DNA of 64,000 nt, from contig JAQWTI010000005.1 in NCBI GenBank assembly GCA_029242745.1, positions 1-64,000 on the forward strand, given 5' to 3'. The DNA comes from Acidimicrobiales bacterium (GTDB lineage: Bacteria; Actinomycetota; Acidimicrobiia; Acidimicrobiales; MedAcidi-G1). The stretch's first letter is position 1; every line of letters starts with the position of its first letter. A model generated the notes under the pieces. It had not been told where the DNA came from, did not search any database, and saw only the letters and a program-made list of their open reading frames with translations. Below are positions 1 to 64,000 of this stretch, piece by piece. A program made the position numbers and the translations under genes.

Positions 1-54
1 TCCTCTGCAGCAACCTCCTCAACAGGCTCCTCTGCAGCAACCTCCTCAACAGGC
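1..54 (-). repeat. 27-bp tandem repeat inside the rpsP tail
   Basis: Two identical 27-base units occupy 1-27 and 28-54. They are in frame and encode a repeated nonapeptide made of Pro, Val, Glu and Ala (PVEEVAAEE). More copies may lie left of the window. This is a coding repeat in a probably disordered tail, not a CRISPR or mobile-element repeat. Confidence 0.85.
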
Positions 55-365
55 TTCCCTACTGGCGCTACCGGCTCGGGCGCAGAAGTAACGCTGGTGC
101 CAACTGGATGACCCTTGAATTCATCCCATGCCCCCGTGATCTTTAGGAGCTTCTCAACACGCTCGGTCGGTTGAGCACCGTTGCGCAACCACGCCAGCGC
201 TTTCTCATTATCTATTTCAATCACGGACGGATCGCGTCGTGGGTCATAGAAGCCAACTGCCTCGATGATCCTGCCATTGCGCGCTTTACGCGAATCGGCT
301 GCAACCACCCTGTAGGTCGGCTGCTTCTTCTTGCCCATCCGCATCAGGCGGAGTTTCACGGCCAC
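1..365 (-). CDS. rpsP: 30S ribosomal protein S16 (C-terminus runs off the window)
   Basis: Small-subunit ribosomal protein S16. Reading from a GTG start at 365, the product begins MAVKLRLMRMGKKKQPTYRV and continues with the typical SRKARNGR and VGFYDPR segments, which identifies S16 clearly. After the conserved core of about 80 residues comes an extension rich in Ala, Pro, Val and Glu that ends in a 9-residue tandem repeat and continues past base 1, so the stop is not visible. Acidic or alanine-rich S16 tails are common in actinobacteria. It lies 155 bases downstream of ffh on the same strand, a usual order in this phylum. No other ATG suits the S16 N-terminus, so the GTG start is favoured. 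Confidence 0.93.
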   Translation of the reverse strand, partial: MAVKLRLMRMGKKKQPTYRVVAADSRKARNGRIIEAVGFYDPRRDPSVIEIDNEKALAWLRNGAQPTERVEKLLKITGAWDEFKGHPVGTSVTSAPEPVAPVGKPVEEVAAEEPVEEVAAE

Positions 366-520
366 GTCGATACCACTTTCTTGTAAGGGAGGCTGATCGT
401 CAACACCCACGCACTGTCTGGCGGGGATGATGGCGGACGCAGGCAGTGATCTGCCAGCGCAGTGCCCTAGTCTGCCCGGTTTCGCGCCGTTTTCCAGCCT
501 TCACCATTGGATCAGCACTA

Positions 521-1966
521 TCAACTTCCAAGATCTACCGGAAACGATCCTGCACCCTCAGCATCACCCAGCCCCGGCAGAGATAGGCCTTTCTTTTTAT
601 CAATCGGCACCGACCCACCAACCGTTGTCCTGCTGCCACGAGTTTTGCGACCCTTACGTCGCCCCTTAGCACCCTGACTTTTGCCGCCCATCTGCTTCAT
701 CATCTTGCGCATCTCGCGAAACTGACGAACTAGTTGGTTGATCTCGTTGGGCTTAGTGCCGCTCCCTGCAGCGATTCGAGCCCGCCGAGAACCATCAATG
801 ACGTCTGGGTTCGCCCTCTCGCTCGGGGTCATTGAATGAATGATTCCTTCGATCCGGTCAATCCGACGCTCGTCCACATCAGCCTCAACACCCTTCATCT
901 GATGAGCCATTCCAGGCACCATGCCCATGATGTCGCTGATAGGTCCCATTTTTCGGAGAGCCTTAAGTTGATCCAAAAAATCGTTGAGGGTGAATGAACC
1001 ATCCAGAAGTCGACTGGCGGCGGCCTCAGCCTCGACCTGCTCGAAAGTCTCCTCAGCCCTTTCTATAAGCGTTTCTACGTCACCCATACCAAGAATTCGG
1101 CTAGCCAAACGGTCCGGATGAAACAGTTCGAAATCGTCGAGGGTTTCGCCGGTCGACGCAAAGGCGATGGGCCGACCCAGCACCTCCTTGATACTCAGTG
1201 CCGCACCACCTCGAGCATCACCGTCCAGTTTTGTGAGTACCACTGCGTCGAGTCCCAGGCGAGCATGGAACGATTCGGCAGTTTTGACAGCGTCTTGGCC
1301 GACCATGGCGTCAACAACTAAAAGGGTGTGGTGTGGTTCAAGCACTTCAGCCACCCCAACCAACTCATCCATAAGATCGTCATCGATAGCTAAGCGGCCA
1401 GCCGTGTCACAGATAACCACATCGCGCCCCAACCGTCGGGCCTCCGCTAGCCCCGCCCTAGCTACCGACACCGAGTCAGTCGGATCGCTAAACACCGGTA
1501 CATCAATACGTTCGGCCAGCGTTTGGAGCTGTTCTACAGCAGCCGGCCGTTGCAGATCGGCACCGATCAACATCGGGTTACGCCCTTGGGTCTTAAACCA
1601 ACGAGCCAGCTTGGCCGCGGTGGTGGTCTTACCTGCTCCCTGAAGGCCAGCAAGCAGGACCACGGTAGGTGGCTTAGAGGCGTAGGAGAGCCGGTGAGTT
1701 TCACCGCCGAGCACCGCGGTTAACTCCTCAAGCACGATCTTGACAACTTGCTGACCGGGGTTCAGCGCTCCACTAACTTCGCTGCCGACCGCCCGCTCTC
1801 GAATCCGATCCTGAAAGGTGCGAACCACAGCTAGATGGACATCAGCGTCCAGGAGAGCCAATCGAAACTCGCCGAGGAAATCCTCAACATCCTCAGCGCT
1901 GAGACGCCCCTTTCCTCGGACCCGCTTAAGGACCCCCTCGAACCGACTACTTAGGCTCTCGAACAC
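521..1966 (-). CDS. ffh: Signal recognition particle GTPase Ffh
   Basis: Protein component of the signal recognition particle; it binds the 4.5S RNA and signal peptides of nascent membrane proteins and docks with FtsY. The 481 residues show the N domain, then a G domain with P-loop GLQGAGKTTTAAKLA (about 107-121), DTAGR (187-191) and TKLDGDARGG (from 245). The Met-rich M domain follows (LRKMGPISDIMGMVPGM), and the C-terminus carries a basic Gly/Lys/Arg-rich stretch. Length is normal for the family. The start is GTG with GGAGG about 9 bases upstream. It lies 56 bases downstream of the ftsY stop, so both SRP-pathway GTPases are probably co-transcribed. Confidence 0.97.
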   Translation of the reverse strand: MFESLSSRFEGVLKRVRGKGRLSAEDVEDFLGEFRLALLDADVHLAVVRTFQDRIRERAVGSEVSGALNPGQQVVKIVLEELTAVLGGETHRLSYASKPPTVVLLAGLQGAGKTTTAAKLARWFKTQGRNPMLIGADLQRPAAVEQLQTLAERIDVPVFSDPTDSVSVARAGLAEARRLGRDVVICDTAGRLAIDDDLMDELVGVAEVLEPHHTLLVVDAMVGQDAVKTAESFHARLGLDAVVLTKLDGDARGGAALSIKEVLGRPIAFASTGETLDDFELFHPDRLASRILGMGDVETLIERAEETFEQVEAEAAASRLLDGSFTLNDFLDQLKALRKMGPISDIMGMVPGMAHQMKGVEADVDERRIDRIEGIIHSMTPSERANPDVIDGSRRARIAAGSGTKPNEINQLVRQFREMRKMMKQMGGKSQGAKGRRKGRKTRGSRTTVGGSVPIDKKKGLSLPGLGDAEGAGSFPVDLGS

Positions 1967-2022
1967 GTACCACTTCCTCCATCGACCCTTATCAGAACGT
2001 CTAACTAATGTTTATTGGCTTG

Positions 2023-2928
2023 CTAGATCTCTGCCGTGACACCAAACAAGGCATCTACAAAGTCCACCGGATCAAACTCAACGAGGTCGTCTCCGCCCTC
2101 ACCCACCCCGACCAGCTTTACCGGAATACCAATATCCTCCTGGACGGCAACCACGATGCCTCCACGGGCCGAACCGTCCAACTTGGTCAGAACGATTCCC
2201 GTAACTTCGACTACCTCAGCGAACTGGCGGGCTTGGACTAGCCCGTTCTGTCCAGTAGTCGCATCAATCACCAGCAATGTCTCAGTTACCGTCCCAGACC
2301 CCTTCTCCGCTACCCGACGTACCTTGGCCAACTCGTCCATCAGGTTTGATTTCGTATGAAATCGGCCAGCAGTATCCGCCAATACAAGATCTGCGCCGCG
2401 CGCTGCTGCATGTTCGACAGCATCAAAAATCACAGAACTTGGATCCGCATTTTCAGCCCCTCGAACTAGCGGCGAACCAACTCGATCTGCCCATGTAGCC
2501 AACTGGTCCGCAGCAGCGGCTCGGAAAGTGTCACCAGCGGCGAAAACCACCTGAAGGCCTGCAGCAACCTCGCGACTACCCACCTTCCCAATAGTGGTGG
2601 TCTTACCTGCACCGTTTACCCCCACAAAAAGCCACACTGAAGGCTCACCACCAGTGGCTAACGAGCGGTCCGTTACCCCCAGCCGCTCAATGAGAACGCT
2701 CTTCAAGATGCCTAGGAGTCCTTCAACATCAACTTCGTCATTTCGCTCAAAACGCTCGCGCGCCTCGGAAAGCAGTTCGTCAGTCGTCTTTGCACCGACA
2801 TCGGCCAACAGGAGGGCGTCCTCTAGATCTCGCCATGTGCGCTCTTCGACAATGCCGGCTGCACGAATCGAGACCAGATGGGACGACAAAGCTCCACGGG
2901 CCCGACTGAGGTGAGAACGTAGACCCAT
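2023..2928 (-). CDS. ftsY: Signal recognition particle receptor FtsY
   Basis: Membrane-associated SRP receptor GTPase that receives Ffh-ribosome complexes. It has the NG fold: P-loop GVNGAGKTTTIGKVG, DTAGRFHTKSNLMDEL and TKLDGSARGG, the hallmark triplet of FtsY. The acidic A domain seen in E. coli is absent: only a short N-terminal segment precedes the N domain, as in many actinobacteria. The ATG at 2928 (MGLRSHLSRARG) is preferred over an in-frame TTG at 2937; neither has a strong ribosome-binding site. It sits between the HtrA-like protease and ffh, all on the minus strand. Confidence 0.95.
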   Translation of the reverse strand: MGLRSHLSRARGALSSHLVSIRAAGIVEERTWRDLEDALLLADVGAKTTDELLSEARERFERNDEVDVEGLLGILKSVLIERLGVTDRSLATGGEPSVWLFVGVNGAGKTTTIGKVGSREVAAGLQVVFAAGDTFRAAAADQLATWADRVGSPLVRGAENADPSSVIFDAVEHAAARGADLVLADTAGRFHTKSNLMDELAKVRRVAEKGSGTVTETLLVIDATTGQNGLVQARQFAEVVEVTGIVLTKLDGSARGGIVVAVQEDIGIPVKLVGVGEGGDDLVEFDPVDFVDALFGVTAEI

Positions 2929-2986
2929 GGCTGCCAAAGCCTATCGGTGAGCCTTCCGCTCAAACTCGGGCCATACAGCAGCTCAG

Positions 2987-4594
2987 TCACTCTTTAGTAT
3001 CGCCACCGCTATCTTCAGTCGGACTGTCAAACTGATCGTCGAGAGCGCCTAAACCGACCTCGATTGACAAGATCTCCCCCTCACGATCCACCTCTAGATC
3101 AACCGACGTTCCTGGGAGACGAATCTGAATATTAGCCCGGAGTGCGGGCATGTCCCGGATGATGCGACCATCGGAGCGGAAAATTCGGTCACCCTCCATC
3201 AGGCCTGATGCGGCAGCTGGAGAACCTTCGATCACCTCCACAATTACCGCCCCGAAACTCCCGTCGGTGGGGGATTCACCCCGGATACCCAGCCACGCTG
3301 TCCCTACCGGCTGGCCCGTGATTAGTCGTCGAGCCACTAGCACCACAGTGTCGCTGGGCAGGGCGAACCCAACGCCAATGTTCCCACTAGCAAACGCTCC
3401 ACTGCTCCGGATCGAAGTATTCATGCCGATGACTCGACCCTGTCGATCTGCCAGTGGTCCACCAGAGTTTCCCGGATTGATTGGGGCATCGGTTTGAATC
3501 ATGGCCACACCTGCACAATCAGCACCCGAGCCAGACTCGCATCCGTAAGAATCGATAACCCTCCCGAGAGCGCTTACGATTCCAGACGTCACTGTCCGCT
3601 GCAAATCGAATGGGCTACCGACAGCGACGGCGAGTTGGCCGACCTTCAAGTCCTCGCTGAAGGCAAATACAGCAGGCACCAGGCTCTCCGCCTCTTCCAC
3701 CAGCTCAATAACAGCGACGTCGCGTCGCACATCGACACCCACCTCCACCGCAACTATCTCACGTCCGTTAGGCAGAGTGACGAGGAGTTCGTCTGCACCA
3801 TCGACAACGTGGGCGTTGGTAACAATCCGGGTGTCGTCGAACACAATCCCCGATCCTTGGCCCATACCAACCGCCGAGACCAGAACCACTGTGTGGCGCA
3901 GCGCATCGGCTACCGCTACCACGGGCTCGTCACCAGAATCGTCTACCGGCGCCTCGGCGAAAAGTCGGGACACAAGCGCCTCCACCTCGACGGCCGACAG
4001 GCCGGCAGACTCCTCAACCAGTCGAGCGACCACGGCCTCTACTTCGACTTGGTCGAAACCCGCAGTCTCCTCTACCACCGTTGACACTATGGACGCCACC
4101 TCGTCGGAACTGAGCCCCCCTGCACCAACGATGCTGTCGGCGACAATGGCTTCCACCTCACCTCTCGAGAGGCCGACAGGCGCACCGTCGTTCGAGAAAA
4201 TGTCACGCACATCATCGGCTGTCAAGCTTGGCGATTCACTTACCAGAACCCGTTCAACTAGGTCAGCTAATACCTCAGCCGTTGCACCTGTCTCGACACC
4301 GTCGTCACCCCGCAACATCCAACCAGCAACCACGCCACCCACTAGGACGGCTAACAGCACGACTACCCCAAAGACCCCGGCCAAGATCCGGCCAGTGAGG
4401 TGACCAGGTGCATTAATTGGTGGCACGGGCGCCGGAAGCAGATCTGGAAAAGATGGTTCCATGGAGCCTCCTAGCGCGACTGAACCTGATCGGGTTGCCA
4501 CCTCAATGCTCTGACGATCAACGGAACGCTTAGCCGACGGGACCACTGGTCGCGTATCAGATTTAGACTCTTCCGGCATCGACTCTTCAGGCAT
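2987..4594 (-). CDS. Membrane-anchored HtrA/DegP-like serine protease with PDZ domain
   Basis: Predicted envelope-stress protease anchored in the membrane with its protease domain outside. Visible order: a disordered cytoplasmic N-terminus (1-65), one transmembrane helix (about 70-93), a stretch of roughly 18-residue helical repeats rich in Val, Glu and Ser (about 105-215), a trypsin-like domain with His262 (VTNAHVV), Asp292 (RRDVAVIEL) and Ser377 (NPGNSGGPL), and one C-terminal PDZ domain (about 425-515). The catalytic triad is intact. Directly upstream on the same strand lie a sensor kinase and response regulator, recalling the mycobacterial MprAB-PepD arrangement in which the two-component system controls an HtrA protease. 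That regulation is an inference here. A second ATG at 4579 is an alternative start. Confidence 0.92.
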   Translation of the reverse strand: MPEESMPEESKSDTRPVVPSAKRSVDRQSIEVATRSGSVALGGSMEPSFPDLLPAPVPPINAPGHLTGRILAGVFGVVVLLAVLVGGVVAGWMLRGDDGVETGATAEVLADLVERVLVSESPSLTADDVRDIFSNDGAPVGLSRGEVEAIVADSIVGAGGLSSDEVASIVSTVVEETAGFDQVEVEAVVARLVEESAGLSAVEVEALVSRLFAEAPVDDSGDEPVVAVADALRHTVVLVSAVGMGQGSGIVFDDTRIVTNAHVVDGADELLVTLPNGREIVAVEVGVDVRRDVAVIELVEEAESLVPAVFAFSEDLKVGQLAVAVGSPFDLQRTVTSGIVSALGRVIDSYGCESGSGADCAGVAMIQTDAPINPGNSGGPLADRQGRVIGMNTSIRSSGAFASGNIGVGFALPSDTVVLVARRLITGQPVGTAWLGIRGESPTDGSFGAVIVEVIEGSPAAASGLMEGDRIFRSDGRIIRDMPALRANIQIRLPGTSVDLEVDREGEILSIEVGLGALDDQFDSPTEDSGGDTKE

Positions 4595-4654
4595 AAAGAA
4601 GAAAGGTAGAGGGGTCAGACTGGTTTCCCGACATTAAGTCGGTTCTGTAAACAC

Positions 4655-5905
4655 TCAGGCACGCTCTCGACGGGAAACTTCGCTCACATAACGAGGTAGC
4701 CACACGGTGAACGTAGCGCCCTCGCCGAGGACTGAACGAACAGTAGCCCGGCCCCCGTGACCTTCGGCGATCTGGCGGACAATGGCTAACCCGAGGCCAG
4801 ATCGACCAACCTCCCGAGCAGATGCCCGGTCACCGCGCCAGAACCGTTGAAAGACGCGTTCCATATTCTCCACTGCAATCCCTGGCCCTTGATCTACAAA
4901 AGAAACCCAAACCAAGTCATCATCACCACCAGTTGACACCCGGACCACTCCCCCCTCGTTAGAGACCCGAATGGCATTACTCAACAAGTTGGCTATTGCT
5001 CGCCTTAATGCCGCAACATCAGCCAGCACTTCAAGACCGCCCTGACGACCAAGTTCCATGACAATGCCCGCTCGACTGGCCGCCGCCTCGAAATCTTCTA
5101 CTGTCTCAGCCACCACGGCACACAAGTCCAAAGGCTCGCGCTCGGTATCAGGTCGTTCGTGGTGCGCGTATAGCAGCAGATCGTCGACCAATACCGACAT
5201 CCGCTCAGCGGCACGCACGGCGACCTTCCCAGCCAGCCGGAAGTCTTCGGGCCCAGCATCTGGATCGATCATCACCACATCGAGATTGGTCCGCATCACT
5301 GCCAGTGGGTTCCTGAGCTCGTGGGATGCCTCAGCCACAAAGCGCCGCTGTCCCTCGAATGCCGCATCAAGACGGCCAAGCATCTCATCAAACGTGTCTG
5401 CCAGATCTCGGAGTTCATCGGATGGTCCACCCAGATCGATGCGCCGAGAAAGGTCGGTTGCAGTAATCTCCCGGGCTACGGAAGAAATCCGACTGATAGG
5501 CCTCAGGACTAAACCGGCCACATACCATCCCACTACAAGGCTTCCAAGAAACAGGCCAGCCAAAGCGGTAAACGAATAGGCCCGCAGTCGCTCTAGTGCC
5601 CGTCGATTGACCTCCTCCTCAAAGATGACCAGCCACGGCCGCGCTTGATCGTTGCTAGGCACCAGTGAAGTTTGCTTTGCTTCAGTTGCCCCCGAAGTCG
5701 ACCCATCAGTAGCCAACTGCTCGAAGCGAGCCAGACGAGACATGGGCTCGTCCGACAGAGCGCGAGAAAGGCCTAGGTAAATGGCTCCGATCATGACGGC
5801 GGCCAACACAAATAGGACGATCGAGTACAACAACGCCAGACGGGTCCGGAGGCTCCCGAACCGGTCAGGCATCCGATCAGCTAAACCGAGCACTGCGCCG
5901 CTCAC
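4655..5905 (-). CDS. Sensor histidine kinase
   Basis: Membrane sensor kinase of an EnvZ/MprB-like two-component system. Two transmembrane helices (about 23-47 and 110-133) bracket a short extracytoplasmic segment of about 60 residues. Then come a HAMP linker, a HisKA domain with the phospho-acceptor in SHELRNP (His195), and a HATPase domain with N-box LLSNAIR, DQGPGI and GRSGLGLAIV. All kinase motifs are intact. The GTG start overlaps the regulator's stop by 4 bases (GTGA), so the pair is translationally coupled. The small sensor loop suggests sensing of membrane or envelope state rather than a large ligand (inference). Confidence 0.93.
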   Translation of the reverse strand: MSGAVLGLADRMPDRFGSLRTRLALLYSIVLFVLAAVMIGAIYLGLSRALSDEPMSRLARFEQLATDGSTSGATEAKQTSLVPSNDQARPWLVIFEEEVNRRALERLRAYSFTALAGLFLGSLVVGWYVAGLVLRPISRISSVAREITATDLSRRIDLGGPSDELRDLADTFDEMLGRLDAAFEGQRRFVAEASHELRNPLAVMRTNLDVVMIDPDAGPEDFRLAGKVAVRAAERMSVLVDDLLLYAHHERPDTEREPLDLCAVVAETVEDFEAAASRAGIVMELGRQGGLEVLADVAALRRAIANLLSNAIRVSNEGGVVRVSTGGDDDLVWVSFVDQGPGIAVENMERVFQRFWRGDRASAREVGRSGLGLAIVRQIAEGHGGRATVRSVLGEGATFTVWLPRYVSEVSRRERA

Positions 5906-6609
5906 CCGTCACCGGACCCAAGAGGCGCGCTCGGATCAAGTAGGCGGTAGCCAGCACCAACCACCGTCTCCAGCATCGGCTCCTCATCTTTAGCAGTTAG
6001 CTTGCGCCGCAAGGTTCCTAGAGTGACCCGGACGGTGTTGGTAAACGGGTCAGCATGTTCGTCCCACACGTGGTCAAGGAGTTGCTCCTGCGATATGACC
6101 TCTCCAGGCCGACTCATGAAGTAGCGCAGCACAGCGAACTCCTTGGCCGTTAACCCCAGATCCCGGCCACTACGACTGGCTCGGTGACGGGCCGTGTCAA
6201 CTTCCACTTCGCCAATCGCCAGTAAGGCGCCTGACCCACCGGACTCACGCCTCAGAAGCGAACGGATCCGCGCCAAGAGCTCATCGAAGGCAAAAGGCTT
6301 GACGAGATAGTCATCAGCTCCTGAGTCAAGGCCTCGGATCCGGTCCTCAAGGGTGTCCCGAGCTGTCAACATCAGGATCCGGGGCACAACCTCACCGGGC
6401 GTCTCGGTCCGAAGGCGCTCGCATACCTCAAGACCATCAATTCCAGGCATGCTCAAGTCGAGGCAGACAAGGTCGTATGGCGTCCAAGAGGCCTTGGCTA
6501 GAGCCTCATCTCCGTTGCCAACAGTATCCACCGCGTAACCCTCGCGACGAAGACCACGAGACAAAGCGTCTAGAAGGTCAAGTTCATCATCGACCACGAG
6601 GATCCGCAC
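5902..6609 (-). CDS. OmpR/MprA-family response regulator
   Basis: DNA-binding response regulator, partner of the kinase that overlaps its 3' end. The 235 residues contain a receiver domain with the acidic pocket VVDDELD, phospho-acceptor Asp51 (CLDLSMPG), Thr82 and Lys104 (YLVKPF), followed by a winged-helix trans_reg_C domain (LTAKEFAVLRYFMSRPG ... TNTVRVTLGTLRRKL). Start is GTG. It lies 72 bases downstream of smc. Because the kinase and then the HtrA-like protease follow, the protease is the most likely regulated target, by analogy with MprA and pepD. Confidence 0.94.
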   Translation of the reverse strand: MRILVVDDELDLLDALSRGLRREGYAVDTVGNGDEALAKASWTPYDLVCLDLSMPGIDGLEVCERLRTETPGEVVPRILMLTARDTLEDRIRGLDSGADDYLVKPFAFDELLARIRSLLRRESGGSGALLAIGEVEVDTARHRASRSGRDLGLTAKEFAVLRYFMSRPGEVISQEQLLDHVWDEHADPFTNTVRVTLGTLRRKLTAKDEEPMLETVVGAGYRLLDPSAPLGSGDG

Positions 6610-6681
6610 GCAGAAGACGGTACTCGGGCACTCACTATTCCCAGACGCGGGGTCGTATCCCCAGACGCGTGGTCAGGACGG

Positions 6682-9600
6682 TTAATTGTTGGAGAGAACG
6701 TTGAGGCGTTCGGCAACCCGGGCCGCCTCAACCCGCTCACTCACTACCCTGGAAGAGCCACCGGGCGCCATTGAAACCCCATACAGGCAGTCAGCAGCCT
6801 CCATCGTGCGCTTCTGGTGACTCACTATTACCAACTGGGCGTCGTCCCGAAACTGATCAACGAGGCCTAAGAAGCGGTGAAGATTGACATCGTCGAGAGC
6901 CGCCTCCACCTCGTCCATTACATAAAATGGCGACGGGCGGCTCCGGAATACAGCAAACAAGAAAGCCAACGCAGTCAGTGATCGCTCACCTCCTGACAGC
7001 AACGAGAGCTTCTTCACATTTTTACCTGACGGACGAGCCTCTACCTCGACACCGGTCTCCAAAAGATTATCGGCATCGGTAAGTCGGAGTTTTCCTTGGC
7101 CACCTGGGAACAGCGAGTCGAACAGATCAGTGAAGTGAGTGGACACCTCAGCAAAGGCGGCGGCAAACACGACCACGATTTCGTCATCCACAGAGCGGAT
7201 GACCTTGCGGAGCTCCTTACGGGTAGATCGGATGTCGTCTAGTTGCTCTTGAAGGAACTCGTGCCGCTCCTTTAGGGAATCGAACTCGGTTAACGCAAGC
7301 GGGTTGATCGGCCCCATCAACTTGAGCTCTCGCTCCAACTCGGCGATACGGGCGGCCGCAAGGATTCCGTCAGGCAGCACAGGGCAAGGCGCGTCAATGG
7401 CCGCTTCAGGCTCCCGGTCGAACTCAGACCGAATATTTGCAGTCACATTCTCAATTCGCATTCGGGTCTCAGCCCGTTCAATCTCGGTACGCGACAGTCG
7501 TTCCCTCGTCGCACGCAAGGTGGTTTCTGCCTCGGTTCGCTGTCGACGGAGACCGTCGAGACGAGTCGCAACAGCCCGTACGCGCTCAGACTGCTCGCGA
7601 CGATGCTCCCGAAGAGTTTCAAGGCGGGTATCGACCACGATCATCCGAACGTCAACAGCCGCAACCAGACGGCGAGTCACGTTCTCTCTAACCGCCAAGT
7701 CATCCTGACGGGCCATAGCAAGCTCCCGCTCGTCAGAGAGCAACTCGAGACGAGCCTGGAGATCAAGGACCCGAGCGCCGAGCACTGTTCGCCGACCCGC
7801 AACATCTGCAGATCGGACATCATGCCCGGTCCGGGAGGCACCGAGGGCGGCTGCTCGCTCCTCAAGTGATGAGCGAGCCTCGTGCATCCGGTACCCCGCT
7901 TCCACAGATGCTTCCTCATCAGCCTCCAGCGCCGGTAACCGTTCATTCAACTCAGCCACCCGACTACCATCGTCTGTTAGACGCTGCTCCAATTCGCCGA
8001 TCCGGGTCCGCAAACTCTCAGACTCATTACCCACATCGCGCCGCTCCGCCTGCAACTGTTGTAGTGCCTCAGCCGATGCAGTAAACCGACCATCGTGTTC
8101 GTCTAGTGAGCGGTTAAGACGGGCCACCTCATCGTCAGCTTCCATCGTGTCCCGTTCGGCCCGATCGAAAGCCATAGCGGCGTCATCCTGCTCAGAGTTT
8201 GCCGCAACCAAACGAGCCTCAGCATCTGCTAGCGCTGCACCGGTAGCTCCCCGCCCATCTCCACCAATCCTCCAGCCAGACGGTCCAAACCGGTCTCCTA
8301 GAGAAGTCACCAGCACAGCCTCGGGGTAGCGCAAAGCCAAATCAACCACATCGGTCAGGGGAGCGTCGACTAGTACGGCATGGCCTAGAAGTCGGTCAAG
8401 GAGCCCATCAACTCCCACCGCTGCATCACCCAGATCTAGACGGGCCCGAACACGCGGCCTTACCGGAGAGCCGACGATTGGCGCCGAACGTCCATTAGCA
8501 CCAGTGTCCAGAGCCAGCACCGCAGCAGCGAAACAGCCCTCCTTCAAGGCCGCTAGCGCTGCCCTAGCATCGTTCGGACCACGAACTACTACAGCATCCA
8601 GAGCAGGACCTGCGGCGGCTTCGAATGCGGCCTCAAACCCCTCATCAACCTCGACCAGGTCCAACAAGGTTCCCAGCACACCCTCGACACCAGCCAAATG
8701 TTCAGCCCCGGACCGAGATCGCGCTTCATCAAGAGCTAAAGCAAGGGCTTCAACCCTGGCCGACCCCGTCCGCACCTCAGCCTCTGCGGTCACCACTCGT
8801 TCCCAAGCCGCGTTTCGTCGGACAGCAGCCCTGTGGGCCCGATCCTCAGCGGCTGCTACCTCAACGATCAGCGGCTCCTCTGCAGTCTCGCCAGCCGATA
8901 AGTCAACTCGCAGTCGATCAGCCTCACCATCAAGGTGGGCCAAAACCTCATCCAACGCGGTGAGCCGCACCACTAGACGCTCCCGTTCAGTACCGACCTG
9001 AGACACAGCAGCCCGCAGGGCCAACAACTCGCCTCGAACTTCAGCCGCGTAACCACCAAGCGATGGCACACCATCAGACCAATTCATCTCAAAGTCGGCG
9101 CGGTCAGCAGCCAGTTCGGTTTCGGCTAACGCTAGGCGCTCAGCATTAGGTGCTAGGTCCTCAACTTCGGCGTCAAGGCGGCTCATCTCCGCCTCCGAGC
9201 GCTCCAACTCGGCTTCGAGACCCACCACCACCTGCTGCGAGGCCAAGGCTGATCGGTCTCGCTCCAAACCACGGAGCCTCTCAACTAGCACTCCTCGGAT
9301 ACCTCGTCCTCTTTCCCGTAACGCCTCCAGGCGGACCAGATGGTCCCCTAAGTCGTCACCTCCCCGAGCCGCCAACTCAGCCTCAGAGGCCGTTACCTCC
9401 GCATCAAATCGGGTCAACGCTGAACTCTGCGTTGACTCAGCGACGGTAAGCATGGAACGATTTTCGGACTCATCTCGGGCCCGGAGCTGAAGACCAGCCA
9501 ATTCACGTCCGGCTCGATGGAGGCGTAAAGCGGTGAACTCGTCAAACAGATCGCCATGGCGCCGGGCTGCATCAGCCTGACGCTCCAAGGGCCGCAATTG

Positions 9601-10200
9601 TCGACGCACCTCCCGAAGCAGGTCAGATAGCCGATCAAGATTGGCTTCGGTGGACCTCAGCCGCTGCTGCGCCTTCTCCTTACGGCGCCGGTATTTAAGG
9701 ATTCCAGCAGCATCCTCAATGATGCTCCGACGTTCCTCTGGGCGGGCGTTAAGCACCGCGTCGATTTGGCCTTGGGAAATAATGACGTGCTGTTGACGAC
9801 CGACACCAACGTCAGAGAGCACCTCTTGGATATCGAGTAGCCGGCAAGGGGCACCGTTCATCGCGTACTCACTATCACCGCTACGAAACAGCGTGCGGGT
9901 GATTGTGACCTCGTTGAACTCCACCGGGAGTTGGCGCGAGGAGTTATCGATGGTTAGGGAGACTTCGGCACGGCCGAGCGCAGCCCTCGTTGATGTGCCA
10001 GCGAAAATTACGTCGTCCATTTTTTGAGAACGCACAGCGCTCGGCGCTTGCGCACCCAACACCCAGGCAACAGCGTCTACAACATTGGACTTGCCGCTCC
10101 CGTTGGGACCAACCACGACAGTCACCCCAGGCTCCATTTCGAGCACCGCCGAGTCAGCAAACGACTTGAACCCCTTAATGGTCAGTCGTTTCAAAAACAT
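6682..10200 (-). CDS. smc: Chromosome segregation protein SMC
   Basis: Chromosome condensation and segregation ATPase that works as a V-shaped homodimer with ScpA/ScpB. The 1172 residues are the normal length. Seen: Walker A GPNGSGKSN (31-39) after FKSFAD; a long coiled coil; a hinge around residues 500-640 (AGVEGVLGTLLDLVEVDEG); a second coiled coil; the ABC signature LSGGERSLTALA; and Walker B FYVMDEVEAALDD with its D-loop. The ATG at 10200 gives the standard MFLKRLTIKGFKSFAD N-terminus. The Fpg-like gene lies upstream, as in mycobacteria. Confidence 0.97.
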   Translation of the reverse strand: MFLKRLTIKGFKSFADSAVLEMEPGVTVVVGPNGSGKSNVVDAVAWVLGAQAPSAVRSQKMDDVIFAGTSTRAALGRAEVSLTIDNSSRQLPVEFNEVTITRTLFRSGDSEYAMNGAPCRLLDIQEVLSDVGVGRQQHVIISQGQIDAVLNARPEERRSIIEDAAGILKYRRRKEKAQQRLRSTEANLDRLSDLLREVRRQLRPLERQADAARRHGDLFDEFTALRLHRAGRELAGLQLRARDESENRSMLTVAESTQSSALTRFDAEVTASEAELAARGGDDLGDHLVRLEALRERGRGIRGVLVERLRGLERDRSALASQQVVVGLEAELERSEAEMSRLDAEVEDLAPNAERLALAETELAADRADFEMNWSDGVPSLGGYAAEVRGELLALRAAVSQVGTERERLVVRLTALDEVLAHLDGEADRLRVDLSAGETAEEPLIVEVAAAEDRAHRAAVRRNAAWERVVTAEAEVRTGSARVEALALALDEARSRSGAEHLAGVEGVLGTLLDLVEVDEGFEAAFEAAAGPALDAVVVRGPNDARAALAALKEGCFAAAVLALDTGANGRSAPIVGSPVRPRVRARLDLGDAAVGVDGLLDRLLGHAVLVDAPLTDVVDLALRYPEAVLVTSLGDRFGPSGWRIGGDGRGATGAALADAEARLVAANSEQDDAAMAFDRAERDTMEADDEVARLNRSLDEHDGRFTASAEALQQLQAERRDVGNESESLRTRIGELEQRLTDDGSRVAELNERLPALEADEEASVEAGYRMHEARSSLEERAAALGASRTGHDVRSADVAGRRTVLGARVLDLQARLELLSDERELAMARQDDLAVRENVTRRLVAAVDVRMIVVDTRLETLREHRREQSERVRAVATRLDGLRRQRTEAETTLRATRERLSRTEIERAETRMRIENVTANIRSEFDREPEAAIDAPCPVLPDGILAAARIAELERELKLMGPINPLALTEFDSLKERHEFLQEQLDDIRSTRKELRKVIRSVDDEIVVVFAAAFAEVSTHFTDLFDSLFPGGQGKLRLTDADNLLETGVEVEARPSGKNVKKLSLLSGGERSLTALAFLFAVFRSRPSPFYVMDEVEAALDDVNLHRFLGLVDQFRDDAQLVIVSHQKRTMEAADCLYGVSMAPGGSSRVVSERVEAARVAERLNVLSNN

Positions 10201-10322
10201 CCGCTACCACCAGTCCAAAACAATCGCCCCACAGCACCAAGAACTACAATGGTGTTATTCGCCATGACGTCACCCTAGGCGCGTCTAAGCCCGCAAAGTT
10301 GCGCTCTGCCGCAATCAGTAGT

Positions 10323-11165
10323 TCAGACTTGGGTATCGCAGTAGTAGGTCCAACTACCCTTGTACTTGATTCGCTGGATCGGCATTCGATTTCGTTCGCT
10401 CAGGGCCCCCACCCGGCCGTACACCGCGAGGTGGTCGCCATAAACTCCCCGTTCGCCGTAGACGTCCTGGAACGGGCGCTCCTCTAGATCTGTTCCGCGA
10501 TACTTAATGGCCTCATTCACCACCTGAATAAGAGCTCCGTGGAGCCGACGGACTTCTTGATGGGACAGGGTGTCTGACATCCGATCGTGACGTAGCCCAG
10601 CATGAAAGAGGATCTCATCGGAATAAACAGCGCCCACCCCGATCACGATTGACTCATCACACAAGAGGTCCTTTAGTGGCATCTGGCGAGCCAACACCCA
10701 ACCGCCAAACGTGGTCCACGGAATCATCTCACCAGCCGGGTCCATTCCTACGGCAGCCACCTGAGGGAACTCGGCTACCAAATCGTCACCTTCGATCACA
10801 CACACCTCCGAACCGCCCTCAGGGTCGACCAGACGTACTTGGCCACCGACCGTGAAGGTGATGGTCATTTCAGTGCCTGCCTCTACCGCATCGCGAGCTG
10901 CGTTCCGTCGTATCTGTGCACCAGGTCCAAGCTTGAGGACCAGAAGCCCACCATGGTCGAGCTCCGATACCAATAGGAGTCCCATGCGGCGGACCTGGCC
11001 AAGTTTGTGGCCCTCGAGGCGGCCGGCAAACTGCTTCCGGTTTCGGTAACGGCCAAGAGTGGACATCGAGGTGGCCTCGACAGTCTTCACCTTTCGCCCC
11101 GACGCCTCGCGATCAAGGGCATAGCGAATGGTCTCCACCTCGGGAAGTTCGGGTTCGATGGTCAC
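10323..11165 (-). CDS. Fpg/Nei-fold protein with missing catalytic and zinc-finger residues
   Basis: Belongs to the formamidopyrimidine-DNA glycosylase fold (PELPEVETIR at the N-terminus, EILFHAGL helix-two-turn-helix region, YRGTDLEE segment, C-terminal VYGR). Several functional features look altered. The proline that must be N-terminal for glycosylase chemistry is preceded by four residues (start GTG, MTIEP), with no start codon directly before it. The beta-strand lysine expected in RRGK-type motifs is replaced (RRMGLLLV). The C-terminal zinc finger retains one Cys of four (ALSERNRMP replaces the first Cys pair). It may be a catalytically altered or DNA-binding-only member. The position between smc and rnc matches fpg in mycobacteria, so this may be the orthologous locus with diverged function. 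Confidence 0.8.
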   Translation of the reverse strand: MTIEPELPEVETIRYALDREASGRKVKTVEATSMSTLGRYRNRKQFAGRLEGHKLGQVRRMGLLLVSELDHGGLLVLKLGPGAQIRRNAARDAVEAGTEMTITFTVGGQVRLVDPEGGSEVCVIEGDDLVAEFPQVAAVGMDPAGEMIPWTTFGGWVLARQMPLKDLLCDESIVIGVGAVYSDEILFHAGLRHDRMSDTLSHQEVRRLHGALIQVVNEAIKYRGTDLEERPFQDVYGERGVYGDHLAVYGRVGALSERNRMPIQRIKYKGSWTYYCDTQV

Positions 11166-11216
11166 GGGGACTCCTGAGAGGTCGCTGGGAGGGACGAGTG
11201 CATAAGAAGATATGTC

Positions 11217-11945
11217 CTACGAGACAAGGTTGGGGACCGACGACTCAAGAGCGGTGCACGCCAACCTGGCAGCAGCTTGCTCCGCTCGTTTTTTAGAAGT
11301 ACCCGTGGCAGGACCGTGACTTTGTCCAGTCACTGACACAACCGCATGGAAACGCTTATCGTGATCTGGACCATCAGTGGTCACCTGATAACAGGGCGAC
11401 GGCTCAGCACGACGAGCCACGAACTCCTGCAGACGAGTCTTATAGTCGTGGCCTCCGGGAGCGGAAGCCGATTTGTCGATTAGGTCAGCGAAGAGACGGA
11501 CGACCAGTGATCGAGCAGCGTCAAGTCCACCATCGAGATAAACGGCGCCAATCACGGCTTCCAACGCATCAGCCAAAATCGACTCCTTTTCGGAACCGCC
11601 ACTAGACGACTCACCGTGCCCAAGTCGGAGAGCCTTTCCAAGGCCGATCTCGCGAGCTGTGGCCGCTAGAGCCGGAGCGCTCACCACCGATGCCCGGATC
11701 TTGGCTAACTGCCCTTCAGGCAGTTCCGGCTGGTCTTCAAAGGCATATTCAGCAATCACCAAACCAAGCACGGCATCACCCAGAAATTCGAGACGCTCGT
11801 TTGAAGCACCCTCGTTTTCAGCGCACCACGAACGATGAGTCAGGGCTTTGACCAGTAGCCCGGGGTCGGCAAAGTCGTACCCGAGAACTGCAACCAGCGA
11901 GGACCCGTCGGAACCCGGTGCGTCAGCCGAGGCGGGAAACGACAT
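11217..11945 (-). CDS. rnc: Ribonuclease III
   Basis: Double-strand-specific endoribonuclease for rRNA and other RNA processing. From the ATG at 11945 the product is 242 residues. It has the signature NERLEFLGDAVLGLV (about 49-63), the second acidic cluster ESILADALEAVIGAVYLDGG, and a C-terminal dsRNA-binding domain (DYKTRLQEFVARR ... KKRAEQAAARLA). The coding frame stays open farther upstream, but the extra residues lie over acpP and do not resemble RNase III, so the ATG at 11945, overlapping acpP by 23 bases, is preferred. Confidence 0.95.
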   Translation of the reverse strand: MSFPASADAPGSDGSSLVAVLGYDFADPGLLVKALTHRSWCAENEGASNERLEFLGDAVLGLVIAEYAFEDQPELPEGQLAKIRASVVSAPALAATAREIGLGKALRLGHGESSSGGSEKESILADALEAVIGAVYLDGGLDAARSLVVRLFADLIDKSASAPGGHDYKTRLQEFVARRAEPSPCYQVTTDGPDHDKRFHAVVSVTGQSHGPATGTSKKRAEQAAARLACTALESSVPNLVS

Positions 11946-12213
11946 AGTCGACGGCGTCACGGACCGTGCGAAGGTCCTCGAGGTCGTCGTCCTCAATCCG
12001 GAAACCGGCAGAGCGCTCACTAAGCTCCTCTTCCAAGGCTTCCACAAGTTCGATCAGCGCCAGGGAGTCGGCATCAAGATCGTCAGCAAACGATGCACCC
12101 TCAGCAATCTCTTTTGGCTCGATCTCTAGGATGTCAGCAAGGCGATCCTGCACCAGTTCAAGGACCTCATCGCGCCCAATAGGGGCACCCTCCACGTGGG
12201 TTTCTGCAGGCAC
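11923..12213 (-). CDS. acpP: Acyl carrier protein
   Basis: Carrier of acyl intermediates in fatty-acid synthesis. The 96-residue acidic four-helix protein has the phosphopantetheine site DADSLALIELV (Ser50). Start is GTG with AGGAGG about 5 bases upstream, a strong ribosome-binding site. It lies between plsX and rnc, the common acpP neighbourhood, and overlaps rnc by 23 bases. The N-terminal 10-12 residues are longer than in E. coli AcpP. Confidence 0.94.
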   Translation of the reverse strand: MPAETHVEGAPIGRDEVLELVQDRLADILEIEPKEIAEGASFADDLDADSLALIELVEALEEELSERSAGFRIEDDDLEDLRTVRDAVDYVVSRLG

Positions 12214-12362
12214 GTCGCCTCCTGTTAGGTGTCAGTCCGGACTGAGACTCCAGCACCGGTCGTCGGACCCCAATGCGGGCCCTCAAGCAGTTAGGGAGCC
12301 TACCGGGGCCGACTAGCCGATCGGGAGGAACTCTCCGATACTGGAAGTCTCAAAGAAGCCAA

Positions 12363-13346
12363 TCAACGGTCAACGGCGGTAGTTAGGTGCCTGACTACAT
12401 CGGTCCGTACCATCTCGGACGCCACCCCAATGGCGTTGCGCATAGCTGTCGCGTTTGTGGCGCCGTGACTGATGATGCACACGCCTCTAACCCCTAGGAG
12501 CATCGCGCCACCGTAGGCGTCTGGATGGAACTCCTTGTACAGACCGTCTAGTTCTGGGGCTAAAACATCGGCGGCCGCACGGGCCTCTGGCCGACCAGCC
12601 ATCGCAGAAAGCAGGGCAGTCAGCAGGGCCTTGAGCGCACCTTCGGCAGTCTTTAGGGCAACATTGCCAGTAAAGCCGTCAGTCACGACGACGTCCACAT
12701 CATCAGTCATGAGGTCTCGCCCTTCGACATTGCCGATAAATCTGACACCTCCGGCTGCTGAAGCGACTAGCGCCGCATACGCCTCCTTGGCGAACGAGTT
12801 TCCCTTACCGGGCTCTTCCCCGATGGAGAGAAGTCCGACTCGGGGATCAGCAATACCTAGTCGATGATGAGCAAATACTGCTCCCATTTGTGCGAACTGC
12901 ACCAACCACTCGGGCTGACACTCGGCATTGGCCCCCGAATCGAGGAGAACAGTGGGTGTGGAACCCGGCGTGGGTATCAACGTGGCGATAGCGGGTCGGG
13001 CTACGCCAGAAATTCGCCCCATACGAAGCAGCGCACTAGCCATGGTGGCTCCTGTGTTGCCAGCACTCACCATCGCCGAGGCTCGCCCATCGCGAACAGC
13101 CTCAGCAGCCCGGACCAGCGATGAGTCCTTCATACGACGAACACTGGAACCAGGTTCAGCATCCATGGCGATGACCTCAGAGGCTTCGATTACTTCTAAG
13201 CCACCGGTATCTCCTAGTTCATCAGATCGTCCCACTAAAAGGATTGGAATGCCGTCCGCCGCTGCGGTGAGCGCTCCAGCAACTATCTCAGAGGGGGCGT
13301 GGTCACCACCCATGGCATCAACAACGACAGGAAGCATGGGACTCAT
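12363..13346 (-). CDS. plsX: Phosphate acyltransferase PlsX
   Basis: Makes acyl-phosphate from acyl-ACP, the first step toward phosphatidic acid with PlsY. Recognised from VVVDAMGGDHAPSEIV at the N-terminus, then SAGNTGATMASALLRMG and DGFTGNVALKTAEGALK, all PlsX hallmarks; about 327 residues is usual. The frame stays open for nearly 90 codons upstream, but those residues are antisense-like low-complexity Arg/Pro sequence that overlaps rpmF. The start is therefore ATG 13346 or ATG 13337. It follows rpmF by 43 bases, the classical rpmF-plsX pairing. Confidence 0.94.
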   Translation of the reverse strand: MSPMLPVVVDAMGGDHAPSEIVAGALTAAADGIPILLVGRSDELGDTGGLEVIEASEVIAMDAEPGSSVRRMKDSSLVRAAEAVRDGRASAMVSAGNTGATMASALLRMGRISGVARPAIATLIPTPGSTPTVLLDSGANAECQPEWLVQFAQMGAVFAHHRLGIADPRVGLLSIGEEPGKGNSFAKEAYAALVASAAGGVRFIGNVEGRDLMTDDVDVVVTDGFTGNVALKTAEGALKALLTALLSAMAGRPEARAAADVLAPELDGLYKEFHPDAYGGAMLLGVRGVCIISHGATNATAMRNAIGVASEMVRTDVVRHLTTAVDR

Positions 13347-13389
13347 AGACCCAGCCTGGACGGACCAGGAAAGATCACCGAAACATAAG

Positions 13390-13569
13390 TCAGTCGACGT
13401 CGACGGCCTGACGGCCGGCGTACCAGCCGCAGTTTCCACAGACGCGGTGCGGACGCTTTGTGGCACTACATCGCGGGCAAGCGCTCCGCGGGGCGCGGCC
13501 CAAGGTCCACGAAGCCGCCTTGCGGCTCCGGCCCTTAGCCTTGGAGGTCTTCTTCTTAGGGACGGCCAT
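13390..13569 (-). CDS. rpmF: 50S ribosomal protein L32
   Basis: Large-subunit protein L32, 59 residues, starting MAVPKKKTSKAKGRSRKA. It carries two CxxC pairs (CPRC and CGNC), so it is the zinc-binding (C+) form. ATG at 13569. Upstream lies the DUF177/YceD gene and downstream plsX, a conserved trio linking ribosome and lipid synthesis genes. Confidence 0.97.
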   Translation of the reverse strand: MAVPKKKTSKAKGRSRKAASWTLGRAPRSACPRCSATKRPHRVCGNCGWYAGRQAVDVD

Positions 13570-13738
13570 CGTCGGTTCCTCAGAGGCTTCAGATATCGGA
13601 TGAGTTGCACCGGGGTGCAGTCGATTCTCCTGAGGTGTTAACTCCACCCCAAGCGACCACGTGAGGCTAGCGGGGCTGCTAAGGAACCGGTACGGCACTG
13701 CTCCGGCCGAGCATGGTGCCCGGCACAGAGAACGAAAC

Positions 13739-14308
13739 TCAGTGGATGGGTTCATCAGGCAATCGAAGAGCATCCAGCGCTGACCAACGCGGATCCGTCG
13801 GAGGCATGGCGCGCTCCAGAGAGTTCTCTACGGAAACGCTGGTGGCGGGAAATCGTTCAGGATCCGGCCCAATACAGTCTGCTGCACACAGCGAGGAAAG
13901 CGGAAGGGACAGTAGCACCGTGTCGCGGACCACCGGTTCGAGATCGGCTTCGTCACCTCCTAGCGGATAGACGTCGCCTGATTCCCCACTCAACTCAACG
14001 CCGCTGCGTCTGCTATCCGTATCAGAATCCTCGGTTCGAGCCGAGAGCACCTCATAGATTCTTAAGTCAAGACTGCCGTGTACGTCCTCAAGGCACCGAC
14101 GACACGAACCGGACCATTTCGCTTGGACTTGTCCGGAAACCACAACATCGTGGTTCCGGGCTTCAGCTTCTAAGTCAACTTTGACCATGCCGTCGGCTAC
14201 TACCACTTCACCGACACGCAGGTCGTCCAACTTGACCGTCCGTCTAATCAGCCAAGGGTCGGCCCTGCGGCGCAGAACGACCAGCGGAACCCGCAGGTCG
14301 TCACTCAC
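13739..14308 (-). CDS. DUF177/YceD family protein (23S rRNA accumulation protein family)
   Basis: Member of the YceD/DUF177 family, which in E. coli and plants affects 23S rRNA accumulation; the exact role in actinobacteria is unknown. The family core is seen: WLIRRTVKLDDLRVGEVVVADG, then WSGSCRRCLEDVHGSLDL with the conserved CxxC, and the C-terminal LPLSSLCAADCIGPDPERFPA-like ending. An open frame extends to 14389, but the GTG at 14308, one base after the upstream gene's stop and preceded by GAGGG, gives a better N-terminus (MSDDLRVPLVVL) of 189 residues. Position before rpmF is typical. Confidence 0.88.
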   Translation of the reverse strand: MSDDLRVPLVVLRRRADPWLIRRTVKLDDLRVGEVVVADGMVKVDLEAEARNHDVVVSGQVQAKWSGSCRRCLEDVHGSLDLRIYEVLSARTEDSDTDSRRSGVELSGESGDVYPLGGDEADLEPVVRDTVLLSLPLSSLCAADCIGPDPERFPATSVSVENSLERAMPPTDPRWSALDALRLPDEPIH

Positions 14309-14309
14309 C

Positions 14310-14984
14310 TCAAGTGCCCTCGGCGTCCTGATCGAAGAAAACAGCGCTCGGCCGAACTGGGCCAGCCCCTGAAGCATGCGCGTCTGCAACCGCTCGGACA
14401 GCTTCCGCTGCCTCGGTCGCCCGTCGCTCTCGGTCCTGGTCTAGCACTGTCTCCTGTAGGCGACGCCGGCCCTGCGAGATGGTGTCGCGTGTGTTTCCCA
14501 GCAGTGTCTCGAAACTGGCCAACTTCTGGTCGCAGTAGTCCTCAGTCTCACGACGCATCCGGCGGGTCTCCTCACGAGCTGTTTCCACAAGCTGACGGGC
14601 TCGCTGCTCGGCGGTACGAACCACTTCAGTACGTTGGACCAAACGCTCAGCTCTGGACCGAGCTAACTCTAAGATCTCATCACCCTCGCGACGAACCTTT
14701 CCTAGGAATTCCTCGCGTTCTTTCAGCAGCCACCGAGCAGCCCGAAGTTCCTCTGGGAGGCGAGCCGCTGCCTCATCAATGAGGCTCAGGATCTCCTCCT
14801 TGTTGACCATCGAGGATGCCGACAGCGGCATAGGTCGAGCATTGGCCAAGACCTCACGCAACTGGCGAAGTATCGCCTCAATCTGCGGTGGCCGGTAAGG
14901 ATTGGGAGCCATCTCTGTGATTTCAGCACTACCAGAAAATGGCTCCGGCTGATCAGGCAGCGGTTCAACCATTGAGTCACTCAC
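14310..14984 (-). CDS. SepIVA/DivIVA-like coiled-coil septation protein
   Basis: A 224-residue, strongly helical protein rich in Arg and Glu, with an extended coiled coil (about 85-200: REEFLGKVRREGDEILELARS ...). It resembles the mycobacterial SepIVA family, a DivIVA-like protein needed for septation and cell-envelope growth. The assignment rests on coiled-coil character and position: in mycobacteria the sepIVA gene also stands next to the DUF177 gene and rnc. The N-terminus is Pro/Glu-rich. The start ATG overlaps the stop of coaD by 4 bases. Confidence 0.75.
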   Translation of the reverse strand: MSDSMVEPLPDQPEPFSGSAEITEMAPNPYRPPQIEAILRQLREVLANARPMPLSASSMVNKEEILSLIDEAAARLPEELRAARWLLKEREEFLGKVRREGDEILELARSRAERLVQRTEVVRTAEQRARQLVETAREETRRMRRETEDYCDQKLASFETLLGNTRDTISQGRRRLQETVLDQDRERRATEAAEAVRAVADAHASGAGPVRPSAVFFDQDAEGT

Positions 14985-15478
14985 CCGTCTATCCGGCCCC
15001 GGAAGCCAATTCGATCTTCGAGGCGACGCCTAACCGGGTCGGGAACCATGTCGCGCACGTCGCCTCCGAGACGGGCTACTTCACGAATGAGGCGAGACGC
15101 AAGGAACGACCTCCGGGAGGCCGTAGGGAGGAAAAGAGTCTGCACGCCAGAGATCTCTACGTTCATCTGCGCCATCTGCAACTCACTCTCAAAGTCCGAG
15201 ACCGCGCGGAGTCCCTTGACAATAAAGTCGGCGCCAACCTCGGCAGCCAGATTCACTACCAGCCCATCAAACATCGTGGTTCGGACGTTGGGAAGGTGTT
15301 CAAAGCACTCGTCGAGCAAGGCCATTCGCTCTTCAAGATCAAACAGGCCACCACCCTTTGACGGGTTAATCAGAGCAGCCACGACAACCTCATCAAATAA
15401 GTTGGCGGCCGTCTCGACCATCTCCAAATGCCCATTGTGCACAGGATCAAACGAACCGGGATATAAGACACGGGTCAC
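14981..15478 (-). CDS. coaD: Phosphopantetheine adenylyltransferase
   Basis: Catalyses 4'-phosphopantetheine + ATP to dephospho-CoA, the fourth step of CoA synthesis. The 165 residues are the standard size. The nucleotidyltransferase motif YPGSFDPVHNGHLEMV is at the N-terminus (HNGH at 14-17), KGLRAVSDFESELQMAQMN is the family-specific segment, and SFLASRLIREVARLGGDV replaces the usual ISSxxVRE motif near the C-terminus. Start GTG 15478. The downstream gene overlaps by 4 bases; rsmD lies 40 bases upstream, a conserved pair. Confidence 0.96.
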   Translation of the reverse strand: MTRVLYPGSFDPVHNGHLEMVETAANLFDEVVVAALINPSKGGGLFDLEERMALLDECFEHLPNVRTTMFDGLVVNLAAEVGADFIVKGLRAVSDFESELQMAQMNVEISGVQTLFLPTASRRSFLASRLIREVARLGGDVRDMVPDPVRRRLEDRIGFRGRIDG

Positions 15479-15518
15479 GGTTTAGCCACCTCTCCCCAAT
15501 CGTTCCGTCTTCCGTGAC

Positions 15519-16091
15519 TCAGCCCGGATCATTATCCGGACGAAGCATGGTTACTACGGTACCCGCAGCGCGACGGTGAGAATCGACATGCCACTGGGCG
15601 CCACTATCGACCTCATGGTCAGACTCGACTACAACCATCGCGTCCTTGGCCACCAGCGACACTAAAAGGTCCAAGAGTTCGGACCATCCTTTGAAGTCGT
15701 AGGGAGGATCGAGAAGGACGAGGTCCCAAGGACCAGCTACCGAACTGTTACCAAGATCTAGCCATCGAGGGCCGTCGGCACACACCACGGTTGAGCATTC
15801 GACAAAATTGCAAATCTCGAGGTTGGTCTCCACGAGGGCTACAGCCGTCGGATCCTGCTCCACAAAGGTGGCATGTGCCGCTCCACGAGAGAGAGCCTCG
15901 AGACCTAGGGCTCCAGTTCCAGCGAACAAGTCAAGGACCCGGGCATCGACAACGGCACCCCGACTGTGTAGGGCATTGAAAATCGATTCACGCACCCGAT
16001 CGGTGGTCGGCCGCACCCCTGATTCACTACGCCGACCATCAGGGGTGACTAGACGTCGACCACGGGCAGTCCCAGCTACAACACGCATCAT
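15519..16091 (-). CDS. rsmD: 16S rRNA (guanine(966)-N2)-methyltransferase RsmD
   Basis: SAM-dependent methyltransferase for G966 of 16S rRNA. Family motifs: MRVVAGTARGRRLVTPDG, RPTTDRVRESIFNAL, SAM-binding DLFAGTGALGLEALSRGA and catalytic LLDPPYDF. The 190 residues are a usual length. Two adjacent ATG codons (16091 and 16088) are possible starts. It is upstream of coaD and divergent from the small zinc-ribbon gene at 16154. Confidence 0.95.
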   Translation of the reverse strand: MMRVVAGTARGRRLVTPDGRRSESGVRPTTDRVRESIFNALHSRGAVVDARVLDLFAGTGALGLEALSRGAAHATFVEQDPTAVALVETNLEICNFVECSTVVCADGPRWLDLGNSSVAGPWDLVLLDPPYDFKGWSELLDLLVSLVAKDAMVVVESDHEVDSGAQWHVDSHRRAAGTVVTMLRPDNDPG

Positions 16092-16153
16092 CTAATCATG
16101 GCAGGGACTGACTACAACTGGACTTAACATCTCACCGGACTAGGTTCCGACCC

Positions 16154-16342
16154 GTGCAAGCCCCCATAAACATCATCTGTGTCGACTGTGGGGGAACCTG
16201 CCATCTGCTCCCCCATCCAGAAACCGATTTCGAGCCCGGTGATCCCGTCGCCTACCGATGCGCTGACTGTATGGACCGATGGGATCTCGTAATGCCTGAC
16301 CACGAACAGGACAACCATGGTGACGAACCACCCCCAATCTGA
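16154..16342 (+). CDS. Small zinc-ribbon protein of unknown function
   Basis: A 62-residue product with two Cys pairs, ICVDCGG and CADCMD, about 25 residues apart, typical of a zinc ribbon. Between them lies an acidic segment (HPETDFEPGDPVAYR); the C-terminus is His/Asp/Glu/Pro-rich. Start would be GTG. It stands alone on the plus strand, divergent from rsmD and convergent with a GNAT gene, and fills what would otherwise be a gap. The Cys spacing and good fit to the gap argue for a real gene; function is not known to me. Confidence 0.62.
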   Translation: MQAPINIICVDCGGTCHLLPHPETDFEPGDPVAYRCADCMDRWDLVMPDHEQDNHGDEPPPI

Positions 16343-16349
16343 CAGAACC

Positions 16350-16368
16350 TAAGTTCCGCCGAAACTTA
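16350..16368. terminator. Weak inverted repeat between convergent genes
   Basis: Six-base arms (taagtt / aactta) flank a 7-base loop between the ends of the zinc-ribbon gene and the GNAT gene, and the right arm contains the GNAT stop codon. AT-only arms and no T-run make this a weak terminator candidate. Confidence 0.28.
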
Positions 16369-17013
16369 ACGCTGTGGGTCCCGCCACATAAGAGGAACTG
16401 TTGGTCCACCCACGATTACCGCCTCACCAGTCACAAGAAACCCATGACGCTCGTACAAGGGTACGTTCGCTGGATCAGACGACTCAAGATAAGCTCCCAC
16501 CCCAGAGGCATCGCACTTGTGAGTAACCGCCGAGATCAGCGCCGAAGCCAGCCCCCGACCGCGAGCACTCGCTCGGGTACCCACGAAGGCCAGATACCAA
16601 TGTGGCGTTAGCGGCGCAGCCTCCAGCATTGGCAGCAACGCCGTCAGACGTCGGTCCATCGTCTCGGCACCAAGGACCGTTCGGTTGACGAGACCAACCA
16701 TTGTGTAGTCGGGGCCTGAATCGTTGGCTCCTCGTGGCGGCACCCAAACCGCAGCGGCTTCACGCCGGTCACCCAGATCACCGGGAACCACGATCTCATC
16801 TATCGCCCGGCCGCCGAGCAAACGGTTGGCGAATAGTGCGGCCGCCAAAGCCTGATGTCGTACAGGATTGGGCGCAGGCCCATCATCAAGCAAGAAGGCC
16901 AAAACTGGATCGCCTGCGAAGGCCTCAGCAAGAGTGGCTGCCACTGCGGGGATGTCGGCGTCATCGCCGACTCGGGTGGTAATCGGCAGTTCAAGATTCG
17001 CAACCATGTCCAA
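16366..17013 (-). CDS. GNAT family N-acetyltransferase
   Basis: Acetyl-CoA-dependent N-acetyltransferase of unknown substrate, 215 residues. The acetyl-CoA-binding motif reads RASARGRGLASALISAVTHKC, and the C-terminal part ESSDPANVPLYERHGFLVTGE is the usual GNAT strand-helix ending. The N-terminal AATLAEAFAGDPVLAFLL resembles the actinobacterial subfamily related to puromycin-resistance-type acetyltransferases. The second Met (17007) is an alternative start. It lies just upstream of recG on the opposite side of a small gap; no functional link is evident. Confidence 0.87.
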   Translation of the reverse strand: MDMVANLELPITTRVGDDADIPAVAATLAEAFAGDPVLAFLLDDGPAPNPVRHQALAAALFANRLLGGRAIDEIVVPGDLGDRREAAAVWVPPRGANDSGPDYTMVGLVNRTVLGAETMDRRLTALLPMLEAAPLTPHWYLAFVGTRASARGRGLASALISAVTHKCDASGVGAYLESSDPANVPLYERHGFLVTGEAVIVGGPTVPLMWRDPQR

Positions 17014-17048
17014 CTCTCTCCTGCTGGCGGGATTTCTACCGACTCCAG

Positions 17049-19214
17049 TTATGACTTCAAAAGAAATGCCGACTCGTCGGCTCCCAGAAAAAGCCCGACC
17101 TCGTCAACTAGTTCAGCGTGGGTATCTAAACCTGAACCATCACTGACCAAACCAATAGCGACCTCACGAGCTGCCTCAACCCACTCACGGTCTCGACGGA
17201 GCGAAGCCAGCCGTAGGTCATTGCGGCCTTTCTGTCGCTCACCCATGATTGTGCCCTCACCTCGCAGATCCAAATCGACCTCTGCTAATTCAAATCCATC
17301 GGTGGTGCGAACCAGGGCCTTGAGCCGTTCCTCTGAGTCTGGAGTGGGTGCCTCCCCAACTAAGAAGCACTGGCTGGCATGAACTCCACGCCCAACCCGT
17401 CCACGGAGTTGGTGAAGTTGCGCTATACCAAACCTTGCAGCGTCGAGCACCACCATCACCGTCGCATTTGGAACGTCTACACCTACCTCAATGACTGTGG
17501 TAGCCACCAATACGTCAAGTGCCCCTGATCGGAAAAGTCGCATCGTCTCTTCTTTTTCAATCCGAGCAATCCGCCCGTGCAAAAGTCCAACTTTCAGATC
17601 CGAAAGCACTTCGGCAGATAACTCAGCAAACGCTTCCTCAGCAGAGCGCGCTTGGAGCGCTTCAGACTCGTCAATTAGAGGGCACACCACGTAAGCCTGA
17701 CGACCAGCGGCGACCTCGTTGAGCACCACTGGCCATACTTCCTCTTCTTCGGTTAACCACATCGTGACAATGGGAGTTCGCCCTGGTGGCATCTCGTCCA
17801 GCACCGACACGTCTAGATCGCCGTAAACGGTCATTGCCGCAGTTCGCGGAATGGGTGTGGCTGTCATCACCAACACGTCGGGAGCCTTGCCGTCCCGATT
17901 TTTTTCCCGCAGGGCTGCCCGTTGTTCGACACCGAACCGATGCTGCTCATCAATGACCACCACACCAAGAGAGCTAAACTCGACACCTTCCTGAATTAAG
18001 GCATGAGTTCCAATCACCACGTCAACTCCACCAGCAACTAATTCTGCAGCCATCCGGCGTCGTTCGGACGCCGTGGTCCGACTCGTCAAAAGGTCCACTT
18101 TGAGTGGGCGATAACCAAGAAGTGTTGCAGGATCAAGAACGGTCATCCCCTCCAGTAATCCGGCAACACCGAAATAATGCTGTTCAGCCAGCACCTCGGT
18201 GGGCGCCATAAAAGCGCCTTGGTGACCACCGCTCACGGCGGTAAGCAAAGCGGTGACTGCTACCACGGTCTTACCTGATCCCACATCTCCTTGGAGTAGA
18301 CGGTGCATAGGACGAGGTCGACTCAGGTCCGCGAAGATCTCGTCGATGACCCGTTGCTGGGCTCCTGTCAAATCAAAATCCAACCGGTCATGGAACTCGG
18401 CCACCAAATTGGCGCTCCCACTTGTGGGTCCGAGAGCGTGAGCAATGCCCACCAACGTCCGTTCCAATTCCACCTTTCGGCGCACTAGAGCCAACTGGAT
18501 GCGGAGCAACTCATCGAATACCAAACGGCGCCGAGCCTCAGCCATCTCAGCCATCGACTCGGGCCGGTGGATCGCCCGGTAGGCATCAGAGCGATCAATC
18601 AACCGAAAGCGATCACGCACCTCAGCGGGTATCGGGTCAGATAAACCCCGCACAGCCATGGTCCGCCGGAGAGCCTCACCTAAAGCAGCATCGACATCCC
18701 AACTATGGAGGCCGGCCGCTTCGGACTGTGGATAAACGGCGACAATCCGACCTGTCCGGTCACCAATCAAATCAACGACCGGACCCACCATCTGCAGAGA
18801 ACCCTGGTACTCGTCGGCCTTTCCAAACACCACGGCCTGCATACCTCCCACCAGTTGGCGTTCTCGCCAAGGCTGGTTAAAGAAAGAGAGGCGTAGCTTG
18901 CCCGTCTCATCAGATACATGAGCCTCGACGAGTGACCGCCCTTTACGGGTCCGCCGCGCGGTAACTCTGTCGACCCGAACAACAACCATTCCCTCTGTGC
19001 CGGGTTCGAGTTGAGCCACAGTGGCCTCGCGACTGCGGTCTAGGTATCGCCGCGGGTAGAAGCCGATCAGGTCTAAGACGGACTCGACACCTACGGCCGC
19101 AAGGGATTTTGCCTTAACTACACCCACGCCGTTCAGATCGGTAACGGGACGACCAGCTAACTCTCGAAGAGTGATACCTCGGTCGGCTACACCAGGAGAA
19201 TCGTCCACGGGCAA
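17049..19214 (-). CDS. recG: ATP-dependent DNA helicase RecG
   Basis: Branched-DNA helicase that regresses replication forks and processes Holliday junctions. The 721 residues show the N-terminal wedge/OB domain, Walker A LLQGDVGSGKTVVAV, DExH box VIDEQHRFGVEQRAAL, TATPIPRTAAMTVYGDL, and motif VI HQLRGRVGRGVHASQC. Size and motifs are complete. The first in-frame start is TTG at 19214; GTG at 19208 is an alternative. Only a few bases separate it from the DAK2/DegV-type gene upstream, so they are likely co-transcribed, as in many Gram-positives. Confidence 0.95.
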   Translation of the reverse strand: MPVDDSPGVADRGITLRELAGRPVTDLNGVGVVKAKSLAAVGVESVLDLIGFYPRRYLDRSREATVAQLEPGTEGMVVVRVDRVTARRTRKGRSLVEAHVSDETGKLRLSFFNQPWRERQLVGGMQAVVFGKADEYQGSLQMVGPVVDLIGDRTGRIVAVYPQSEAAGLHSWDVDAALGEALRRTMAVRGLSDPIPAEVRDRFRLIDRSDAYRAIHRPESMAEMAEARRRLVFDELLRIQLALVRRKVELERTLVGIAHALGPTSGSANLVAEFHDRLDFDLTGAQQRVIDEIFADLSRPRPMHRLLQGDVGSGKTVVAVTALLTAVSGGHQGAFMAPTEVLAEQHYFGVAGLLEGMTVLDPATLLGYRPLKVDLLTSRTTASERRRMAAELVAGGVDVVIGTHALIQEGVEFSSLGVVVIDEQHRFGVEQRAALREKNRDGKAPDVLVMTATPIPRTAAMTVYGDLDVSVLDEMPPGRTPIVTMWLTEEEEVWPVVLNEVAAGRQAYVVCPLIDESEALQARSAEEAFAELSAEVLSDLKVGLLHGRIARIEKEETMRLFRSGALDVLVATTVIEVGVDVPNATVMVVLDAARFGIAQLHQLRGRVGRGVHASQCFLVGEAPTPDSEERLKALVRTTDGFELAEVDLDLRGEGTIMGERQKGRNDLRLASLRRDREWVEAAREVAIGLVSDGSGLDTHAELVDEVGLFLGADESAFLLKS

Positions 19215-19220
19215 GGGGTG

Positions 19221-20879
19221 CTATTCAACACCTAGGTAGTAGGGGTAGAGCGGCTGGCCGCCATCATGAATTTCGACCTCAAGATCGGGATGGTGGGTGC
19301 CCAGCCAAGCAACGACGGCGGCTGTCGTCGACTCGTCCGCATCCTCGCCGGTGATAACCGTCACGATCTCGTTCTCTTCACCGACCAACAAAGACAACAA
19401 CTTTGTGATGGCATCGATCGCCGACTCGGCTACCACTCGAACTGTTCCGCCCATCAACCCGATGTGGTCTCCTGCGGCTATCGCACCTACATCGGTAGAC
19501 GAATCGCGCACCGCCACAGTGATCTCACCCGCTACCACGGTGCCGGCCGCTGCTGTCATCGACATGAGATTCTCATCTGCCGTCCCATGCGGGTCGTACT
19601 CCAACAGAGATGCAAAACCCTCGGTAATACCCTGGGTAGGTACCACCCGAACCGTCTTTTCGGTTTGGGCGTCGACCTGCTCAGCGACAGCAATGACGTT
19701 GCCATTGTTAGGTAACAGCACGACGTCATCAGCGGGCACCTCCTCGACTGCGGCGAGTAAATCTGCGGTAGATGGGTTCATCGACTGTCCACCGAGCACG
19801 ATCCGACGCACCCCGAGCGACCGGAAGATGTCACGGATACCAGGACCGGTAGCCACGGCCACTACGGCACACGCAACAGGCTCACCCACGTCGCCGTTGT
19901 CGGCCATGTGGTCCCGGACCCAGGCCTGCTCTTGAACCTCTTCGAACAGGTCAGTGACCCGGATTTGATGCGGGCGCCCGACGGCGATCCCAGCCTCGAT
20001 GGCTGCACCGATGTCGCTCGTATGGACGTGGCAATTCCAGACGCCATCGCCTCCTACCACGACAACTGAGTCGCCGAGAGCAGCCCAAGCCTCCTTGAAG
20101 CCTTCCACAGAGCCATCGGGGGCATCCAGGAAGCACATCACCTCATATCTGCTCCCTTGGTCGCCACCATCTTTGTGATCGTGGTGATCGGTACCAGACA
20201 AAACTGGCGAGTGGGCCTCGGTCGGCTCTGGAAGGGGGCGCCCATCAACAGTCGTCAAAACAGCGTCTAAGAGCAGCAGGAACCCACTACCCCCGGCGTC
20301 AACTACTCCAGCATCAGCTAAGACGGGGAGGAGCTCAGGAGTCCGGGCAAGGCTTTCACCACCAGCTGCCCGCGCTGTTTCAACAACGTTCAGCAGATCT
20401 GCCCCATCATTAGCAGCCAAAACAGCAGCCTCAGCCGCCTCGCGCACCACGGTCAGGATCGTGCCCTCCACGGGGGTCATAACCGCCCCGTAGGCCGCAG
20501 ACGCTGCGGCGGTCAAGCCATCTGCCATAAGTCGTCCATCGATTACCGTCTCTGCACCACCGGATGGGCCGTCATGGGAGAACGTGGCTGAAAGCCCCCG
20601 GAGCACCTGAGAAAGTATTACCCCTGAGTTGCCCCTAGCGCCCATCAATGAACCGTGGGCGATGGCCTTGGCCACAGCGACCATGTCTGCCGTGGCCCCA
20701 AGCGCCTCGAGGTCCTCGCAAACGGATTCGAGGGTCATCGTCATATTCGAGCCGGTATCGCCGTCCGGAACCGGGTAAACGTTCAATAGGTTCAGGTTGG
20801 GCCGATGGGCAACGAGAGCGTCGCGAAAGCTTCCCATGACGTCTCGTAGACCAGCGGCGTTCAAGGATGAGGCGATCAC
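19221..20879 (-). CDS. DAK2 domain fusion protein YloV (FakA-type fatty acid kinase ATP-binding protein)
   Basis: Two-part protein of 552 residues. The N-terminal DhaL/DAK2 domain has the ATP/Mg sites [15 protein letters not shown] (about 37-51) and [35 protein letters not shown] follows around 190. The C-terminal half (about 240-550) matches the YloV fusion domain with the glycine-rich [11 protein letters not shown]. In Firmicutes such proteins (FakA) phosphorylate fatty acids bound to FakB/DegV partners. No FakB gene is in this window. GTG start. The gene is divergent from rpmB, a conserved arrangement in which rpmB, this gene and recG sit together. Confidence 0.9.
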
Positions 20880-21063
20880 GATAAATCAGCGTAGCCAGCG
20901 TGGCCCAGCTGCTCCGGGAGCACAGAGAGAAAAGGGGCACTATTCAACTACCTCATCGCTACCGATACGCCTCCACGGTTGTAGACCCCCCACCGGTCGC
21001 CGTAGCCTTAGGACGTTGTCGAGACTGGTACCAAACCGACCGGTCCCCTATCGAGGTGTTGTG

Positions 21064-21258
21064 ATGGCGTCCGTTTGTGAGATCTGCGGCAAGAAGCCCT
21101 GGTTCGGTAAATCCCTAAGCCACTCCCACCGGCGGACCAACCGTCGCTGGAATCCGAATATCCAGAGGGTGCGCGCCGTGGTTGGCAAGTCCACCAAACG
21201 CATGAATGTCTGTACCGGTTGCATCAAAGCCGGCAAGGTCGTCAAGGCCGTCAACTAA
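21064..21258 (+). CDS. rpmB: 50S ribosomal protein L28
   Basis: Large-subunit protein L28, 64 residues, starting [20 protein letters not shown] and containing [11 protein letters not shown]. It has CxxC pairs (CEIC, CTGC), so it is the zinc-binding form. ATG at 21064; an upstream in-frame GTG at 21061 adds one residue. It is divergent from the DAK2/DegV gene with a 184-base intergenic region that probably contains both promoters. Confidence 0.96.
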
Positions 21259-21287
21259 GCCTGACCAAAGGTTCCAGGGAGTCACAC

Positions 21288-21512
21288 GTGCAAGGAGTAA
21301 TCAAGTCGTACGACCCTGGCACAGGAGATGGCGTACTCATTCGTGAGACCGACCTAGCCGAGTTTCAACTCGCCGACAGCGCCCTTGAAGGCTCCGTCTT
21401 CCGGATGCTCAGACAAGGGCAACGAGTCCTTTTCGTCCTTGACGGTGATCAGAGAGCCACTTCACTATCTCTTGGTTCTGAGGTCGACATGAGAACTCCC
21501 GACATCGGTTAA
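21288..21512 (+). CDS. Small cold-shock-domain-like protein
   Basis: A 74-residue product starting with GTG at 21288 that reads MQGVIKSYDPGTGDGVLIRE, resembling the first strands of a cold-shock/OB domain (GxIKxYDPxxGxGxI). RNP motifs typical of CspA (KGFGFI, VFVH) are not preserved, so RNA-binding activity cannot be claimed. It follows rpmB by 29 bases and may be co-transcribed. Codon use and placement fit a real gene. Confidence 0.65.
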   Translation: MQGVIKSYDPGTGDGVLIRETDLAEFQLADSALEGSVFRMLRQGQRVLFVLDGDQRATSLSLGSEVDMRTPDIG

Positions 21513-21644
21513 TACTCTTCAACACGGTGTATCCCTGACGGGTGTGAGAAACCAGTCGCATTGACCAGAGTCACACCTGCCGAAGCATGAAGTCGTTCCC
21601 CTCATGTGGCATGTTCTTTGTTGGCCAGTAAACAACAGGAACAC

Positions 21645-23459
21645 ATGTCGACAGCGAACGACTTCCCACCCACAAAGAACCAGACCCTCATCAAATGGGT
21701 TGAAGACTGGGCCCAGTTGCTCACTCCCAGCTCAGTTCACTGGTGTGCCGGTTCGGCTACTGAAGCCGACGACCTTTGCCACAATCTCGTCGAAGCAGGA
21801 ACCTTCCGTCGACTGAACGACGATCTGCGACCGAACTCATACTTGGCACTGTCGGACCCCGATGACGTGGCCAGGGTTGAGGATCGGACCTATATATCCA
21901 CAACCAGCCCAGCCGACGCGGGACCAACAAACAACTGGCGGGACCCATCGACGCTGAAGGCCGAGATGAGCGAGCTCTACCGGGGCTGCATGAGAGGTCG
22001 GACAATGTACGTGGTTCCGTTCTCCATGGGGCCGTTGGGTTCACCTATAGCCCACATCGGCGTGCAACTTACTGACTCGCCATACGTGGTGATTGGTATG
22101 CGCACTATGACCCGCATGGGTTCAGCAGTTCTGGATGCTCTGGGCGACGACGACTTCGTGCCATGTGTGCACTCTGTCGGAGCCCCACTCGAGGTCGGTG
22201 AGGTTGACGTGGCATGGCCCTGCGACGCAAACAACAAGTACATCTCACACTTCCCCGAGACTAAGGAGATCTGGTCGTACGGATCGGGATACGGAGGCAA
22301 CGCCCTCCTTGGCAAGAAGTGTTTCGCCCTGCGCATCGCCTCAACCATGGCCCGTGACGACGGCTGGCTAGCCGAGCACATGCTCATCTTGGGGGTCACA
22401 TCACCTGACGGCGAGAAAACGTACGTCGCCGCGGCCTTTCCTTCGGCATGCGGTAAAACCAACATGGCCATGCTGGTGCCGACCATCCCAGGCTGGACAG
22501 TTGAAACCATCGGCGACGACATCGCCTGGATGAAATTTGGTGACGATGGTCGGCTCTACGCCATTAATCCGGAAGCTGGCTTCTTCGGCGTCGCACCGGG
22601 AACGTCAAATACCACTAATGCCAACGCCATGGCAACGCTTTGGGGCAACTCGGTCTTCACCAACGTAGCTCTAACCCCCGACGGTGACGTCTGGTGGGAA
22701 AAAATGACTGACGAGCCGCCAGAGGAACTAACCGACTGGCGGGGTCAGCCTTGGACGCCCGACTCTGGCGGACTAGCAGCGCACCCCAACGCACGGTTCA
22801 CCACCCCTGCCTCACAGTGCCCATCAATCGCCCCCGAGTGGGACGATCCGGCAGGCGTCCCAATCTCAGCCATCTTGTTCGGCGGCCGCCGGGCAACCAA
22901 CGTACCTCTAGTTACTGAGGCTCGAGACTGGGAACATGGAGTGTTTCTGGGGTCGATCATGAGCTCTGAGAAGACTGCGGCGGCGGCCGGAGCCGTCGGC
23001 CAAGTCCGGTTTGACCCTTTCGCAATGCTTCCGTTCATGGGCTACAACATCGGCGACTACTTCGCCCATTGGTTGTCGCTCGGTGATCGCGCCAATTCTT
23101 CTCTCCTCCCAAAACTCTTCTGGGTGAACTGGTTCCGCAAGGGAGAAGACGGAAGTTTTCTCTGGCCGGGGTTCGGCGAGAACAGCCGAGTACTTGAATG
23201 GATTGTGGGTCGAATTTCAGGTCGAGGCGATGCCCTAGACACCCCGATAGGTCTAACACCAGGACTGAAAGCCATCGACCGAACCGGTCTAGATCTAGAC
23301 GACTCTGCGATGGCTGAACTCTTAGCGGTTGACCCCTCCTCGTGGAAACACGAGGTGGACCTCATCGACGAGCACTACTCGATGATTGGTGACCGCCTTC
23401 CAAAACGCCTCCAAACCGAGTTGGACGACCTCCGTAGCCGGCTAGATGCTGCCCAGTAA
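21645..23459 (+). CDS. pckG: Phosphoenolpyruvate carboxykinase (GTP)
   Basis: Converts oxaloacetate + GTP to PEP + CO2 in gluconeogenesis. The 604-residue product has the GTP-class signature [15 protein letters not shown] (P-loop with the reactive Cys), [39 protein letters not shown], and [27 protein letters not shown]. The ATG at 21645 with AGGA 4-7 bases upstream is preferred to an ATG at 21606 that would add 13 unrelated residues. GTP-type enzymes are usual in actinobacteria. No partner gene is adjacent. Confidence 0.96.
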
Positions 23460-23481
23460 CGGGCCATAGTTGGAAATGTGG

Positions 23482-23898
23482 TCAGACAGAAACGAGCATT
23501 GCTCGGATGCCCATCCCCATAAGGAAAATACCAGTACATCCGTAAAGCACATACCGGTGCAACCACAGAGACGGTCGATAACTATAGACAATGCCCACCA
23601 CAGCGAACGCCACGAAACCGTAAAACAGGTGGAACTGTGGAGGGTCAATGTCCTGGCTGACTACAAGACCCACACCTACGGTTACTTGGAGAACAATTGT
23701 TGCCTGGGCCAGAGCGGTGAACCACCACAGAGCCCCCCTGCGGAGAGCAGTTACGCGATGAGCAGCAAGGGCCCATACACCAACTAGGCCGTTGCCAACC
23801 ACCATGACCCAAGCCAGCCCCTGGTGAAGGTTCTGGAGCGAAGCAAACACGACAAAAGCGCTCACCGAATCATCTTTTGGTGCAGACCATAAGAGCAA
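23482..23898 (-). CDS. Four-helix integral membrane protein, unknown function
   Basis: A 138-residue hydrophobic protein with four predicted transmembrane helices (roughly residues 25-47, 57-78, 90-107, 116-136). A His near helix 1 (LQNLHQGLAW), a HRVTALRR loop and a HLFYGF segment in helix 3 are visible; the His residues are suggestive of cofactor or metal contact but nothing establishes it. It lies directly downstream of the PIG-L-type gene on the minus strand with a 3-base gap, so it may share its transcript. I do not recognise the family. Confidence 0.7.
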   Translation of the reverse strand: MLLWSAPKDDSVSAFVVFASLQNLHQGLAWVMVVGNGLVGVWALAAHRVTALRRGALWWFTALAQATIVLQVTVGVGLVVSQDIDPPQFHLFYGFVAFAVVGIVYSYRPSLWLHRYVLYGCTGIFLMGMGIRAMLVSV

Positions 23899-23901
23899 CC
23901 A

Positions 23902-24759
23902 TCAGTCCAGCAACAGGCTGTGACTTTGGGGCTGCCCTTCGTTTATGCAGGCTGGGTTGACGAACCATTCACGCCCGAAGGCCATGGCAAACGCTGCGTC
24001 GGGCATGGCCAAGAAGAAGGAGTCTTCAGCGATCTGGCTTGCATGAGCACGGATTGCCGCCCGTTTGCGATCCAAGACCGCCATTACGTCAATGCCGTGA
24101 GTAATCTCTGCGTCCGGTAAGCCAAAGGAATCTGACTCAGCCCGCTCGCGGCGCATTTCCAGAAGAGCCTGGTCAGACCACGTTTCCTGTCCGGCAGCTA
24201 TGGCCGCTTCGACCTCGGCCATCGCGACATCAACCGATGCCCGAATGATGTCACGGTTCATGGTCACCCACCGGACACGAACCGGAGAATGACCAACATC
24301 AACCCGGTGGACGGCCCAGTGGGTCCCTACCCGATGAACTTGGATGTGGTCAGGGTGTCCATATCCACCGTACGGGTCATAGATCACAAGCAGATCAACA
24401 TCCTCATCAACTAGGACCTCATCCAACCGTGCAGCCGCTGATTCCACCGTGGCTTGCCAGAAGCATTCGGAATGGCCGTTAGCTGGGTCATCCGCCATGC
24501 CGCTATCCCGGTAGTCCAAAAATGCCACCCGTTCAACACCTAGAATGGAAGCCGCCTCATTAACTTCGGCCGTACGGCGGTCCCCTAGCGCCTCGCCGTC
24601 GGCTAGAACCCCAGGAACTGGCACACCCTCCTCGCCTCGGGTCGCCACCACGAGGACGACCCGGTGGCCCTCATCAGCCATCCGAGCCATTGTCCCGGCC
24701 GACGCCAGCGATTCGTCGTCAGGGTGTGCGTGAAAGAAAACGATGGTCGACACGGTCAA
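23902..24759 (-). CDS. PIG-L family deacetylase (mycothiol-conjugate-amidase type)
   Basis: Zinc-dependent N-deacetylase/amidase of the LmbE/PIG-L family, 285 residues. Metal motifs are HAHPDDESLA at the N-terminus and GYGHPDHIQVHRVG around residue 135. Such proteins in actinobacteria include MshB (mycothiol synthesis) and Mca (mycothiol S-conjugate amidase); length and the FGLPDAEITHGIDV segment favour an Mca-like protein. Start may be TTG 24759, four bases after AGGAG, or GTG 24753. Neighbours: a membrane protein downstream and a CoA racemase/transferase upstream, all minus strand. Confidence 0.85.
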   Translation of the reverse strand: MTVSTIVFFHAHPDDESLASAGTMARMADEGHRVVLVVATRGEEGVPVPGVLADGEALGDRRTAEVNEAASILGVERVAFLDYRDSGMADDPANGHSECFWQATVESAAARLDEVLVDEDVDLLVIYDPYGGYGHPDHIQVHRVGTHWAVHRVDVGHSPVRVRWVTMNRDIIRASVDVAMAEVEAAIAAGQETWSDQALLEMRRERAESDSFGLPDAEITHGIDVMAVLDRKRAAIRAHASQIAEDSFFLAMPDAAFAMAFGREWFVNPACINEGQPQSHSLLLD

Positions 24760-24774
24760 TGATCTCCTAGTTGG

Positions 24775-25917
24775 TCAAGCAACGGCGCCTGAGGCCTGCA
24801 AGGCGGCCACCTCGCCAGCACTCAGACCCAGTTCGCCTAGCAATTCTTCGGTGTGCTGACCCTCATGCGGTGGTGGGCGACCAATCGCACCGGGCGTTCC
24901 GCTGAGACGCGGAGCGGGGCCTGGCTGCACGATGCCTCCCGATTCCACAAAAGTACCTCGAGCCACATGGTGAGGATGCACGACAGCCTCAGACACCTTC
25001 AGCACCGGGGCGTAGCAAACATTGCTGCCTTCCAGAATGGCATTCCACTCGTCACGACTCCGAGTAGCCACTACAGCAGCCACTTTCATTTTCAGTTCGG
25101 GCCAACGTGACTGGTTGTGCTGCTCGGCGAAGTCATCGGGATCAAGCTCCAACTTTTGTACTAGTTCTGCGTAGAACTGTGGTTCGATTGACCCGATGGA
25201 AATGTATTCGCCATCAGAGCACTTATAGACGTCGTAGAAGTGAGCCCCAGTATCCAGCATGTTCTCCCCTCGATTTTCTGTCGAGAAGCCCGTGTGCAGC
25301 ATCCCGTAGAAGAAACTCATCAAGCTGGCGGCTCCGTCCACCATGGCGGCATCTACCACCTGCCCCTTGCCAGTTGAACGGGCCGACAAAAGGGCACACA
25401 CAATGCCGAAGGCTAGGTACATGCCACCGCCACCGAAGTCACCCACTAAGTTGAGCGGTGGTACGGGTCCTGAGTCATTTCGCCCCATATGAGCCAACGC
25501 TCCGGCTAGAGCGATGTAGTTGATGTCGTGTCCAGCAGTTTGGGCGTACGGCCCGTCTTGGCCCCAACCGGTCATCCTTCCGTACACGATGGCAGGATTA
25601 CCGGCTAAACAAACATCAGGGCCGAGACCGAGACGTTCAGCCACCCCGGGACGAAATCCTTCAAATATCACATCGGCGCCAGCCACCATTCGTAATACCA
25701 ACTTGCGCCCTTCATCAGATTTAAGGTCGATTCCAATACTGCGCCGTCCTCGGGCGTTTACGTTGGCCGGTGGCTTAGATGGATCACCACCGCGCACCGA
25801 TTCAACTCGATCAATGCGGACGACATCCGCCCCCATGTCAGCCAACATCATCCCGCAGAACGGACCTGGCCCAATACCGGCTAGTTCGACAACTCGGACG
25901 CCCTCTAGTGCTCCCAT
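24775..25917 (-). CDS. CaiB/BaiF family CoA transferase or alpha-methylacyl-CoA racemase
   Basis: Family III CoA-transferase fold, 380 residues, most similar in pattern to alpha-methylacyl-CoA racemase (Amacr/Mcr): MGALEGVRVVELAGIGPGPFCGM, VDAAMVDGA, and C-terminal EELLGELGLS. The racemase catalytic pair is visible as the His in GHDINYIALAGAL and the Asp in NLVGDFGGGGMY. The start is ATG 25917 with AGGAGG 8 bases upstream; an upstream ATG in frame lacks this. It would act on branched 2-methylacyl-CoA esters in fatty acid or sterol side-chain degradation (family knowledge). Confidence 0.9.
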   Translation of the reverse strand: MGALEGVRVVELAGIGPGPFCGMMLADMGADVVRIDRVESVRGGDPSKPPANVNARGRRSIGIDLKSDEGRKLVLRMVAGADVIFEGFRPGVAERLGLGPDVCLAGNPAIVYGRMTGWGQDGPYAQTAGHDINYIALAGALAHMGRNDSGPVPPLNLVGDFGGGGMYLAFGIVCALLSARSTGKGQVVDAAMVDGAASLMSFFYGMLHTGFSTENRGENMLDTGAHFYDVYKCSDGEYISIGSIEPQFYAELVQKLELDPDDFAEQHNQSRWPELKMKVAAVVATRSRDEWNAILEGSNVCYAPVLKVSEAVVHPHHVARGTFVESGGIVQPGPAPRLSGTPGAIGRPPPHEGQHTEELLGELGLSAGEVAALQASGAVA

Positions 25918-25956
25918 GATGTCCTCCTGTATTCCCATTTGTTTCACATTGTGGTT

Positions 25957-26880
25957 TCAGGTCGTTGCAACAACAGGCCCACCGTTCAAATCGACAGCAT
26001 GGCAGTGTCCAACGATGGCCGGGACCAGCACCGGCCATGCACCCGGCGCCATGTCATGACCCCACCCCTCCAGCAGCACGAACTCTGCCCCGGGGACAAC
26101 CACTGCGGTGCGCTCTCCTGCTGAGGCTGTGATGAGGGTATCGACTGAGCCGTGAACCACTCGGGTGGGAACTTCGATGGTAGCCAACAAGGCCTCCCGG
26201 TTACCGAGCGAAGTAGCGGCGGCCCACTGCCGTTCAAAGGCATGCCGAGGTTGGATTGACCGTTTCCTATAGCCGGCAAATACAGTCCGGGCATGCTCGT
26301 CATCGTGCCAAATACTTGCCCACAGACGACGATCTGCCAACTCCTTCTCGACTGCTTCAACGGGATCGGTAGGTGATGCAGCGAGCATCGCGGCAACTAC
26401 TGCCCCGTCAGGCCGACCAAACTCAGGATTTCCTGTCGAAGATCCCATCGACACGAGACTCCGACACCGATTGGGATGTGCAACGGCGAATGTCTGAGCA
26501 ACCATCCCGCCGAGTGAGAATCCGACCACATGAGCATCAGCAATTTCTAGGTGGTCCAACAGATCGACAGCATCAGTCGCCATATCAAACAGGTCATAGG
26601 GCCTGCCCCCCGGCGGGCCAGCGAGACCGAAGATTGTCGATAGGCCACTGTCCCGATGGTCATAACGAATGATGTGAAACCCCTCATCAGCAAGCAGCCG
26701 ACATAGGCCTTCCTCCCAAACCAACAACTGGCTGCCCAGGCCGTGCATCAGAAGAACAGTCGGATCCGTAGAGTCCCCGAAAGACTCGTGGAAGATCTGC
26801 ATACCAGAAGGAAGGTCAGCGACAGGCACGGCCCTATTGTCGGATCTAGGCGACCGCCGGTCTAACCGGGCAACTCGCAC
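25957..26880 (-). CDS. Alpha/beta hydrolase
   Basis: Alpha/beta-hydrolase-fold enzyme, up to 307 residues. Oxyanion-hole motif LLMHGLGSQ, nucleophile elbow VVGFSLGGMV (Ser) and C-terminal catalytic His in LEGWGHDMAPG are all present. Substrate unknown; DHRDSGLST and the overall pattern resemble the haloperoxidase/esterase-like subgroup. The first start is GTG 26880, but the N-terminal 17 residues are Arg-rich and untypical; GTG 26829 would give a more usual N-terminus. It ends 39 bases before the CaiB-family gene and may form an operon with it. Confidence 0.86.
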   Translation of the reverse strand: MRVARLDRRSPRSDNRAVPVADLPSGMQIFHESFGDSTDPTVLLMHGLGSQLLVWEEGLCRLLADEGFHIIRYDHRDSGLSTIFGLAGPPGGRPYDLFDMATDAVDLLDHLEIADAHVVGFSLGGMVAQTFAVAHPNRCRSLVSMGSSTGNPEFGRPDGAVVAAMLAASPTDPVEAVEKELADRRLWASIWHDDEHARTVFAGYRKRSIQPRHAFERQWAAATSLGNREALLATIEVPTRVVHGSVDTLITASAGERTAVVVPGAEFVLLEGWGHDMAPGAWPVLVPAIVGHCHAVDLNGGPVVATT

Positions 26881-26893
26881 TACCGTCCTCTAG

Positions 26894-27388
26894 GTGAGCA
26901 AAAATAAACCAACCCCCCGCAGCCAATCAATCGTCCGGGACCGCCTGTTCAACGAACTCCAAACTTTGACGTTGTACGACCTGCTTCAGCTCCGGGTTGA
27001 AGTGTTCGTGGTTGAGCAAGCATGTGCCTACCCCGAACTAGACGGCCGAGACGTTGAAGCAGGCACCCGCCACGTGTGGCTAGACGGCACCGATGGGCGA
27101 CCAGCAGCAACGCTGAGGGTGCTCGTTGAGCCGGATGGAACCCACCGTGTGGGGCGGGTCGCTACACGTCCAAGCGCCAGAAGAAATGGCCTAGCCGGTG
27201 TGCTCCTCACACATGTCCACGGCACCACAAATGGTCGCATAGTGCTTGATGCCCAGACGTACCTAGTCCCTTGGTATACCGAACTCGGTTACCAGCCGAC
27301 AGGCAAGGAGTTCATGGAAGACGGCATCGCACACGTTCCTTTGGCTCGCAACCAACAAACCCACCCCAGGGCTGACCATCAGGCATAG
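26894..27388 (+). CDS. ElaA-type GNAT acetyltransferase
   Basis: A 164-residue GNAT protein of the ElaA subfamily, recognised by LTLYDLLQLRVEVFVVEQACAY followed by ELDGRD. The acetyl-CoA loop reads GRVATRPSARRNGLAGVLLTH, and the C-terminal VPWYTELGYQPTGKEFMEDGI is typical. Substrate is unknown. Start is GTG. The 3' end overlaps that of the convergent zinc-peptidase-like gene by 10 bases. Confidence 0.88.
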   Translation: MSKNKPTPRSQSIVRDRLFNELQTLTLYDLLQLRVEVFVVEQACAYPELDGRDVEAGTRHVWLDGTDGRPAATLRVLVEPDGTHRVGRVATRPSARRNGLAGVLLTHVHGTTNGRIVLDAQTYLVPWYTELGYQPTGKEFMEDGIAHVPLARNQQTHPRADHQA

Positions 27389-27756
27389 TCGGTGCCAGCA
27401 AGAAACTCATCGTCGATCCCGAAGTGGTGGGCCACCTCGTGGATGACGGTGAGAGCAACCTGGAGTCGCAGTTCGTCGATGTCGGTGCAAACTTTGCAGA
27501 GCGCCAATCTGTAAATGTGTATCCGGTCAGGCATTGTCAACCCGTCGCCTGACGCTCCGCCGTAGTTGTCCCGCTCAGTCAACGGGAGACCCTCATATAG
27601 GCCTAAGAGGTCTGGTTCATCACCTTGGTCAGCCGTCAAGACCACCAGATTGTCCATAAAATCAGCCAATTCTAATGGAAGGCCATCCAGAGCCTCAGCA
27701 ACAAGACAGTCGAAAGCATCGGAGCCGATGGGGTCCACACCCTGAGGGTACGGCAT
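27379..27756 (-). CDS. Zincin-like metallopeptidase family protein
   Basis: Small putative zinc metallopeptidase of the actinobacterial zincin_1/DUF1025 type. From ATG 27756 the product is 125 residues beginning MPYPQGVDPIGSDAFDCLVA; it has VVLTADQG, RIHIYRLALCKVCTDID and the metal motif TVIHEVAHHFGIDDEFL (HExxH). No signal peptide or large catalytic domain is seen. The frame continues upstream to 27870, but that part overlaps the divergent helicase gene and looks non-coding. Function is unproved. Confidence 0.82.
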   Translation of the reverse strand: MPYPQGVDPIGSDAFDCLVAEALDGLPLELADFMDNLVVLTADQGDEPDLLGLYEGLPLTERDNYGGASGDGLTMPDRIHIYRLALCKVCTDIDELRLQVALTVIHEVAHHFGIDDEFLAGTDYA

Positions 27757-27790
27757 CAAGCTCTCGAGGCTGGCATGACACCTCGCTAGG

Positions 27791-30178
27791 GTGCGGCCGA
27801 TGGACGCTTCGGAAAATCTCCCTGGCCTCGGCCGAGTCCCTCTTCGTGCTGCCGAAGTCGGCCCAGACAATGGCGCGTTTCAAGACGCCAACGCGCTCCT
27901 AGAAGGTCTAAATGATGAACAGTTAACAGCGGTTACCACCGACGCTCTGCCTCTCGCCATCCACGCTGGCGCTGGCTCCGGCAAGACCCGAGTTCTTACT
28001 CACCGTATTGCGTGGCGATCCCTGACCGGCCGAGAGGACCCGCGTCGAGTCCTGGCTCTCACCTTCACCCGTAAGGCTGCGTCAGAGCTGCGAAAACGGT
28101 TGCGTCTCCTAGGCATGCGCGATCAGGTTGCCGCCGGCACGTTCCATGCCGTGGCCCTCGCCCAACTCCGCACCTGGTGGCGCGAGAACGACCGTCGGGA
28201 ACCTGGTCTGCTTGATCGCAAACTAGGGATGGTAGTGGAATGCCTTCCGCGTGATCACCGGACCACCGCCGGAATCGACGTGGTTGCCGAAATTGAGTGG
28301 GCGAAAGCCCGACGAATCCGGCCAATTACCTACGCCACGTCAGCCGAGGAGGCTGGGCGCACCCCACCACTACCAGCCCCCACTGTCGCAAGGATCTACG
28401 CCGAGTACGAACAAAAGAAGGCAGATCGAAACTTGGTCGACTTCGACGACCTACTGGACCTATGTCGGCACGCGTTGTCTACTGACAATCGATTTGCAAA
28501 CGCTCAACGATGGCGCTTCCGCCATCTCTACGTCGACGAGTTTCAGGACGTCAATCCCCTGCAGTTCGACCTGCTGGCTGCCTGGCTTAACGGACGAACT
28601 GAACTCTGTGCAGTCGGCGACCCTGACCAGGCCATCTACGGATGGAACGGCGCCGACGCCGACCATCTGAACCGCTTCGACGTGCACTTCTCAGGAGCCA
28701 CGGTGCTAGAGCTCCGCCAGAATTACCGGAGCACACCGCAGATTCTGGAAGTGGCCGCTCGGGCGTTAGTCGGGCGCGAGCCACTTTCTGCCAACCGAGA
28801 CAGTGGCCCCGATCCAATCGTCGCCGGTTACACCGACGAGCAAGCCGAGGCGCGAGCCATCGCCCGCAGCGTGCGCGACCGGCGTGGTCCCAATGGTCGC
28901 TGGAGCGACCAGGCGGTCCTGGTACGCACCAACGCCCAGACTGGACCGGTGGTGACCGCCATGCGCGATAGCGGAATCCCGGTACGCACTCGAAGTGGTA
29001 GCGGTCTACTCGACCGGTCTGATGTGAAATCCCAGTTGAATGCCCTCGGACGCCTTGACCAGCCGCTCACTACTCACATTGGCGACCTACGAGTCATAGC
29101 CAGCGACATGCAGGATGCTGACGAGGCCGCAGAGCCAGAGGACCACGGCAGCACGGAATCTCATGGAGGCAGAGATGAGACGGGACGAGCAGCGGCGTTT
29201 GCTGAACTGAGCCAGATGGCTGACGAGTTCCTTGCCCTCGAACCGGAGGGTACCGGCCGCGCCTTTGCTGCCTGGGCGAAGCATCAGGCCCGAATATTGT
29301 CCGACGAATCCAACGATGCCGTAGAGGTCTCCACATTTCACGCCGCTAAGGGTCTGGAGTGGCCGTCGGTCCACGTGGCTGGGCTCGAACAGGGACTAGT
29401 TCCCATTAGCCACGCTCGTGGACCAATGGCAGTCGCCGAGGAACGACGCCTCCTTTATGTAGCCCTAACTCGAGCCGAGGACCACCTGTCACTAACGTGG
29501 GCTGAGCAGCGGGCCTTCGGTGCAAAGCCGCCATCTAAGCGGCGCCCATCCCCATGGCTTGGCGACCTCGAATTGGCGATCGCGGGCCTCCGACGCCCTG
29601 TGGGTCGGGCCGAAAGTGCACGGCGAGCTGCGAACCTCAGCGCGCGAACCCAGCCCCCGACCCTCGCCGACAGTCCGGTGGTAATGGCTCTGAAGGAGTA
29701 CCGTTCGACAGCGGCCCGGGCCGCCTCGGTGCCCGCCTACATTGTTTTTAAAGATGCCACGATTGTTGAGCTCGTAGCCGTTTGGCCGACGACCATCAGC
29801 GAGTTACTAGCCGTACACGACATCGGCCCGACCAAGGCTGAACAACATGGACTCGGAATTCTCGCCGTGTTAGCAGCCCACGACAGACCCGATAGTTGGG
29901 AACCAATGTCACCCCCGGCAGCAATCACACCTACTGCCCCGCCCAGTTCTACACCGACTGGTCTCGGGCCGCTCCACGACCGATTGCGAGACTGGCGAAG
30001 GACAACTGCCAACGAACGAAACGTACCGTCCTACCGGATACTGACCAACACAGCCTTAGATGCCCTGGTCGACGCGCGCCCCATCGACACCAACGGCCTC
30101 CTAGCCGTGCCGGGCATCGGGCCCAAGACCGTAGAAGCCCACGGAACAGCCCTTCTGGACATGCTCACCTTGGACTAA
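27791..30178 (+). CDS. UvrD/Rep-type DNA helicase with two C-terminal HRDC domains
   Basis: Superfamily 1A helicase, 795 residues. Walker A HAGAGSGKTRVLTHRI, LTFTRKAASELRKRL, DEFQDVNPLQFDLL, VGDPDQAIYGWNG, RQNYRSTPQIL, STFHAAKGLEWPSVHV and LLYVALTRAEDHL are all seen. The C-terminus carries two HRDC domains (about 630-700 and 728-793), each ending in a helix-hairpin-helix-like motif (HDIGPTKAEQHG and PGIGPKTVEAHG). Mycobacterial UvrD2 also has an HRDC domain; the duplication is notable. Start is GTG 27791 or ATG 27800. It is divergent from the zincin-like gene, with only about 34 bases between. Confidence 0.93.
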   Translation: MRPMDASENLPGLGRVPLRAAEVGPDNGAFQDANALLEGLNDEQLTAVTTDALPLAIHAGAGSGKTRVLTHRIAWRSLTGREDPRRVLALTFTRKAASELRKRLRLLGMRDQVAAGTFHAVALAQLRTWWRENDRREPGLLDRKLGMVVECLPRDHRTTAGIDVVAEIEWAKARRIRPITYATSAEEAGRTPPLPAPTVARIYAEYEQKKADRNLVDFDDLLDLCRHALSTDNRFANAQRWRFRHLYVDEFQDVNPLQFDLLAAWLNGRTELCAVGDPDQAIYGWNGADADHLNRFDVHFSGATVLELRQNYRSTPQILEVAARALVGREPLSANRDSGPDPIVAGYTDEQAEARAIARSVRDRRGPNGRWSDQAVLVRTNAQTGPVVTAMRDSGIPVRTRSGSGLLDRSDVKSQLNALGRLDQPLTTHIGDLRVIASDMQDADEAAEPEDHGSTESHGGRDETGRAAAFAELSQMADEFLALEPEGTGRAFAAWAKHQARILSDESNDAVEVSTFHAAKGLEWPSVHVAGLEQGLVPISHARGPMAVAEERRLLYVALTRAEDHLSLTWAEQRAFGAKPPSKRRPSPWLGDLELAIAGLRRPVGRAESARRAANLSARTQPPTLADSPVVMALKEYRSTAARAASVPAYIVFKDATIVELVAVWPTTISELLAVHDIGPTKAEQHGLGILAVLAAHDRPDSWEPMSPPAAITPTAPPSSTPTGLGPLHDRLRDWRRTTANERNVPSYRILTNTALDALVDARPIDTNGLLAVPGIGPKTVEAHGTALLDMLTLD

Positions 30179-30199
30179 ATAACGCCGCTACAAATGGCC

Positions 30200-30982
30200 T
30201 TACAAGAAACTGAAATCAGCCACCACTGGTGCATGATCGCTTGGTTTCTCACCTTTGCGCTCATTGCGATCAACGATCACAAAATCCAACGCGGTTAAGG
30301 CCGCCACCGAGGCGTAAACGAGATCAATTCGCATGCCCATTCGTTTGTAAAACGCCCCACCCCGATAGTCCCACCAAGAGTGAAGCCCAGCATCTTTATA
30401 TATCTCTCGAAAAACATCCACAAAACCGAGAGTTTCAAGCCGATGGAGGGCAGCACGTTCAGCTGCTGTCACATGCGTCAGGCCCTCAAAAGCTGCTGGT
30501 TTCCAGACGTCACGGTCATCTGGGGCTACGTTAAAATCTCCCACCACAAGGGCCCGTGATGTCGTCGGATCAACGTTGGTCGCCAGGTCGTCATGCAGGC
30601 GGCCTAGCCAGTCGAGTTTGTAACGGTAGTGATCATGATCGACCTCCCGCCCGTTGGGTACATAGCACGACGCCAGCCGTACCCCACCACATGTAGCCCA
30701 GAGCACTCGAGCGTCAGGGTCTGGGTCGGTGCGACCATCAGCAAAACCACTTCGCACATCGTCGAGTCCAACCCGAGAAATGATGGCTACTCCATTCCAC
30801 CGGCCTTCCCCGTGGTGAGCCGACTGGTAGCCCAACGCCTCGAAACGGGCATGTGGAAAAACCTCGTCAGCCATCTTGGTCTCTTGCAGACACAGAACGT
30901 CAGGCGCTGCTGCCTTAATCCACGCTTCAACTCGGTCAATCCGGGCCTTCAAAGAGTTGACGTTCCAGGTAACAATCCGCAT
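30200..30982 (-). CDS. xth: Exodeoxyribonuclease III
   Basis: Magnesium-dependent AP endonuclease/3'-exonuclease of the Xth family, 260 residues. Motifs: VTWNVNSLKARIDRVEAW at the N-terminus, CLQETKM (metal Glu), YVPNGR, VVGDFNVAPDDRDV, WWDYRGGAF, and SDHAPV at the C-terminus. Complete and of normal length. ATG start. Eleven bases upstream is the end of a HAD-type phosphatase gene on the same strand. Confidence 0.95.
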   Translation of the reverse strand: MRIVTWNVNSLKARIDRVEAWIKAAAPDVLCLQETKMADEVFPHARFEALGYQSAHHGEGRWNGVAIISRVGLDDVRSGFADGRTDPDPDARVLWATCGGVRLASCYVPNGREVDHDHYRYKLDWLGRLHDDLATNVDPTTSRALVVGDFNVAPDDRDVWKPAAFEGLTHVTAAERAALHRLETLGFVDVFREIYKDAGLHSWWDYRGGAFYKRMGMRIDLVYASVAALTALDFVIVDRNERKGEKPSDHAPVVADFSFL

Positions 30983-30993
30983 GCTTACTAACC

Positions 30994-31638
30994 CTAGGAG
31001 AGCGCCATACCCAAAATGGCCTCAAGCTCAGCGATTGCCGCGACAGGGTCACCAACCTTGATGGTGGTCATCCCCATCTCCCGGGCCGGTTTGAGGTTGA
31101 CGCCAAGATCGTCCAAAAACACACAGGCTTCAGGTGCCACACCCAGACGCTCGCAAGCAATGTTGTAGAACGTGGGATCAGGCTTGCGGCAACCAACCAA
31201 ACTGGACTCAATCACCACCTCAAAGAGATCAATCACGTTTGACACCTCGAGCCAGTCTGATGCGCCACCAGCTCCGTGTTCGGCAAGAGGTGCAACGTTG
31301 TTGGTAAGTAGGGCTGTCCGATAGTCCACCGAAGACCGGCGAACCGCCTCGACCATTCCTGGTCGAAGCTTGCCGTCCAAGCCAGCGATCACTCGTCGGG
31401 CGTCAACAATGAAGCCTTGTTCTGCTGCCTCAGCTTCAAAGAGCGTGCAAAAGTTGTTCAAACTGAGTTCTCGACGTTCGAATCGCGCCCACGCATTGCT
31501 ATCAGGGTCCGTCGCATTGATCCCTCGAATGGTGCCCACCGGCAGGTTCGCCTCAACTTCATAGGTGGCGAAGGCATCAAATGGGCTGGTAGTTACTACC
31601 CCACCGAAGTCAAACAGCACCGCTTCAATCCTGATCAC
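30994..31638 (-). CDS. HAD-superfamily hydrolase
   Basis: A 214-residue HAD-IA phosphatase-like protein of the epoxide-hydrolase-N-terminal type. Motif I is LFDFGGVVTT, in which the usual second Asp is Gly, a trait of this subgroup. Motif II is LLTNNVAP, motif III Lys lies in GCRKPDPTFYNIACERLG, and motif IV is VFLDDLGVNLKPA. Substrate unknown. GTG start. It is divergent from ettA with a short promoter gap of about 65 bases. Confidence 0.87.
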   Translation of the reverse strand: MIRIEAVLFDFGGVVTTSPFDAFATYEVEANLPVGTIRGINATDPDSNAWARFERRELSLNNFCTLFEAEAAEQGFIVDARRVIAGLDGKLRPGMVEAVRRSSVDYRTALLTNNVAPLAEHGAGGASDWLEVSNVIDLFEVVIESSLVGCRKPDPTFYNIACERLGVAPEACVFLDDLGVNLKPAREMGMTTIKVGDPVAAIAELEAILGMALS

Positions 31639-31703
31639 TAGTCAAGCGTACGGATCTCAGTGGCCATGAGGCCATGCCGAGACCCCCGGTAGCCTCAAAG
31701 ACC

Positions 31704-33401
31704 ATGAGCGCCCAGTTCATTTTCACCATGCACCGCGTTGGCCGCTTCCATCCACCCAACCGCGACGTCCTCAAGGACATATCACTGTCGTTCTACCCAG
31801 GCGCCAAAATTGGTGTACTGGGAGCCAACGGGGCAGGCAAATCTTCACTCCTAAGAATCATGGCTGGAATCGATGATGGGTTCACCGGCGAAGCCCGCTT
31901 GACCGATGGCTATACGGTCGGCCTCCTTGAACAGGAGCCCGTGCTGGATTCCTCGCGAGATGTGCAGGGAAATGTTATGGATGGTTTAGGGGCGGTGGCC
32001 GACCTTCTGAACCGCTACGAAGAAGTCTTAGCCGGTTGGGGTAACACTGATGCCGACTACGACCAGTTAGGTGTCGACCAGGCCGACTTAGAGAAACAGA
32101 TTGAGGCAGCCGGTGCCTGGGACCTCCAACGCACGATCGAGATCGCCATGGATGCCCTCCGACTCCCCCCTGGAGATGCAGCGGTCGATTCGCTGTCCGG
32201 TGGCGAGCGAAGGCGAGTAGCTCTATGTCGGCTCTTACTCTCTCGGCCTGACCTGCTTCTACTTGATGAGCCGACTAATCACCTTGACGCCGAATCTGTC
32301 GCCTGGCTGGAGCGCACACTGCGCGACTACCAGGGCACTGTGGTGGCGATCACCCACGACCGGTACTTTCTCGACAACGTGGCTGGCTGGATATTGGAAC
32401 TCGATCGAGGGCGAGGCATTCCCTATGAGGGGAACTACTCGGGCTGGTTGGAGCAGAAGCAGGCTCGTCTATCGACTGAAGACAAGGTCGACTCTGCTCG
32501 TAAACGAACTATCGAACGCGAACTGGAGTGGGTCCAGATGGCGCCCAAGGCCCGACAGTCCAAGGGTAAGGCCCGCCTATCGGCCTACGACCGGCTAGTC
32601 GCCGAAGCAGCAGAAACCGAGAATCGGGCCAGGGAACTCCAGATCGACATTCCAGCCAACCAGCGACTAGGCCAACAAGTCATCGAAGTTGATCACCTTT
32701 CCAAGGGTTTCGATGATCGCCTCCTTATCGATGACCTCTCATTCTCACTACCGCCGGCGGGAATCGTCGGTGTCATCGGTGGCAACGGTGCTGGCAAGAC
32801 GACTCTGTTTCGGATGCTCACCGCTGCGGCGGACACGACAGCTGAAGGTGCCACAGCACCCGACGAGGGAGAGATTCGTATCGGCCCGACAGTCGAAATC
32901 GGCTATGTCGACCAGTCCCGGGACAGTCTTGACGCTGAGAGGACCGTCTACCAAGAGATCACTGACGACCGAGAGTTTATTGAGGTTGGCCGCCGGGAGG
33001 TCAACGGTCGAGCCTACGTGGCCTCATTTAACTTCAAGGGCTCAGACCAACAGAAGCAGGTGGGCGAACTATCCGGTGGTGAACGCAATCGAGTGCATCT
33101 AGCCAAGGTCCTTCGGAGCGGTGCCAATGTGCTGCTACTTGACGAGCCGACCAACGATCTTGATGTGGACACTCTGCGCGCACTTGAGTCTGGACTCGAA
33201 TCGTATGCGGGCTGTGCGGTAATTATTAGCCACGATCGCTGGTTCCTCGATCGGGTAGCCACTCACGTCCTGGCCTTTGAAGGCAACTCGCAGGTGAGAT
33301 GGTTTGAGGGAAACTTTACCGAGTACGAGGCGTACCGAAAGAAGGAATTGGGGCTTGACGATCAACCTCATCGGATGAAGTACAAACCTCTTGCCCGATG
33401 A
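31704..33401 (+). CDS. ettA: Energy-dependent translational throttle protein EttA (ABC-F)
   Basis: Ribosome-associated ABC-F ATPase. Two nucleotide-binding domains: GANGAGKSSLLRI with LSGGERRRVALCRLL and LLLLDEPTNHLD, then GGNGAGKTTLFRM with LSGGERNRVHLAKVL and LLLLDEPTNDLD. The linker contains the basic segment WVQMAPKARQSKGKARL, specific to EttA. ATG at 31704 (MSAQFIFTMHRVGRFHPPN) matches the family N-terminus; an upstream in-frame start would add 10 unrelated residues. About 565 residues, normal. Confidence 0.95.
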   Translation: MSAQFIFTMHRVGRFHPPNRDVLKDISLSFYPGAKIGVLGANGAGKSSLLRIMAGIDDGFTGEARLTDGYTVGLLEQEPVLDSSRDVQGNVMDGLGAVADLLNRYEEVLAGWGNTDADYDQLGVDQADLEKQIEAAGAWDLQRTIEIAMDALRLPPGDAAVDSLSGGERRRVALCRLLLSRPDLLLLDEPTNHLDAESVAWLERTLRDYQGTVVAITHDRYFLDNVAGWILELDRGRGIPYEGNYSGWLEQKQARLSTEDKVDSARKRTIERELEWVQMAPKARQSKGKARLSAYDRLVAEAAETENRARELQIDIPANQRLGQQVIEVDHLSKGFDDRLLIDDLSFSLPPAGIVGVIGGNGAGKTTLFRMLTAAADTTAEGATAPDEGEIRIGPTVEIGYVDQSRDSLDAERTVYQEITDDREFIEVGRREVNGRAYVASFNFKGSDQQKQVGELSGGERNRVHLAKVLRSGANVLLLDEPTNDLDVDTLRALESGLESYAGCAVIISHDRWFLDRVATHVLAFEGNSQVRWFEGNFTEYEAYRKKELGLDDQPHRMKYKPLAR

Positions 33402-33460
33402 AGCATTTCCTTTGAGTGGAATCAAATGAGCCCGCTGCTGATTGGGAGGGAGTGAACCCC

Positions 33461-34225
33461 ATGAACAGTGCAAACGATCACCAATTGGCCGCTGACCTAG
33501 CTACTCGGGCCGGCGCGCTTCTTTTAAAGATCCGTGCCCGCCTGACGGCTGATGGTGCACCAATGGCCGTCATAAAGAATGAAGGTGATCGACAGTCGCA
33601 CGAGTTCCTGATGGAGGCTCTAGCCAAGATGCGGCCTAATGACGCCGTGCTGTCAGAGGAAGGTACGGCCTACGCCTGCCATCCCGACCGCGACGTTACG
33701 GCCCGAACTTGGATCATCGATCCTGTAGACGGAACCCGTGAGTACGCCGAGCCATCCCGGACCGACTGGGCAGTCCACGTGGCCCTCGCCACTGAGGGGC
33801 TCCCTTCAGCAGGTGCTGTCGCCCTGCCTGCCCTCGGGTTTACTCTGAGTACGGCAGAACCCTTGTCGATTCACGATCTCCCACCAGTGCCAGTTCAGGC
33901 GCGGATAGTAGTGAGCAGGTCCCGGCCACCTGTTGAGGCCTTGACCATACGCGATGCCCTAGGTGCTGAGCTGGTGGAAATGGGTTCTGCGGGTGCCAAA
34001 GCCATGGCTGTGGTGCGGGGTGAAGTTGAATGTTACGTGCACTCTGGCGGACAATATGAGTGGGACAACTGTGCACCAGTGGCTGTCGCTCAAGCCGCTG
34101 GCCTTCATGCCTCTCGGCTCGATGGATCGCCGTTGACCTACGGCCATGTAGATCCCTACCTGCCTGACCTGCTTATCTGTCGAACCGAACTGACCGAAGC
34201 CATCTTGGCCGCTCTGGTTGGCTGA
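33461..34225 (+). CDS. CysQ-like 3'(2'),5'-bisphosphate nucleotidase / inositol monophosphatase family
   Basis: Lithium-sensitive phosphatase family member, 254 residues. Metal motif is IIDPVDGTREYAEPSRTDWAV (double Asp pair), preceded by LSEEGTA, and the C-terminal signature is WDNCAPVAVAQAAGL. In actinobacteria such CysQ proteins remove the 3'-phosphate of PAP/PAPS or dephosphorylate inositol phosphates and fructose-1,6-bisphosphate; the exact substrate cannot be chosen here. The ATG at 33461 follows GGGAGG about 10 bases upstream and is preferred over an upstream in-frame ATG. Confidence 0.88.
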   Translation: MNSANDHQLAADLATRAGALLLKIRARLTADGAPMAVIKNEGDRQSHEFLMEALAKMRPNDAVLSEEGTAYACHPDRDVTARTWIIDPVDGTREYAEPSRTDWAVHVALATEGLPSAGAVALPALGFTLSTAEPLSIHDLPPVPVQARIVVSRSRPPVEALTIRDALGAELVEMGSAGAKAMAVVRGEVECYVHSGGQYEWDNCAPVAVAQAAGLHASRLDGSPLTYGHVDPYLPDLLICRTELTEAILAALVG

Positions 34226-34238
34226 GTGATATAGAGCT

Positions 34239-34952
34239 ATGCGCCTCGTCATCGCCCGCTGCACCGTCAACTACGCTGGCCGACTCACCGCCTACCTACC
34301 TGAGGCCATCCGCCTCCTGATGGTCAAAGCAGATGGCTGCGTCGCCATACACGCTGACGGCGGCGCATATAAGCCTCTCAACTGGATGAATGCCCCTAAC
34401 ACACTCACCATTGAAGACTTCACAACAAAATCAGCCATCAACAATGAATCGAACCACGATGAGAAGGTCAAACAGGTCTGGAGCGTCCGCAGCCCTAAAG
34501 GCGAGAGTCTGACTATCAACATCGTCGAGGTGATCGCGGAACTTGACCAAGAGATGGGTATCGATCCGGGCCTGGTAAAAGACGGTGTAGAAGCTCATCT
34601 GCAGAAAATCCTTGCTGCTGATCCCACATCCATCGAAGAAGGACTGCGCCTAGTTCGCCGTGAGTTCCCTACAGACATCGGGCCGGTGGATTTGCTTTGC
34701 CGAGACACCAGTGGTGCGGCAGTGGCCATTGAGGTCAAACGGCGAGGCGATATTGACGGGGTGGAACAACTCACCCGGTATTTGGCATTTCTGAACCGCG
34801 ACCCGATGCTCCGTCCAGTTCGCGGCATATTTGTGGCGCAAGAAATCAAGCCGCAAGCTCGAGTGTTAGCACTCGATCGGAGCATGGGCTGCGTGGTCAT
34901 CGACTACGACGAATTACGCGGCATTGAGTCCGATGAGTTGAAACTTTTCTAA
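34239..34952 (+). CDS. nucS: Mismatch-specific endonuclease NucS (EndoMS)
   Basis: Non-canonical mismatch repair nuclease found in actinobacteria and archaea that lack MutS/MutL. The 237 residues start [20 protein letters not shown] and include the nuclease core [23 protein letters not shown] with the catalytic D-E-K arrangement, followed by GVEQLTRYL and [13 protein letters not shown]. Complete. ATG at 34239. It lies 13 bases after the CysQ-like gene and is probably co-transcribed with it. Confidence 0.95.
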
Positions 34953-34971
34953 TGTCATGATGGTGAACTAA

Positions 34972-36216
34972 ATGGCTGGAGTCGAACCGACCCACACAAC
35001 GGATCTCCTCGTAGTAGGTGGAGGTCCAGCAGGAAGCGCTGCGGCCATCACCGGAGCCAAAGCCGGCTGTTCAGTACTGCTCGTCGACAAGGCCTCCTTC
35101 CCGAGAGACAAATGCTGTGGTGACGGTCTCACCACTCTGGCGCTGCGATTAGGCGAGCACCTCGGCTTGGACCCGAATCTGCTATCAAGGTGGCAGCCCG
35201 TGGCCGACGCTGTGATCCACTCACCATCTGGGCGATCGACCCGGTTTCCACTCCCAAGCAACGATGGTCAGTACGCCGCAATCGTTCCCCGCCAGGACTA
35301 TGACATGGCGCTTCTGTCTCTCGCCCGAGAAGCAGGCGCTGAGGTCGTTGACGGCCACGAAGTGACCCACCTCGGTGTAGTCGGCAACGGTGGAGGAGCC
35401 ACGGTTGAGGTGGCTGGGCTGGGATCAGTATGGGCTAAGACTGTTGTAGCAGCCGACGGCATGTGGTCAACCGTCCGCCGGAATCTCGGCCTATCGACTA
35501 GCGACGACCGTGGCCAGTGGCATGCCTTCCGCCAGTACGTGTCCAACGTAAGCCGATTAGCCAGTGATCTACATATATGGTTCGAGCCTGACCTACTTCC
35601 GGGATACGCATGGTCGTTTCCTCTCCCAGACGGGCGAGCAAACCTTGGCTTTGGCGTTCTACGGGGCGGCCCTGTACCTGTGGGTGACACCGGGAAGATC
35701 TGGGATGGTCTCATGGATCGGCCATCTATTCGAGCCGTGCTGGGTGATCATGCCCAACTCGAAGGTCGACGTACGGCATGGCCCATTCCCGCCAAAGTTG
35801 ACCGGGCGGTGCTCGACTACGGCCCAGTGCTGTTTGTCGGCGACGCAGCGGCAGCCACCGACGCCCTTACCGGCGAAGGAATAGGTCAAGCACTAATGAC
35901 CGGCATCCTGGCTGCGGAGGCTGCGACTGCTGGGGGCACTGAAGCCGATATTGCGATTTCATATCGAGAGGCGGTACAGCGAGAGTTAGTAGCCGACCAC
36001 CGGATGTCCGTAGCTCTGCAAAAGGTATTGGCTCGACCGTTCGGGGCTCGAGCGGCTGTCCGTCTAGCCGGCCTTAATCGATGGAGCCGACGAAACTTTG
36101 CTCGGTGGATGTTCGAGGACTATCCACGTGCCCTCATTGCCACTCCCCACCGCTGGAAACGCGGAGCCCTCTCTACCTCCGGCGCCTACACAAGTTCACA
36201 AATCGAATCAGTCTGA
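34972..36216 (+). CDS. Geranylgeranyl reductase family FAD-dependent oxidoreductase
   Basis: FAD enzyme that reduces isoprenoid chains; in actinobacteria related proteins (MenJ) saturate the menaquinone side chain. The 414 residues start with the FAD-binding [19 protein letters not shown], contain [11 protein letters not shown] (family motif with Cys pair) and [23 protein letters not shown] (second FAD motif). Membrane-associated action is family knowledge. ATG 34972, 19 bases after nucS. Confidence 0.9.
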
Positions 36217-36340
36217 GAGCGCTCCGAACTTCTACTGCTTGGGTACACAGCGAACAGCACCGACTCTCTGCAAGCGCAACGTCGCTGAAGCCTCCACCTC
36301 GAGAAGTTCCACCTATCTAACGGCGGTATGGTCGCCACTG

Positions 36341-37402
36341 ATGACATCAAACACACCAAACTTTATTAATCAACCTGTTGAGCAAAGGATTGGTCTGTAC
36401 TTTCAGGACAAGCACCCCATAGATGTTGAACTCGCAATGGCTCGATACGCCGAAGAAAGAGGCATTACCGAGATCTGGCAGGCCGACACTCGCCTTGCCC
36501 GCGACTGCGTAGTCATGATGGGTGCCTTGCTGGCTGGTACCAACACAACCCGGGTTGGGTCAGGCGTTCTTCCCATCTGGACCCGAAACCCCGCAGTCAT
36601 CGCCGCTTCTTGGAGCACCATGTGGGAATTGGCTGGCCGCAGCCCAAGCGGCCACAGCCGCGTCATGCTTGGTCTGGGCGCTTGGTGGGAACCAATCGCC
36701 TCGCGAGTTGGCGAAAATCGCCACAGACCCCTAGCGGCTCTGCGCGAGAACATCGAATCCATCCGTGCACTATTCACTATGGACGAAATCTCCTACGAAG
36801 GTGAGTTCGTCCACCTCGACCGGGTGAAGTTGGACGTGGCCTATGGCGATGCCAGTCCACGCGAGATCCCCATCTACCTAGGAGCTACCGGACCTAAGGC
36901 GCTGGAACTGGCGGGCGAAACTTGTGACGGAGTCGTCCTGAACTACGTTGTAACCGCAGAACACATTCGCCGCTCAGTTGAACGTGTGGCTGCCGGCGCT
37001 GAACGATCGGGACGAACTATCGACCAAGTTGACCGGCCAGAATTATTGGTCTGCTCGCTGTCTGACGATGACCCAACTGAGGCCGTCCGGGCTGGTAAAT
37101 CCCTGGTTGCGTACTACCTAGGTACCGAGCCTCACATAATGGAAGCCAGCGGCGCTGATCCTGACTTGATAACCCGAGTGCAGGAAGTCGTTGGCTGGCC
37201 AGCTACGGAGGCCGACTATCAGCGTGCCGCTGATCTGATTCCGGAAGACCTCGCCCGATCTCTGATGGCGGTCGGTTCTACAAACGAGTGCATCGATACG
37301 GTGGCAGAGTTTGTGGACGCCGGCGTGACTTGTCCGATTCTCTATCCGTTAATGGACGACATGGTGCCTGTCATCGATGCCTTCGCCGGCTGGACGCCCT
37401 AG
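36341..37402 (+). CDS. LLM-class F420-dependent oxidoreductase
   Basis: TIM-barrel luciferase-like monooxygenase family protein of about 353 residues. Core features: [22 protein letters not shown] at the start, [61 protein letters not shown]. This pattern fits the methylene-H4MPT reductase-like F420 group rather than FMN luciferases (inference). ATG 36341 is preferred; the open frame before it overlaps the reductase gene and looks non-coding. It precedes the selenium-molybdenum hydroxylase cluster; a second LLM gene follows that cluster. Confidence 0.86.
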
Positions 37403-37461
37403 AGCACGAAATGTGTAAACGCAGCGACCAACTAATTTGCCATACCTTTCTTCATTAGAGG

Positions 37462-37475
37462 GCAGCGGTCGCTGC
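37462..37475. promoter_or_regulatory. Short inverted repeat upstream of the ygfM-xdhD operon
   Basis: Six-base GC-rich arms (gcagcg / cgctgc) around a 2-base centre, about 85 bases before the ygfM start. It could be an operator for the downstream operon, since no coding sequence is evident between 37403 and 37559. No regulator gene is adjacent, and a 6-base arm can occur by chance. Confidence 0.3.
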
Positions 37476-37559
37476 TACGGTTATAGACGAAACTTACAAA
37501 GTCATGCTCGACCGCGAGGCGCATCCCCGGGAGAGCTGATCCTAATTAGGGAGGACGCT

Positions 37560-38297
37560 GTGCCTCGAGCGATCAGCTATCACCGCCCCGGCTCTGTGCA
37601 TGATGCCATCAGCCTGCTGGTCAATAACGATCACCTGCCGCTCGCCGGCGGCACGGTACTTAATGCCGACGACGACCCGACTCTCGTCTCTTTTGTAGAC
37701 CTTCAGGAGTGTGGCCTCGCCAACATCGACGAAGTTGGTAGTCGGCTAAGGCTTGGGGCCATGCTCACCCTCCATGACCTGACAACCGATTCCCGCGTCC
37801 CAGTTGGTCTAGCCAACGCTGCTCGGGCTGAACTGCCAAGCACGCTACGTACCTTGGCAACAATTGGTGGAACGGTGGCGACGAGGCACGCAGACAGCGT
37901 CTTACTGGCTGCTCTCCTGGTTTATGAAGCTTGCGTCACGGTGGCCGGCCCCAACGAAGAAAGCGTAGTTCCGTTAGCGGAACTTCTCCATAACGGCGTA
38001 GACAAAGGGCACCTAGTTGTTGCTTTGGATGTTGAAACATCAGGTACTTGCGTCCGGCATGCCACTAGCCGCACTCCAGCTGATACTCCTATCGTTTCGG
38101 CAACAGCGCGTGCTACCGATGAAAGCGCCTGGCTGGCGCTGACCGGTGTCGCCGCCCACCCAGTGCTCGCCAACCCAAAGGACCCCACCACCGACATCGC
38201 GCCAATTGGCGATTTCCGAGGTAGTGCCGAATACCGGCGCAGGTTGTCAAAAATACTTTCATCGAGGGCCTTGGCTGAGGCTAGGAAGTTCGCCTAA
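37560..38297 (+). CDS. ygfM: FAD-binding subunit of the XdhD-type molybdenum hydroxylase (YgfM-like)
   Basis: Predicted flavin subunit that transfers electrons from the XdhD-type hydroxylase. The 245 residues show the FAD_binding_5 start PRAISYHRPGSVHDAISLL, LAGGTVLNAD, and TLATIGGTVATRHADSVLLAALL, which parallels E. coli YgfM (STIGGEIAAR then ESVLLPVLL) more closely than ordinary XdhB/CoxM. GDFRGSAEYRRR is the family ending. The GTG at 37560 with GGGAGG about 6 bases upstream decides the start; an upstream open stretch is not YgfM-like. Its stop overlaps the xdhD ATG, so the two are coupled. Confidence 0.85.
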   Translation: MPRAISYHRPGSVHDAISLLVNNDHLPLAGGTVLNADDDPTLVSFVDLQECGLANIDEVGSRLRLGAMLTLHDLTTDSRVPVGLANAARAELPSTLRTLATIGGTVATRHADSVLLAALLVYEACVTVAGPNEESVVPLAELLHNGVDKGHLVVALDVETSGTCVRHATSRTPADTPIVSATARATDESAWLALTGVAAHPVLANPKDPTTDIAPIGDFRGSAEYRRRLSKILSSRALAEARKFA

Positions 38298-41218
38298 TGA
38301 AGATCACCCTCGAACTCAACGAGACAAGCCGGACTATTGACTGTGCCGTCCATGAAAGCCTCCTCACTGTCCTCCGACGGGAGGGGATGGCCAGCGTGCG
38401 CTTTGGCTCAAATTCTGGAGAGACCGGTGCCGGAGCTGTACTTCTCGACGGGAAATTAGCAAGTTCTGAAGTCGTTCTCGCCGCTCAGGCCAACGGCCAC
38501 GCTGTCACTACTGTCGAGTCGCTTAACGTCGACGAGCGCCTCCACCCCATCCAAGCTGCCTTCGCTGCCACAGGAGCGATGCAGTCTGGTTACTCGGTCG
38601 GTGCCATGGTTCTCGGCACCCTCGCTCTCCTCAGAACAGACCCAGACCCCAGTGAGAACACCATCCGGGACATGCTCTCGGGAATCCTTGACCGCGAGAC
38701 GGCGTATGTAAAACCAGTAGCGGCAGTCCAGCAGGCTGCAGCAGTGCTTCGAGGCGAGGAGGCTGAACCGTTCCGCCCCTTAATGGTCGCTCCAATAACC
38801 GACGGCATACATCCAGTTGATCACGATCCTGATGATCCCCCACCTACCGGTTCGCCAGCTGTCCCGAGAGTCGTCCCGTCTCGAGATGTCCCTACCACCA
38901 CCGTCGTGGGCCATCCCGAAGTCAAGGTTGATGCTCTTCGACTGGTCAAGGGCAACCCGGCGTTTACTGATGACTTTGATATGCGCGGCCTGCTGTACGC
39001 CAAAGTACTGCTCAGCCCACACGCTCACGCCCGAATCATCTCCATAGACGATTCTGCAGCGCGTGCACTGCCCGGGGTGCACGCTGTGATCCACCACGAA
39101 AATGTGCCTAGGATCAAATACGCCTCGGGAGGCCAGTCTTACCCAAACCCCAGACCCTACGATCAGGTCTCTTTTGATAACAAGGTCCGTCACGTCGGCG
39201 ACAGAGTAGCGGCAGTGGCTGCCGACACAGTTGAGATCGCGCAGGAAGCATGCTCGCTGATTGAAGTTACCTGGGAAGTACTCCCGGCCGTATTCGATGA
39301 GTTGGAGGCGCTATCGGGCGATGCTCCAGTTATTCATGACGAAACCGACACGATTGACATCGCTGACCCGTCACGCAATCTGGTGCATCACATAGTGGCT
39401 GAACGCGGCGACGTTGACGCCGCCCTGTCTGCAGCCGACCACTACTACGAGCAGACGTTCCGGGTGCACCAAGTGCAGCAGTGCCCTATCGAGCCTCACA
39501 TCTCCGTGGCATGGTTGGACTCTGACGAACGCCTTGTGGTGCGAACCGCTACCCAAGTGCCATTCCATACGCGCCGGATGCTGGCACCCCTCGTGGGGCG
39601 TGAAATCAAAGATATACGGATTATCAAACCCCGAATCGGTGGTGGCTTCGGCGCCAAGCAAGAAATGCTGCTTGAAGACATTGTTGCTCATCTGGCTATC
39701 GCTACACGCCGGCCAGTTCGACTGGAACTAACTCGCGAAGAGGAGTTCATTGCCAGTCGGACCCGGCACCCGCAAACAATGACCTATCGGACTGGTGTCA
39801 ATGGAGACGGCACCTTGGTGGCCCAAGAGTTGCAGTTAATTGGAAATACTGGACCATACGGAACTCACGGATACACAGTCCAGAGCGTTTCAGGTCTGCG
39901 CGGACTTACTTCATACAACGCCCCCAACAAACGCTTCGACTGTGAAGTCGCCTACACCAACATCCCAGTACCCGGCGCCTACCGCGGTTACGGAGCCCCT
40001 CAAGCACTCTTTGGCTTGGAATGTCACATGGAAGACATTGCTGCCGACCTTGGATTTGATCCGATTGAGTTTCGGCGTCAGAACTGGGCCAAGACCGGTG
40101 ACGAGTTAACTATCGCTCCTCATCTTGGTGAGCGGGCTGTCGTAGATGGGGAACTTGACCAGTACCCGGTTGTTGGGTCTGACGGCATTGAAGAGTGCGT
40201 AGCCCAAGGGTCGAGAGCAATCGGTTGGCACAGACGCTACGACAGATCTTGGCGAGAACCTGCTGGCTCTCGCCACATCCGGCGCGGGATCGGTTACGCC
40301 CATGCCATGCACGGGACATCCATTCCGTATTTAGATATGGGTGGCTGTTCAATCAAGTTAAATGACGACGGGTCGTTCAACATGCTGGTCGGTGCGACCG
40401 ACCTAGGAACCGGGGCCGACACGGTGCTTGGCCAGATTGCCGCCGAAGTTCTCGGAGTTCCCCTCGACGACATCCGGGTTTACTCTTCGGACACTGATAT
40501 GACTCCGTTCGATACTGGAGCTTACGCTTCAAGCACAACTTACATATCAGGCACAGCAGCAATGAAGGCTGCTGAGGTAGTTCGCAAACGACTTAAAGAG
40601 CGCGCCGCCATGCTCCTTGAGGTACCGATTCCCTGCTCCATTGAGCTCAGAGACCGGCGAGCTTACGCTCCAGATGGCAGATCGGTCAGCATGGAAGAGA
40701 TCGCCCTGGACTCACTTCACCTCAACGAACACGAACAGATCATGGGCACCGGATCACACGTCTCACCAGAATGTCCGCCGCCCTTCGGCGCCACCTTTGT
40801 GGAGATTGAACTTGATCTAGAGACCGGCCAGGTAGAGGTCAAGCAGATGGTGATGGCAGTGGACTGTGGCGTCGCCATTAATCCAGTGACAGCCAGCGGC
40901 CAAGTCGAAGGTGGAATGCTCCAGGCCCTTGGCTACGCCCATTGCGAAGAGTTTGCTCTTGACGAGAACGGTCGGATGCTTAATGCGGCATTCGGGCCCT
41001 ACTGGATCTACAGAGCAGACGAGATGCCCCGGACTGACGTCTTTCTGGTGCAGACAATGGAAGACAGTGGACCTTTCGGCGCCAAAGCGGTGGCCGAGAT
41101 CCCCAAAGATGGCTTGGCCCCAGCTCTCCGCAACGCAATCGTAAATGCCACCGGTGTCCGGATCGACCAGTTGCCGTTCACTCCAGAACGGGTGTTTAAC
41201 GCCCTTCAGAAGAGCTGA
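38297..41218 (+). CDS. xdhD: XdhD-type molybdopterin hydroxylase, putative selenium-dependent purine/hypoxanthine hydroxylase
   Basis: Large molybdenum hydroxylase, 973 residues. The N-terminal ~165 residues have the CoxS/XdhC-like [2Fe-2S] fold, but the expected cluster Cys are gone (RFGSNSGETGAGAVLLDGK, MQSGYSVGA, GILDRETAY). E. coli XdhD shows the same loss (its VVQSGYN parallels MQSGYS), which points to XdhD rather than standard xanthine dehydrogenase. The Mo domain is intact: QQCPIEPHISVAW, RIGGGFGAKQ, GAYRGYGAPQALFG, and the C-terminal DSGPFGAKAVAEIPKDG containing the candidate catalytic Glu. The downstream yqeB/yqeC genes imply the labile selenium cofactor. Substrate is probably a purine (xanthine or hypoxanthine), an inference from the family and neighbours. 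The E. coli partner YgfK is not in the window. Confidence 0.88.
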   Translation: MKITLELNETSRTIDCAVHESLLTVLRREGMASVRFGSNSGETGAGAVLLDGKLASSEVVLAAQANGHAVTTVESLNVDERLHPIQAAFAATGAMQSGYSVGAMVLGTLALLRTDPDPSENTIRDMLSGILDRETAYVKPVAAVQQAAAVLRGEEAEPFRPLMVAPITDGIHPVDHDPDDPPPTGSPAVPRVVPSRDVPTTTVVGHPEVKVDALRLVKGNPAFTDDFDMRGLLYAKVLLSPHAHARIISIDDSAARALPGVHAVIHHENVPRIKYASGGQSYPNPRPYDQVSFDNKVRHVGDRVAAVAADTVEIAQEACSLIEVTWEVLPAVFDELEALSGDAPVIHDETDTIDIADPSRNLVHHIVAERGDVDAALSAADHYYEQTFRVHQVQQCPIEPHISVAWLDSDERLVVRTATQVPFHTRRMLAPLVGREIKDIRIIKPRIGGGFGAKQEMLLEDIVAHLAIATRRPVRLELTREEEFIASRTRHPQTMTYRTGVNGDGTLVAQELQLIGNTGPYGTHGYTVQSVSGLRGLTSYNAPNKRFDCEVAYTNIPVPGAYRGYGAPQALFGLECHMEDIAADLGFDPIEFRRQNWAKTGDELTIAPHLGERAVVDGELDQYPVVGSDGIEECVAQGSRAIGWHRRYDRSWREPAGSRHIRRGIGYAHAMHGTSIPYLDMGGCSIKLNDDGSFNMLVGATDLGTGADTVLGQIAAEVLGVPLDDIRVYSSDTDMTPFDTGAYASSTTYISGTAAMKAAEVVRKRLKERAAMLLEVPIPCSIELRDRRAYAPDGRSVSMEEIALDSLHLNEHEQIMGTGSHVSPECPPPFGATFVEIELDLETGQVEVKQMVMAVDCGVAINPVTASGQVEGGMLQALGYAHCEEFALDENGRMLNAAFGPYWIYRADEMPRTDVFLVQTMEDSGPFGAKAVAEIPKDGLAPALRNAIVNATGVRIDQLPFTPERVFNALQKS

Positions 41219-41226
41219 CTGCGCCG

Positions 41227-42588
41227 ATGGGCTTATCGCCTGTAGACCCCGCTGTCGGGATAATCCTCTGCCCCGATTGGCTACTAGCCGATGCTGAGAC
41301 AGAGCCAATTCAAGCTGGTGCTGTACGGATCGTCGACAACACGGTCGATGCCGTCGGTCTTGGCAGCGCCCTCATTGCCCGCCACCCCGAAGACGACGTA
41401 ATAGACCTTCCAGACCGGATCATCCTTCCGGGTTTCGTGAACGCCCATGTCCACATGTACGGACTACTAGCCCACGGCATTCCCCTTGATGCTGCCCCAA
41501 AGGGATTCTGGTCATTCCTCAAAGATTTTTGGTGGCCGAAAGTCGAAGACCGCCTCGATCACGAGATGGTGGCTGCTGCCGCCGACTGGGCCTGCACTGA
41601 GATGCTCCGCTCAGGAACCACAACGTTTCTCGACATTTTGGAGGCACCAAATACATTGCCCGAGGGCTTAGAGGCACAGGCCGGGGCGGTAGAGCGATCC
41701 GGACTTCGAGGGATTCTGAGTTTTGAGTGCACCGAGCGATCCGGAGCAGCGGTGGCTGCTGCTGGATTAAAAGAGAACGTTCGCTTTATCGAAACGTGTC
41801 GACATGTAAGGGGCAACAAAACCACGTCCCTGCTCTCAGGCTTAATTAGCATTCATACCCTTTTCACTTGCTCAGATGACTTCATTCATGAGGTGTTCAA
41901 CCAGGCCTTAGATCTCAACGTGTTGCTCCATGCCCACTGCAACGAAGGAATCCATGAGGGCGAGTGGTGCGAAGCGAACTACGGACATCGCACCCTTGAA
42001 CACTATGAACATTTGGGAGTGGCAGGACCTAACTTCTTGGCTTCACAGGTAGTCCATCTTTCTGCCACAGAACAGAGGATATTGAGTGACCGCAATGTGC
42101 GCTGCAGCCATATGCCAATGGCTAATGCTGAGGTTGGAGGCGGCGTCGCCCCTATCCCAGAACTACGAGGCGCGGGCGTCACGGTGGGCCTGGGCTCGGA
42201 CGGCTACGTCAACGATCTCTACGAGGTTGCACGTAGTGCGTTTCTGATCCACAAAGCCCGACTCCAAGACCCGGGCGTCATGGATGCTCACCAAGTGCTG
42301 GCAATGGCCACCACCGGAGGTTCGGAGGCACTCGGCCTTGAGAGGGTGGGGCGCCTAGCGCCTGGGTGGTCGGCTGATCTTCAGGTGATAGATAGCCGGT
42401 TCCCCACACCTACCACCACGGCCAACCTTGCGGAACAAGTAGTTTTGTTCCGCAATGGCCAACACGTGGAATCCGTGATGGTGGCCGGAAAATGGCGTGT
42501 CCGTAACGGCGAACTGGTAACGGGTGATCCTGATGCACAACGAGCTCACCTCCAACAACAAGCGCTGCGCCTTTGGAGCGCAGCATGA
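41227..42588 (+). CDS. ssnA: SsnA-like amidohydrolase of the selenium-hydroxylase cluster
   Basis: Metal-dependent amidohydrolase, 453 residues, resembling SsnA, which is encoded beside xdhD/ygfM in E. coli and in purine-degrading clusters of anaerobes. Seen: metal motif PGFVNAHVHMYGLLAHG, the SsnA-like AAPKGFWSFLKDFWWPK, HCNEGIHEGEW (HxxE intact), GGGVAPIPELRGAGVTVGLGSDGYVNDLYEVA with the catalytic Asp, and an HKARLQDP segment. In this superfamily the chemistry is deamination or ring-amide hydrolysis of a heterocycle; the substrate is not fixed. The ATG at 41227 is 8 bases after the xdhD stop. Confidence 0.78.
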   Translation: MGLSPVDPAVGIILCPDWLLADAETEPIQAGAVRIVDNTVDAVGLGSALIARHPEDDVIDLPDRIILPGFVNAHVHMYGLLAHGIPLDAAPKGFWSFLKDFWWPKVEDRLDHEMVAAAADWACTEMLRSGTTTFLDILEAPNTLPEGLEAQAGAVERSGLRGILSFECTERSGAAVAAAGLKENVRFIETCRHVRGNKTTSLLSGLISIHTLFTCSDDFIHEVFNQALDLNVLLHAHCNEGIHEGEWCEANYGHRTLEHYEHLGVAGPNFLASQVVHLSATEQRILSDRNVRCSHMPMANAEVGGGVAPIPELRGAGVTVGLGSDGYVNDLYEVARSAFLIHKARLQDPGVMDAHQVLAMATTGGSEALGLERVGRLAPGWSADLQVIDSRFPTPTTTANLAEQVVLFRNGQHVESVMVAGKWRVRNGELVTGDPDAQRAHLQQQALRLWSAA

Positions 42589-43442
42589 GCCTTACATTGG
42601 GCACTCCCGGCAACTCAGGTCAGCAACTCCGACCAGTATCCACCGGTGCGGCGGTTGACTCCCGCATCTTTGACACCCTTCGAGGTCTGGTCGCGGAAGG
42701 CCGTTCAGTGGTGCTGGCGACTGTCATCTCCACTTCACGGTCAGTCCCTCGGCGGGCTGGTGCCAAAATGTTGATCGTTGACGACGGTCGGCAGATTGGC
42801 ACGGTGGGTGGCGGTGAGATGGAAGCCAGAATGGCCAATGAGGCCATTGGTTGCCTGACCGACGGCCAATCCCGACTTGTCGACTACCGGCTTGTCGACC
42901 CAAGCTCCGGAGACCCCGGAGTTTGTGGCGGGGACGTCACAATTTACCTGGAGCCCTATATGCCCCCTTCGACCATCTTTGTTATCGGCTGTGGTCACGT
43001 CGGCAAAGCCGTTGTCGAATTGGCTTCTTGGCTGGGCTTCCATGTGGTGGCAAGCGATGACCGTTCCGACATCGCTCAGGGATTAGCGGAAGAACTACCT
43101 GAGAATTCAGCAGTAGACGTCCGTCCAGGTCCGCTATCCGAGGTGTTGAATAACCTTCCGCTAGGGCCCCGAGATCACGCGGTAGTAGTCACCCGCAACG
43201 TACAAGTTGATGTGGCCAATCTCCCGCTCCTTCTGGCTACCAACGTTGGGAGAGTGGGCGTCATGGGCAGTATTCGACGCTGGGATACCACTCGGAATGC
43301 TCTACTTGACCTCGGCGTGACCGAGATGGATCTGGAACGAATTGTCTCTCCAATTGGAGTGGAGATAGGGGCTGAAACCCCCGAGGAGATTGCCCTGTCG
43401 ATTCTTGCGCAAGTAGTTGGACTTCGACAGACCCCTAATTGA
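42585..43442 (+). CDS. xdhC: XdhC/CoxI family molybdenum hydroxylase accessory protein
   Basis: Accessory protein that delivers and protects the molybdenum cofactor for hydroxylases. The 285 residues from ATG 42585 show the XdhC_CoxI N-terminal domain (RSVVLATVISTSRSVPRRAGAKM, GTVGGGEMEARM, GVCGGDVTIYLEP) and the C-terminal Rossmann domain (FVIGCGHVGKAVVELASWLGF). The start overlaps the ssnA stop by 4 bases (ATGA). Position between ssnA and yqeB fits maturation of the XdhD enzyme encoded just upstream. Confidence 0.9.
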   Translation: MSLTLGTPGNSGQQLRPVSTGAAVDSRIFDTLRGLVAEGRSVVLATVISTSRSVPRRAGAKMLIVDDGRQIGTVGGGEMEARMANEAIGCLTDGQSRLVDYRLVDPSSGDPGVCGGDVTIYLEPYMPPSTIFVIGCGHVGKAVVELASWLGFHVVASDDRSDIAQGLAEELPENSAVDVRPGPLSEVLNNLPLGPRDHAVVVTRNVQVDVANLPLLLATNVGRVGVMGSIRRWDTTRNALLDLGVTEMDLERIVSPIGVEIGAETPEEIALSILAQVVGLRQTPN

Positions 43443-43454
43443 GGTGAACGTGCA

Positions 43455-44273
43455 GTGCTATTTGAAAAATACCTCTGTCTCTTAAGAGGTGGTGGTGATT
43501 TAGCAACTGGAGTAGCCCTAAGGCTCCACCGTGCAGGATTCCCTGTGGCTGTTTGTGAGTTGGAGCGTCCCCTTACCGTCCGCAGGACAGTTGCTCTCTC
43601 CACGGCACTAACCCATCCATCAGGTGTGGTCAGCGTCGAGGGTATGACAGCCCGCCGGGTCAAGAGTTTCCTCGAGTTGTGTGATGAGGCGGCAACGGGT
43701 GTGATACCCGTGGTAGTCAGTCCCGACCTACCAACAACTGATCTTCTGCCCCGGTCGGTGGTAGTTGATGCACGCCTGCTCAAACGCAACCCCGACACCT
43801 CATTAGATGATGCGCCTTTGGTCATTGCACTTGGGCCCGGTTACACAGCCGGTCGCGACTGCCACGTGGTGGTAGAGACCTTGCGCGGGCCAGACCTCGG
43901 CCGGGTAATCGTCAACGGCCGAGCAGCCACCGACACTGGAACACCTGGAACGGTAGGAGGTCACTCCACCAAGCGAGTGCTGCGAGCCCCAGCCGACGGG
44001 GAGGCGCAGTGGGTCCAAAAAATTGGCAATCGGGTCTCAGTGGGCGAGTTATTGGGTCATGTAGGCGACACCCCTGTGGTGTCCACACTCGATGGGGTGA
44101 TTCGAGGTCTAGTGGCTGACGGGACACCCTTAGAGCTCGGCACCAAAATCGGTGATGTAGACACACAAGTCGGAGTTCTCGTCAACCAAATTTCAGATAA
44201 GGCACTGGCGGTAGGCGGAGGGGCCCTCGAGGCAGTCATGACCTGGGTCGGTCGTAACGCGTCAAGAGTCTGA
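43455..44273 (+). CDS. yqeB: Selenium-dependent molybdenum hydroxylase maturation protein YqeB
   Basis: Member of the YqeB (EF2563) family, a genomic marker of selenium-dependent molybdenum hydroxylases. The 272 residues begin with LLRGGGDLATGVALRLHRAGFPVAVCE (family motif GxGDLATGVAxRLxRAGF), then PLTVRRTVALS, VVDARLLKRNPDTSLDDAPLVIALGPGYTAG and VNGRAATDTGTPGTVGG. The exact chemical role in selenium incorporation is not established. GTG start with GAGGTGA about 8-14 bases upstream; 12 bases after xdhC, one base before yqeC. Confidence 0.9.
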   Translation: MLFEKYLCLLRGGGDLATGVALRLHRAGFPVAVCELERPLTVRRTVALSTALTHPSGVVSVEGMTARRVKSFLELCDEAATGVIPVVVSPDLPTTDLLPRSVVVDARLLKRNPDTSLDDAPLVIALGPGYTAGRDCHVVVETLRGPDLGRVIVNGRAATDTGTPGTVGGHSTKRVLRAPADGEAQWVQKIGNRVSVGELLGHVGDTPVVSTLDGVIRGLVADGTPLELGTKIGDVDTQVGVLVNQISDKALAVGGGALEAVMTWVGRNASRV

Positions 44274-44274
44274 C

Positions 44275-45012
44275 TTGCATCCCCTCGCCCCAGCACATGT
44301 TGCCGACCTCCTGAACGGCCCGGGGCGGATCACTGCTCTCGTGGGCGGTGGTGGAAAGACCACCCTGCTGCATGCCCTCGGCACCCACCTTGGTTCAAGG
44401 GTTGTCCTCACCACCACCACTCAGATGGCTATCCACGAAGTCGGTAATGCTCGACTACTCGTCGGACCGTCACCTGAAGAAGTGGCTGCCGCCGTGGTAG
44501 ATGAAAACCAGCCGATTCTGGTTTGGGATCGCATCGATAACCTGAGCCCAAACCAGCCCAAGGCTTTCGGGGTGAAGCCGTCTATCCCCTCCGACTGGTT
44601 GAAATTCGTCGACCATGTAGTAGTCGAAGCTGACGGCTCAAGGGGTCGCCCAGCCAAAGCACCGGCCCCCCACGAGCCAGAGTTACCTACCGGACCGGTT
44701 GACGTAGTGGCTGTCATCGGTGCCGATGCCCTAGACCGGGTAATCGCCGACCAGTGCCACCGTCCCCTCCGGCTCGCTGCAGTTGTTGGTTGTTCCCCGT
44801 ATGAGCGCCTCACCCCGGAACGGGCTGCAGTGCTACTAACTCATCACAACGGTGCCCGTCGTGGGGTACCAGCGGACGGAGGGTTTGCTATCGCAGTAAC
44901 AAAGGTCAACGACATTGTGCGACCACTAATTGAACACTTAGTAGACGCAATAGACGAACGGTCTCCCACCACCTCTATTCACTTGTTCGATGACCGGGAT
45001 AGATTTCACTGA
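44275..45012 (+). CDS. yqeC: Selenium cofactor biosynthesis protein YqeC
   Basis: P-loop protein of the YqeC family, the second marker of the selenium-dependent molybdenum hydroxylase trait. The 245 residues contain Walker A ITALVGGGGKTTLLHALG, VVLTTTTQM, VVVEADGSRGRPAKAPAPHEPELP (EADGSRG...KAPAxHEP is the family signature) and VIGADALDRVIADQCHRP. TTG start one base after the yqeB stop. Together with yqeB and xdhC it implies a dedicated maturation set for XdhD. A selD gene supplying selenophosphate would be expected elsewhere in the genome. Confidence 0.92.
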   Translation: MHPLAPAHVADLLNGPGRITALVGGGGKTTLLHALGTHLGSRVVLTTTTQMAIHEVGNARLLVGPSPEEVAAAVVDENQPILVWDRIDNLSPNQPKAFGVKPSIPSDWLKFVDHVVVEADGSRGRPAKAPAPHEPELPTGPVDVVAVIGADALDRVIADQCHRPLRLAAVVGCSPYERLTPERAAVLLTHHNGARRGVPADGGFAIAVTKVNDIVRPLIEHLVDAIDERSPTTSIHLFDDRDRFH

Positions 45013-45992
45013 TGTCCGACCGATACCTCCGAGGCAGCGTCAACCTGATTCCTGAGGCACCGGTAGCTTCTATAAGGGATCTCGCTGTCGAAGCCGAACG
45101 ACTCGGCTTCCAGCGCTGCTGGGTATATGACGAAGGGCTAGCAACACGTGAGTTGTACGTAACCCTGACTGCGATTGTCGGGGCCACCGAGAAGTTGGAA
45201 GTCGGACCTGGAATCACCAACCCCTATACCAGACACCCAGCCCAAACTGCTTCGGCCATTGCCACTCTCGACGAGTTGTCAGGTGGGCGAGCCTTCATGG
45301 GCTTAGGAGCAGGCGGAAGTTTGACGCTTGATCCGTTAGCCCTGGAACGAACACGGCCATTAGAGACTGTTGGAAGAACTATCGAAGCCTGCCGTGCCCT
45401 CTTCGCCGGTGAGGTGGTCAACATGGATGCGCCAACGTTCTCGCTGCGGAAGGCGCAATTGGGCTGGGCTCGACCTGACCTACCTATCTGGCTAGCCGGG
45501 CGCGGACCGCGGATGCTAGATCTTGGTGGAGCATCCGCCGACGGCGTCATGCTTGACTTCATCTATAAGCCCTCACTCGGTGATTACGTAGACCGTGTAC
45601 GAGCGGGGGCCGCCCGCACCGGCAATGAGGTGAGCATCTGTTATTCGACCATGGTGGTCACCGACGACGCTGCCCTGGAAGCGGTGCGACCCCACATGAC
45701 CTATCGGCTGATTGACTCCCCAGAACCAGTTCGAGCCGCCCTCGGCATAACCGATGCCAACGTGGCCTCAATCCGCGCCGCCTTAGCAGATGGTCTGGTT
45801 GCAGCCGCCCATTACGTGCCAGACGAGTGGGTTCTGCCGTTCGTAATCGCTGGATCTGTCACCGAATGTGCAGCTGAACTAGAGCGTCTCGCTGACCAGC
45901 ACGGTCTAGATGAATTCCTGCTTCCGATCTTCGACGTCAAGGACGGAGCCTCGCTGCTGGAGGTGACAGCGCGCGTGCTGGACGGGCCATGA
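45012..45992 (+). CDS. LLM-class F420-dependent oxidoreductase (second copy)
   Basis: Luciferase-like monooxygenase family protein, 326 residues: SIRDLAVEAERLGFQRCWVYDEG, ALTAIVGATEKLEVGPGITNPYTRHP-type segment, GGRAFMGLGAGGS, LPIWLAGRGPRMLDLGGASADGVMLDF. It belongs to the methylene-H4MPT-reductase-like F420 group (inference). The ATG overlaps the yqeC stop, so it is translationally linked to the selenium-cofactor genes. Two LLM genes bracketing this cluster suggest an electron or substrate link, but no substrate can be named. Confidence 0.87.
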   Translation: MSDRYLRGSVNLIPEAPVASIRDLAVEAERLGFQRCWVYDEGLATRELYVTLTAIVGATEKLEVGPGITNPYTRHPAQTASAIATLDELSGGRAFMGLGAGGSLTLDPLALERTRPLETVGRTIEACRALFAGEVVNMDAPTFSLRKAQLGWARPDLPIWLAGRGPRMLDLGGASADGVMLDFIYKPSLGDYVDRVRAGAARTGNEVSICYSTMVVTDDAALEAVRPHMTYRLIDSPEPVRAALGITDANVASIRAALADGLVAAAHYVPDEWVLPFVIAGSVTECAAELERLADQHGLDEFLLPIFDVKDGASLLEVTARVLDGP

Positions 45993-46696
45993 GCCCCCTT
46001 TTCAACGAACCAGTACTGACACACTCTGCGACCGAGGTGCTCGCTGCCGCTGGAGTATCTGTTCCAGTTGCTGGACCCATCCCTCTCCTGGTGGATCCTC
46101 CTCACCCAATTGTGAGGGACGGAAAAGACGAACCCCTAGTACTGCTAGACCATCCCCGCATTATGAATCTGGAGAACTACCACCGTGCAGGCTGGTGTCA
46201 TGCCCTTCCCGGCTGCCGGTTGAGGGAGTCGGTAGCTGAACGCTTAGGTCGAGTAGCCAACAGCCTTCCTGCCCGTTGGGGGTTGGCCGTCTTTGATGGA
46301 TGGCGACCTCATGCCCTCCAGGTCGAGTTGCACAGCGCCGCCTACGCCGACCCCTGTCTTCCACCTGGTTTCTTTGCTGAACCAGATGAGAGGTCTTCGA
46401 CGCCGTCACCTCATCTAACCGGCGGCTCCGTAGACCTCACTCTTTCCCTCGATGAGATCCCGCTTGCTCCGGGGACTGGCTTCGATGACCTCACGCCCCG
46501 TGCCTATACGAGAGCGCTGGAAGATGAGCCAGGCGCCAATCGCGATATTCGACGGTTGCTGTATCACGCCATGGTGGCAGAAGGATTTGTGGTGTTCGAT
46601 GGCGAATGGTGGCACTTTGAATACGGCACCCGCCGTTGGTCGGCCATCACTGGTCGACCACCTAAGTTTGGGTCAGCAATAAATACAGAGAACTAA
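45989..46696 (+). CDS. D-alanyl-D-alanine dipeptidase family protein (VanX/DdpX type)
   Basis: Zinc dipeptidase family protein, 235 residues, with metal motifs PSPHLTGGSVDLTLSL (SxHxxGxAxD-type His and Asp) and EWWHFEYGTRRW (Glu and His). The N-terminal PLVLLDHPRIMNLENYH is consistent. It would cleave D-Ala-D-Ala or a related dipeptide; as the last gene of the selenium-hydroxylase operon (ATGA overlap with the LLM gene) its role there is unclear. It may be a DdpX-like scavenging enzyme. Confidence 0.84.
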   Translation: MSPLFNEPVLTHSATEVLAAAGVSVPVAGPIPLLVDPPHPIVRDGKDEPLVLLDHPRIMNLENYHRAGWCHALPGCRLRESVAERLGRVANSLPARWGLAVFDGWRPHALQVELHSAAYADPCLPPGFFAEPDERSSTPSPHLTGGSVDLTLSLDEIPLAPGTGFDDLTPRAYTRALEDEPGANRDIRRLLYHAMVAEGFVVFDGEWWHFEYGTRRWSAITGRPPKFGSAINTEN

Positions 46697-46738
46697 CCTT
46701 CGACCAACTACTGCTAATGCACCAGAAGGATCCCTGGT

Positions 46739-46766
46739 GCGGCCTTAAGGGAAAGATTAAGGCCGC
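46739..46766. terminator. Hairpin between convergent genes, probable bidirectional terminator
   Basis: Perfect 10-base arms (gcggccttaa / ttaaggccgc) enclose an 8-base loop. It lies between the end of the plus-strand selenium-hydroxylase operon (46696) and the end of the minus-strand amidohydrolase gene (46884). There is no T-run on either side, so it may act as a stem-only terminator or a transcript-end stabiliser. Confidence 0.6.
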
Positions 46767-46883
46767 CGAACCCAGGTACCTTGTGCAGTTCTTCTCCCTT
46801 GCTTGCTCGTGCTAGAAAGGTTTCAGATCCAGTGCACTACGCGATTTGCCTGTGCTGCCGTTAGGCAACTCTAAAATTTGTAG

Positions 46884-48326
46884 TTACAAGACGTTGACAT
46901 TGGTCCCAAGTTCGACATACCGACGCGGCACCATTTGAGACATCACTCGCGCCCCAAGTTCTTCGGCCTCAAGAAGCAGGGCCGCCTCATCAATTGTTAC
47001 CAACTCACCCTCATGAACGGTAAGTTCACCAGCCACCAACACCGACTCGGCATCGGTCCCTACGCCATATCGGACGAGTGTGGCCACCGGGTTAGTCGAC
47101 GGGCTGAGTCGGACGTTGTTCGCATCAATCACGGTTATGTCAGCTGCTTTGCCGACCTCCAACGAACCGATCTCACTGTCCCACTTGAGTAACTTTGCCG
47201 CATCAATAGTGCCCATCTCAAAAGCATCAGACATCGAAAATCCATACGGATCAAACAGCGGCATCGCTGCTTGATTGTGCATGATGTAGGCAATCCTCAT
47301 TAGTTTTAAAACATCGTTTATGACAGTGTCAGCACCCAAACCAACGGTGACTCCCATCGCGCGCATCATTGGCACACGCGTCACCGCTGACATGATGTCA
47401 GTGCAGACCACAGGGGCATGTGCCACCCCTGCGCCAGCCTCGGCCATTAACTGGATCTCACGATCGGTTGTGAGCATCGCATGAATAGCAACAAGGCGTT
47501 CGGTCAATGCACCGATCGATGCCAGGTGCTCGATAGGGCGATGCCCAAACAGGGACACCGATAATTCGATCTCCTCACGATCGCGGTTGATGTGAGTCAT
47601 CACGCCTGTACCCCACTCTGCAGCGAGTTCATCAGTAGCTAGAAAACGTTCATCTGAACACGAGGGCACACCAAGGTTATGGACCCATGGACGGACTCGA
47701 CCCTCACCTTTTTCGAACCACTTAGCGAAGAACTCCTTTGTATACGCAAGGTCGTCAGCCAGGATCTTGGGGTCATCGCTGTACCAGGACTTCTCAGTAA
47801 TCTGCTCATAGTTCCCTGCTAAACGGGATTCCCGGTCCCACATGCCCCTAGCCATAGCGATCCTGATACCAGTCTCCATCGCAGTTTCGAGAATGGGCTC
47901 CTCATGACTGACCGTGCACGTGGTCTCCGTCATCGTCGTTACACCTGCCCGCATCAACTGGGCAAAAGCGACCTGAGCGCTGATACGGATATCGTCTTGG
48001 CTCTGTATCGCCTCAGCTGGAATATAGATGCGATAGATGTTCGGAAAGTCTTCGGCCACACTCTCCCTGCAAAGAACTTGACCAACGTGGTTGTGGCAAT
48101 CAATTAATCCCGGGATGACATAGCGTCGATCCCCCCCTATTCTTCGCGCACCAGGATGGCGAATGCGCATCTCAGCAGCGTCACCAATCTCAGCGATTCG
48201 GTCTCCGACGACCGCCACTGCACCGTTGCTTATGACTCGACGTTCGGCATCCATCGTGACGACGGTTCCTTCGACCAAAAACGTGACAGGTTCAGAATTT
48301 TCTTCGATATCAGAAGTCATGGTCAT
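46884..48326 (-). CDS. Amidohydrolase (chlorohydrolase/deaminase-like) lacking the usual HxxE glutamate
   Basis: Cyclic-amidohydrolase superfamily, 480 residues from ATG 48326. Seen: IPGLIDCHNHVGQVLCRESV (HxH metal site), RAGVTTMTETTC, then MTHINRDREEIEL where SsnA and GuaD in this window have HxxE, VAIHAML (His) and GVTVGLGADTVINDV (Asp). The HxxE glutamate is Arg here. VLVAGELTVHEGELVTIDEAAL is the usual ending. Substrate is unknown; a methylated purine or a related heterocycle is plausible from context. It faces the selenium-hydroxylase operon convergently and is divergent from guaD. Confidence 0.85.
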   Translation of the reverse strand: MTMTSDIEENSEPVTFLVEGTVVTMDAERRVISNGAVAVVGDRIAEIGDAAEMRIRHPGARRIGGDRRYVIPGLIDCHNHVGQVLCRESVAEDFPNIYRIYIPAEAIQSQDDIRISAQVAFAQLMRAGVTTMTETTCTVSHEEPILETAMETGIRIAMARGMWDRESRLAGNYEQITEKSWYSDDPKILADDLAYTKEFFAKWFEKGEGRVRPWVHNLGVPSCSDERFLATDELAAEWGTGVMTHINRDREEIELSVSLFGHRPIEHLASIGALTERLVAIHAMLTTDREIQLMAEAGAGVAHAPVVCTDIMSAVTRVPMMRAMGVTVGLGADTVINDVLKLMRIAYIMHNQAAMPLFDPYGFSMSDAFEMGTIDAAKLLKWDSEIGSLEVGKAADITVIDANNVRLSPSTNPVATLVRYGVGTDAESVLVAGELTVHEGELVTIDEAALLLEAEELGARVMSQMVPRRYVELGTNVNVL

Positions 48327-48707
48327 CAAAAATCTTCTCAACTAATCAGGGTGATTACCTACCGTGGGAAGAAGCAGTTTCACCGGCCTATTTTCTAAGA
48401 ATAGTTTTTTATTACGAAGCGATCATTGAATTATCGACACAAGTTAGTGAGGATTGATAGCGATACAAAACCACCACAATTCGGAAGTATGAAGTAAATA
48501 TGACTAGAACTCAAGAATTTAGAGGTGATCTATCTCATCATTGTACGTTCTAAATTTTTTGTCAATCTACCCTCGGAGTTCAAAGTTGGCTAGCGACCTA
48601 GTCGTTGTTGAAGTCGCGTTATTTCAAGCCGAGACAACCCCCAAGCAACTCCATTTGGCTCTCCGCCAAGGTCACCCCCATTCCGGTAGAACTGGCATAC
48701 TTAAATC
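48327..48707. promoter_or_regulatory. AT-rich divergent intergenic region
   Basis: 381 bases between the minus-strand amidohydrolase and plus-strand guaD, the longest gene-free stretch in the window and clearly AT-rich. On the minus strand TTGACA (complement of 48560-48565) is followed 17 bases later by AATGAT, a plausible promoter that would leave a leader of about 200 bases. An imperfect inverted repeat (ctatt / aatag) lies at about 48389-48405. I could not match the leader to a known purine or other riboswitch. No open frame here looks coding. Confidence 0.45.
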
Positions 48708-50027
48708 GTGAAAATCCGAGGAACGATCCTCCACACACCCGAGAAGGGCAAGTTGGAGGTACTAGAGGACCGAGTAATAAGCACGAATCCTCTTGGCGTC
48801 ATTATCTCAGTGGCTCCTTTCACCGCTGATTGCCGTCCAGATGTTGAACTCGACAAATCCAAAGTCCTCCTTCCAGGCTTGGTCGACACACATATTCATG
48901 CGCCCCAATGGCCACAACTGGGAACTGGGTTAGACGAACCACTTGAAAAATGGCTCTTCAAGTACACCTTTCCGTTAGAAGCACGCTTCGCCGACGAAGA
49001 CTTCGCTCAAAGAGTCTGGCAGTCAATGGTTCCAAAACTCTTAAGCCAGGGAACCACCACAGCGGTCTACTTCTCCTCCATCCATGAGGCGTCGACGTTG
49101 GCCCTTGCAGATAACTGCCTTAATTACGGCCAGCGGGCTTTCGTAGGCCGAGTGGCGATGGACCACCCGGACGGAACTCCAGACTGGTACCGGGATTCGA
49201 GCGCCTCAGAGGGGGTGGAGGCTTCACACCGTTCGATTGTTGATATCCGCTCCCTACCCAACAATCACGGTTTAGTTGAACCGATAGTGACTCCGAGATT
49301 TATTCCAGCCTGTACTGACGAACTACTTGCTGAACTCGGCAAACTCGCTGCAGCCGAGAGTGTTCTGACCCAGACACACTGCTCCGAAAGCGACTGGGAA
49401 CACGGGTATGTATTTGAACGACATGGGGCCAGTGATACGACCGCACTAGAAGATTTCGGCTTACTACGAGATCACACAGTTCTGGCACATGGCGCCCATC
49501 TCTCCGAACAAGACATGCATGTTGCAGCAGCGGCAGGTGCTGGCGTAGCTCACTGCCCTGTAAGTAACTCCTACTTCGCCAACGCAACCTTCCCCTTGGC
49601 CAGAGCCCTTGAAAGCGGCCTCAGAGTTGGACTGGGTAGTGACATCGCCGGAGGTTCGCAATCAAATCTCTTTCGGCAGTGTGAGCACGCAGTCACTGTG
49701 TCACGGATTCTTGATGACGGTGTAGACGCATCAATTCCAGCAAACCAACGCGGTGTTGCTAACTCAAGAATAGATATACCTACGGCATTCTGGACTGCTA
49801 CTGCCGGAGGGGCTGAACTCCTAGGGATACCTGTTGGCATCCTTGCCGAAGGTTTTGCGTTTGATGCCATAGCTGTTGACATTGGAGCAAACAGTTCTGC
49901 CGGTATCTGGCTCGAGTTCGACGACTGGCCGAGGATCTTTGAAAAACTCATCCGATGCTCGACAGCGGCCGACATCAGCCAGGTTTGGGTAGATGGCAAA
50001 GAAGTTAAAAACTTCTCTAGCAATTAG
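48708..50027 (+). CDS. guaD: Guanine deaminase
   Basis: Converts guanine to xanthine and ammonia. The 439 residues have the family signature PGLVDTHIHAPQWPQLGTGLD followed by EPLEKWLFKYTFPLE, the QTHCSESDWEHGYV segment (HxxE intact), LAHGAHLSE, and VGLGSDIAGGSQSNL with the catalytic Asp. Length is standard. GTG start at 48708 (MKIRGTILHTPEKGKLEVL); no strong ribosome-binding site. It lies between another amidohydrolase and a nucleoside-type importer. In this cluster it would feed xanthine, or a methylated analogue, to the hydroxylase encoded at 38-41 kb (inference). Confidence 0.92.
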   Translation: MKIRGTILHTPEKGKLEVLEDRVISTNPLGVIISVAPFTADCRPDVELDKSKVLLPGLVDTHIHAPQWPQLGTGLDEPLEKWLFKYTFPLEARFADEDFAQRVWQSMVPKLLSQGTTTAVYFSSIHEASTLALADNCLNYGQRAFVGRVAMDHPDGTPDWYRDSSASEGVEASHRSIVDIRSLPNNHGLVEPIVTPRFIPACTDELLAELGKLAAAESVLTQTHCSESDWEHGYVFERHGASDTTALEDFGLLRDHTVLAHGAHLSEQDMHVAAAAGAGVAHCPVSNSYFANATFPLARALESGLRVGLGSDIAGGSQSNLFRQCEHAVTVSRILDDGVDASIPANQRGVANSRIDIPTAFWTATAGGAELLGIPVGILAEGFAFDAIAVDIGANSSAGIWLEFDDWPRIFEKLIRCSTAADISQVWVDGKEVKNFSSN

Positions 50028-50035
50028 GGGCCGAC

Positions 50036-50052
50036 TCTGGGAGCGTCCCAGA
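50036..50052. terminator. Hairpin between guaD and the ABC permease gene
   Basis: Perfect 7-base arms (tctggga / tcccaga) with a 3-base loop, 8 bases after guaD and facing the convergent transporter operon. No T-run follows, so a bidirectional stem terminator is likely but unproved. Confidence 0.48.
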
Positions 50053-50154
50053 ACCCAGAAAAGGCTAAGGCCATTCACCAGATTCCCGAGAAAAAACGAT
50101 CTGGATGCCGTGTCGGTGTTGTCCAAAGCTGGAACTTGCAGCCACGAATCAGGT

Positions 50155-51126
50155 TTAGATTTGTGCACCTTTGAAGAAGGGGCGACCTAACGCTTCCGGT
50201 TCGCCACTTTTGCGGGCCCGAGCACTCGCAAATACAACTACTGCAATTGTCACCAGATAGGGCATCGCTTGAAATAGCTCGAAGGGGACATCGCTCTCTA
50301 TTCCACCACTTGCTGCTTGGATCCGGAGTTGAATGGCATCCGTAAGGCCAAAGAGCAAAGCTCCTGCCATTACCCGCAGCGGTCGCCACCGCCCGAAGAT
50401 CACCAAGGCAATCGCTACCCACCCTCTGCCTGCGGTGACATTCTGCATGAACATTCCAAGTTGGCCTATGACTAGAACAACGCCACCGAGGCCCGCCATT
50501 GCGCCAGAGATAAGAATTGCCAGCCAACGGGTCCTGTACACGCTGATCCCAGCGGCATCTGCCGCAGCCGGTTTATCTCCGACTGCCCGAACAGCCAGTC
50601 CAAAAGTTGTCCGGTTGAGGAGGTACCAGATTCCCCAAATCAGTACGACCGAGAGATACACGAGTGGCGACTGATCAAAGAGGACTGTTCCAACACCAGG
50701 AATCGACGCAAGGCCAGGAATCTTCCAGTTCCCCATTGGCTCAAAACGCCCAGTCAAGGTTAGGTCTCCAAACAACTTCTCAAAGGTAAAACTTGTTCCT
50801 GCTTGGGCCAGCAGAACTAGGACAATTCCATTGATTACTTGTTCGGTTTTGAACTGAAGCGTGAAAAGGGCCATGAGAACTCCGACCAACAATCCACCTC
50901 CGATCCCTGCTGGAACCCCGACCCATAGAGATCCGCTGTAATAGGCGCCCAGATAGGAAGTCAAGGCCCCCGACAGCATCATCCCTTCAAGACTGAGATT
51001 CAGCACGCCGGCTCTTTGGCAAAAGGACTCGCCGACTGCGGCCAATCCAGTAGGAATCGCCAACCGAATCGCTGCGTTTAATAGTGGGATCAGCGCTGCG
51101 CCGCCAAAGACACTACTCCAGTCCAT
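50155..51126 (-). CDS. ABC transporter permease, nucleoside/BMP type (YufQ-like)
   Basis: Inner-membrane permease, 323 residues and about 8-10 transmembrane helices. It begins with LIPLLNAAIRLAIPTGLAAVGE and has the conserved FCQRAGVLNLSLEGMMLSGAL segment of BmpA-associated permeases for nucleosides and purines. Start ATG 51126 overlaps the stop of the partner permease by one base. The three transporter genes lie in the order ATPase, permease 1, permease 2. Likely substrates are nucleosides or purine bases (family knowledge plus context). Confidence 0.9.
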   Translation of the reverse strand: MDWSSVFGGAALIPLLNAAIRLAIPTGLAAVGESFCQRAGVLNLSLEGMMLSGALTSYLGAYYSGSLWVGVPAGIGGGLLVGVLMALFTLQFKTEQVINGIVLVLLAQAGTSFTFEKLFGDLTLTGRFEPMGNWKIPGLASIPGVGTVLFDQSPLVYLSVVLIWGIWYLLNRTTFGLAVRAVGDKPAAADAAGISVYRTRWLAILISGAMAGLGGVVLVIGQLGMFMQNVTAGRGWVAIALVIFGRWRPLRVMAGALLFGLTDAIQLRIQAASGGIESDVPFELFQAMPYLVTIAVVVFASARARKSGEPEALGRPFFKGAQI

Positions 51127-52202
51127 TACCTGTCCTTCCGACGATCAGCTAGGAGGAGAAAGAGAACAAATATGGCCTGGATGACCATGGTTAGAACTCG
51201 CGGAACCTGTTGGGTCCTTTGAATTACATCACCACCAAGAGTTAAAGCCCCAAGTAATGCTGCTGCTACCACAACACCAATAGGGCGAAGGCGGGAGATT
51301 AACGCAACAACGATCGCCGTGAATCCGAAGCCCGTCGACATATTGTTACTTAGCCGGAGTTCTGAACCCATCACTTGGATAATCCCAGCAAGCCCTGCAA
51401 ATGCCCCCGAGAGGAGCATGATCCTCACCGTCATGCGCGAGGTATGCACACCTGCGGCCTGGGCAGCCTCCGGATTCATACCAAACATGGTTGCTCTTAG
51501 GCCAAAAGGTGACCTGTTAACCAGGAAACTGACCAACGGCACTAGGAGTAGCGCAAAGATGATTCCGATATGAACTCGAATCTGATCGACTGGAACATCA
51601 GCAAGTACGAACTGGTCGGGAATACGCTCAGACGTCGGCTGGAACCCACCAGGATCGCGCAATGGCTTTCGGACTGCGTAGGCAAAAATAAACAAAGCTA
51701 CGTAGTTAAGTAGAAGCGACGAGATCACCTCGTTCACTTGCCAGCGCACACGTGCCACTGCAACAAGCGCTCCCCAAAGCGCCCCAGAGGCAGCCCCGAC
51801 GACAAGCACAATTGGAATCGCAAGAAATGGACTGCCTATCGGGACATGTAGAGCGAAGGCCCCACCAACAAGGGCCCCAAACATGAACTGGCCCTCCGCT
51901 CCGATATTCCATATTCGAGCCCGGAAGGCGATTACGAGCCCAAGCCCGATGATCACCAACGGAATCATCTCTGTAAGAACCAAGCTTAGGTCAAACATGG
52001 AACCGAAGGTTCCCTGAACCATCTCGATATACGCGTCAATAGGGTTGGCGCCGACTAGGGCTAGAAGAATGCCACCAGTAGCCAAGGCGCCAAAAACCGC
52101 CAACATCCAGCGAGCCAGCGCAGGTAGTTCAAACTCCTTGCGCAAGTCAGTCTTGGCAATCATCAACCCAGGCACCCAACTAAACGATTTCCAGGGAACC
52201 AC
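51126..52202 (-). CDS. ABC transporter permease, nucleoside/BMP type (YufP-like)
   Basis: Second permease of the importer, up to 358 residues. It has the family segment PLVIIGLGLVIAFRARIWNIGAEGQFMFGALVG and NPEAAQAAGVHTSRM (cytoplasmic EAA-like loop). The first possible start is GTG 52202; ATG 52163 (MIAKTDLRKEFELP) is an alternative and neither has a clear ribosome-binding site. It follows the ATPase gene by 15 bases and overlaps permease 2. Confidence 0.9.
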   Translation of the reverse strand: MVPWKSFSWVPGLMIAKTDLRKEFELPALARWMLAVFGALATGGILLALVGANPIDAYIEMVQGTFGSMFDLSLVLTEMIPLVIIGLGLVIAFRARIWNIGAEGQFMFGALVGGAFALHVPIGSPFLAIPIVLVVGAASGALWGALVAVARVRWQVNEVISSLLLNYVALFIFAYAVRKPLRDPGGFQPTSERIPDQFVLADVPVDQIRVHIGIIFALLLVPLVSFLVNRSPFGLRATMFGMNPEAAQAAGVHTSRMTVRIMLLSGAFAGLAGIIQVMGSELRLSNNMSTGFGFTAIVVALISRLRPIGVVVAAALLGALTLGGDVIQRTQQVPRVLTMVIQAIFVLFLLLADRRKDR

Positions 52203-52217
52203 TCGATGAACTGATGG

Positions 52218-53882
52218 CTAGGCATCAATGGAATGCCCAACTTCTGAAATCGATCCACCCATCGCAAGACCAATTAGGTCACGGTCCGCGGGCACCTCGG
52301 TTAGACGTCCTCGATACATCACATAAACACGATCTGCAAGGGCCATAACCTCATCAAGATCAGTGGTAATCAGCAACGTAGCGAGTCCCTGCGACCTCTG
52401 TTTATCTAAAAGGCCCCAAATAAACTCAATTGCTCCGACGTCAAGCCCCCGAGTCGGTTGCGCTGCGACAAGGAGCCGTAGTTCCTTTGCCAGAGCACGA
52501 GCAATAACAACCCTCTGAGCGTTGCCACCTGAAAGCGTGCCCGCTAAATCACCAGCATCACCAACAGCGATAGAAAACTCTTCGACTGCTTGGCCACCAC
52601 GTCGCATCATCTCCTTCGAGTTGACCTTGAATCGAGTCCCTATTGGGTATTCGCTAATCCTGTCGTATGACACATTTGCAGCAACTGAAAGATCTCCAAT
52701 CAGACCACGTCGATAGCGATCTGAAGGTATATAACCAAGGCCAAGTTTGAGCAACTCTGAAGGCAAGTAGGTTCTGCAGTCCTTTTCATCTATAGAAAAC
52801 TCTCCCTGCTCAACTTGGAGGAATCCGCTTAGAACATCCTCAAGTTCATTTTGACCATTGCCTTCAACTCCTGCGATGGCGACTATTTCGCCTGAACGAA
52901 CTTCTAAGTTGACATCGAATAGTCCTCTTTTGGCATCACCGGCGGCGGCCTCTAGAGGCGAATGGGAACTTGCAGCTACCTCGTAAAGACGTAATACCGG
53001 AGAATTATCCTGCTCAAAGAACTCTCCTAAAGGTTCACCTCGGATCGCGTTCTTTTGTGTAAGAATTCCTACGTCTCTTCCCACCATCAGCTTTGCTAAT
53101 TCGACTTGGTTTGTCTCTGCTGCTGCAGTTGTGCGCACATTAAGCCCCGACCGGAGAACCGTCACTCGGTCTGCCGACTCCATCACCTCGTCAAGATGGT
53201 GGGTGATGATAATTATCGAGGTTCCAGTATCAGCGAGACCTCGAAGTTTGTCTAACAACTGATTGACTTCTAAAGGGGTTAACGAAGCTGTCGGTTCATC
53301 CAGGATTAGTGTTTTTGCACCAAAATAGAGCGACCGCAATATCTCAACGCGTTGTTGTTCGCCTACGGACAGTCCTGAAACTTGATCAGTAGCAGAAATT
53401 GGTAGGCCATAACTATCCGCAAGTTCTTCTAATTCCTTGGCCGCAACGGCAAGATCTGGAAGTCGAAACCCTCTCGACCTACGATCACCAAGCAGCACAT
53501 TTTCAATAACCGTCAGACGTGGAACAAGCTTGAAGTGCTGGTGCACCATTCCCAGACCTTTGACGACGGCATCTTGGGGGGTCGAAAAACTAACTGGAAC
53601 ACCGTCTATCCGCACCTCACCTTGGTCCCTTTCTTCAAGGCCGTAGAGGATGTTCATTAGGGTGGACTTGCCAGCACCATTCTCACCTAAAAGCGCGTGG
53701 ATCTCGCCACGGCGCAACTGGAAATCGGCTCCGTGTAGTGCGACTAGTGAGCCGAATGACTTGCAGATCCCAACCATCGAAACCGCATCTACTGAATCGG
53801 TTTGCTCCGCGGTGGGAGAATCTGATGCAGATCCCGATAACACGAATGAGAAACTACCCGGAGCCGTAGCACTTTCTGTCAT
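52218..53882 (-). CDS. ABC transporter ATP-binding protein, nucleoside/BMP type (YufO-like)
   Basis: Tandem ABC ATPase, 554 residues. First domain: LLGENGAGKSTLMNILYG, LSVGEQQRVEILRSL, LILDEPTASLTPLE. Second domain: VAIAGVEGNGQNELEDVLSG (non-canonical Walker A, typical of these proteins), LSGGNAQRVVIARALAKEL. This layout is that of nucleoside/ribose-type importers. Residues 1-30 form a non-conserved Ser/Thr-rich extension. ATG 53882. The BMP-family binding protein that normally completes the system is not adjacent and not in the window. Confidence 0.91.
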   Translation of the reverse strand: MTESATAPGSFSFVLSGSASDSPTAEQTDSVDAVSMVGICKSFGSLVALHGADFQLRRGEIHALLGENGAGKSTLMNILYGLEERDQGEVRIDGVPVSFSTPQDAVVKGLGMVHQHFKLVPRLTVIENVLLGDRRSRGFRLPDLAVAAKELEELADSYGLPISATDQVSGLSVGEQQRVEILRSLYFGAKTLILDEPTASLTPLEVNQLLDKLRGLADTGTSIIIITHHLDEVMESADRVTVLRSGLNVRTTAAAETNQVELAKLMVGRDVGILTQKNAIRGEPLGEFFEQDNSPVLRLYEVAASSHSPLEAAAGDAKRGLFDVNLEVRSGEIVAIAGVEGNGQNELEDVLSGFLQVEQGEFSIDEKDCRTYLPSELLKLGLGYIPSDRYRRGLIGDLSVAANVSYDRISEYPIGTRFKVNSKEMMRRGGQAVEEFSIAVGDAGDLAGTLSGGNAQRVVIARALAKELRLLVAAQPTRGLDVGAIEFIWGLLDKQRSQGLATLLITTDLDEVMALADRVYVMYRGRLTEVPADRDLIGLAMGGSISEVGHSIDA

Positions 53883-54039
53883 TGACTCTCTAAGTACTAG
53901 AAGTAGAGCCTGAGCAAAGGCGAAATGTGGCTAGTTGGAAAGTGCAAAGATACGCGATCGGTTCTTTGCCTTGAAATTTCATCTCGCAAATTAGGTACGT
54001 TAAATACGTGATACTTGGGAGTAGGACCTCTTAATAGCC

Positions 54040-55416
54040 ATGGACAATAAACAAGATGTTCTGCCTCAAGACCAATCATGCGACATCCTCTTGACAGGTG
54101 GCGCAGTACTTACAATGGATGCTGAAGCCAAGATCTTTGAACCAGGCGCCGTCGCAATTAAGGGTGACCGGGTGTTTGCTGTGGGTGAGGCCGCTCAACT
54201 AAACCATTTGTCAGCCAAAAGGGTCATCGACTGCTCCAATAGTGCGATAATCCCAGGCTTTGTCTCAGCCCATGACCATCTATTTCAGAATGCAGCACGT
54301 GGGCTTGGAGAAGGTGTTGACTTCAGAGTCTGGCTCCCAGACTTCATGATGCCACTGGCTGCAAGCATGACTAGAGATGAGGTAAGAGCGGCAGTCACCA
54401 TGGCGGCGGTGGAACAAGCAAGAAGCGGGACTACGGCCGTCCTTGATCACCACTATGCGGGAACAGATGTGGAGACAACTGCAGCGGTCGCAGATGCTGT
54501 TGAGTCAGTTGGACTACGGGGAGCCATTGGTCAGGGAATGGGACGCGAACAGCCCTATCCAAAAAAAGAACAACTGGCAATTGCTGCGGCAGCAATCGAT
54601 TCTCGACCTGCTGGTAGCAAAGTCGCCATATGGCCCACACCCGGTGACATTATCTACAACGATCAGGACTTCGTAGTTTCGGCAGTTGAACTCGCCCGGT
54701 CAAAGAATGTTGGATGGCATACACACTGTTCTCAGTACAAGACGGACCCCGACGTCTATCTCGCCGAACACGGGATCAGGCCAGTTGTCTGGCTGGGTGA
54801 GGCAGGCCTCTTAGGGCCCGATGCGCACATCGCCCACATGATCTTCCTCAACGATGCGGAGGTGGCTTTGACCGGTGAGAGCAAAACTGGCGTCGCTTAC
54901 TGCCCCGTCTCCCATGGAGTCTTTGGTCTTGGCACTATTCGGTTAAAGGACCTCGTGAATGCCGGTGCCTCGATTGGGCTGGGTTATGACGGTGCAGTTG
55001 CCGGATTCCGCAACGACATGTTCGAACAGATTAAATTGGCAGTAATTATCCAACGCCTAGAAACTATGGACCCCACCGAATCGGGACCGCAGCAGGCGCT
55101 CGAGTTTGCTACGCGGGGCGGTGCCGAATTCCTTGGGATCGACGCTGGGGTACTCCGGCCAGGGATGCTCGCGGACATCACGATTATCTCGCTTGAAGGA
55201 GTTCACATGACGCCAAGGCCAGCCCCAATTCAAGCGGTTGCCTTCAGTGCCATGAGCACAGATGTCAAGGTGACCATCGTCGGTGGTGAGATCATCTTCG
55301 AAGAAGGGTCCTGCACAAAGGTCGATGAAGAAAACGTAATGGAAGAGGCCCAGGGACGAGCAAACGATCTAATCAAACGACTTAACCTGCCGGTGCACAT
55401 AAATCCAAGCCGCTAG
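54040..55416 (+). CDS. Amidohydrolase (SAH/guanine-deaminase-like family) with HxxQ in place of HxxE
   Basis: Amidohydrolase superfamily, 458 residues. It has AIIPGFVSAHDHLFQNAARGLGEG (HxH site; the length and FRVWLPDF segment resemble 8-oxoguanine/SAH-type deaminases), ARSGTTAVLDHHYAG, GWHTHCSQYKTD where Glu is replaced by Gln, AHMIFL, and ASIGLGYDGAVAG with the Asp. The Gln substitution makes standard deaminase chemistry uncertain. ATG 54040. It is divergent from the importer ATPase gene and convergent with the double-length permease gene. Substrate unknown; probably an N-heterocycle. Confidence 0.84.
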   Translation: MDNKQDVLPQDQSCDILLTGGAVLTMDAEAKIFEPGAVAIKGDRVFAVGEAAQLNHLSAKRVIDCSNSAIIPGFVSAHDHLFQNAARGLGEGVDFRVWLPDFMMPLAASMTRDEVRAAVTMAAVEQARSGTTAVLDHHYAGTDVETTAAVADAVESVGLRGAIGQGMGREQPYPKKEQLAIAAAAIDSRPAGSKVAIWPTPGDIIYNDQDFVVSAVELARSKNVGWHTHCSQYKTDPDVYLAEHGIRPVVWLGEAGLLGPDAHIAHMIFLNDAEVALTGESKTGVAYCPVSHGVFGLGTIRLKDLVNAGASIGLGYDGAVAGFRNDMFEQIKLAVIIQRLETMDPTESGPQQALEFATRGGAEFLGIDAGVLRPGMLADITIISLEGVHMTPRPAPIQAVAFSAMSTDVKVTIVGGEIIFEEGSCTKVDEENVMEEAQGRANDLIKRLNLPVHINPSR

Positions 55417-55441
55417 GAGAACCTGCTTACCTAGCATTCTC
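55417..55441. terminator. Hairpin between convergent amidohydrolase and permease genes
   Basis: Starting at the base after the amidohydrolase stop, arms gagaa-tgct and agca-ttctc pair around a 5-base loop with a 2-base bulge. It precedes the end of the minus-strand permease gene, so it may serve both genes. No T-run. Confidence 0.4.
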
Positions 55442-55461
55442 TCCGGCCAAGACCCTCTGGT

Positions 55462-57060
55462 TCACAGCACCCTTTTTTGCCCAACTTCTTCCGCCTTGCT
55501 AAAGGCCATGTAGGTGAGTACCGACAAGAGAACGATAATTACTGCCGCTCCCCAAGCACGCGGCATGTCTTGAGCACCGTTCGCTAAGGCAAACATCCAG
55601 CCCAGGCCAGCTTGGCCGGTCAAGTACTCACCCAGGATTGCAGCGACAAACGCTACAGACGAAGTTAAACGTACAACCGTTAGAAAATTGGGAACAGCTG
55701 ACGGAATAGCCAGATACCTCAACCTCTTCGCCTTACTGGTTCCCATCGCAGTGAACAGGTCATTAGCACCTGCTGGAACCGCCCGTAAGCCTGCACTAAC
55801 CAAAACAAAGGTTGGGAACATCGAAACCAAGGCCGCTATCAGCACCTCAGTTGTTCTCGAGTATCCAAACACTCGCGCAAGTATGGGAACAATTGCCACA
55901 AGTGGAACAGAGTAAAGCATGATCATTGGACCACCAAAGAGGCTCTGTAAAAAAGTGGCAAACCAACTACACAAAGCAACAACACAGCCCACAATTGTTC
56001 CAACAATTAATCCAATTACCGCAAACTGAACTGTCTGCAGGGAAGCAACTAAGTAAAGATTTGATTCACTAAACAGATCTCTTAATACCGAGATTGGACT
56101 GGGGGCCACGATTGGACTGACGTCCCAAACCGATACGGCGTACTGCCAAAATCCTATTACTGCAAGGATAGGCCAGCCATGAAGGAGCGCATTTCCTACA
56201 GATCTAAACGCCGCAAGAACTCTGTCGACTCCCGTCGTAATATTGCGACGACCGACACGCTTTACACCAGTACTGTCCGCAAGTTCGTTGCTAACTTGGT
56301 AGTCCTGGCCAACTAAAGCAACTTCCACCACAGCGAATAGCCCATATATGGCTACTGATGCTCCAGCCGCAAGAAGAGCTGCAGCCCACAATCGTAAGGT
56401 CATGTAGTTCTGCAAAGCCGACACCATGACCAGACCAAGGCCGGGATGTGTCGTCCCGAACCACTCACCGAATACTGCGCCAAACATGGCAGCCGGCGCA
56501 CCTAGTTTTGCCGCGTACACAATTGACGGTATTGCAACTCGACACTCTAGACGCCGAAATGTTGTGAGCCGTCTAGCACCAAGTGTATTAAATAAGTCTA
56601 AATGTGCTTTCTCAACTCGTCTTAGCCCAGAACTTATTGTTACAAAACTTGAAAAGAATACTGCCAATATTGCAAATACAACAGGTGTAGCAGAAGACGA
56701 TATTACCATAACCGTAAGGGGGCCAATGGCTATCCACGGTATAGAATTCAACAATGTCGCCAATCGACCAATGCTTCGATTCAGGGGCTTTATTAATAGA
56801 CCTGCAACAGATAAACCAACGCCTGCTAATAGGCCCCACGCAAATCCTTGTACTGCATTCCATACTGTAATTTTTGTTGCTCTGCCCAGGAAACTCCAGT
56901 CACTTCCGATCGTGGTCATCACATCAATGAGCGGTGGCCACCCACGACCTAAAATTTCGTATCTACCAACTAGTTCTGCACCCAATGCAAGAAGGAATAT
57001 GCCGACTGCACCAGCTAATCCATCTCGCAGCTTTACCAAGCGTTTTAGGCCCTCTAGCAT
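55462..57060 (-). CDS. Double-length ABC transporter permease (SsuC/TauC/ThiX-like, two fused permease domains)
   Basis: A 532-residue membrane protein with two BPD_transp_1-type permease domains in tandem (about 60-265 and 310-525), each with an EAA-like loop (LGARRLTTFRRLECRVAIPS and MGTSKAKRLRYLAIPSAVPN). This matches NitT/TauT-family permeases, duplicated and fused so one chain could form the whole channel. The usual ATPase and periplasmic binding protein are not adjacent. The start shares one base with the GST stop (TAATG), making it the last gene of the Rieske operon. A role in uptake of the demethylation substrate is a reasonable inference. Confidence 0.85.
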   Translation of the reverse strand: MLEGLKRLVKLRDGLAGAVGIFLLALGAELVGRYEILGRGWPPLIDVMTTIGSDWSFLGRATKITVWNAVQGFAWGLLAGVGLSVAGLLIKPLNRSIGRLATLLNSIPWIAIGPLTVMVISSSATPVVFAILAVFFSSFVTISSGLRRVEKAHLDLFNTLGARRLTTFRRLECRVAIPSIVYAAKLGAPAAMFGAVFGEWFGTTHPGLGLVMVSALQNYMTLRLWAAALLAAGASVAIYGLFAVVEVALVGQDYQVSNELADSTGVKRVGRRNITTGVDRVLAAFRSVGNALLHGWPILAVIGFWQYAVSVWDVSPIVAPSPISVLRDLFSESNLYLVASLQTVQFAVIGLIVGTIVGCVVALCSWFATFLQSLFGGPMIMLYSVPLVAIVPILARVFGYSRTTEVLIAALVSMFPTFVLVSAGLRAVPAGANDLFTAMGTSKAKRLRYLAIPSAVPNFLTVVRLTSSVAFVAAILGEYLTGQAGLGWMFALANGAQDMPRAWGAAVIIVLLSVLTYMAFSKAEEVGQKRVL

Positions 57061-57701
57061 TAGGTCAATATCCCCGCCTCGAGCACGCCTGCCATTAAAG
57101 TGAATCTTGGCAGACGACGAAATCGATCAGTCCATCGCCGAATGGCTGGATAAGAAACACGATTCACGCCTCCCTCTTCTGACAAAATAACATCAGGAAA
57201 CAGAACTAGGTCAGCAAGTGTTGGCGCTTCAGCCGAACAGACCCAATTTAGATTTCTCTGCTCCTGAAACCAAAGGTGCTCATCAAGCGTCCTAAATAGC
57301 CGATGTGCCCCTGCACGGCAGGCGTCGATATCGAATTCGTAGCCGAGACTGTCATGCAATCGGGCAGCAGACGCAGTGTTCGTTGTGCCCTCTGCAAACA
57401 TCATCCACTGGGCAGTTTCACCCAGAAGTGAGGGCTGTTCAACTGGGTACCAACTGTTCAAAGTATCATGTTTAGTAGCAAGGTAAATAAGAATGGCGTT
57501 GGCATCACGAAGAACATAACCATCGTCATCGATCACAGGAATATGGCCTAGCGGGTTCACTTCCTTGAACCATTCAGATTTATGTTCCCATCCGGGAAAG
57601 AAATCAATCGGATGCAACTGGTGCGATATTGATAAAAAATTAAGTAATAACCGTACCTTGTAGCAGTTGACAGATAACTCATAATCGTAAAGGGTCACCA
57701 T
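57060..57701 (-). CDS. Glutathione S-transferase-like protein (NdmE-like)
   Basis: A 213-residue GST-fold protein: MVTLYDYELSVNCYKVRLLLNFL (thioredoxin-fold start), NPLGHIPVIDDDGYVLRDANAILIYLA, and C-terminal helices with AEAPTLADLVLFPDVIL. It sits 10 bases after the NdmD-like reductase gene. In Pseudomonas methylxanthine degraders, NdmE is a GST-like protein needed structurally for the NdmC-NdmD N7-demethylase complex; this gene holds the same place in the operon. Actinobacteria usually use mycothiol rather than glutathione, so a structural role is more likely than glutathione transfer (inference). Confidence 0.82.
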   Translation of the reverse strand: MVTLYDYELSVNCYKVRLLLNFLSISHQLHPIDFFPGWEHKSEWFKEVNPLGHIPVIDDDGYVLRDANAILIYLATKHDTLNSWYPVEQPSLLGETAQWMMFAEGTTNTASAARLHDSLGYEFDIDACRAGAHRLFRTLDEHLWFQEQRNLNWVCSAEAPTLADLVLFPDVILSEEGGVNRVSYPAIRRWTDRFRRLPRFTLMAGVLEAGILT

Positions 57702-57711
57702 TAGCTGGTCC

Positions 57712-59457
57712 TTAAATATCTAGAACGAGTCGGTCTGAGTGAGAGCGCGACACGCAGGTCATGATTCTGGTGCCTGCCTCATGCTCAGTTTCATTGAGAT
57801 AGACATCTTGGTGGTTCGGCTCCCCTTCCAATAACCCCACCTCACAAGTACCGCAAGCCCCTTGCTCACATGATGATGCGAGGGCCACCCCGTTCTCGCG
57901 AAGAACGTCAAGAATCGTGCTGCCGCTATCAACAGAGAGAGTCATCCCCGAACGTGCTAGATGGATTTCAAAGGCCGAGAACTCGTCAAGAATTATTTCA
58001 TTCTTGAAGTATTCAAAGTGAACGGCCTCAGGTGGCCACCCCAGACTCATAGCAGTCTCGCGAATCATGCTGATCATCGCAGGAGGCCCACAGGCATAGA
58101 CCTGACTGAGGTGATCGTATGAACCGAGAGTCTCCACTACTCGCTGCTCTGTCTCCGCTGGACTTAATCCCAAATGAGTCTTTAATTGATCTCCGAATTG
58201 GGCGAACCTCTCTTGAAAGGCCAAGTGTTCACTTGACTGCACAAAATAGTGCAAGATAAAACTGAGATCAGTTCGTTCAAGCGCTTGTGCCATTGCCAGT
58301 AGTGGTGTTAACCCAATACCGCCAGCAAATAGAAGGGTCTGCGGAGTATCTCTACGAAGGCGGAAATTGTTGTGAGGGCCTGAGAGCAAAAGCTGGTCAC
58401 CCTCGTGAAGCTCTTCATGGAGGAATTTCGAACCACCTCGCGAATTTTGCTCCAACTTCACCCCAATCTGGTACCGATCTTGCTCTCCAGGCCCATTGAT
58501 CAGCGAATACTGGCGACTTAACCCATTTGGAAGGTGCAGGTCAACATGAGCCCCAGGCTGGAATGTAGGAAGCCCCCCTTCTACCGGGCGGAGTTCGAAA
58601 CCAACAATGTCTATTGCAGTCAGCCACCGCTTACTCACTACGACTTCCATCTCGCTCACTCTTGAGCCAGCGCCCTGTGAAACTTGATGCGCGTGCGTGT
58701 CATCAGTATCTAACCAACGCCCCATATCCACAGAAATACTTGACTCAACTTCTTCGCGAAACTTTGCTAGCTGAGTGTTGAGACTCAGGAGCCAATCCAA
58801 CCGGCTTTCTTTTTTGGGTGCAGGAGTCACCAAGCCATGAATGACTGTCTTTTTGTCATCAAATGGTTGAAGCATGAGATGAACAGAGAACGAACTATTT
58901 GAGGTCCGATATTTGTAGGAATATGGCTCACCTACAGCGGGAGCATATTTATGCTTTTGGACCTGGTCATCGGTACCTTCGCCAAGGTTGAACTCGCAAT
59001 TTTGTAGGTGCTTCTGGACTTCTTCAAGCGGGACATCAAGTGGGAGACTCCGCAGGACTAGTGGCTCATCATCATTGGTCAACTCAACAACCAACTGGTC
59101 GGAACACTGCTCCAGCGCACTCCATACAAACCCGTGGCGTACAAAGGACGGGTAAACCCGATTGCAAATAGTTCGAGCAGGAGAATTGGATGGATGGGCT
59201 GGTATGTAGGTGCACCCTGCGGTCTGATTCGCATAGCGCCACCCGTGATAGGCACACACCAACTCTGCGCCATCGTTTATCCCAACCGAAAGCCGAGACC
59301 CTCGGTGCAGGCAACGATTTTCCCATACATTTACGTAACCATCATCAGCCTGCCAAACAACTAACTCGTGGCCAAACAATTCAGTTTGGAACACATGTCG
59401 TTCCCGAAGATCTTTGATCGATGCGACCGGGTACCACTCAGCGATTCCCTTTGCCAT
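57712..59457 (-). CDS. NdmD-like Rieske oxygenase reductase with extra N-terminal Rieske domain
   Basis: Three-part redox protein of 581 residues. N-terminal Rieske domain: C49-x-H51 in ENRCLHRGSRL and C68-x2-H71 in LVCAYHGWRY. Middle FNR-type flavin/NAD(P)H domain (about 230-480): RQYSLINGPGEQDRYQIGV, LFAGGIGLTPLLAMAQAL. C-terminal plant-type [2Fe-2S] ferredoxin: SSCEQGACGTCEVGLL then MTCVSRS. Ordinary Rieske reductases lack the first domain; the extra Rieske domain and the length are hallmarks of NdmD. The start is ATG 59457, overlapping the oxygenase stop by one base; a TTG just before is less likely. It should pass electrons from NADH to the two oxygenases upstream. Confidence 0.88.
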   Translation of the reverse strand: MAKGIAEWYPVASIKDLRERHVFQTELFGHELVVWQADDGYVNVWENRCLHRGSRLSVGINDGAELVCAYHGWRYANQTAGCTYIPAHPSNSPARTICNRVYPSFVRHGFVWSALEQCSDQLVVELTNDDEPLVLRSLPLDVPLEEVQKHLQNCEFNLGEGTDDQVQKHKYAPAVGEPYSYKYRTSNSSFSVHLMLQPFDDKKTVIHGLVTPAPKKESRLDWLLSLNTQLAKFREEVESSISVDMGRWLDTDDTHAHQVSQGAGSRVSEMEVVVSKRWLTAIDIVGFELRPVEGGLPTFQPGAHVDLHLPNGLSRQYSLINGPGEQDRYQIGVKLEQNSRGGSKFLHEELHEGDQLLLSGPHNNFRLRRDTPQTLLFAGGIGLTPLLAMAQALERTDLSFILHYFVQSSEHLAFQERFAQFGDQLKTHLGLSPAETEQRVVETLGSYDHLSQVYACGPPAMISMIRETAMSLGWPPEAVHFEYFKNEIILDEFSAFEIHLARSGMTLSVDSGSTILDVLRENGVALASSCEQGACGTCEVGLLEGEPNHQDVYLNETEHEAGTRIMTCVSRSHSDRLVLDI

Positions 59458-60386
59458 CAAAAAATCTCACTACAAGGTTCTGAATCTCGCTGAGTGTTAT
59501 CCCGGATTACTCCGTAAGAGATTCCAAGCTCAGTCAACCAACGCCGATACTGGATAGAGGTCTTGTCAGCCGTAATCGGTGTTTCCGCTCTGGACCCCAG
59601 GGGCAATCGTTTTGGAACTTGATTCTCAAGGATTGGCTTGTCTTGGCCAAAAATGATCGCTTGAAATCTCTTGATCGTTGCATCATCATTCGTTTCATCC
59701 AGGAGCGAAAGAAACTGGTGAGCACACGCTCGCACCTCAGTCATCGGCTGAACAAAAATGCCGATGACATCAAATCTTTTTGGATCAACCGGGCTGGTCT
59801 TATAGAGGAGCGGACAGAAGGGGTGAGCTAACCGGTAGGTGTACTTCGTCACCTGACCATCTGTTGCAGAAACTGCGGCTATCGGCTGATAAAACTCGCA
59901 ACCAGTTGCCCATATCTCTCTATCGTCAAAGGTGACCGAATAGTCCTTAACTTCGGTATACGGCTGTTCGCCCAAATATCCCTCGTGGACAAAAGGAAAA
60001 TGGGCAAGATCAAGAAAATTTTCAACTGTGCGGCCAGCAGAGGTATGAACCCGGAAACTACCGCTGTTCTCAGACCAGCGATCCGTTTCATGAAACTCAG
60101 GAATATCGAAAAGCCGTTCTGGCGGTGCCCCCAAACTTGTCCATACAAATCCAAAGGCCTCCCTAACTGGGAGAGAGACCTCTCTACCCTGATTGAACAC
60201 TTGGCCATGCACCATCGGGGCCATGAACTCTTTAATAGAAATTTCTTCGCCCTCTTGCCCTGAAACAACAAGCATCTGCCCGAGCAGTTGGGTACTAACC
60301 GGACCACGTTCCCGAACGTCGGGTATAGCTGCTACCGGATGCCAGAGGTCGAGTAGCGCAGCGTCTTCACATCTGGCAGCAAACAT
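59457..60386 (-). CDS. Rieske-less oxygenase catalytic subunit (NdmC-like N-demethylase)
   Basis: A 309-residue protein with the catalytic domain of a Rieske non-heme iron oxygenase but no Rieske site. The mononuclear iron motif NFLDLAHFPFVH (about 123-134, His129 and His134) is intact, and IFGQDKPILENQ near the C-terminus probably holds the Asp ligand. The N-terminal part (WHPVAAIPDVRERG ... GFVWTSLG) keeps the outline of a Rieske fold, but both the CxH and CxxH ligand pairs are missing. That is the NdmC condition, where the cluster is supplied by the Rieske domain of NdmD. ATG 60386 with GGAGG 6 bases upstream decides the start. It should remove N-methyl groups (N7 in Pseudomonas). Confidence 0.84.
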   Translation of the reverse strand: MFAARCEDAALLDLWHPVAAIPDVRERGPVSTQLLGQMLVVSGQEGEEISIKEFMAPMVHGQVFNQGREVSLPVREAFGFVWTSLGAPPERLFDIPEFHETDRWSENSGSFRVHTSAGRTVENFLDLAHFPFVHEGYLGEQPYTEVKDYSVTFDDREIWATGCEFYQPIAAVSATDGQVTKYTYRLAHPFCPLLYKTSPVDPKRFDVIGIFVQPMTEVRACAHQFLSLLDETNDDATIKRFQAIIFGQDKPILENQVPKRLPLGSRAETPITADKTSIQYRRWLTELGISYGVIRDNTQRDSEPCSEIF

Positions 60387-60439
60387 CCAAGCCTCCAAAC
60401 TGAGCTTTTGAATTTGTATATATGAGATTCATGCTCAAC

Positions 60440-61507
60440 TCAGTTCTCTGGTAACGAGTCAAAGACCCTTGCATGTACGTCCATCTCTGAACGAAGTTTC
60501 TGGAACTGGGCGATGAAATCTCGCTGCATCTTTTTCTTGGAGACTTCATCAAGCCAACTACTCTCAACTGCAGCGATAGATAGGTCTTCGAGGTCATCTA
60601 ACCCGTAGCCAAAAGCATCTTGGACACGAACAAACTCATCAGCAAGATCAATTCTGAACATCTCTGCATTGTCAGAATTAATTGAGACAAGAACCCCATG
60701 TTCTCGCATGCTTGGCACGGGATGCTCCGACAAACTGTCCAAGAGGCCTATCTCTACATTCGAAGTTGGACAGGCAGTCACGGGAATCTGTCGTTCAACA
60801 ACTTCTCTGGTCAAATCCTCATCGTCTAGTAGGTGAAAACCGTGGTCGATGCGCTCAATTCCGAGTTCTCTCACTCCTACAGCGATGTCTGAAACAGGCC
60901 CTTCTTCGCTGAGATGCATGGTGGTCTTAAAGCCGCTTTGACGAGCAAAATTGAAGGGCTCAGCAAAGGCACCAAGATCAATACCAAACTCACCTGCATC
61001 TCCGCCGATTCCGACCAGAACCTCACGATCACAGGTAAGAGCCATTCCAATTAACTCTTGGGCAGAGTCTGCCCCTGAGGGCTTATCAATATCCATAATG
61101 AGCTTGCACTCAATTCCAAAATCTTTACGAGCTTCATTTACCCCCGCCGTCAGGCCCTGCCAGATCGTTTGAAATGCAACACCCCGCCGCAACGCAAAAG
61201 TCGGAGAAAAAAACATCTCTCGATACCGGACGCCTGCAAGATTGGCAAGTTCCAGGGACTCATAGGTCACACGCTCAAAGTCTTCAGAACGAACTAAACA
61301 TCGACAGACAAGTTCGTACACAGCTATAAAGTCCTCTAGACCCTCGTAGACATAGAGGTCAGAAGGATCCGCTACCGGCAGTTGAACTTCGTTATTTTTC
61401 GCCAGACTTGCGAGAGTCGTAGGTCTTGCAGCACCTTCGACGTGGACGTGTAGTTCAACTTTGGGAAGTGCCCGAATGTGGTCTTGGCTTGCTAACTCAG
61501 CCACCAT
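60440..61507 (-). CDS. Adenosine/adenine deaminase family protein
   Basis: Purine deaminase fold of the adenosine deaminase family, 355 residues. Metal and catalytic motifs: KVELHVHVEGA (HxH at 20-22), TTMHLSEEG (His and Glu), RIDHGFHLL and SINSDNAEMF. The last motif usually reads SxDDP; the second Asp is Asn here, so substrate preference may differ. AREMFFSP-type strand (VRYREMFFSPTFALRRG) is typical. It sits between the two Rieske oxygenase genes (9 and 53 bases). It could deaminate adenine, adenosine or an N-methylated adenine derivative (inference). Confidence 0.86.
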   Translation of the reverse strand: MVAELASQDHIRALPKVELHVHVEGAARPTTLASLAKNNEVQLPVADPSDLYVYEGLEDFIAVYELVCRCLVRSEDFERVTYESLELANLAGVRYREMFFSPTFALRRGVAFQTIWQGLTAGVNEARKDFGIECKLIMDIDKPSGADSAQELIGMALTCDREVLVGIGGDAGEFGIDLGAFAEPFNFARQSGFKTTMHLSEEGPVSDIAVGVRELGIERIDHGFHLLDDEDLTREVVERQIPVTACPTSNVEIGLLDSLSEHPVPSMREHGVLVSINSDNAEMFRIDLADEFVRVQDAFGYGLDDLEDLSIAAVESSWLDEVSKKKMQRDFIAQFQKLRSEMDVHARVFDSLPEN

Positions 61508-61516
61508 ATGCGCCTT

Positions 61517-62539
61517 TCACTTGCTCACCGTTTGGACTACATCTATCAATATCCTTCGCATCTCGAGAGTGAGTCGATCTGCCTTCGTGTGAACCTCGTA
61601 GCGTTGATCAAGCGGAATGGCTTTCACGTGGCACCTTTCAAGCAGTGCTTTGTCTTCGGCACCTACCGCCAACTGAAACTTCGTTGCCTCGATTCGTGCA
61701 TCAGCAGTGTCTTCAATATCGTTTCGATAGTTGGTGCAAAAAAGCCGGGTTGTTGAAGCATTGACAGGTTGGTGGGCAAAACTGATCGCCAGTACAGCAC
61801 CCTCATCGGCATAGTCGATGTAAATATAAACATGGTGTGGAGGTGTGAAAACAAAAAGATCATTACGTTCGATCGAAGTGAACTCACCGTCGACACCCAT
61901 CGAATCAGATAAAGCCTTAGTCGTGTGCGAATACTGGACTCGAACAGAATGCTCTGATCGCTCCACTTCGTAATCAGCTACTTGCTCATCATCCGTTACT
62001 CCAAATGTTTCAAGGTGCAGGAAAGGGAAATGGGCAAGATCTAGGAAGTTGTCGGCCATCTGGGCGGCACCTGCATTCCACTCCCAAGGTTCAAGTGGGC
62101 AATTCACAAAATTCGGGTCATTGTGCTCCGGAACCTCTGGAAGCCCGACAAGTGGTGGCTCAGGGGCCAGCCAGACCAAGCCCAGGTGGTCTTGGATGTC
62201 AACAGCCATCTGGCAGTTCGCCCGAGGTGGAATTGGAAGAGAGGGTGACTGTGCTGGGATCCGCACGCACGTGCCATCCATCGCATAGCGGTAACCGTGA
62301 TAGCCGCACTGAAGAGTTCCATCAACGACAGATCCTGCGCTAAGAGAAGCCAATCGGTGTGGACACGTATCTGGAAAAGCAGCCAGTTCACCATTGATGC
62401 GAACCACGCACCAGAACTCACCTAGGAGTTCCACCTGCAGCGGAACCCCCTCCTTCGCCTCCTCTGATCTAGCAACTGGATGCCAGCAATTTCGCAAGGC
62501 TGGGTGCTCGTTATCGAGCCATACCGTTTCTTTCTCCAT
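61517..62539 (-). CDS. Rieske non-heme iron oxygenase (NdmA/NdmB-like N-demethylase)
   Basis: Terminal oxygenase of 340 residues. Rieske site: C59-P-H61 in DTCPHRLASL and C78-x2-H81 in LQCGYHGYRY. Mononuclear iron site: ADNFLDLAHFPFLHLETFG. C-terminal GAEDKALLERC with the candidate Asp ligand. NdmA/NdmB of methylxanthine degraders and other VanA-type N- or O-demethylases share this layout. ATG 62539 is preceded by AGGGGAT about 8 bases upstream; an upstream in-frame start would add 17 residues without such a site. It opens an operon of six genes running to 55462. It would act with the NdmD-like reductase, releasing formaldehyde. Confidence 0.87.
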   Translation of the reverse strand: MEKETVWLDNEHPALRNCWHPVARSEEAKEGVPLQVELLGEFWCVVRINGELAAFPDTCPHRLASLSAGSVVDGTLQCGYHGYRYAMDGTCVRIPAQSPSLPIPPRANCQMAVDIQDHLGLVWLAPEPPLVGLPEVPEHNDPNFVNCPLEPWEWNAGAAQMADNFLDLAHFPFLHLETFGVTDDEQVADYEVERSEHSVRVQYSHTTKALSDSMGVDGEFTSIERNDLFVFTPPHHVYIYIDYADEGAVLAISFAHQPVNASTTRLFCTNYRNDIEDTADARIEATKFQLAVGAEDKALLERCHVKAIPLDQRYEVHTKADRLTLEMRRILIDVVQTVSK

Positions 62540-62728
62540 ATCTAATCCCCTAAGCAATTCGAGTTGATTAAGCGAAGCCGATTTCCTCACACCAATTCCC
62601 GCAGTGCCTCACAGCCCCCGTTGGGTCAAGTCTCCAGGAGTCGGTTTTCTCACCGGACAACTTTCCGTAGTCCACTCCGCTCCAGCGCATGGTCGAACCC
62701 AAACTAAACAACAACCCGTTCATAGCAG

Positions 62729-63187
62729 TCATTCTGATTCCGAGGCTCGTGTAACTTCAACCAATAGATCTGATTCCAGAGCGTCAAGCATCACTCCAAT
62801 TTCAGACAAGTAAGTCTCCGAATCAGACTGCTCCGCTACCCGCTCATCCAGTACATGAATAACTGGCAATCCAAGAGACACTCCAGCCAGCGGACCTGCA
62901 TAACTGGGGTCTCCATTTGTAACCGTTTGAGTCACGATCTCTGTACTGTCACGATCGGGCGTGCCCAAAACAACGACGACATTATCCTCACCATTTTCTT
63001 GAACGGTCTCAAGAATCTTTGTTTGATCATCCAGATCAACAGCTCCAGCAGACGTTCAAACAAAGCACTGGGTAAAGGACACCACTTCTCGTGCACCCGC
63101 CGATCTGGCTATCGCTGCAATGGCCGGCCCAGGAATACCGTCACGCTCACCTATAGCAATAATGCACTTTCCACTCAACTCTGTCAT
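62729..63187 (-). CDS. grdA: Glycine/sarcosine/betaine reductase selenoprotein A, with in-frame TGA for selenocysteine
   Basis: Selenoprotein A of the Grd reductase complex, which carries a carboxymethyl group on selenium. Read through one TGA (complement of 63056-63058), the frame gives 152 residues: it begins MTELSGKCIIAIGERDGIPG, then TQCFVUTSAGAVDLDDQ with Sec at residue 44, and the conserved QTVTNGDPSYAGPLAGVSLG in the second half. The C-F-V-U motif and Sec44 position match clostridial GrdA. Without readthrough only a 79-residue fragment from the next start would be seen. ATG 63187 lies one base after the grdC stop. A candidate SECIS hairpin follows the TGA. The complex makes acetyl phosphate from glycine, or from sarcosine or betaine with other B subunits. 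Confidence 0.93.
63021..63040 (-). other. Candidate bacterial SECIS hairpin of grdA
   Basis: Beginning 16 bases after the TGA, arms GTTGATC and GATCAAAC pair (7 pairs with one bulged A) around a 5-base loop TGGAT. Size and distance from the Sec codon suit the bacterial SECIS element read by SelB. Bacterial SECIS sequences vary, so this is a structural match only. Confidence 0.55.
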
Positions 63188-63188
63188 G

Positions 63189-64000
63189 TCAACCCTTCTG
63201 ACCTTTGTTTGTTTTGGCATTTCGAGTCAGGACAAACGACATCCCATCAGACATCTCCGTCATTCGCCCCAAAAACAGGCTTCCCTTGGCATAAAACATT
63301 GTGTGATTCGCGTTGCCACTAGTCAGGCTGCGATATGCATGCCCAAGAAAAGGAATAGCTGATGCGATGTGTCCTTGCGTCGGCGAAAATCCAGGCATCC
63401 CATAGCGGTCTACAAAATCAGACATTTCGTCTCTAGTAATTTCTTTCCGCTGAACAGCAAGGCTCGCGAGCACCCGGTAATTGGTACGTGGAGTATTTCC
63501 ACTTCCTTGTGGTTCGGTGATATCAGGGTCATGGAGTTCGGTTGCATAGCGATCAACATCCAAAATTCCCAAACCCTTTCTGATCAGAGGTTCGACAATT
63601 AATGCTTCGGCAATGGCCTGGGGTGACGAGCCGGCTGCAACTGTGTGACGACCGATCGACTCAAGATCAATTATTGGGCTAAAGCCATCATCCTCTCCGA
63701 TGAGAACCGCGACTGAGGCTAGAACGTCTTCGAGAATGGGCATGTTATTTCGCAAATGCCCTTGGAACTTCATTCCTAATTTGGCCAGTGATCCTCCACC
63801 AATGACCGCAACGTTCTTATAGAGACCGCTAGTAACTAGTGCTGCCCCTACGACTATCGCGTGATTTGGTGCACAACAGAAAGCTTTGATATCTGAACCT
63901 GTGGCGTTTAAACATCCAGAGTTTTCAGCCACCGCTTTCGCAAGATTTCCTCCACCCCGCTGGTATCGGTCTCCAATAGCCTCTTCACCACATCCAATCA
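63189..64000 (-). CDS. grdC: Glycine/sarcosine/betaine reductase component C, beta subunit (N-terminus beyond window)
   Basis: C-terminal about 270 residues of GrdC, which releases acetyl phosphate from the acetyl-selenium intermediate. In frame from the window edge: CGEEAIGDRYQRGGGNLAKA, NATGSDIKAFCCAPNHAIVV, ITEPQGSGNTPRTNYRVLA, YGMPGFSPTQGHIASAIPFLGHA and KGSLFLGRMTEMSDGMSFVL, all characteristic of GrdC. A GTG at 63932 is internal, not the start, because conserved sequence continues upstream of it. Full GrdC is about 510 residues, so roughly half is missing off the edge. The stop lies one base before grdA. Whether grdD and the B component follow upstream cannot be seen. Confidence 0.92.
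   Translation of the reverse strand, partial: IGCGEEAIGDRYQRGGGNLAKAVAENSGCLNATGSDIKAFCCAPNHAIVVGAALVTSGLYKNVAVIGGGSLAKLGMKFQGHLRNNMPILEDVLASVAVLIGEDDGFSPIIDLESIGRHTVAAGSSPQAIAEALIVEPLIRKGLGILDVDRYATELHDPDITEPQGSGNTPRTNYRVLASLAVQRKEITRDEMSDFVDRYGMPGFSPTQGHIASAIPFLGHAYRSLTSGNANHTMFYAKGSLFLGRMTEMSDGMSFVLTRNAKTNKGQKG

Follow-up and report, generated by a model that had tools for sequence, protein, structure and literature searches.

The NdmCDE system of the caffeine pathway of Pseudomonas putida removes the N7-methyl group of methylxanthines. NdmC is an oxygenase without a Rieske domain, NdmD is a reductase that carries an additional Rieske domain, and NdmE is a glutathione S-transferase (GST)-like protein, an architecture described as unique to NdmCDE (PMC4408171). 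The related NdmA and NdmB demethylases and the xanthine hydroxylase HpxD have a Rieske plus VanA_C architecture. The glycine/sarcosine/betaine reductases (Grd) of clostridia are selenoprotein systems, of a kind normally seen in anaerobes, with a GrdA containing CxxU, a GrdB whose classical motif is UxxCxxC (PMC13188914), and, in the glycine and sarcosine types, a GrdE/GrdG subunit in which a cysteine forms the pyruvoyl group. In the reductive uric acid pathway of Escherichia coli, XdhD reduces urate to yanthine, after which YgfK and SsnA reduce and open the ring, while Chloroflexota have an F420-type luciferase-family protein instead of YgfK (PMC12507026). Here, we compare these systems with a locus of a marine actinobacterium (Acidimicrobiales bacterium, GCA_029242745.1) in which an NdmCDE set lies in one apparent operon with an atypical Grd, next to a separate XdhD unit.

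Gene content of the locus

We analyzed bases 1 to 64000 (64 kb; referred to here as the window) of a 182,872-base contig (JAQWTI010000005.1; C24) of a draft genome (2.44 Mb; 55 contigs; 94.7% complete), using stretches of this contig and targeted searches. Among the genomes compared, the closest named relative was Candidatus Microthrix sp. UBA2974 (same genus; record DEAU01000012; sister genome G285), placing the genome in the Acidimicrobiia. The left 36 kb of the window is ordinary chromosome.

An earlier note, made from the sequence alone, listed within positions 37560 to 64000 a guanine deaminase, an adenosine-deaminase-like protein, three other amidohydrolases, a nucleoside-type importer, an Ndm-like set, XdhD with YqeB and YqeC, and GrdA with GrdC. 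Searches with Pfam and NCBIfam profiles recovered every one of these genes (Table 1), and the observation is therefore confirmed. Its span was slightly wrong, as the Ndm/Grd cluster begins at ~46.9 kb rather than 37.5 kb and continues to contig base ~74650. The Grd part is also much larger than GrdA plus GrdC. The arrangement is far beyond chance, because the Ndm-Grd gene order recurs in two other assemblies, namely, G285 and record PBOU01000033 (an assembly titled Planctomycetaceae). The profile PF00848 did not detect the Rieske proteins of the window and was used only as a source of outgroups.

Table 1. Predicted genes of the XDH unit and of the Ndm/Grd unit within the window, with supporting evidence
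Position	Strand	Assignment	Evidence
36098-37402	+	LLM-class (luciferase-like, F420-type) oxidoreductase LLM1, first gene of the XDH unit; true start probably downstream	PF00296, 1e-56; kept next to the XDH unit in relatives
37437-38297	+	FAD subunit, XdhB/YgfM-like	PF00941; 27% to E. coli YgfM
38297-41218	+	XdhD-like fused [2Fe-2S] + Mo subunit	MoCoBD_1/2 and Fer2_2; 38% to E. coli XdhD over 927 aligned columns
41227-42588	+	SsnA-like amidohydrolase	Best NCBIfam SsnA, 262 bits (cut-off 444); 28% to E. coli SsnA
42573-43442	+	XdhC-type maturation factor	PF13478 and PF02625
43455-44273	+	YqeB, selenium-dependent Mo-hydroxylase maturation protein	TIGR03309, 280.9 bits (cut-off 220); 46% to E. coli YqeB
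44275-45012	+	YqeC, selenium cofactor protein	TIGR03172, 132.4 bits (cut-off 73); 30% to E. coli YqeC
45012-45992	+	LLM-class F420-type oxidoreductase LLM2	PF00296, 9.6e-48
45989-46696	+	M15 D-Ala-D-Ala dipeptidase-like, end of the XDH unit	PF01427; conserved in relatives' XDH units
46884-48341	-	Amidohydrolase (8-oxoguanine/deoxyadenosine deaminase-like), first gene of the Ndm/Grd unit	PF01979; syntenic in G285
48708-50027	+	Guanine deaminase	TIGR02967, 357 bits (just under the cut-off, 375.4); 75% to the G285 copy
50155-53882	-	Nucleoside-type ABC importer: two permeases and a double ATPase	PF02653 (BPD_transp_2) twice and PF00005
54040-55416	+	Amidohydrolase (purine deaminase-like)	PF01979
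55462-57060	-	ABC permease with two BPD_transp_1 domains	PF00528
57060-57701	-	NdmE-like glutathione S-transferase	PF13417; 55% to NdmE of the P. putida caffeine cluster
57712-59460	-	NdmD-like reductase: Rieske (8-91) + FNR (NAD-binding, 378-467) + plant-type ferredoxin (Fer2, 500-572)	Pfam; Rieske C50-H and Fer2 motifs; 36% to NdmD over 593 aligned positions
59457-60398	-	NdmC-like oxygenase lacking the Rieske domain	PF19112 (VanA_C) only; no CxH/CxxH motif; DLAHFPFVH iron site (D-x-x-H-x4-H); 42% to NdmC; NdmC clade
60440-61507	-	Adenosine deaminase family protein	TIGR01430, 262.7 bits (cut-off 216.55)
61517-62590	-	Rieske oxygenase of the NdmA/NdmB/HpxD neighborhood, subgroup unresolved	PF00355 + PF19112; 34% to HpxD, 29% to NdmA
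62729-63187	-	GrdA selenoprotein; in-frame TGA at 63056-63058 (CFVU, in CFVUTSAG)	NF040748, 162.3 bits (cut-off 130)
63189-64000	-	GrdC (component C beta), continues to contig base 64646; GrdB, GrdG-like, BKACE, two Amidohydro_2, GcvT-like, ABC ATPase, and BMP/NMT1 binding protein follow to 74651	NF040746, 597.7 bits (cut-off 450)

The XDH unit and the Ndm/Grd unit are separate

The earlier note proposed a single pathway in which methylated purines are taken up, deaminated, N-demethylated to xanthine, and then ring hydroxylated by XdhD. Our results support this interpretation only in part: the NdmC/D/E identity, the purine context, and the proximity of oxygenase genes to Grd selenoproteins are supported, whereas one pathway joining Ndm to the XdhD unit is not. 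The plus-strand XDH unit (36.1 to 46.7 kb) is followed by a second unit (46.9 to 74.7 kb), in which an amidohydrolase, the guanine deaminase, the importer, and another amidohydrolase precede a long minus-strand run. At the border (~46.8 kb), the G+C content decreases from 0.55-0.59 to 0.48-0.53, and the third-position G+C decreases from 0.57 to 0.48 (21 against 18 genes; Mann-Whitney P = 2e-7; because genes of one island are not independent, this value is descriptive). Housekeeping genes resemble the XDH unit in this respect (0.57-0.59 for both). In G285, the second unit is kept almost gene for gene from the binding protein to the guanine deaminase, with an extra sulfatase gene between ndmE and the permease, while the XDH unit is on another contig (C11) with other neighbors. 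Three relatives (G247, G181, and G266) have the complete XDH unit and a fourth (G227) has the part that its contig holds, all without any full-length NdmC.

We next examined co-occurrence. Of 298 genomes sampled from the order, 19 have a full-length NdmC, 24 have YqeB, and 5 have both (expected, 1.5). YqeB is thus present in 5 of 19 NdmC genomes against 19 of 279 others (Fisher P = 0.012), but the five represent only three independent lineages, and at the genus level P = 0.05. None of 80 NdmC loci from named genomes contains YqeB within 10 kb. The adjacency in the window is therefore real but is not a conserved linkage.

The NdmCDE set and its gene neighborhoods

For comparison, we used a P. 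putida plasmid with a complete caffeine-type cluster (frmA, ndmA, ndmB, permease, ndmC, ndmD, ndmE, and fghA, named by position and family). The three window proteins occur in the same order as their counterparts and show the same domain split, with a dedicated GST-like protein next to ndmD (Table 1). The locus differs from the P. putida cluster in being actinobacterial and in having ABC importers, purine deaminases, and Grd selenoproteins instead of an NCS2 permease and frmA/fghA. NdmC passed the test of Rieske phylogeny, which had been named beforehand as a possible refutation. In a 70-row tree, the NdmC proteins, including the caffeine ones, form one 43-row clade (support, 92/100) that is separated from five of the six aromatic-type oxygenases of the same genome by a 100/100 branch; the sixth joins the NdmAB side on a long branch, and its placement is not trusted. 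NdmC of the window trio is a deep branch of its own rather than the sister branch of caffeine NdmC, and its regiospecificity may differ. The AlphaFold model of NdmC (mean pLDDT, 80) matched SxtT/GxtA and then NdmA and NdmB in the PDB, as expected for a Rieske oxygenase of this branch. SxtT/GxtA, the closest solved fold, was rejected as functional kin because no NdmC structure was among those searched and because sequence similarity to true NdmC is far higher (234 against 103 bits, from different programs).

To investigate the likely role of NdmC, we compared its neighborhoods across GTDB genomes, in which over 550 NdmC-type loci exist. Among the best 80 loci, 64 are at least 13 kb long; of these, 56 carry NdmD, 56 carry NdmE, 52 carry a nucleoside-type importer, 9 carry an adenosine-deaminase-like gene, and 7 carry a guanine deaminase (40% identity or more), while 17 control loci have none of these. 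The importer and deaminases recur next to NdmC in many phyla. In Mesorhizobium sp. L-8-3, Pseudooceanicola antarcticus, and Xinfangfangia sp., the guanine deaminase starts 61, 1, and 20 bases after ndmE, respectively, and in Granulosicoccaceae it ends the run ndmCDE-importer. These proteins pass the curated guanine deaminase cut-off, except the Ferrithrix-labelled one (360 of 375 bits). However, guanine deaminase adjacency is seen in only 9 of the 80 loci, and the guanine deaminase of the window is about 9 kb from ndmC and on the other strand. Rhizobium etli has NdmC, a GST, an 8-oxoguanine-deaminase-like protein, and the importer in one run. R. etli and a kombucha Komagataeibacter have NdmC next to a free-standing Rieske protein and a GST, a possible intermediate of the split. 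Tandem pairs of NdmC paralogues occur in Rhizobiales, with one copy of each pair in a branch nearer to caffeine NdmC. In one genus of the order (genomes G281 and G262, the latter corresponding to a record of the sponge-associated SB06xx series), there are up to seven NdmC/NdmA-like matches per genome. The window genome itself has a second NdmCDE locus (contig C3, 14001-34000) with four adenosine-deaminase-family genes, an importer, a GcvT-like gene, and a further Rieske oxygenase.

The second oxygenase of the window (61517-62590) is not a clear NdmA/B. It is 27 to 34% identical to NdmA/NdmB and HpxD, with the closest value for Pantoea HpxD, which is annotated as a molybdenum-independent xanthine hydroxylase. 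The tree places it outside the NdmA/B clade (100/100) and weakly on the HpxD side (80/64). An assignment to NdmA/B was therefore rejected, and the sequence is compatible with either an N-demethylase or a xanthine hydroxylase.

An atypical selenocysteine-containing Grd

The selenium link is stronger than the earlier note stated. GrdA, GrdC, a Sec-containing GrdB, and a GrdG/E/I-type subunit follow each other in the same ~19-kb run as Ndm, in the same order in the three assemblies at about 60 to 90% identity, and the gaps in the run are short. They are followed by BKACE, two Amidohydro_2 proteins, a GcvT-like protein closest to the folate domain of TMAO demethylase, an ABC ATPase, and a binding protein that fuses BMP (nucleoside-type) and NMT1 domains, an unusual combination (positions 12549-14651 of the stretch L007 of this contig). 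Sec decoding is supported by tRNA-Sec with anticodon TCA, SelB, and SelD, the last of which (C11:14443-15387) has one in-frame TGA and is probably itself a selenoprotein. Predicted SECIS hairpins after the TGA codons were not better than those of shuffled sequence (z = -1.16 and -0.38).

This Grd is atypical. The GrdB motif is UGTGTRSG (UxxGxxS) instead of UGTCTRCG in the three genomes, and the substrate-specific B subunits scored below the NCBIfam cut-offs (GrdF, 377 of 800 bits; GrdB, 363 of 602; GrdH, 342 of 775; GrdG, 217 of 780). The GrdG-type protein lacks the pyruvoyl-forming cysteine of the glycine and sarcosine types (GNC replaced by GWN). GrdD (component C alpha) was not found in any of five genomes searched, with only a hit of E = 0.006 in the window genome and none in G285. 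An assignment to sarcosine reductase was rejected by cut-offs, motif, and tree. About 18 other genomes of the order have full-length or fragmentary GrdB; the 13 placed in the tree form another group with UxxGxxC, while the window trio forms its own deep branch. Many other members of the order have stand-alone GrdG-GrdB-GrdC-GrdA clusters with UxxGxxC, and GrdD was not found in the three of these genomes searched. Within the family, GrdB of the window kind was found in 2 of 48 genomes, indicating that the unit is accessory. The proteins are therefore Grd-like, with an unidentified substrate and possibly a different product. Plasmid searches with the BKACE and Amidohydro_2 proteins gave no hint of a substrate.

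The XDH unit resembles reductive urate degradation

XdhD, SsnA, YqeB, and YqeC align to the E. coli reductive uricolysis locus (Table 1). In the alignment with E. coli XdhD, the position compared with E606 fell in a poorly aligned loop. A YgfK, UacX, or F420 luciferase-family reductase beside XdhD and SsnA is a feature of the reductive pathway, and two LLM genes flank the window unit, in which no YgfK hit was found. The genome has CofD for F420. No homologue of HyuA, YgeW/UacY, YgeY, or YgeX was found in the stretches scanned. A second unit at contig positions 98982-109990 has an 8-oxoguanine-deaminase-like protein, an LLM protein, a closer SsnA (32%), further XDH subunits, and an M20 carbamoylase (104993-106294); the two units are neighbors in G285, G247, G181, and G266 but are split apart here. 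OHCU decarboxylase of the oxidative urate route was not found in six genomes, although this enzyme alone does not exclude other oxidative urate routes and the genome is 94.7% complete. A reductive, F420-linked degradation of urate or xanthine is therefore more likely than the ring hydroxylation proposed in the earlier note. This remains a lead, because the SsnA-like protein of the first unit is far under its family cut-off and the downstream genes are not beside it.

Discussion

We interpret the 46.9- to 74.7-kb stretch, with moderate confidence, as an accessory catabolic unit for a methylated purine. In this view, two ABC importers would bring the base or nucleoside in, and the guanine deaminase, the adenosine-deaminase-like protein, and two further amidohydrolases would deaminate it. 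The split Rieske enzyme would then remove the N7-methyl group with O2 and NADH, with NdmC as the iron site, NdmD carrying the Rieske cluster and the reductase, and NdmE holding them together. Formaldehyde would be released and probably taken up by the GcvT-like protein onto tetrahydrofolate. A 7-methylpurine substrate, at best guess 7-methylguanine or 7-methylxanthine, is well supported but unproven; the likeliest is 7-methylguanine, as its deamination to 7-methylxanthine, followed by the NdmCDE reaction to xanthine, is the simplest common explanation of the neighborhoods. The second oxygenase would either remove another methyl group or hydroxylate xanthine like HpxD. The Grd-BKACE-Amidohydro_2 part, which has no obvious place in a purine pathway, would act later on a small, as yet unidentified carboxymethyl-type fragment. 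The XDH unit next door is separately inherited and probably degrades the resulting xanthine or urate reductively, with F420 as the electron carrier. The analysis itself establishes the genes, motifs, synteny, phylogeny, and Sec machinery, whereas the substrates, the reactions (including any demethylation of 7-methylxanthine), and the order of the pathway are inferred in the absence of biochemical data.

Among the alternatives, it is possible but doubtful that the second oxygenase and NdmD form an HpxD-like, molybdenum-free xanthine hydroxylase that feeds urate into the XdhD/SsnA/F420 reductive unit, so that the units meet at urate. The higher identity to HpxD and the weak grouping with it favor this reading, but support is weak, the branch is long, and the co-occurrence of the units is loose. 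Two further readings are unlikely, to a similar degree. In the first, Ndm and the XdhD unit work in series and end in selenium-dependent ring hydroxylation. The two units are on one contig, 10.4 kb apart (from the end of the XDH unit to ndmE), and co-occur above chance by genome, but their composition, their separation in the sister genome, the presence of the XDH unit in family members without NdmC, the absence of YqeB from the 80 NdmC loci, and the urate reductase activity of E. coli XdhD (PMC12507026) argue against it. In the second, the operon degrades a non-purine N-methylated compound (a betaine-like or N-heterocyclic marine osmolyte), with Grd cleaving a C-N bond as betaine reductase does and the Rieske proteins removing methyl groups. 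The Grd alpha-type subunit lacks the pyruvoyl cysteine, as the betaine type does, and BKACE and a TMAO-demethylase-like GcvT protein lie in the run. However, NdmC loci across phyla sit with nucleoside-type importers and purine deaminases, an adenosine deaminase gene lies between the two oxygenase genes, and no BCCT transporter was seen. A chimeric assembly or chance neighbors, suggested by the draft state and the composition shift, is largely refuted by the same gene order over about 27 kb in G285 and over the part held in PBOU01000033.

A further possibility, which we offer tentatively, is that an O2-dependent purine N-demethylase and a new GrdD-less class of Sec-containing Grd reductase work in one catabolic route in an oxygen-using marine actinobacterium, with Grd reductively cleaving a carboxymethyl-type fragment of a methylated purine. 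In the open-access literature searched, we found no report of Grd in Acidimicrobiia or of 7-methylguanine demethylation by NdmCDE. The operon puts oxygen-using and selenol-using enzymes into one apparent transcription unit, while selenoproteins are described as rarely kept by aerobes (PMC13188914), and it exposes a Grd class without GrdD whose product cannot simply be assumed to be acetyl phosphate. NdmCDE homologues have been listed as of unknown function outside caffeine degraders (PMC4408171). Marine organisms contain many methylated purines (PMC5793054), and 7-methylguanine from RNA is an obvious natural source of methylated bases. The recurrent link of NdmCDE to importers and guanine deaminase gives these homologues a testable general role in the recycling of such bases.

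Follow-up and report, generated by a model that had tools for sequence, protein, structure and literature searches.

The locus described here raises the question of which enzyme is made by a molybdenum hydroxylase operon that carries markers of a selenium cofactor, lies in an actinobacterium and encodes a catalytic chain without cysteine ligands for iron-sulfur (Fe-S) clusters. We analysed a window of 64,000 nucleotides (contig JAQWTI010000005.1 of assembly GCA_029242745.1, an Acidimicrobiales bacterium), in which a first-pass annotation had read a complete selenium-dependent molybdenum hydroxylase operon; as a whole, this reading proved partly supported. The six tightly packed, co-directional genes that it described (ygfM, xdhD, ssnA-like, xdhC, yqeB and yqeC) were confirmed at 37560–45012; neighbouring genes overlap slightly or are separated by at most 12 bases. 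The features that enter the argument are the following.

36098–37402, + strand: LLMup, LLM (luciferase-like, F420-type) oxidoreductase 1; longest ORF, true start probably later
37560–38297, + strand: ygfM-like FAD subunit; GTG start with GGGAGG upstream (longest ORF from 37437)
38297–41218, + strand: xdhD, Mo-cofactor catalytic chain with N-terminal ferredoxin-like and helical [2Fe-2S]-type domains
41227–42588, + strand: ssnA-like amidohydrolase; two SsnA models are its top NCBIfam matches
42573–43442, + strand: xdhC, Mo-cofactor maturation chaperone (PF13478, PF02625)
43455–44273, + strand: yqeB, selenium-dependent Mo hydroxylase maturation (TIGR03309, 280.9 bits, cut-off 220)
44275–45012, + strand: yqeC, selenium cofactor protein (TIGR03172, 132.4 bits, cut-off 73.05; PF19842)
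45012–45992, + strand: LLMdn, LLM (F420-type) oxidoreductase 2; start codon on the yqeC stop
45989–46696, + strand: M15 (D-Ala-D-Ala dipeptidase-like) hydrolase (PF01427, 60 bits); overlaps LLMdn, last gene of the unit
48708–50027, + strand: guanine deaminase-like gene (TIGR02967, 357 bits, cut-off 375.4); purine context, outside the operon
14443–15387 of contig G000:C11 in the same genome: selD (343.6 bits, cut-off 125); one in-frame TGA

The putative transcription unit is larger than six genes, running on into LLMdn and the M15 gene, and LLMup precedes ygfM. Locus L059 keeps the full order of LLM, amidohydrolase, ygfM, xdhD, ssnA, xdhC, yqeB, yqeC, LLM and M15, with the M15 gene in the same place, and L075 and L071 retain most of the window's gene set. 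LLMup orthologues (73–75% identical) lie two genes upstream of ygfM in all three of these loci, a counterpart of LLMdn occupies the same place in L059 and L075, and LLM genes thus flank the operon in the window and in those two loci. As this gene order recurs in other Acidimicrobiia genomes, the arrangement is not due to chance. Most Acidimicrobiia members carry ygfM-xdhD-xdhC-yqeB-yqeC without SsnA or LLM genes at that place; in several of them, different amidohydrolases and another Mo hydroxylase lie in the vicinity of XdhD.

Profile searches place XdhD in the xanthine oxidase family by its Mo-cofactor domains (MoCoBD_1, MoCoBD_2 and Ald_Xan_dh_C; PF02738 at 256 bits, PF20256 at 246 bits), with orthologues that are 65–76% identical, and YgfM matches PF00941 (FAD_binding_5, 58 bits). 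In the XdhD/YgfM/SsnA set that had been named, all three proteins score under their own curated cut-offs: 651.4 bits against 1101.9 for XdhD (TIGR03313, the XdhD equivalog), 79.3 against 241.5 for YgfM (TIGR03312), and 262 and 242 bits for the two SsnA models, each under its cut-off (TIGR03314 at 242.3 of 455.5). XdhC likewise reaches 104 bits of 161.6 with TIGR02964. Both LLM proteins match PF00296 (LLMup at 193 bits, from residue 107; LLMdn at 164 bits), and their top NCBIfam matches, F420_mer for LLMup (140 bits) and PRK02271 for LLMdn (203 bits, cut-off 276), are under cut-off as well. The operon can also not be called complete, as we found no match for YgfK or MocA/YgfJ within the 64-kb window and none for the diaminopropionate ammonia-lyase YgeX in the genome, which is 94.7% complete.

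Purine-type genes continue downstream of the operon, with amidohydrolases of purine type and a gene of the adenosine deaminase family. At 48708–55416, the guanine deaminase-like gene is accompanied by SsnA/8-oxoguanine deaminase-type amidohydrolases and by ABC genes resembling a purine nucleoside importer, and over this island the G+C content drops from 57% to about 50%. The minus strand at 57060–62590 encodes a GST-like protein, a Rieske-ferredoxin-reductase fusion, two more Rieske-type proteins and the adenosine deaminase family gene, a set that we take to resemble NdmC/D/E of caffeine N-demethylation; the Rieske proteins of this stretch gave no specific NCBIfam match, and we considered methylxanthine N-demethylation as their possible role. 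The window's genome encodes seven Mo hydroxylase chains in total; two more of these seven lie on the same contig, next to an Fe-S chain and a relative of the LLM proteins. This second cluster (L178, 16313–17329, and L179, 1–6026, on G000:C24) combines Mo hydroxylase chains with a Cys-containing Fe-S chain and an FAD chain; it also has amidohydrolases, ABC genes of purine type and an LLM gene whose start resembles that of LLMup. At 5672–11961 of L180 (G000:C18), dihydropyrimidinase, ureidopropionase-like, aminotransferase and LLM genes stand together, as read by eye, and may perhaps represent a pyrimidine reductive pathway with an F420-type LLM reductase; the genome has one D-hydantoinase over cut-off, an uncertain candidate for the HyuA hydantoinase of the reductive urate pathway, and its pyrimidine-type cluster was recognised by reading neighbouring ORFs.

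Iron-sulfur ligands of XdhD and their loss among relatives

Enzymes of the xanthine oxidase family normally hold two [2Fe-2S] clusters with eight cysteines, and all eight ligands are seen in the alignment in E. coli XdhC. The window's XdhD has none of them, a loss that the first-pass annotation had overlooked: the equivalent positions are S38, T43, G46 and E58 in one set and S97, S100, D132 and E134 in the other, and the alignment around them is clear-cut. No Cys ligand was found in any of the 20 Acidimicrobiia relatives whose N-terminal domain could be read (one further row lacks the domain), and E. coli XdhD likewise has none in its N-terminal domain. With no [2Fe-2S] binding by normal ligands, the usual electron path of Mo, Fe-S, Fe-S and FAD is closed, and the folded enzyme would, as we infer from the sequence, lack both clusters. 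The Mo-to-FAD distance in xanthine-oxidase-type enzymes is long.

We rejected the reading of the emptied domains as decaying pseudodomains. Among the 20 Acidimicrobiia sequences, the mean identities of the two Fe-S-type domains (64% and 74%) come close to that of the Mo domain (77%), whereas the linker is at 36%, and all 20 rows share the loops QSGYS and LDRET, which once held ligands, without any change. An AlphaFold model of XdhD built with 20 sequences reached a modest pLDDT of 71; three ligand loops fall below 50, which proves little, as low values are expected of loops. The top Foldseek match is D. gigas aldehyde oxidoreductase. In a literature search, which left supplementary files and most subscription journals outside its reach, we found no published report of Fe-S-free enzymes of the xanthine oxidase family and none of Acidimicrobiia with an XdhD/YqeB system.

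To follow the ligands across relatives, we scanned with two Mo-domain peptide patterns taken from Acidimicrobiia sequences and kept the best 80 of 589 matches; Bacillota and most Pseudomonadota XdhD lie outside this sample, and the loss counts hold for this sample only. We read 79 family rows, three of them truncated at the first cluster, with E. coli XdhA on top as a placeholder row set to ‘both’, and the results of an XdhC profile, which matched antisense frames, were left out. Among the 76 rows scorable at both clusters, 17 have both, 13 have the Mo-side cluster only and 46 have neither (8 of these retain one lone Cys), and there is no row with the FAD-side cluster only. A tree of the Mo domain alone requires at least six changes at the FAD-side cluster and five at the Mo-side cluster; a careful 42-row tree, a hand-picked subset of the 97-row tree, gives six and four, or six and six if only losses are permitted. 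The FAD-side cluster was thus lost at least six times in the sampled tree, and before the Mo-side cluster. A single loss was rejected, since forcing the 24 distal-less rows into one group apart from 14 full-Cys rows cost 508.7 log-likelihood units (p-AU 0.0019) in a test that omitted E. coli and whose group was chosen once the first tree was known.

Two loci show states that differ from those of their neighbours in the tree. The XdhD of L126 (7740–10937) is without the FAD-side cluster and retains the Mo-side one beside an otherwise cluster-less clade, a living intermediate, and that of L146 (7977–10997) is an isolated case, without the FAD-side cluster and three of the four Mo-side ligands among eight-Cys relatives. 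The branch that joins E. coli XdhD to the family has moderate support (98 SH-aLRT in the 97-row tree; 93/87 in the 42-row tree, where the E. coli branch is long). Among the best 80 of 589 matches, the closest named relatives are metagenome-assembled genomes labelled Acidimicrobiia, Acidimicrobiales and Microthrix, with the marine actinobacterium MedAcidi-G1 at 81%, and two contigs labelled Planctomycetota, with XdhD 86–87% identical, which we take to be misbinned. L080, L090 and L139 carry Planctomycetota or Acidithiobacillus ferrivorans labels with XdhD deep within Acidimicrobiia or Chloroflexota clades and are probably misbinned.

Relation to urate reductases and the F420-type partners

The available part of PMC12507026 describes E. 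coli XdhD-YgfM as reducing urate to yanthine with NADH, after which YgfK and SsnA reduce and then open the ring; it proposes that Glu606 orients urate, reports an F420-type LLM enzyme in the place of YgfK in Chloroflexota, and is silent on the loss of XdhD Fe-S ligands and on selenium. The first-pass annotation had not taken this published urate reductase function into account. The window shares with this E. coli system the fusion of N-terminal domain and Mo chain, a separate YgfM, an SsnA-type amidohydrolase, Glu606 and the absence of Cys ligands. It differs in that the two XdhD proteins are 36% identical over their length, LLM genes occur and not YgfK, XdhC, YqeB and YqeC are encoded in the same operon, Arg replaces the Gln of E. 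coli XdhD in the GAY-x-GYGAP motif, and YgeX is missing, which would leave the published route to pyruvate incomplete. By its fused N-terminal domain, its Glu606 equivalent and its tree position, the window's XdhD falls within this family in the wider sense. The residue equivalent to Glu606 is Glu in the window, in all 21 Acidimicrobiia relatives and in every one of the 76 XdhD rows that could be scored, and the position is a gap in E. coli XdhA; the state is not exclusive to XdhD, some outgroup rows also having Glu. An Arg at the variable position of the GAY-x-GYGAP motif is the state of ordinary xanthine dehydrogenases and is found in E. coli XdhA too.

Further evidence comes from cofactor synthesis and from gene neighborhoods. 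The F420 synthesis gene cofH is present in the window's genome (473 bits). In the Chloroflexota locus L098, LLM together with YgeW-, YgeY- and HyuA-like genes surrounds a cluster-less XdhD that is 65% identical to the window's, and L110 has an Fe-S-type Mo hydroxylase, amidohydrolases, YgfM, a cluster-less XdhD, XdhC and LLM in a row. The window thus resembles the F420-type uricolytic clusters that PMC12507026 describes for Chloroflexota in having an LLM gene, YgfM and a cluster-less XdhD, and differs from L098, which has the YgeW-, YgeY- and HyuA-like genes and no YqeB or YqeC beside XdhD, its YqeB lying elsewhere in the genome. From the Glu606 equivalent, the LLM genes, cofH, L098 and L110, the reading that we prefer is a pathway that reduces oxopurines and is linked to F420, urate being the most likely substrate.

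Our best explanation, held with modest confidence, is that the operon probably encodes an F420-linked, selenium-dependent urate (oxopurine) reductase without Fe-S clusters in a member of the Acidimicrobiia that degrades purines and makes F420. XdhC, YqeB and YqeC would, judging from their marker families, prepare and insert a Mo cofactor with a labile selenium ligand; XdhD and YgfM would carry out the oxygen-removing step on an oxopurine, most likely from urate to 2,8-dioxopurine (yanthine) as in E. coli; one of the two LLM enzymes, with F420 as the presumed donor, would stand in for YgfK in dearomatising the product; and ring opening would fall to the SsnA-like amidohydrolase. Both ferredoxin-type domains would be kept as folds, with electrons bypassing the usual path through Mo, the Fe-S clusters and FAD. 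What the sequences show directly is the operon, its marker families, the ligand loss with its recurrence and the pairing of XdhD with YqeB; selenium in the cofactor, urate, F420 and the lack of clusters are our deductions. Several points count against this explanation: the scores of SsnA, YgfM and XdhD below the cut-offs of the families they are named after, the lack of YgeX, the pyrimidine-type setting of the D-hydantoinase, the Arg of the GAY-x-GYGAP motif, the Glu of some outgroup rows at the 606 position, the NADH use reported for E. coli XdhD-YgfM and the modest quality of the AlphaFold model. The substrate may also differ in most Acidimicrobiia members, where SsnA and LLM are missing beside XdhD.

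That distribution would also fit an alternative that we weighed and consider unlikely, a selenium-dependent Mo hydroxylase that oxidises another N-heterocycle, such as hypoxanthine, methylxanthine or a pyrimidine, with the LLM enzymes and amidohydrolases then degrading the product. The other amidohydrolases and second Mo hydroxylase of several relatives, the Rieske-type oxygenase genes downstream in the window and the Arg in place of the E. coli Gln all point in its direction. Against it stand the conservation of Glu606 throughout and the grouping of LLM, YgfM, XdhD and SsnA-like genes in the window; moreover, an enzyme that oxidises its substrate would still have to pass the electrons on by some route if it has no Fe-S clusters.

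Selenium markers and their co-occurrence with XdhD

The urate reductase reading includes a selenium ligand, for which the first-pass annotation had pointed to YqeB and YqeC, and both proteins are above their curated cut-offs, as listed. PMC5029168 gives YqeB, YqeC and SelD together as the signature of the selenium-dependent Mo hydroxylase trait and adds that a lone YqeB or YqeC may have roles unconnected with selenium. The first-pass annotation had named the lack of selD, or YqeB and YqeC scores under the family thresholds, as grounds for refutation, and neither applies; selD is present in the window's genome, and so are selB (265 bits, cut-off 242) and tRNA-Sec (67.5 bits, gathering score 47). 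The TGA within selD (L001, 1486–2568, on G000:C11) marks a selenocysteine SelD and is presumably the selenocysteine of the AGUGCK motif. Because selB, tRNA-Sec and this in-frame TGA are also present, selD lends weak and non-diagnostic support to the cofactor, and we rejected it as decisive proof, the selenocysteine system being present here and common in Acidimicrobiia. In a sample of 296 Acidimicrobiia genomes, 29 have YqeB, and 28 of these have selD over cut-off, as do 178 of the 267 others (Fisher p 4e-4), an association that mostly tracks the selenocysteine trait; selB, read off the listing by eye, is found in 27 of the 29.

The co-occurrence of XdhD and YqeB is far closer. A full-length XdhD at 63% identity or more is found in 29 of the 296 genomes (four of them partial at contig ends or frame-broken) and YqeB is over cut-off in 29, with 28 genomes common to both (Fisher p 6e-37, with G286 counted against and kinship ignored by the statistic). 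Both exceptions have assembly explanations: in G286, which has XdhD, YqeB is in two pieces on two contigs (205 and 97 bits) and below cut-off, and in G278, which has YqeB without XdhD, the adjoining XdhC lies 129 bases from the contig end (L069). G239 carries XdhD and YqeB on separate contigs. Among 50 genomes with a more distant XdhD, nearly all Chloroflexota, YqeB is present in 44 and over cut-off in 43, near XdhD in few; this count covers XdhD-bearing genomes only. This near one-to-one profile is stronger evidence for the selenium link than selD. By these counts, the gene combination, described as best known from clostridia and enterobacteria, is not limited to those groups, since YqeB is over cut-off in 29 of the 296 Acidimicrobiia genomes and XdhD relatives are abundant in Chloroflexota among the best 80 of 589 matches.

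A second Mo chain, 47–51% identical to XdhD over residues about 200–972 only, occurs in 15 Acidimicrobiia genomes and allows a comparison within the class. The seven of its 15 loci that we fetched (L181–L187) all encode an adjacent Fe-S subunit with all 8 Cys and an adjacent FAD subunit, so that this sister enzyme shares with XdhD the Mo domain and the neighbouring FAD subunit and differs in having its Fe-S clusters on a separate subunit. The 12 of the 15 genomes that are without XdhD have no YqeB over cut-off, and YqeB is found only in the three that have XdhD.

A reading that we regard as decidedly unlikely is an ordinary sulfur-type enzyme, with YqeB and YqeC as general Mo-cofactor chaperones and no selenium. 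The description of YqeB as an XdhC homologue in PMC2997495, together with the possible selenium-free roles of YqeB or YqeC alone noted in PMC5029168, would be in keeping with it, and selD could be explained by selenocysteine use, which its distribution mostly tracks. Against it, the window's genome has all three components of the published signature, selD is more frequent in YqeB genomes than in others, and XdhC is also present, which makes YqeB additional to XdhC. Selenium dependence of the window's enzyme appears well supported by markers and co-occurrence. Like the selenium-dependent Mo hydroxylases of PMC2276186 and PMC11448449, the window has YqeB and YqeC beside a Mo chain of the xanthine oxidase family and SelD in the genome; unlike them, its chain is without Fe-S ligands and the window has no MocA/YgfJ match. 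In addition, the nearby Rieske-type genes suggest an oxygen user, whereas 79.8% of trait-bearing organisms were found in anaerobic settings, according to PMC5029168.

Electron routes and what the finding means

As E. coli XdhD-YgfM was reported to use NADH (PMC12507026), transfer from FAD to Mo without Fe-S ligands seems possible in that enzyme. A commentary (PMC12990295) counts the physiological donor of electrons to the related XdhAC among the unknowns. In the window's enzyme, YgfM may dock in another way, the vacated ferredoxin face may receive a flavin or F420 enzyme, or two purines may exchange electrons at the Mo site. We tentatively suggest that the XdhD lineage discarded its Fe-S wire repeatedly, FAD side first, and that the Acidimicrobiia form is an Fe-S-free Mo/Se enzyme that may either swap oxygen and electrons between two purines or be supplied with electrons by a flavin or F420 enzyme bound to the vacant ferredoxin domain.

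A purely transhydroxylase-like enzyme, in which one purine (for example xanthine to urate) reduces Mo and another (urate to yanthine) re-oxidises it, would need no Fe-S wire and would fit the recurrent loss of all eight ligands, FAD side first, from domains that stay conserved, as well as seven Chloroflexota loci with no YgfM beside the gene (L111, L112, L113, L114, L120, L124 and L135, searched within 8 kb on contigs often ending near the gene), but we find it highly improbable, given that YgfM is beside most cluster-less XdhD, that E. coli XdhD-YgfM uses NADH according to PMC12507026, and that the seven loci could have their donor elsewhere. In L112, a dihydroorotate dehydrogenase-like gene (6821–7957; PF01180, the UacX domain named in PMC12507026) lies directly upstream of a cluster-less XdhD without YgfM.

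The selenium cofactor trait has so far been known from the co-occurrence of YqeB, YqeC and SelD. As YqeB is tied almost one-to-one to one enzyme in Acidimicrobiia, the profile tells which protein to purify for selenium. This XdhD belongs to a family whose E. coli member was recently shown (PMC12507026) to catalyse the first step of anaerobic urate degradation. With all Fe-S ligands gone, as in E. coli XdhD too, the electron route becomes a sharp question. The loss also bears on Fe-S annotations, since the NCBI name of E. coli XdhD is that of a fused Mo-binding and Fe-S binding subunit, and TIGR03313 reads ‘Mo/Fe-S-binding subunit’. What is new is the cluster-less catalytic chain with F420-type partners; the selenium-enzyme operon itself is of a known type, here in an actinobacterium.
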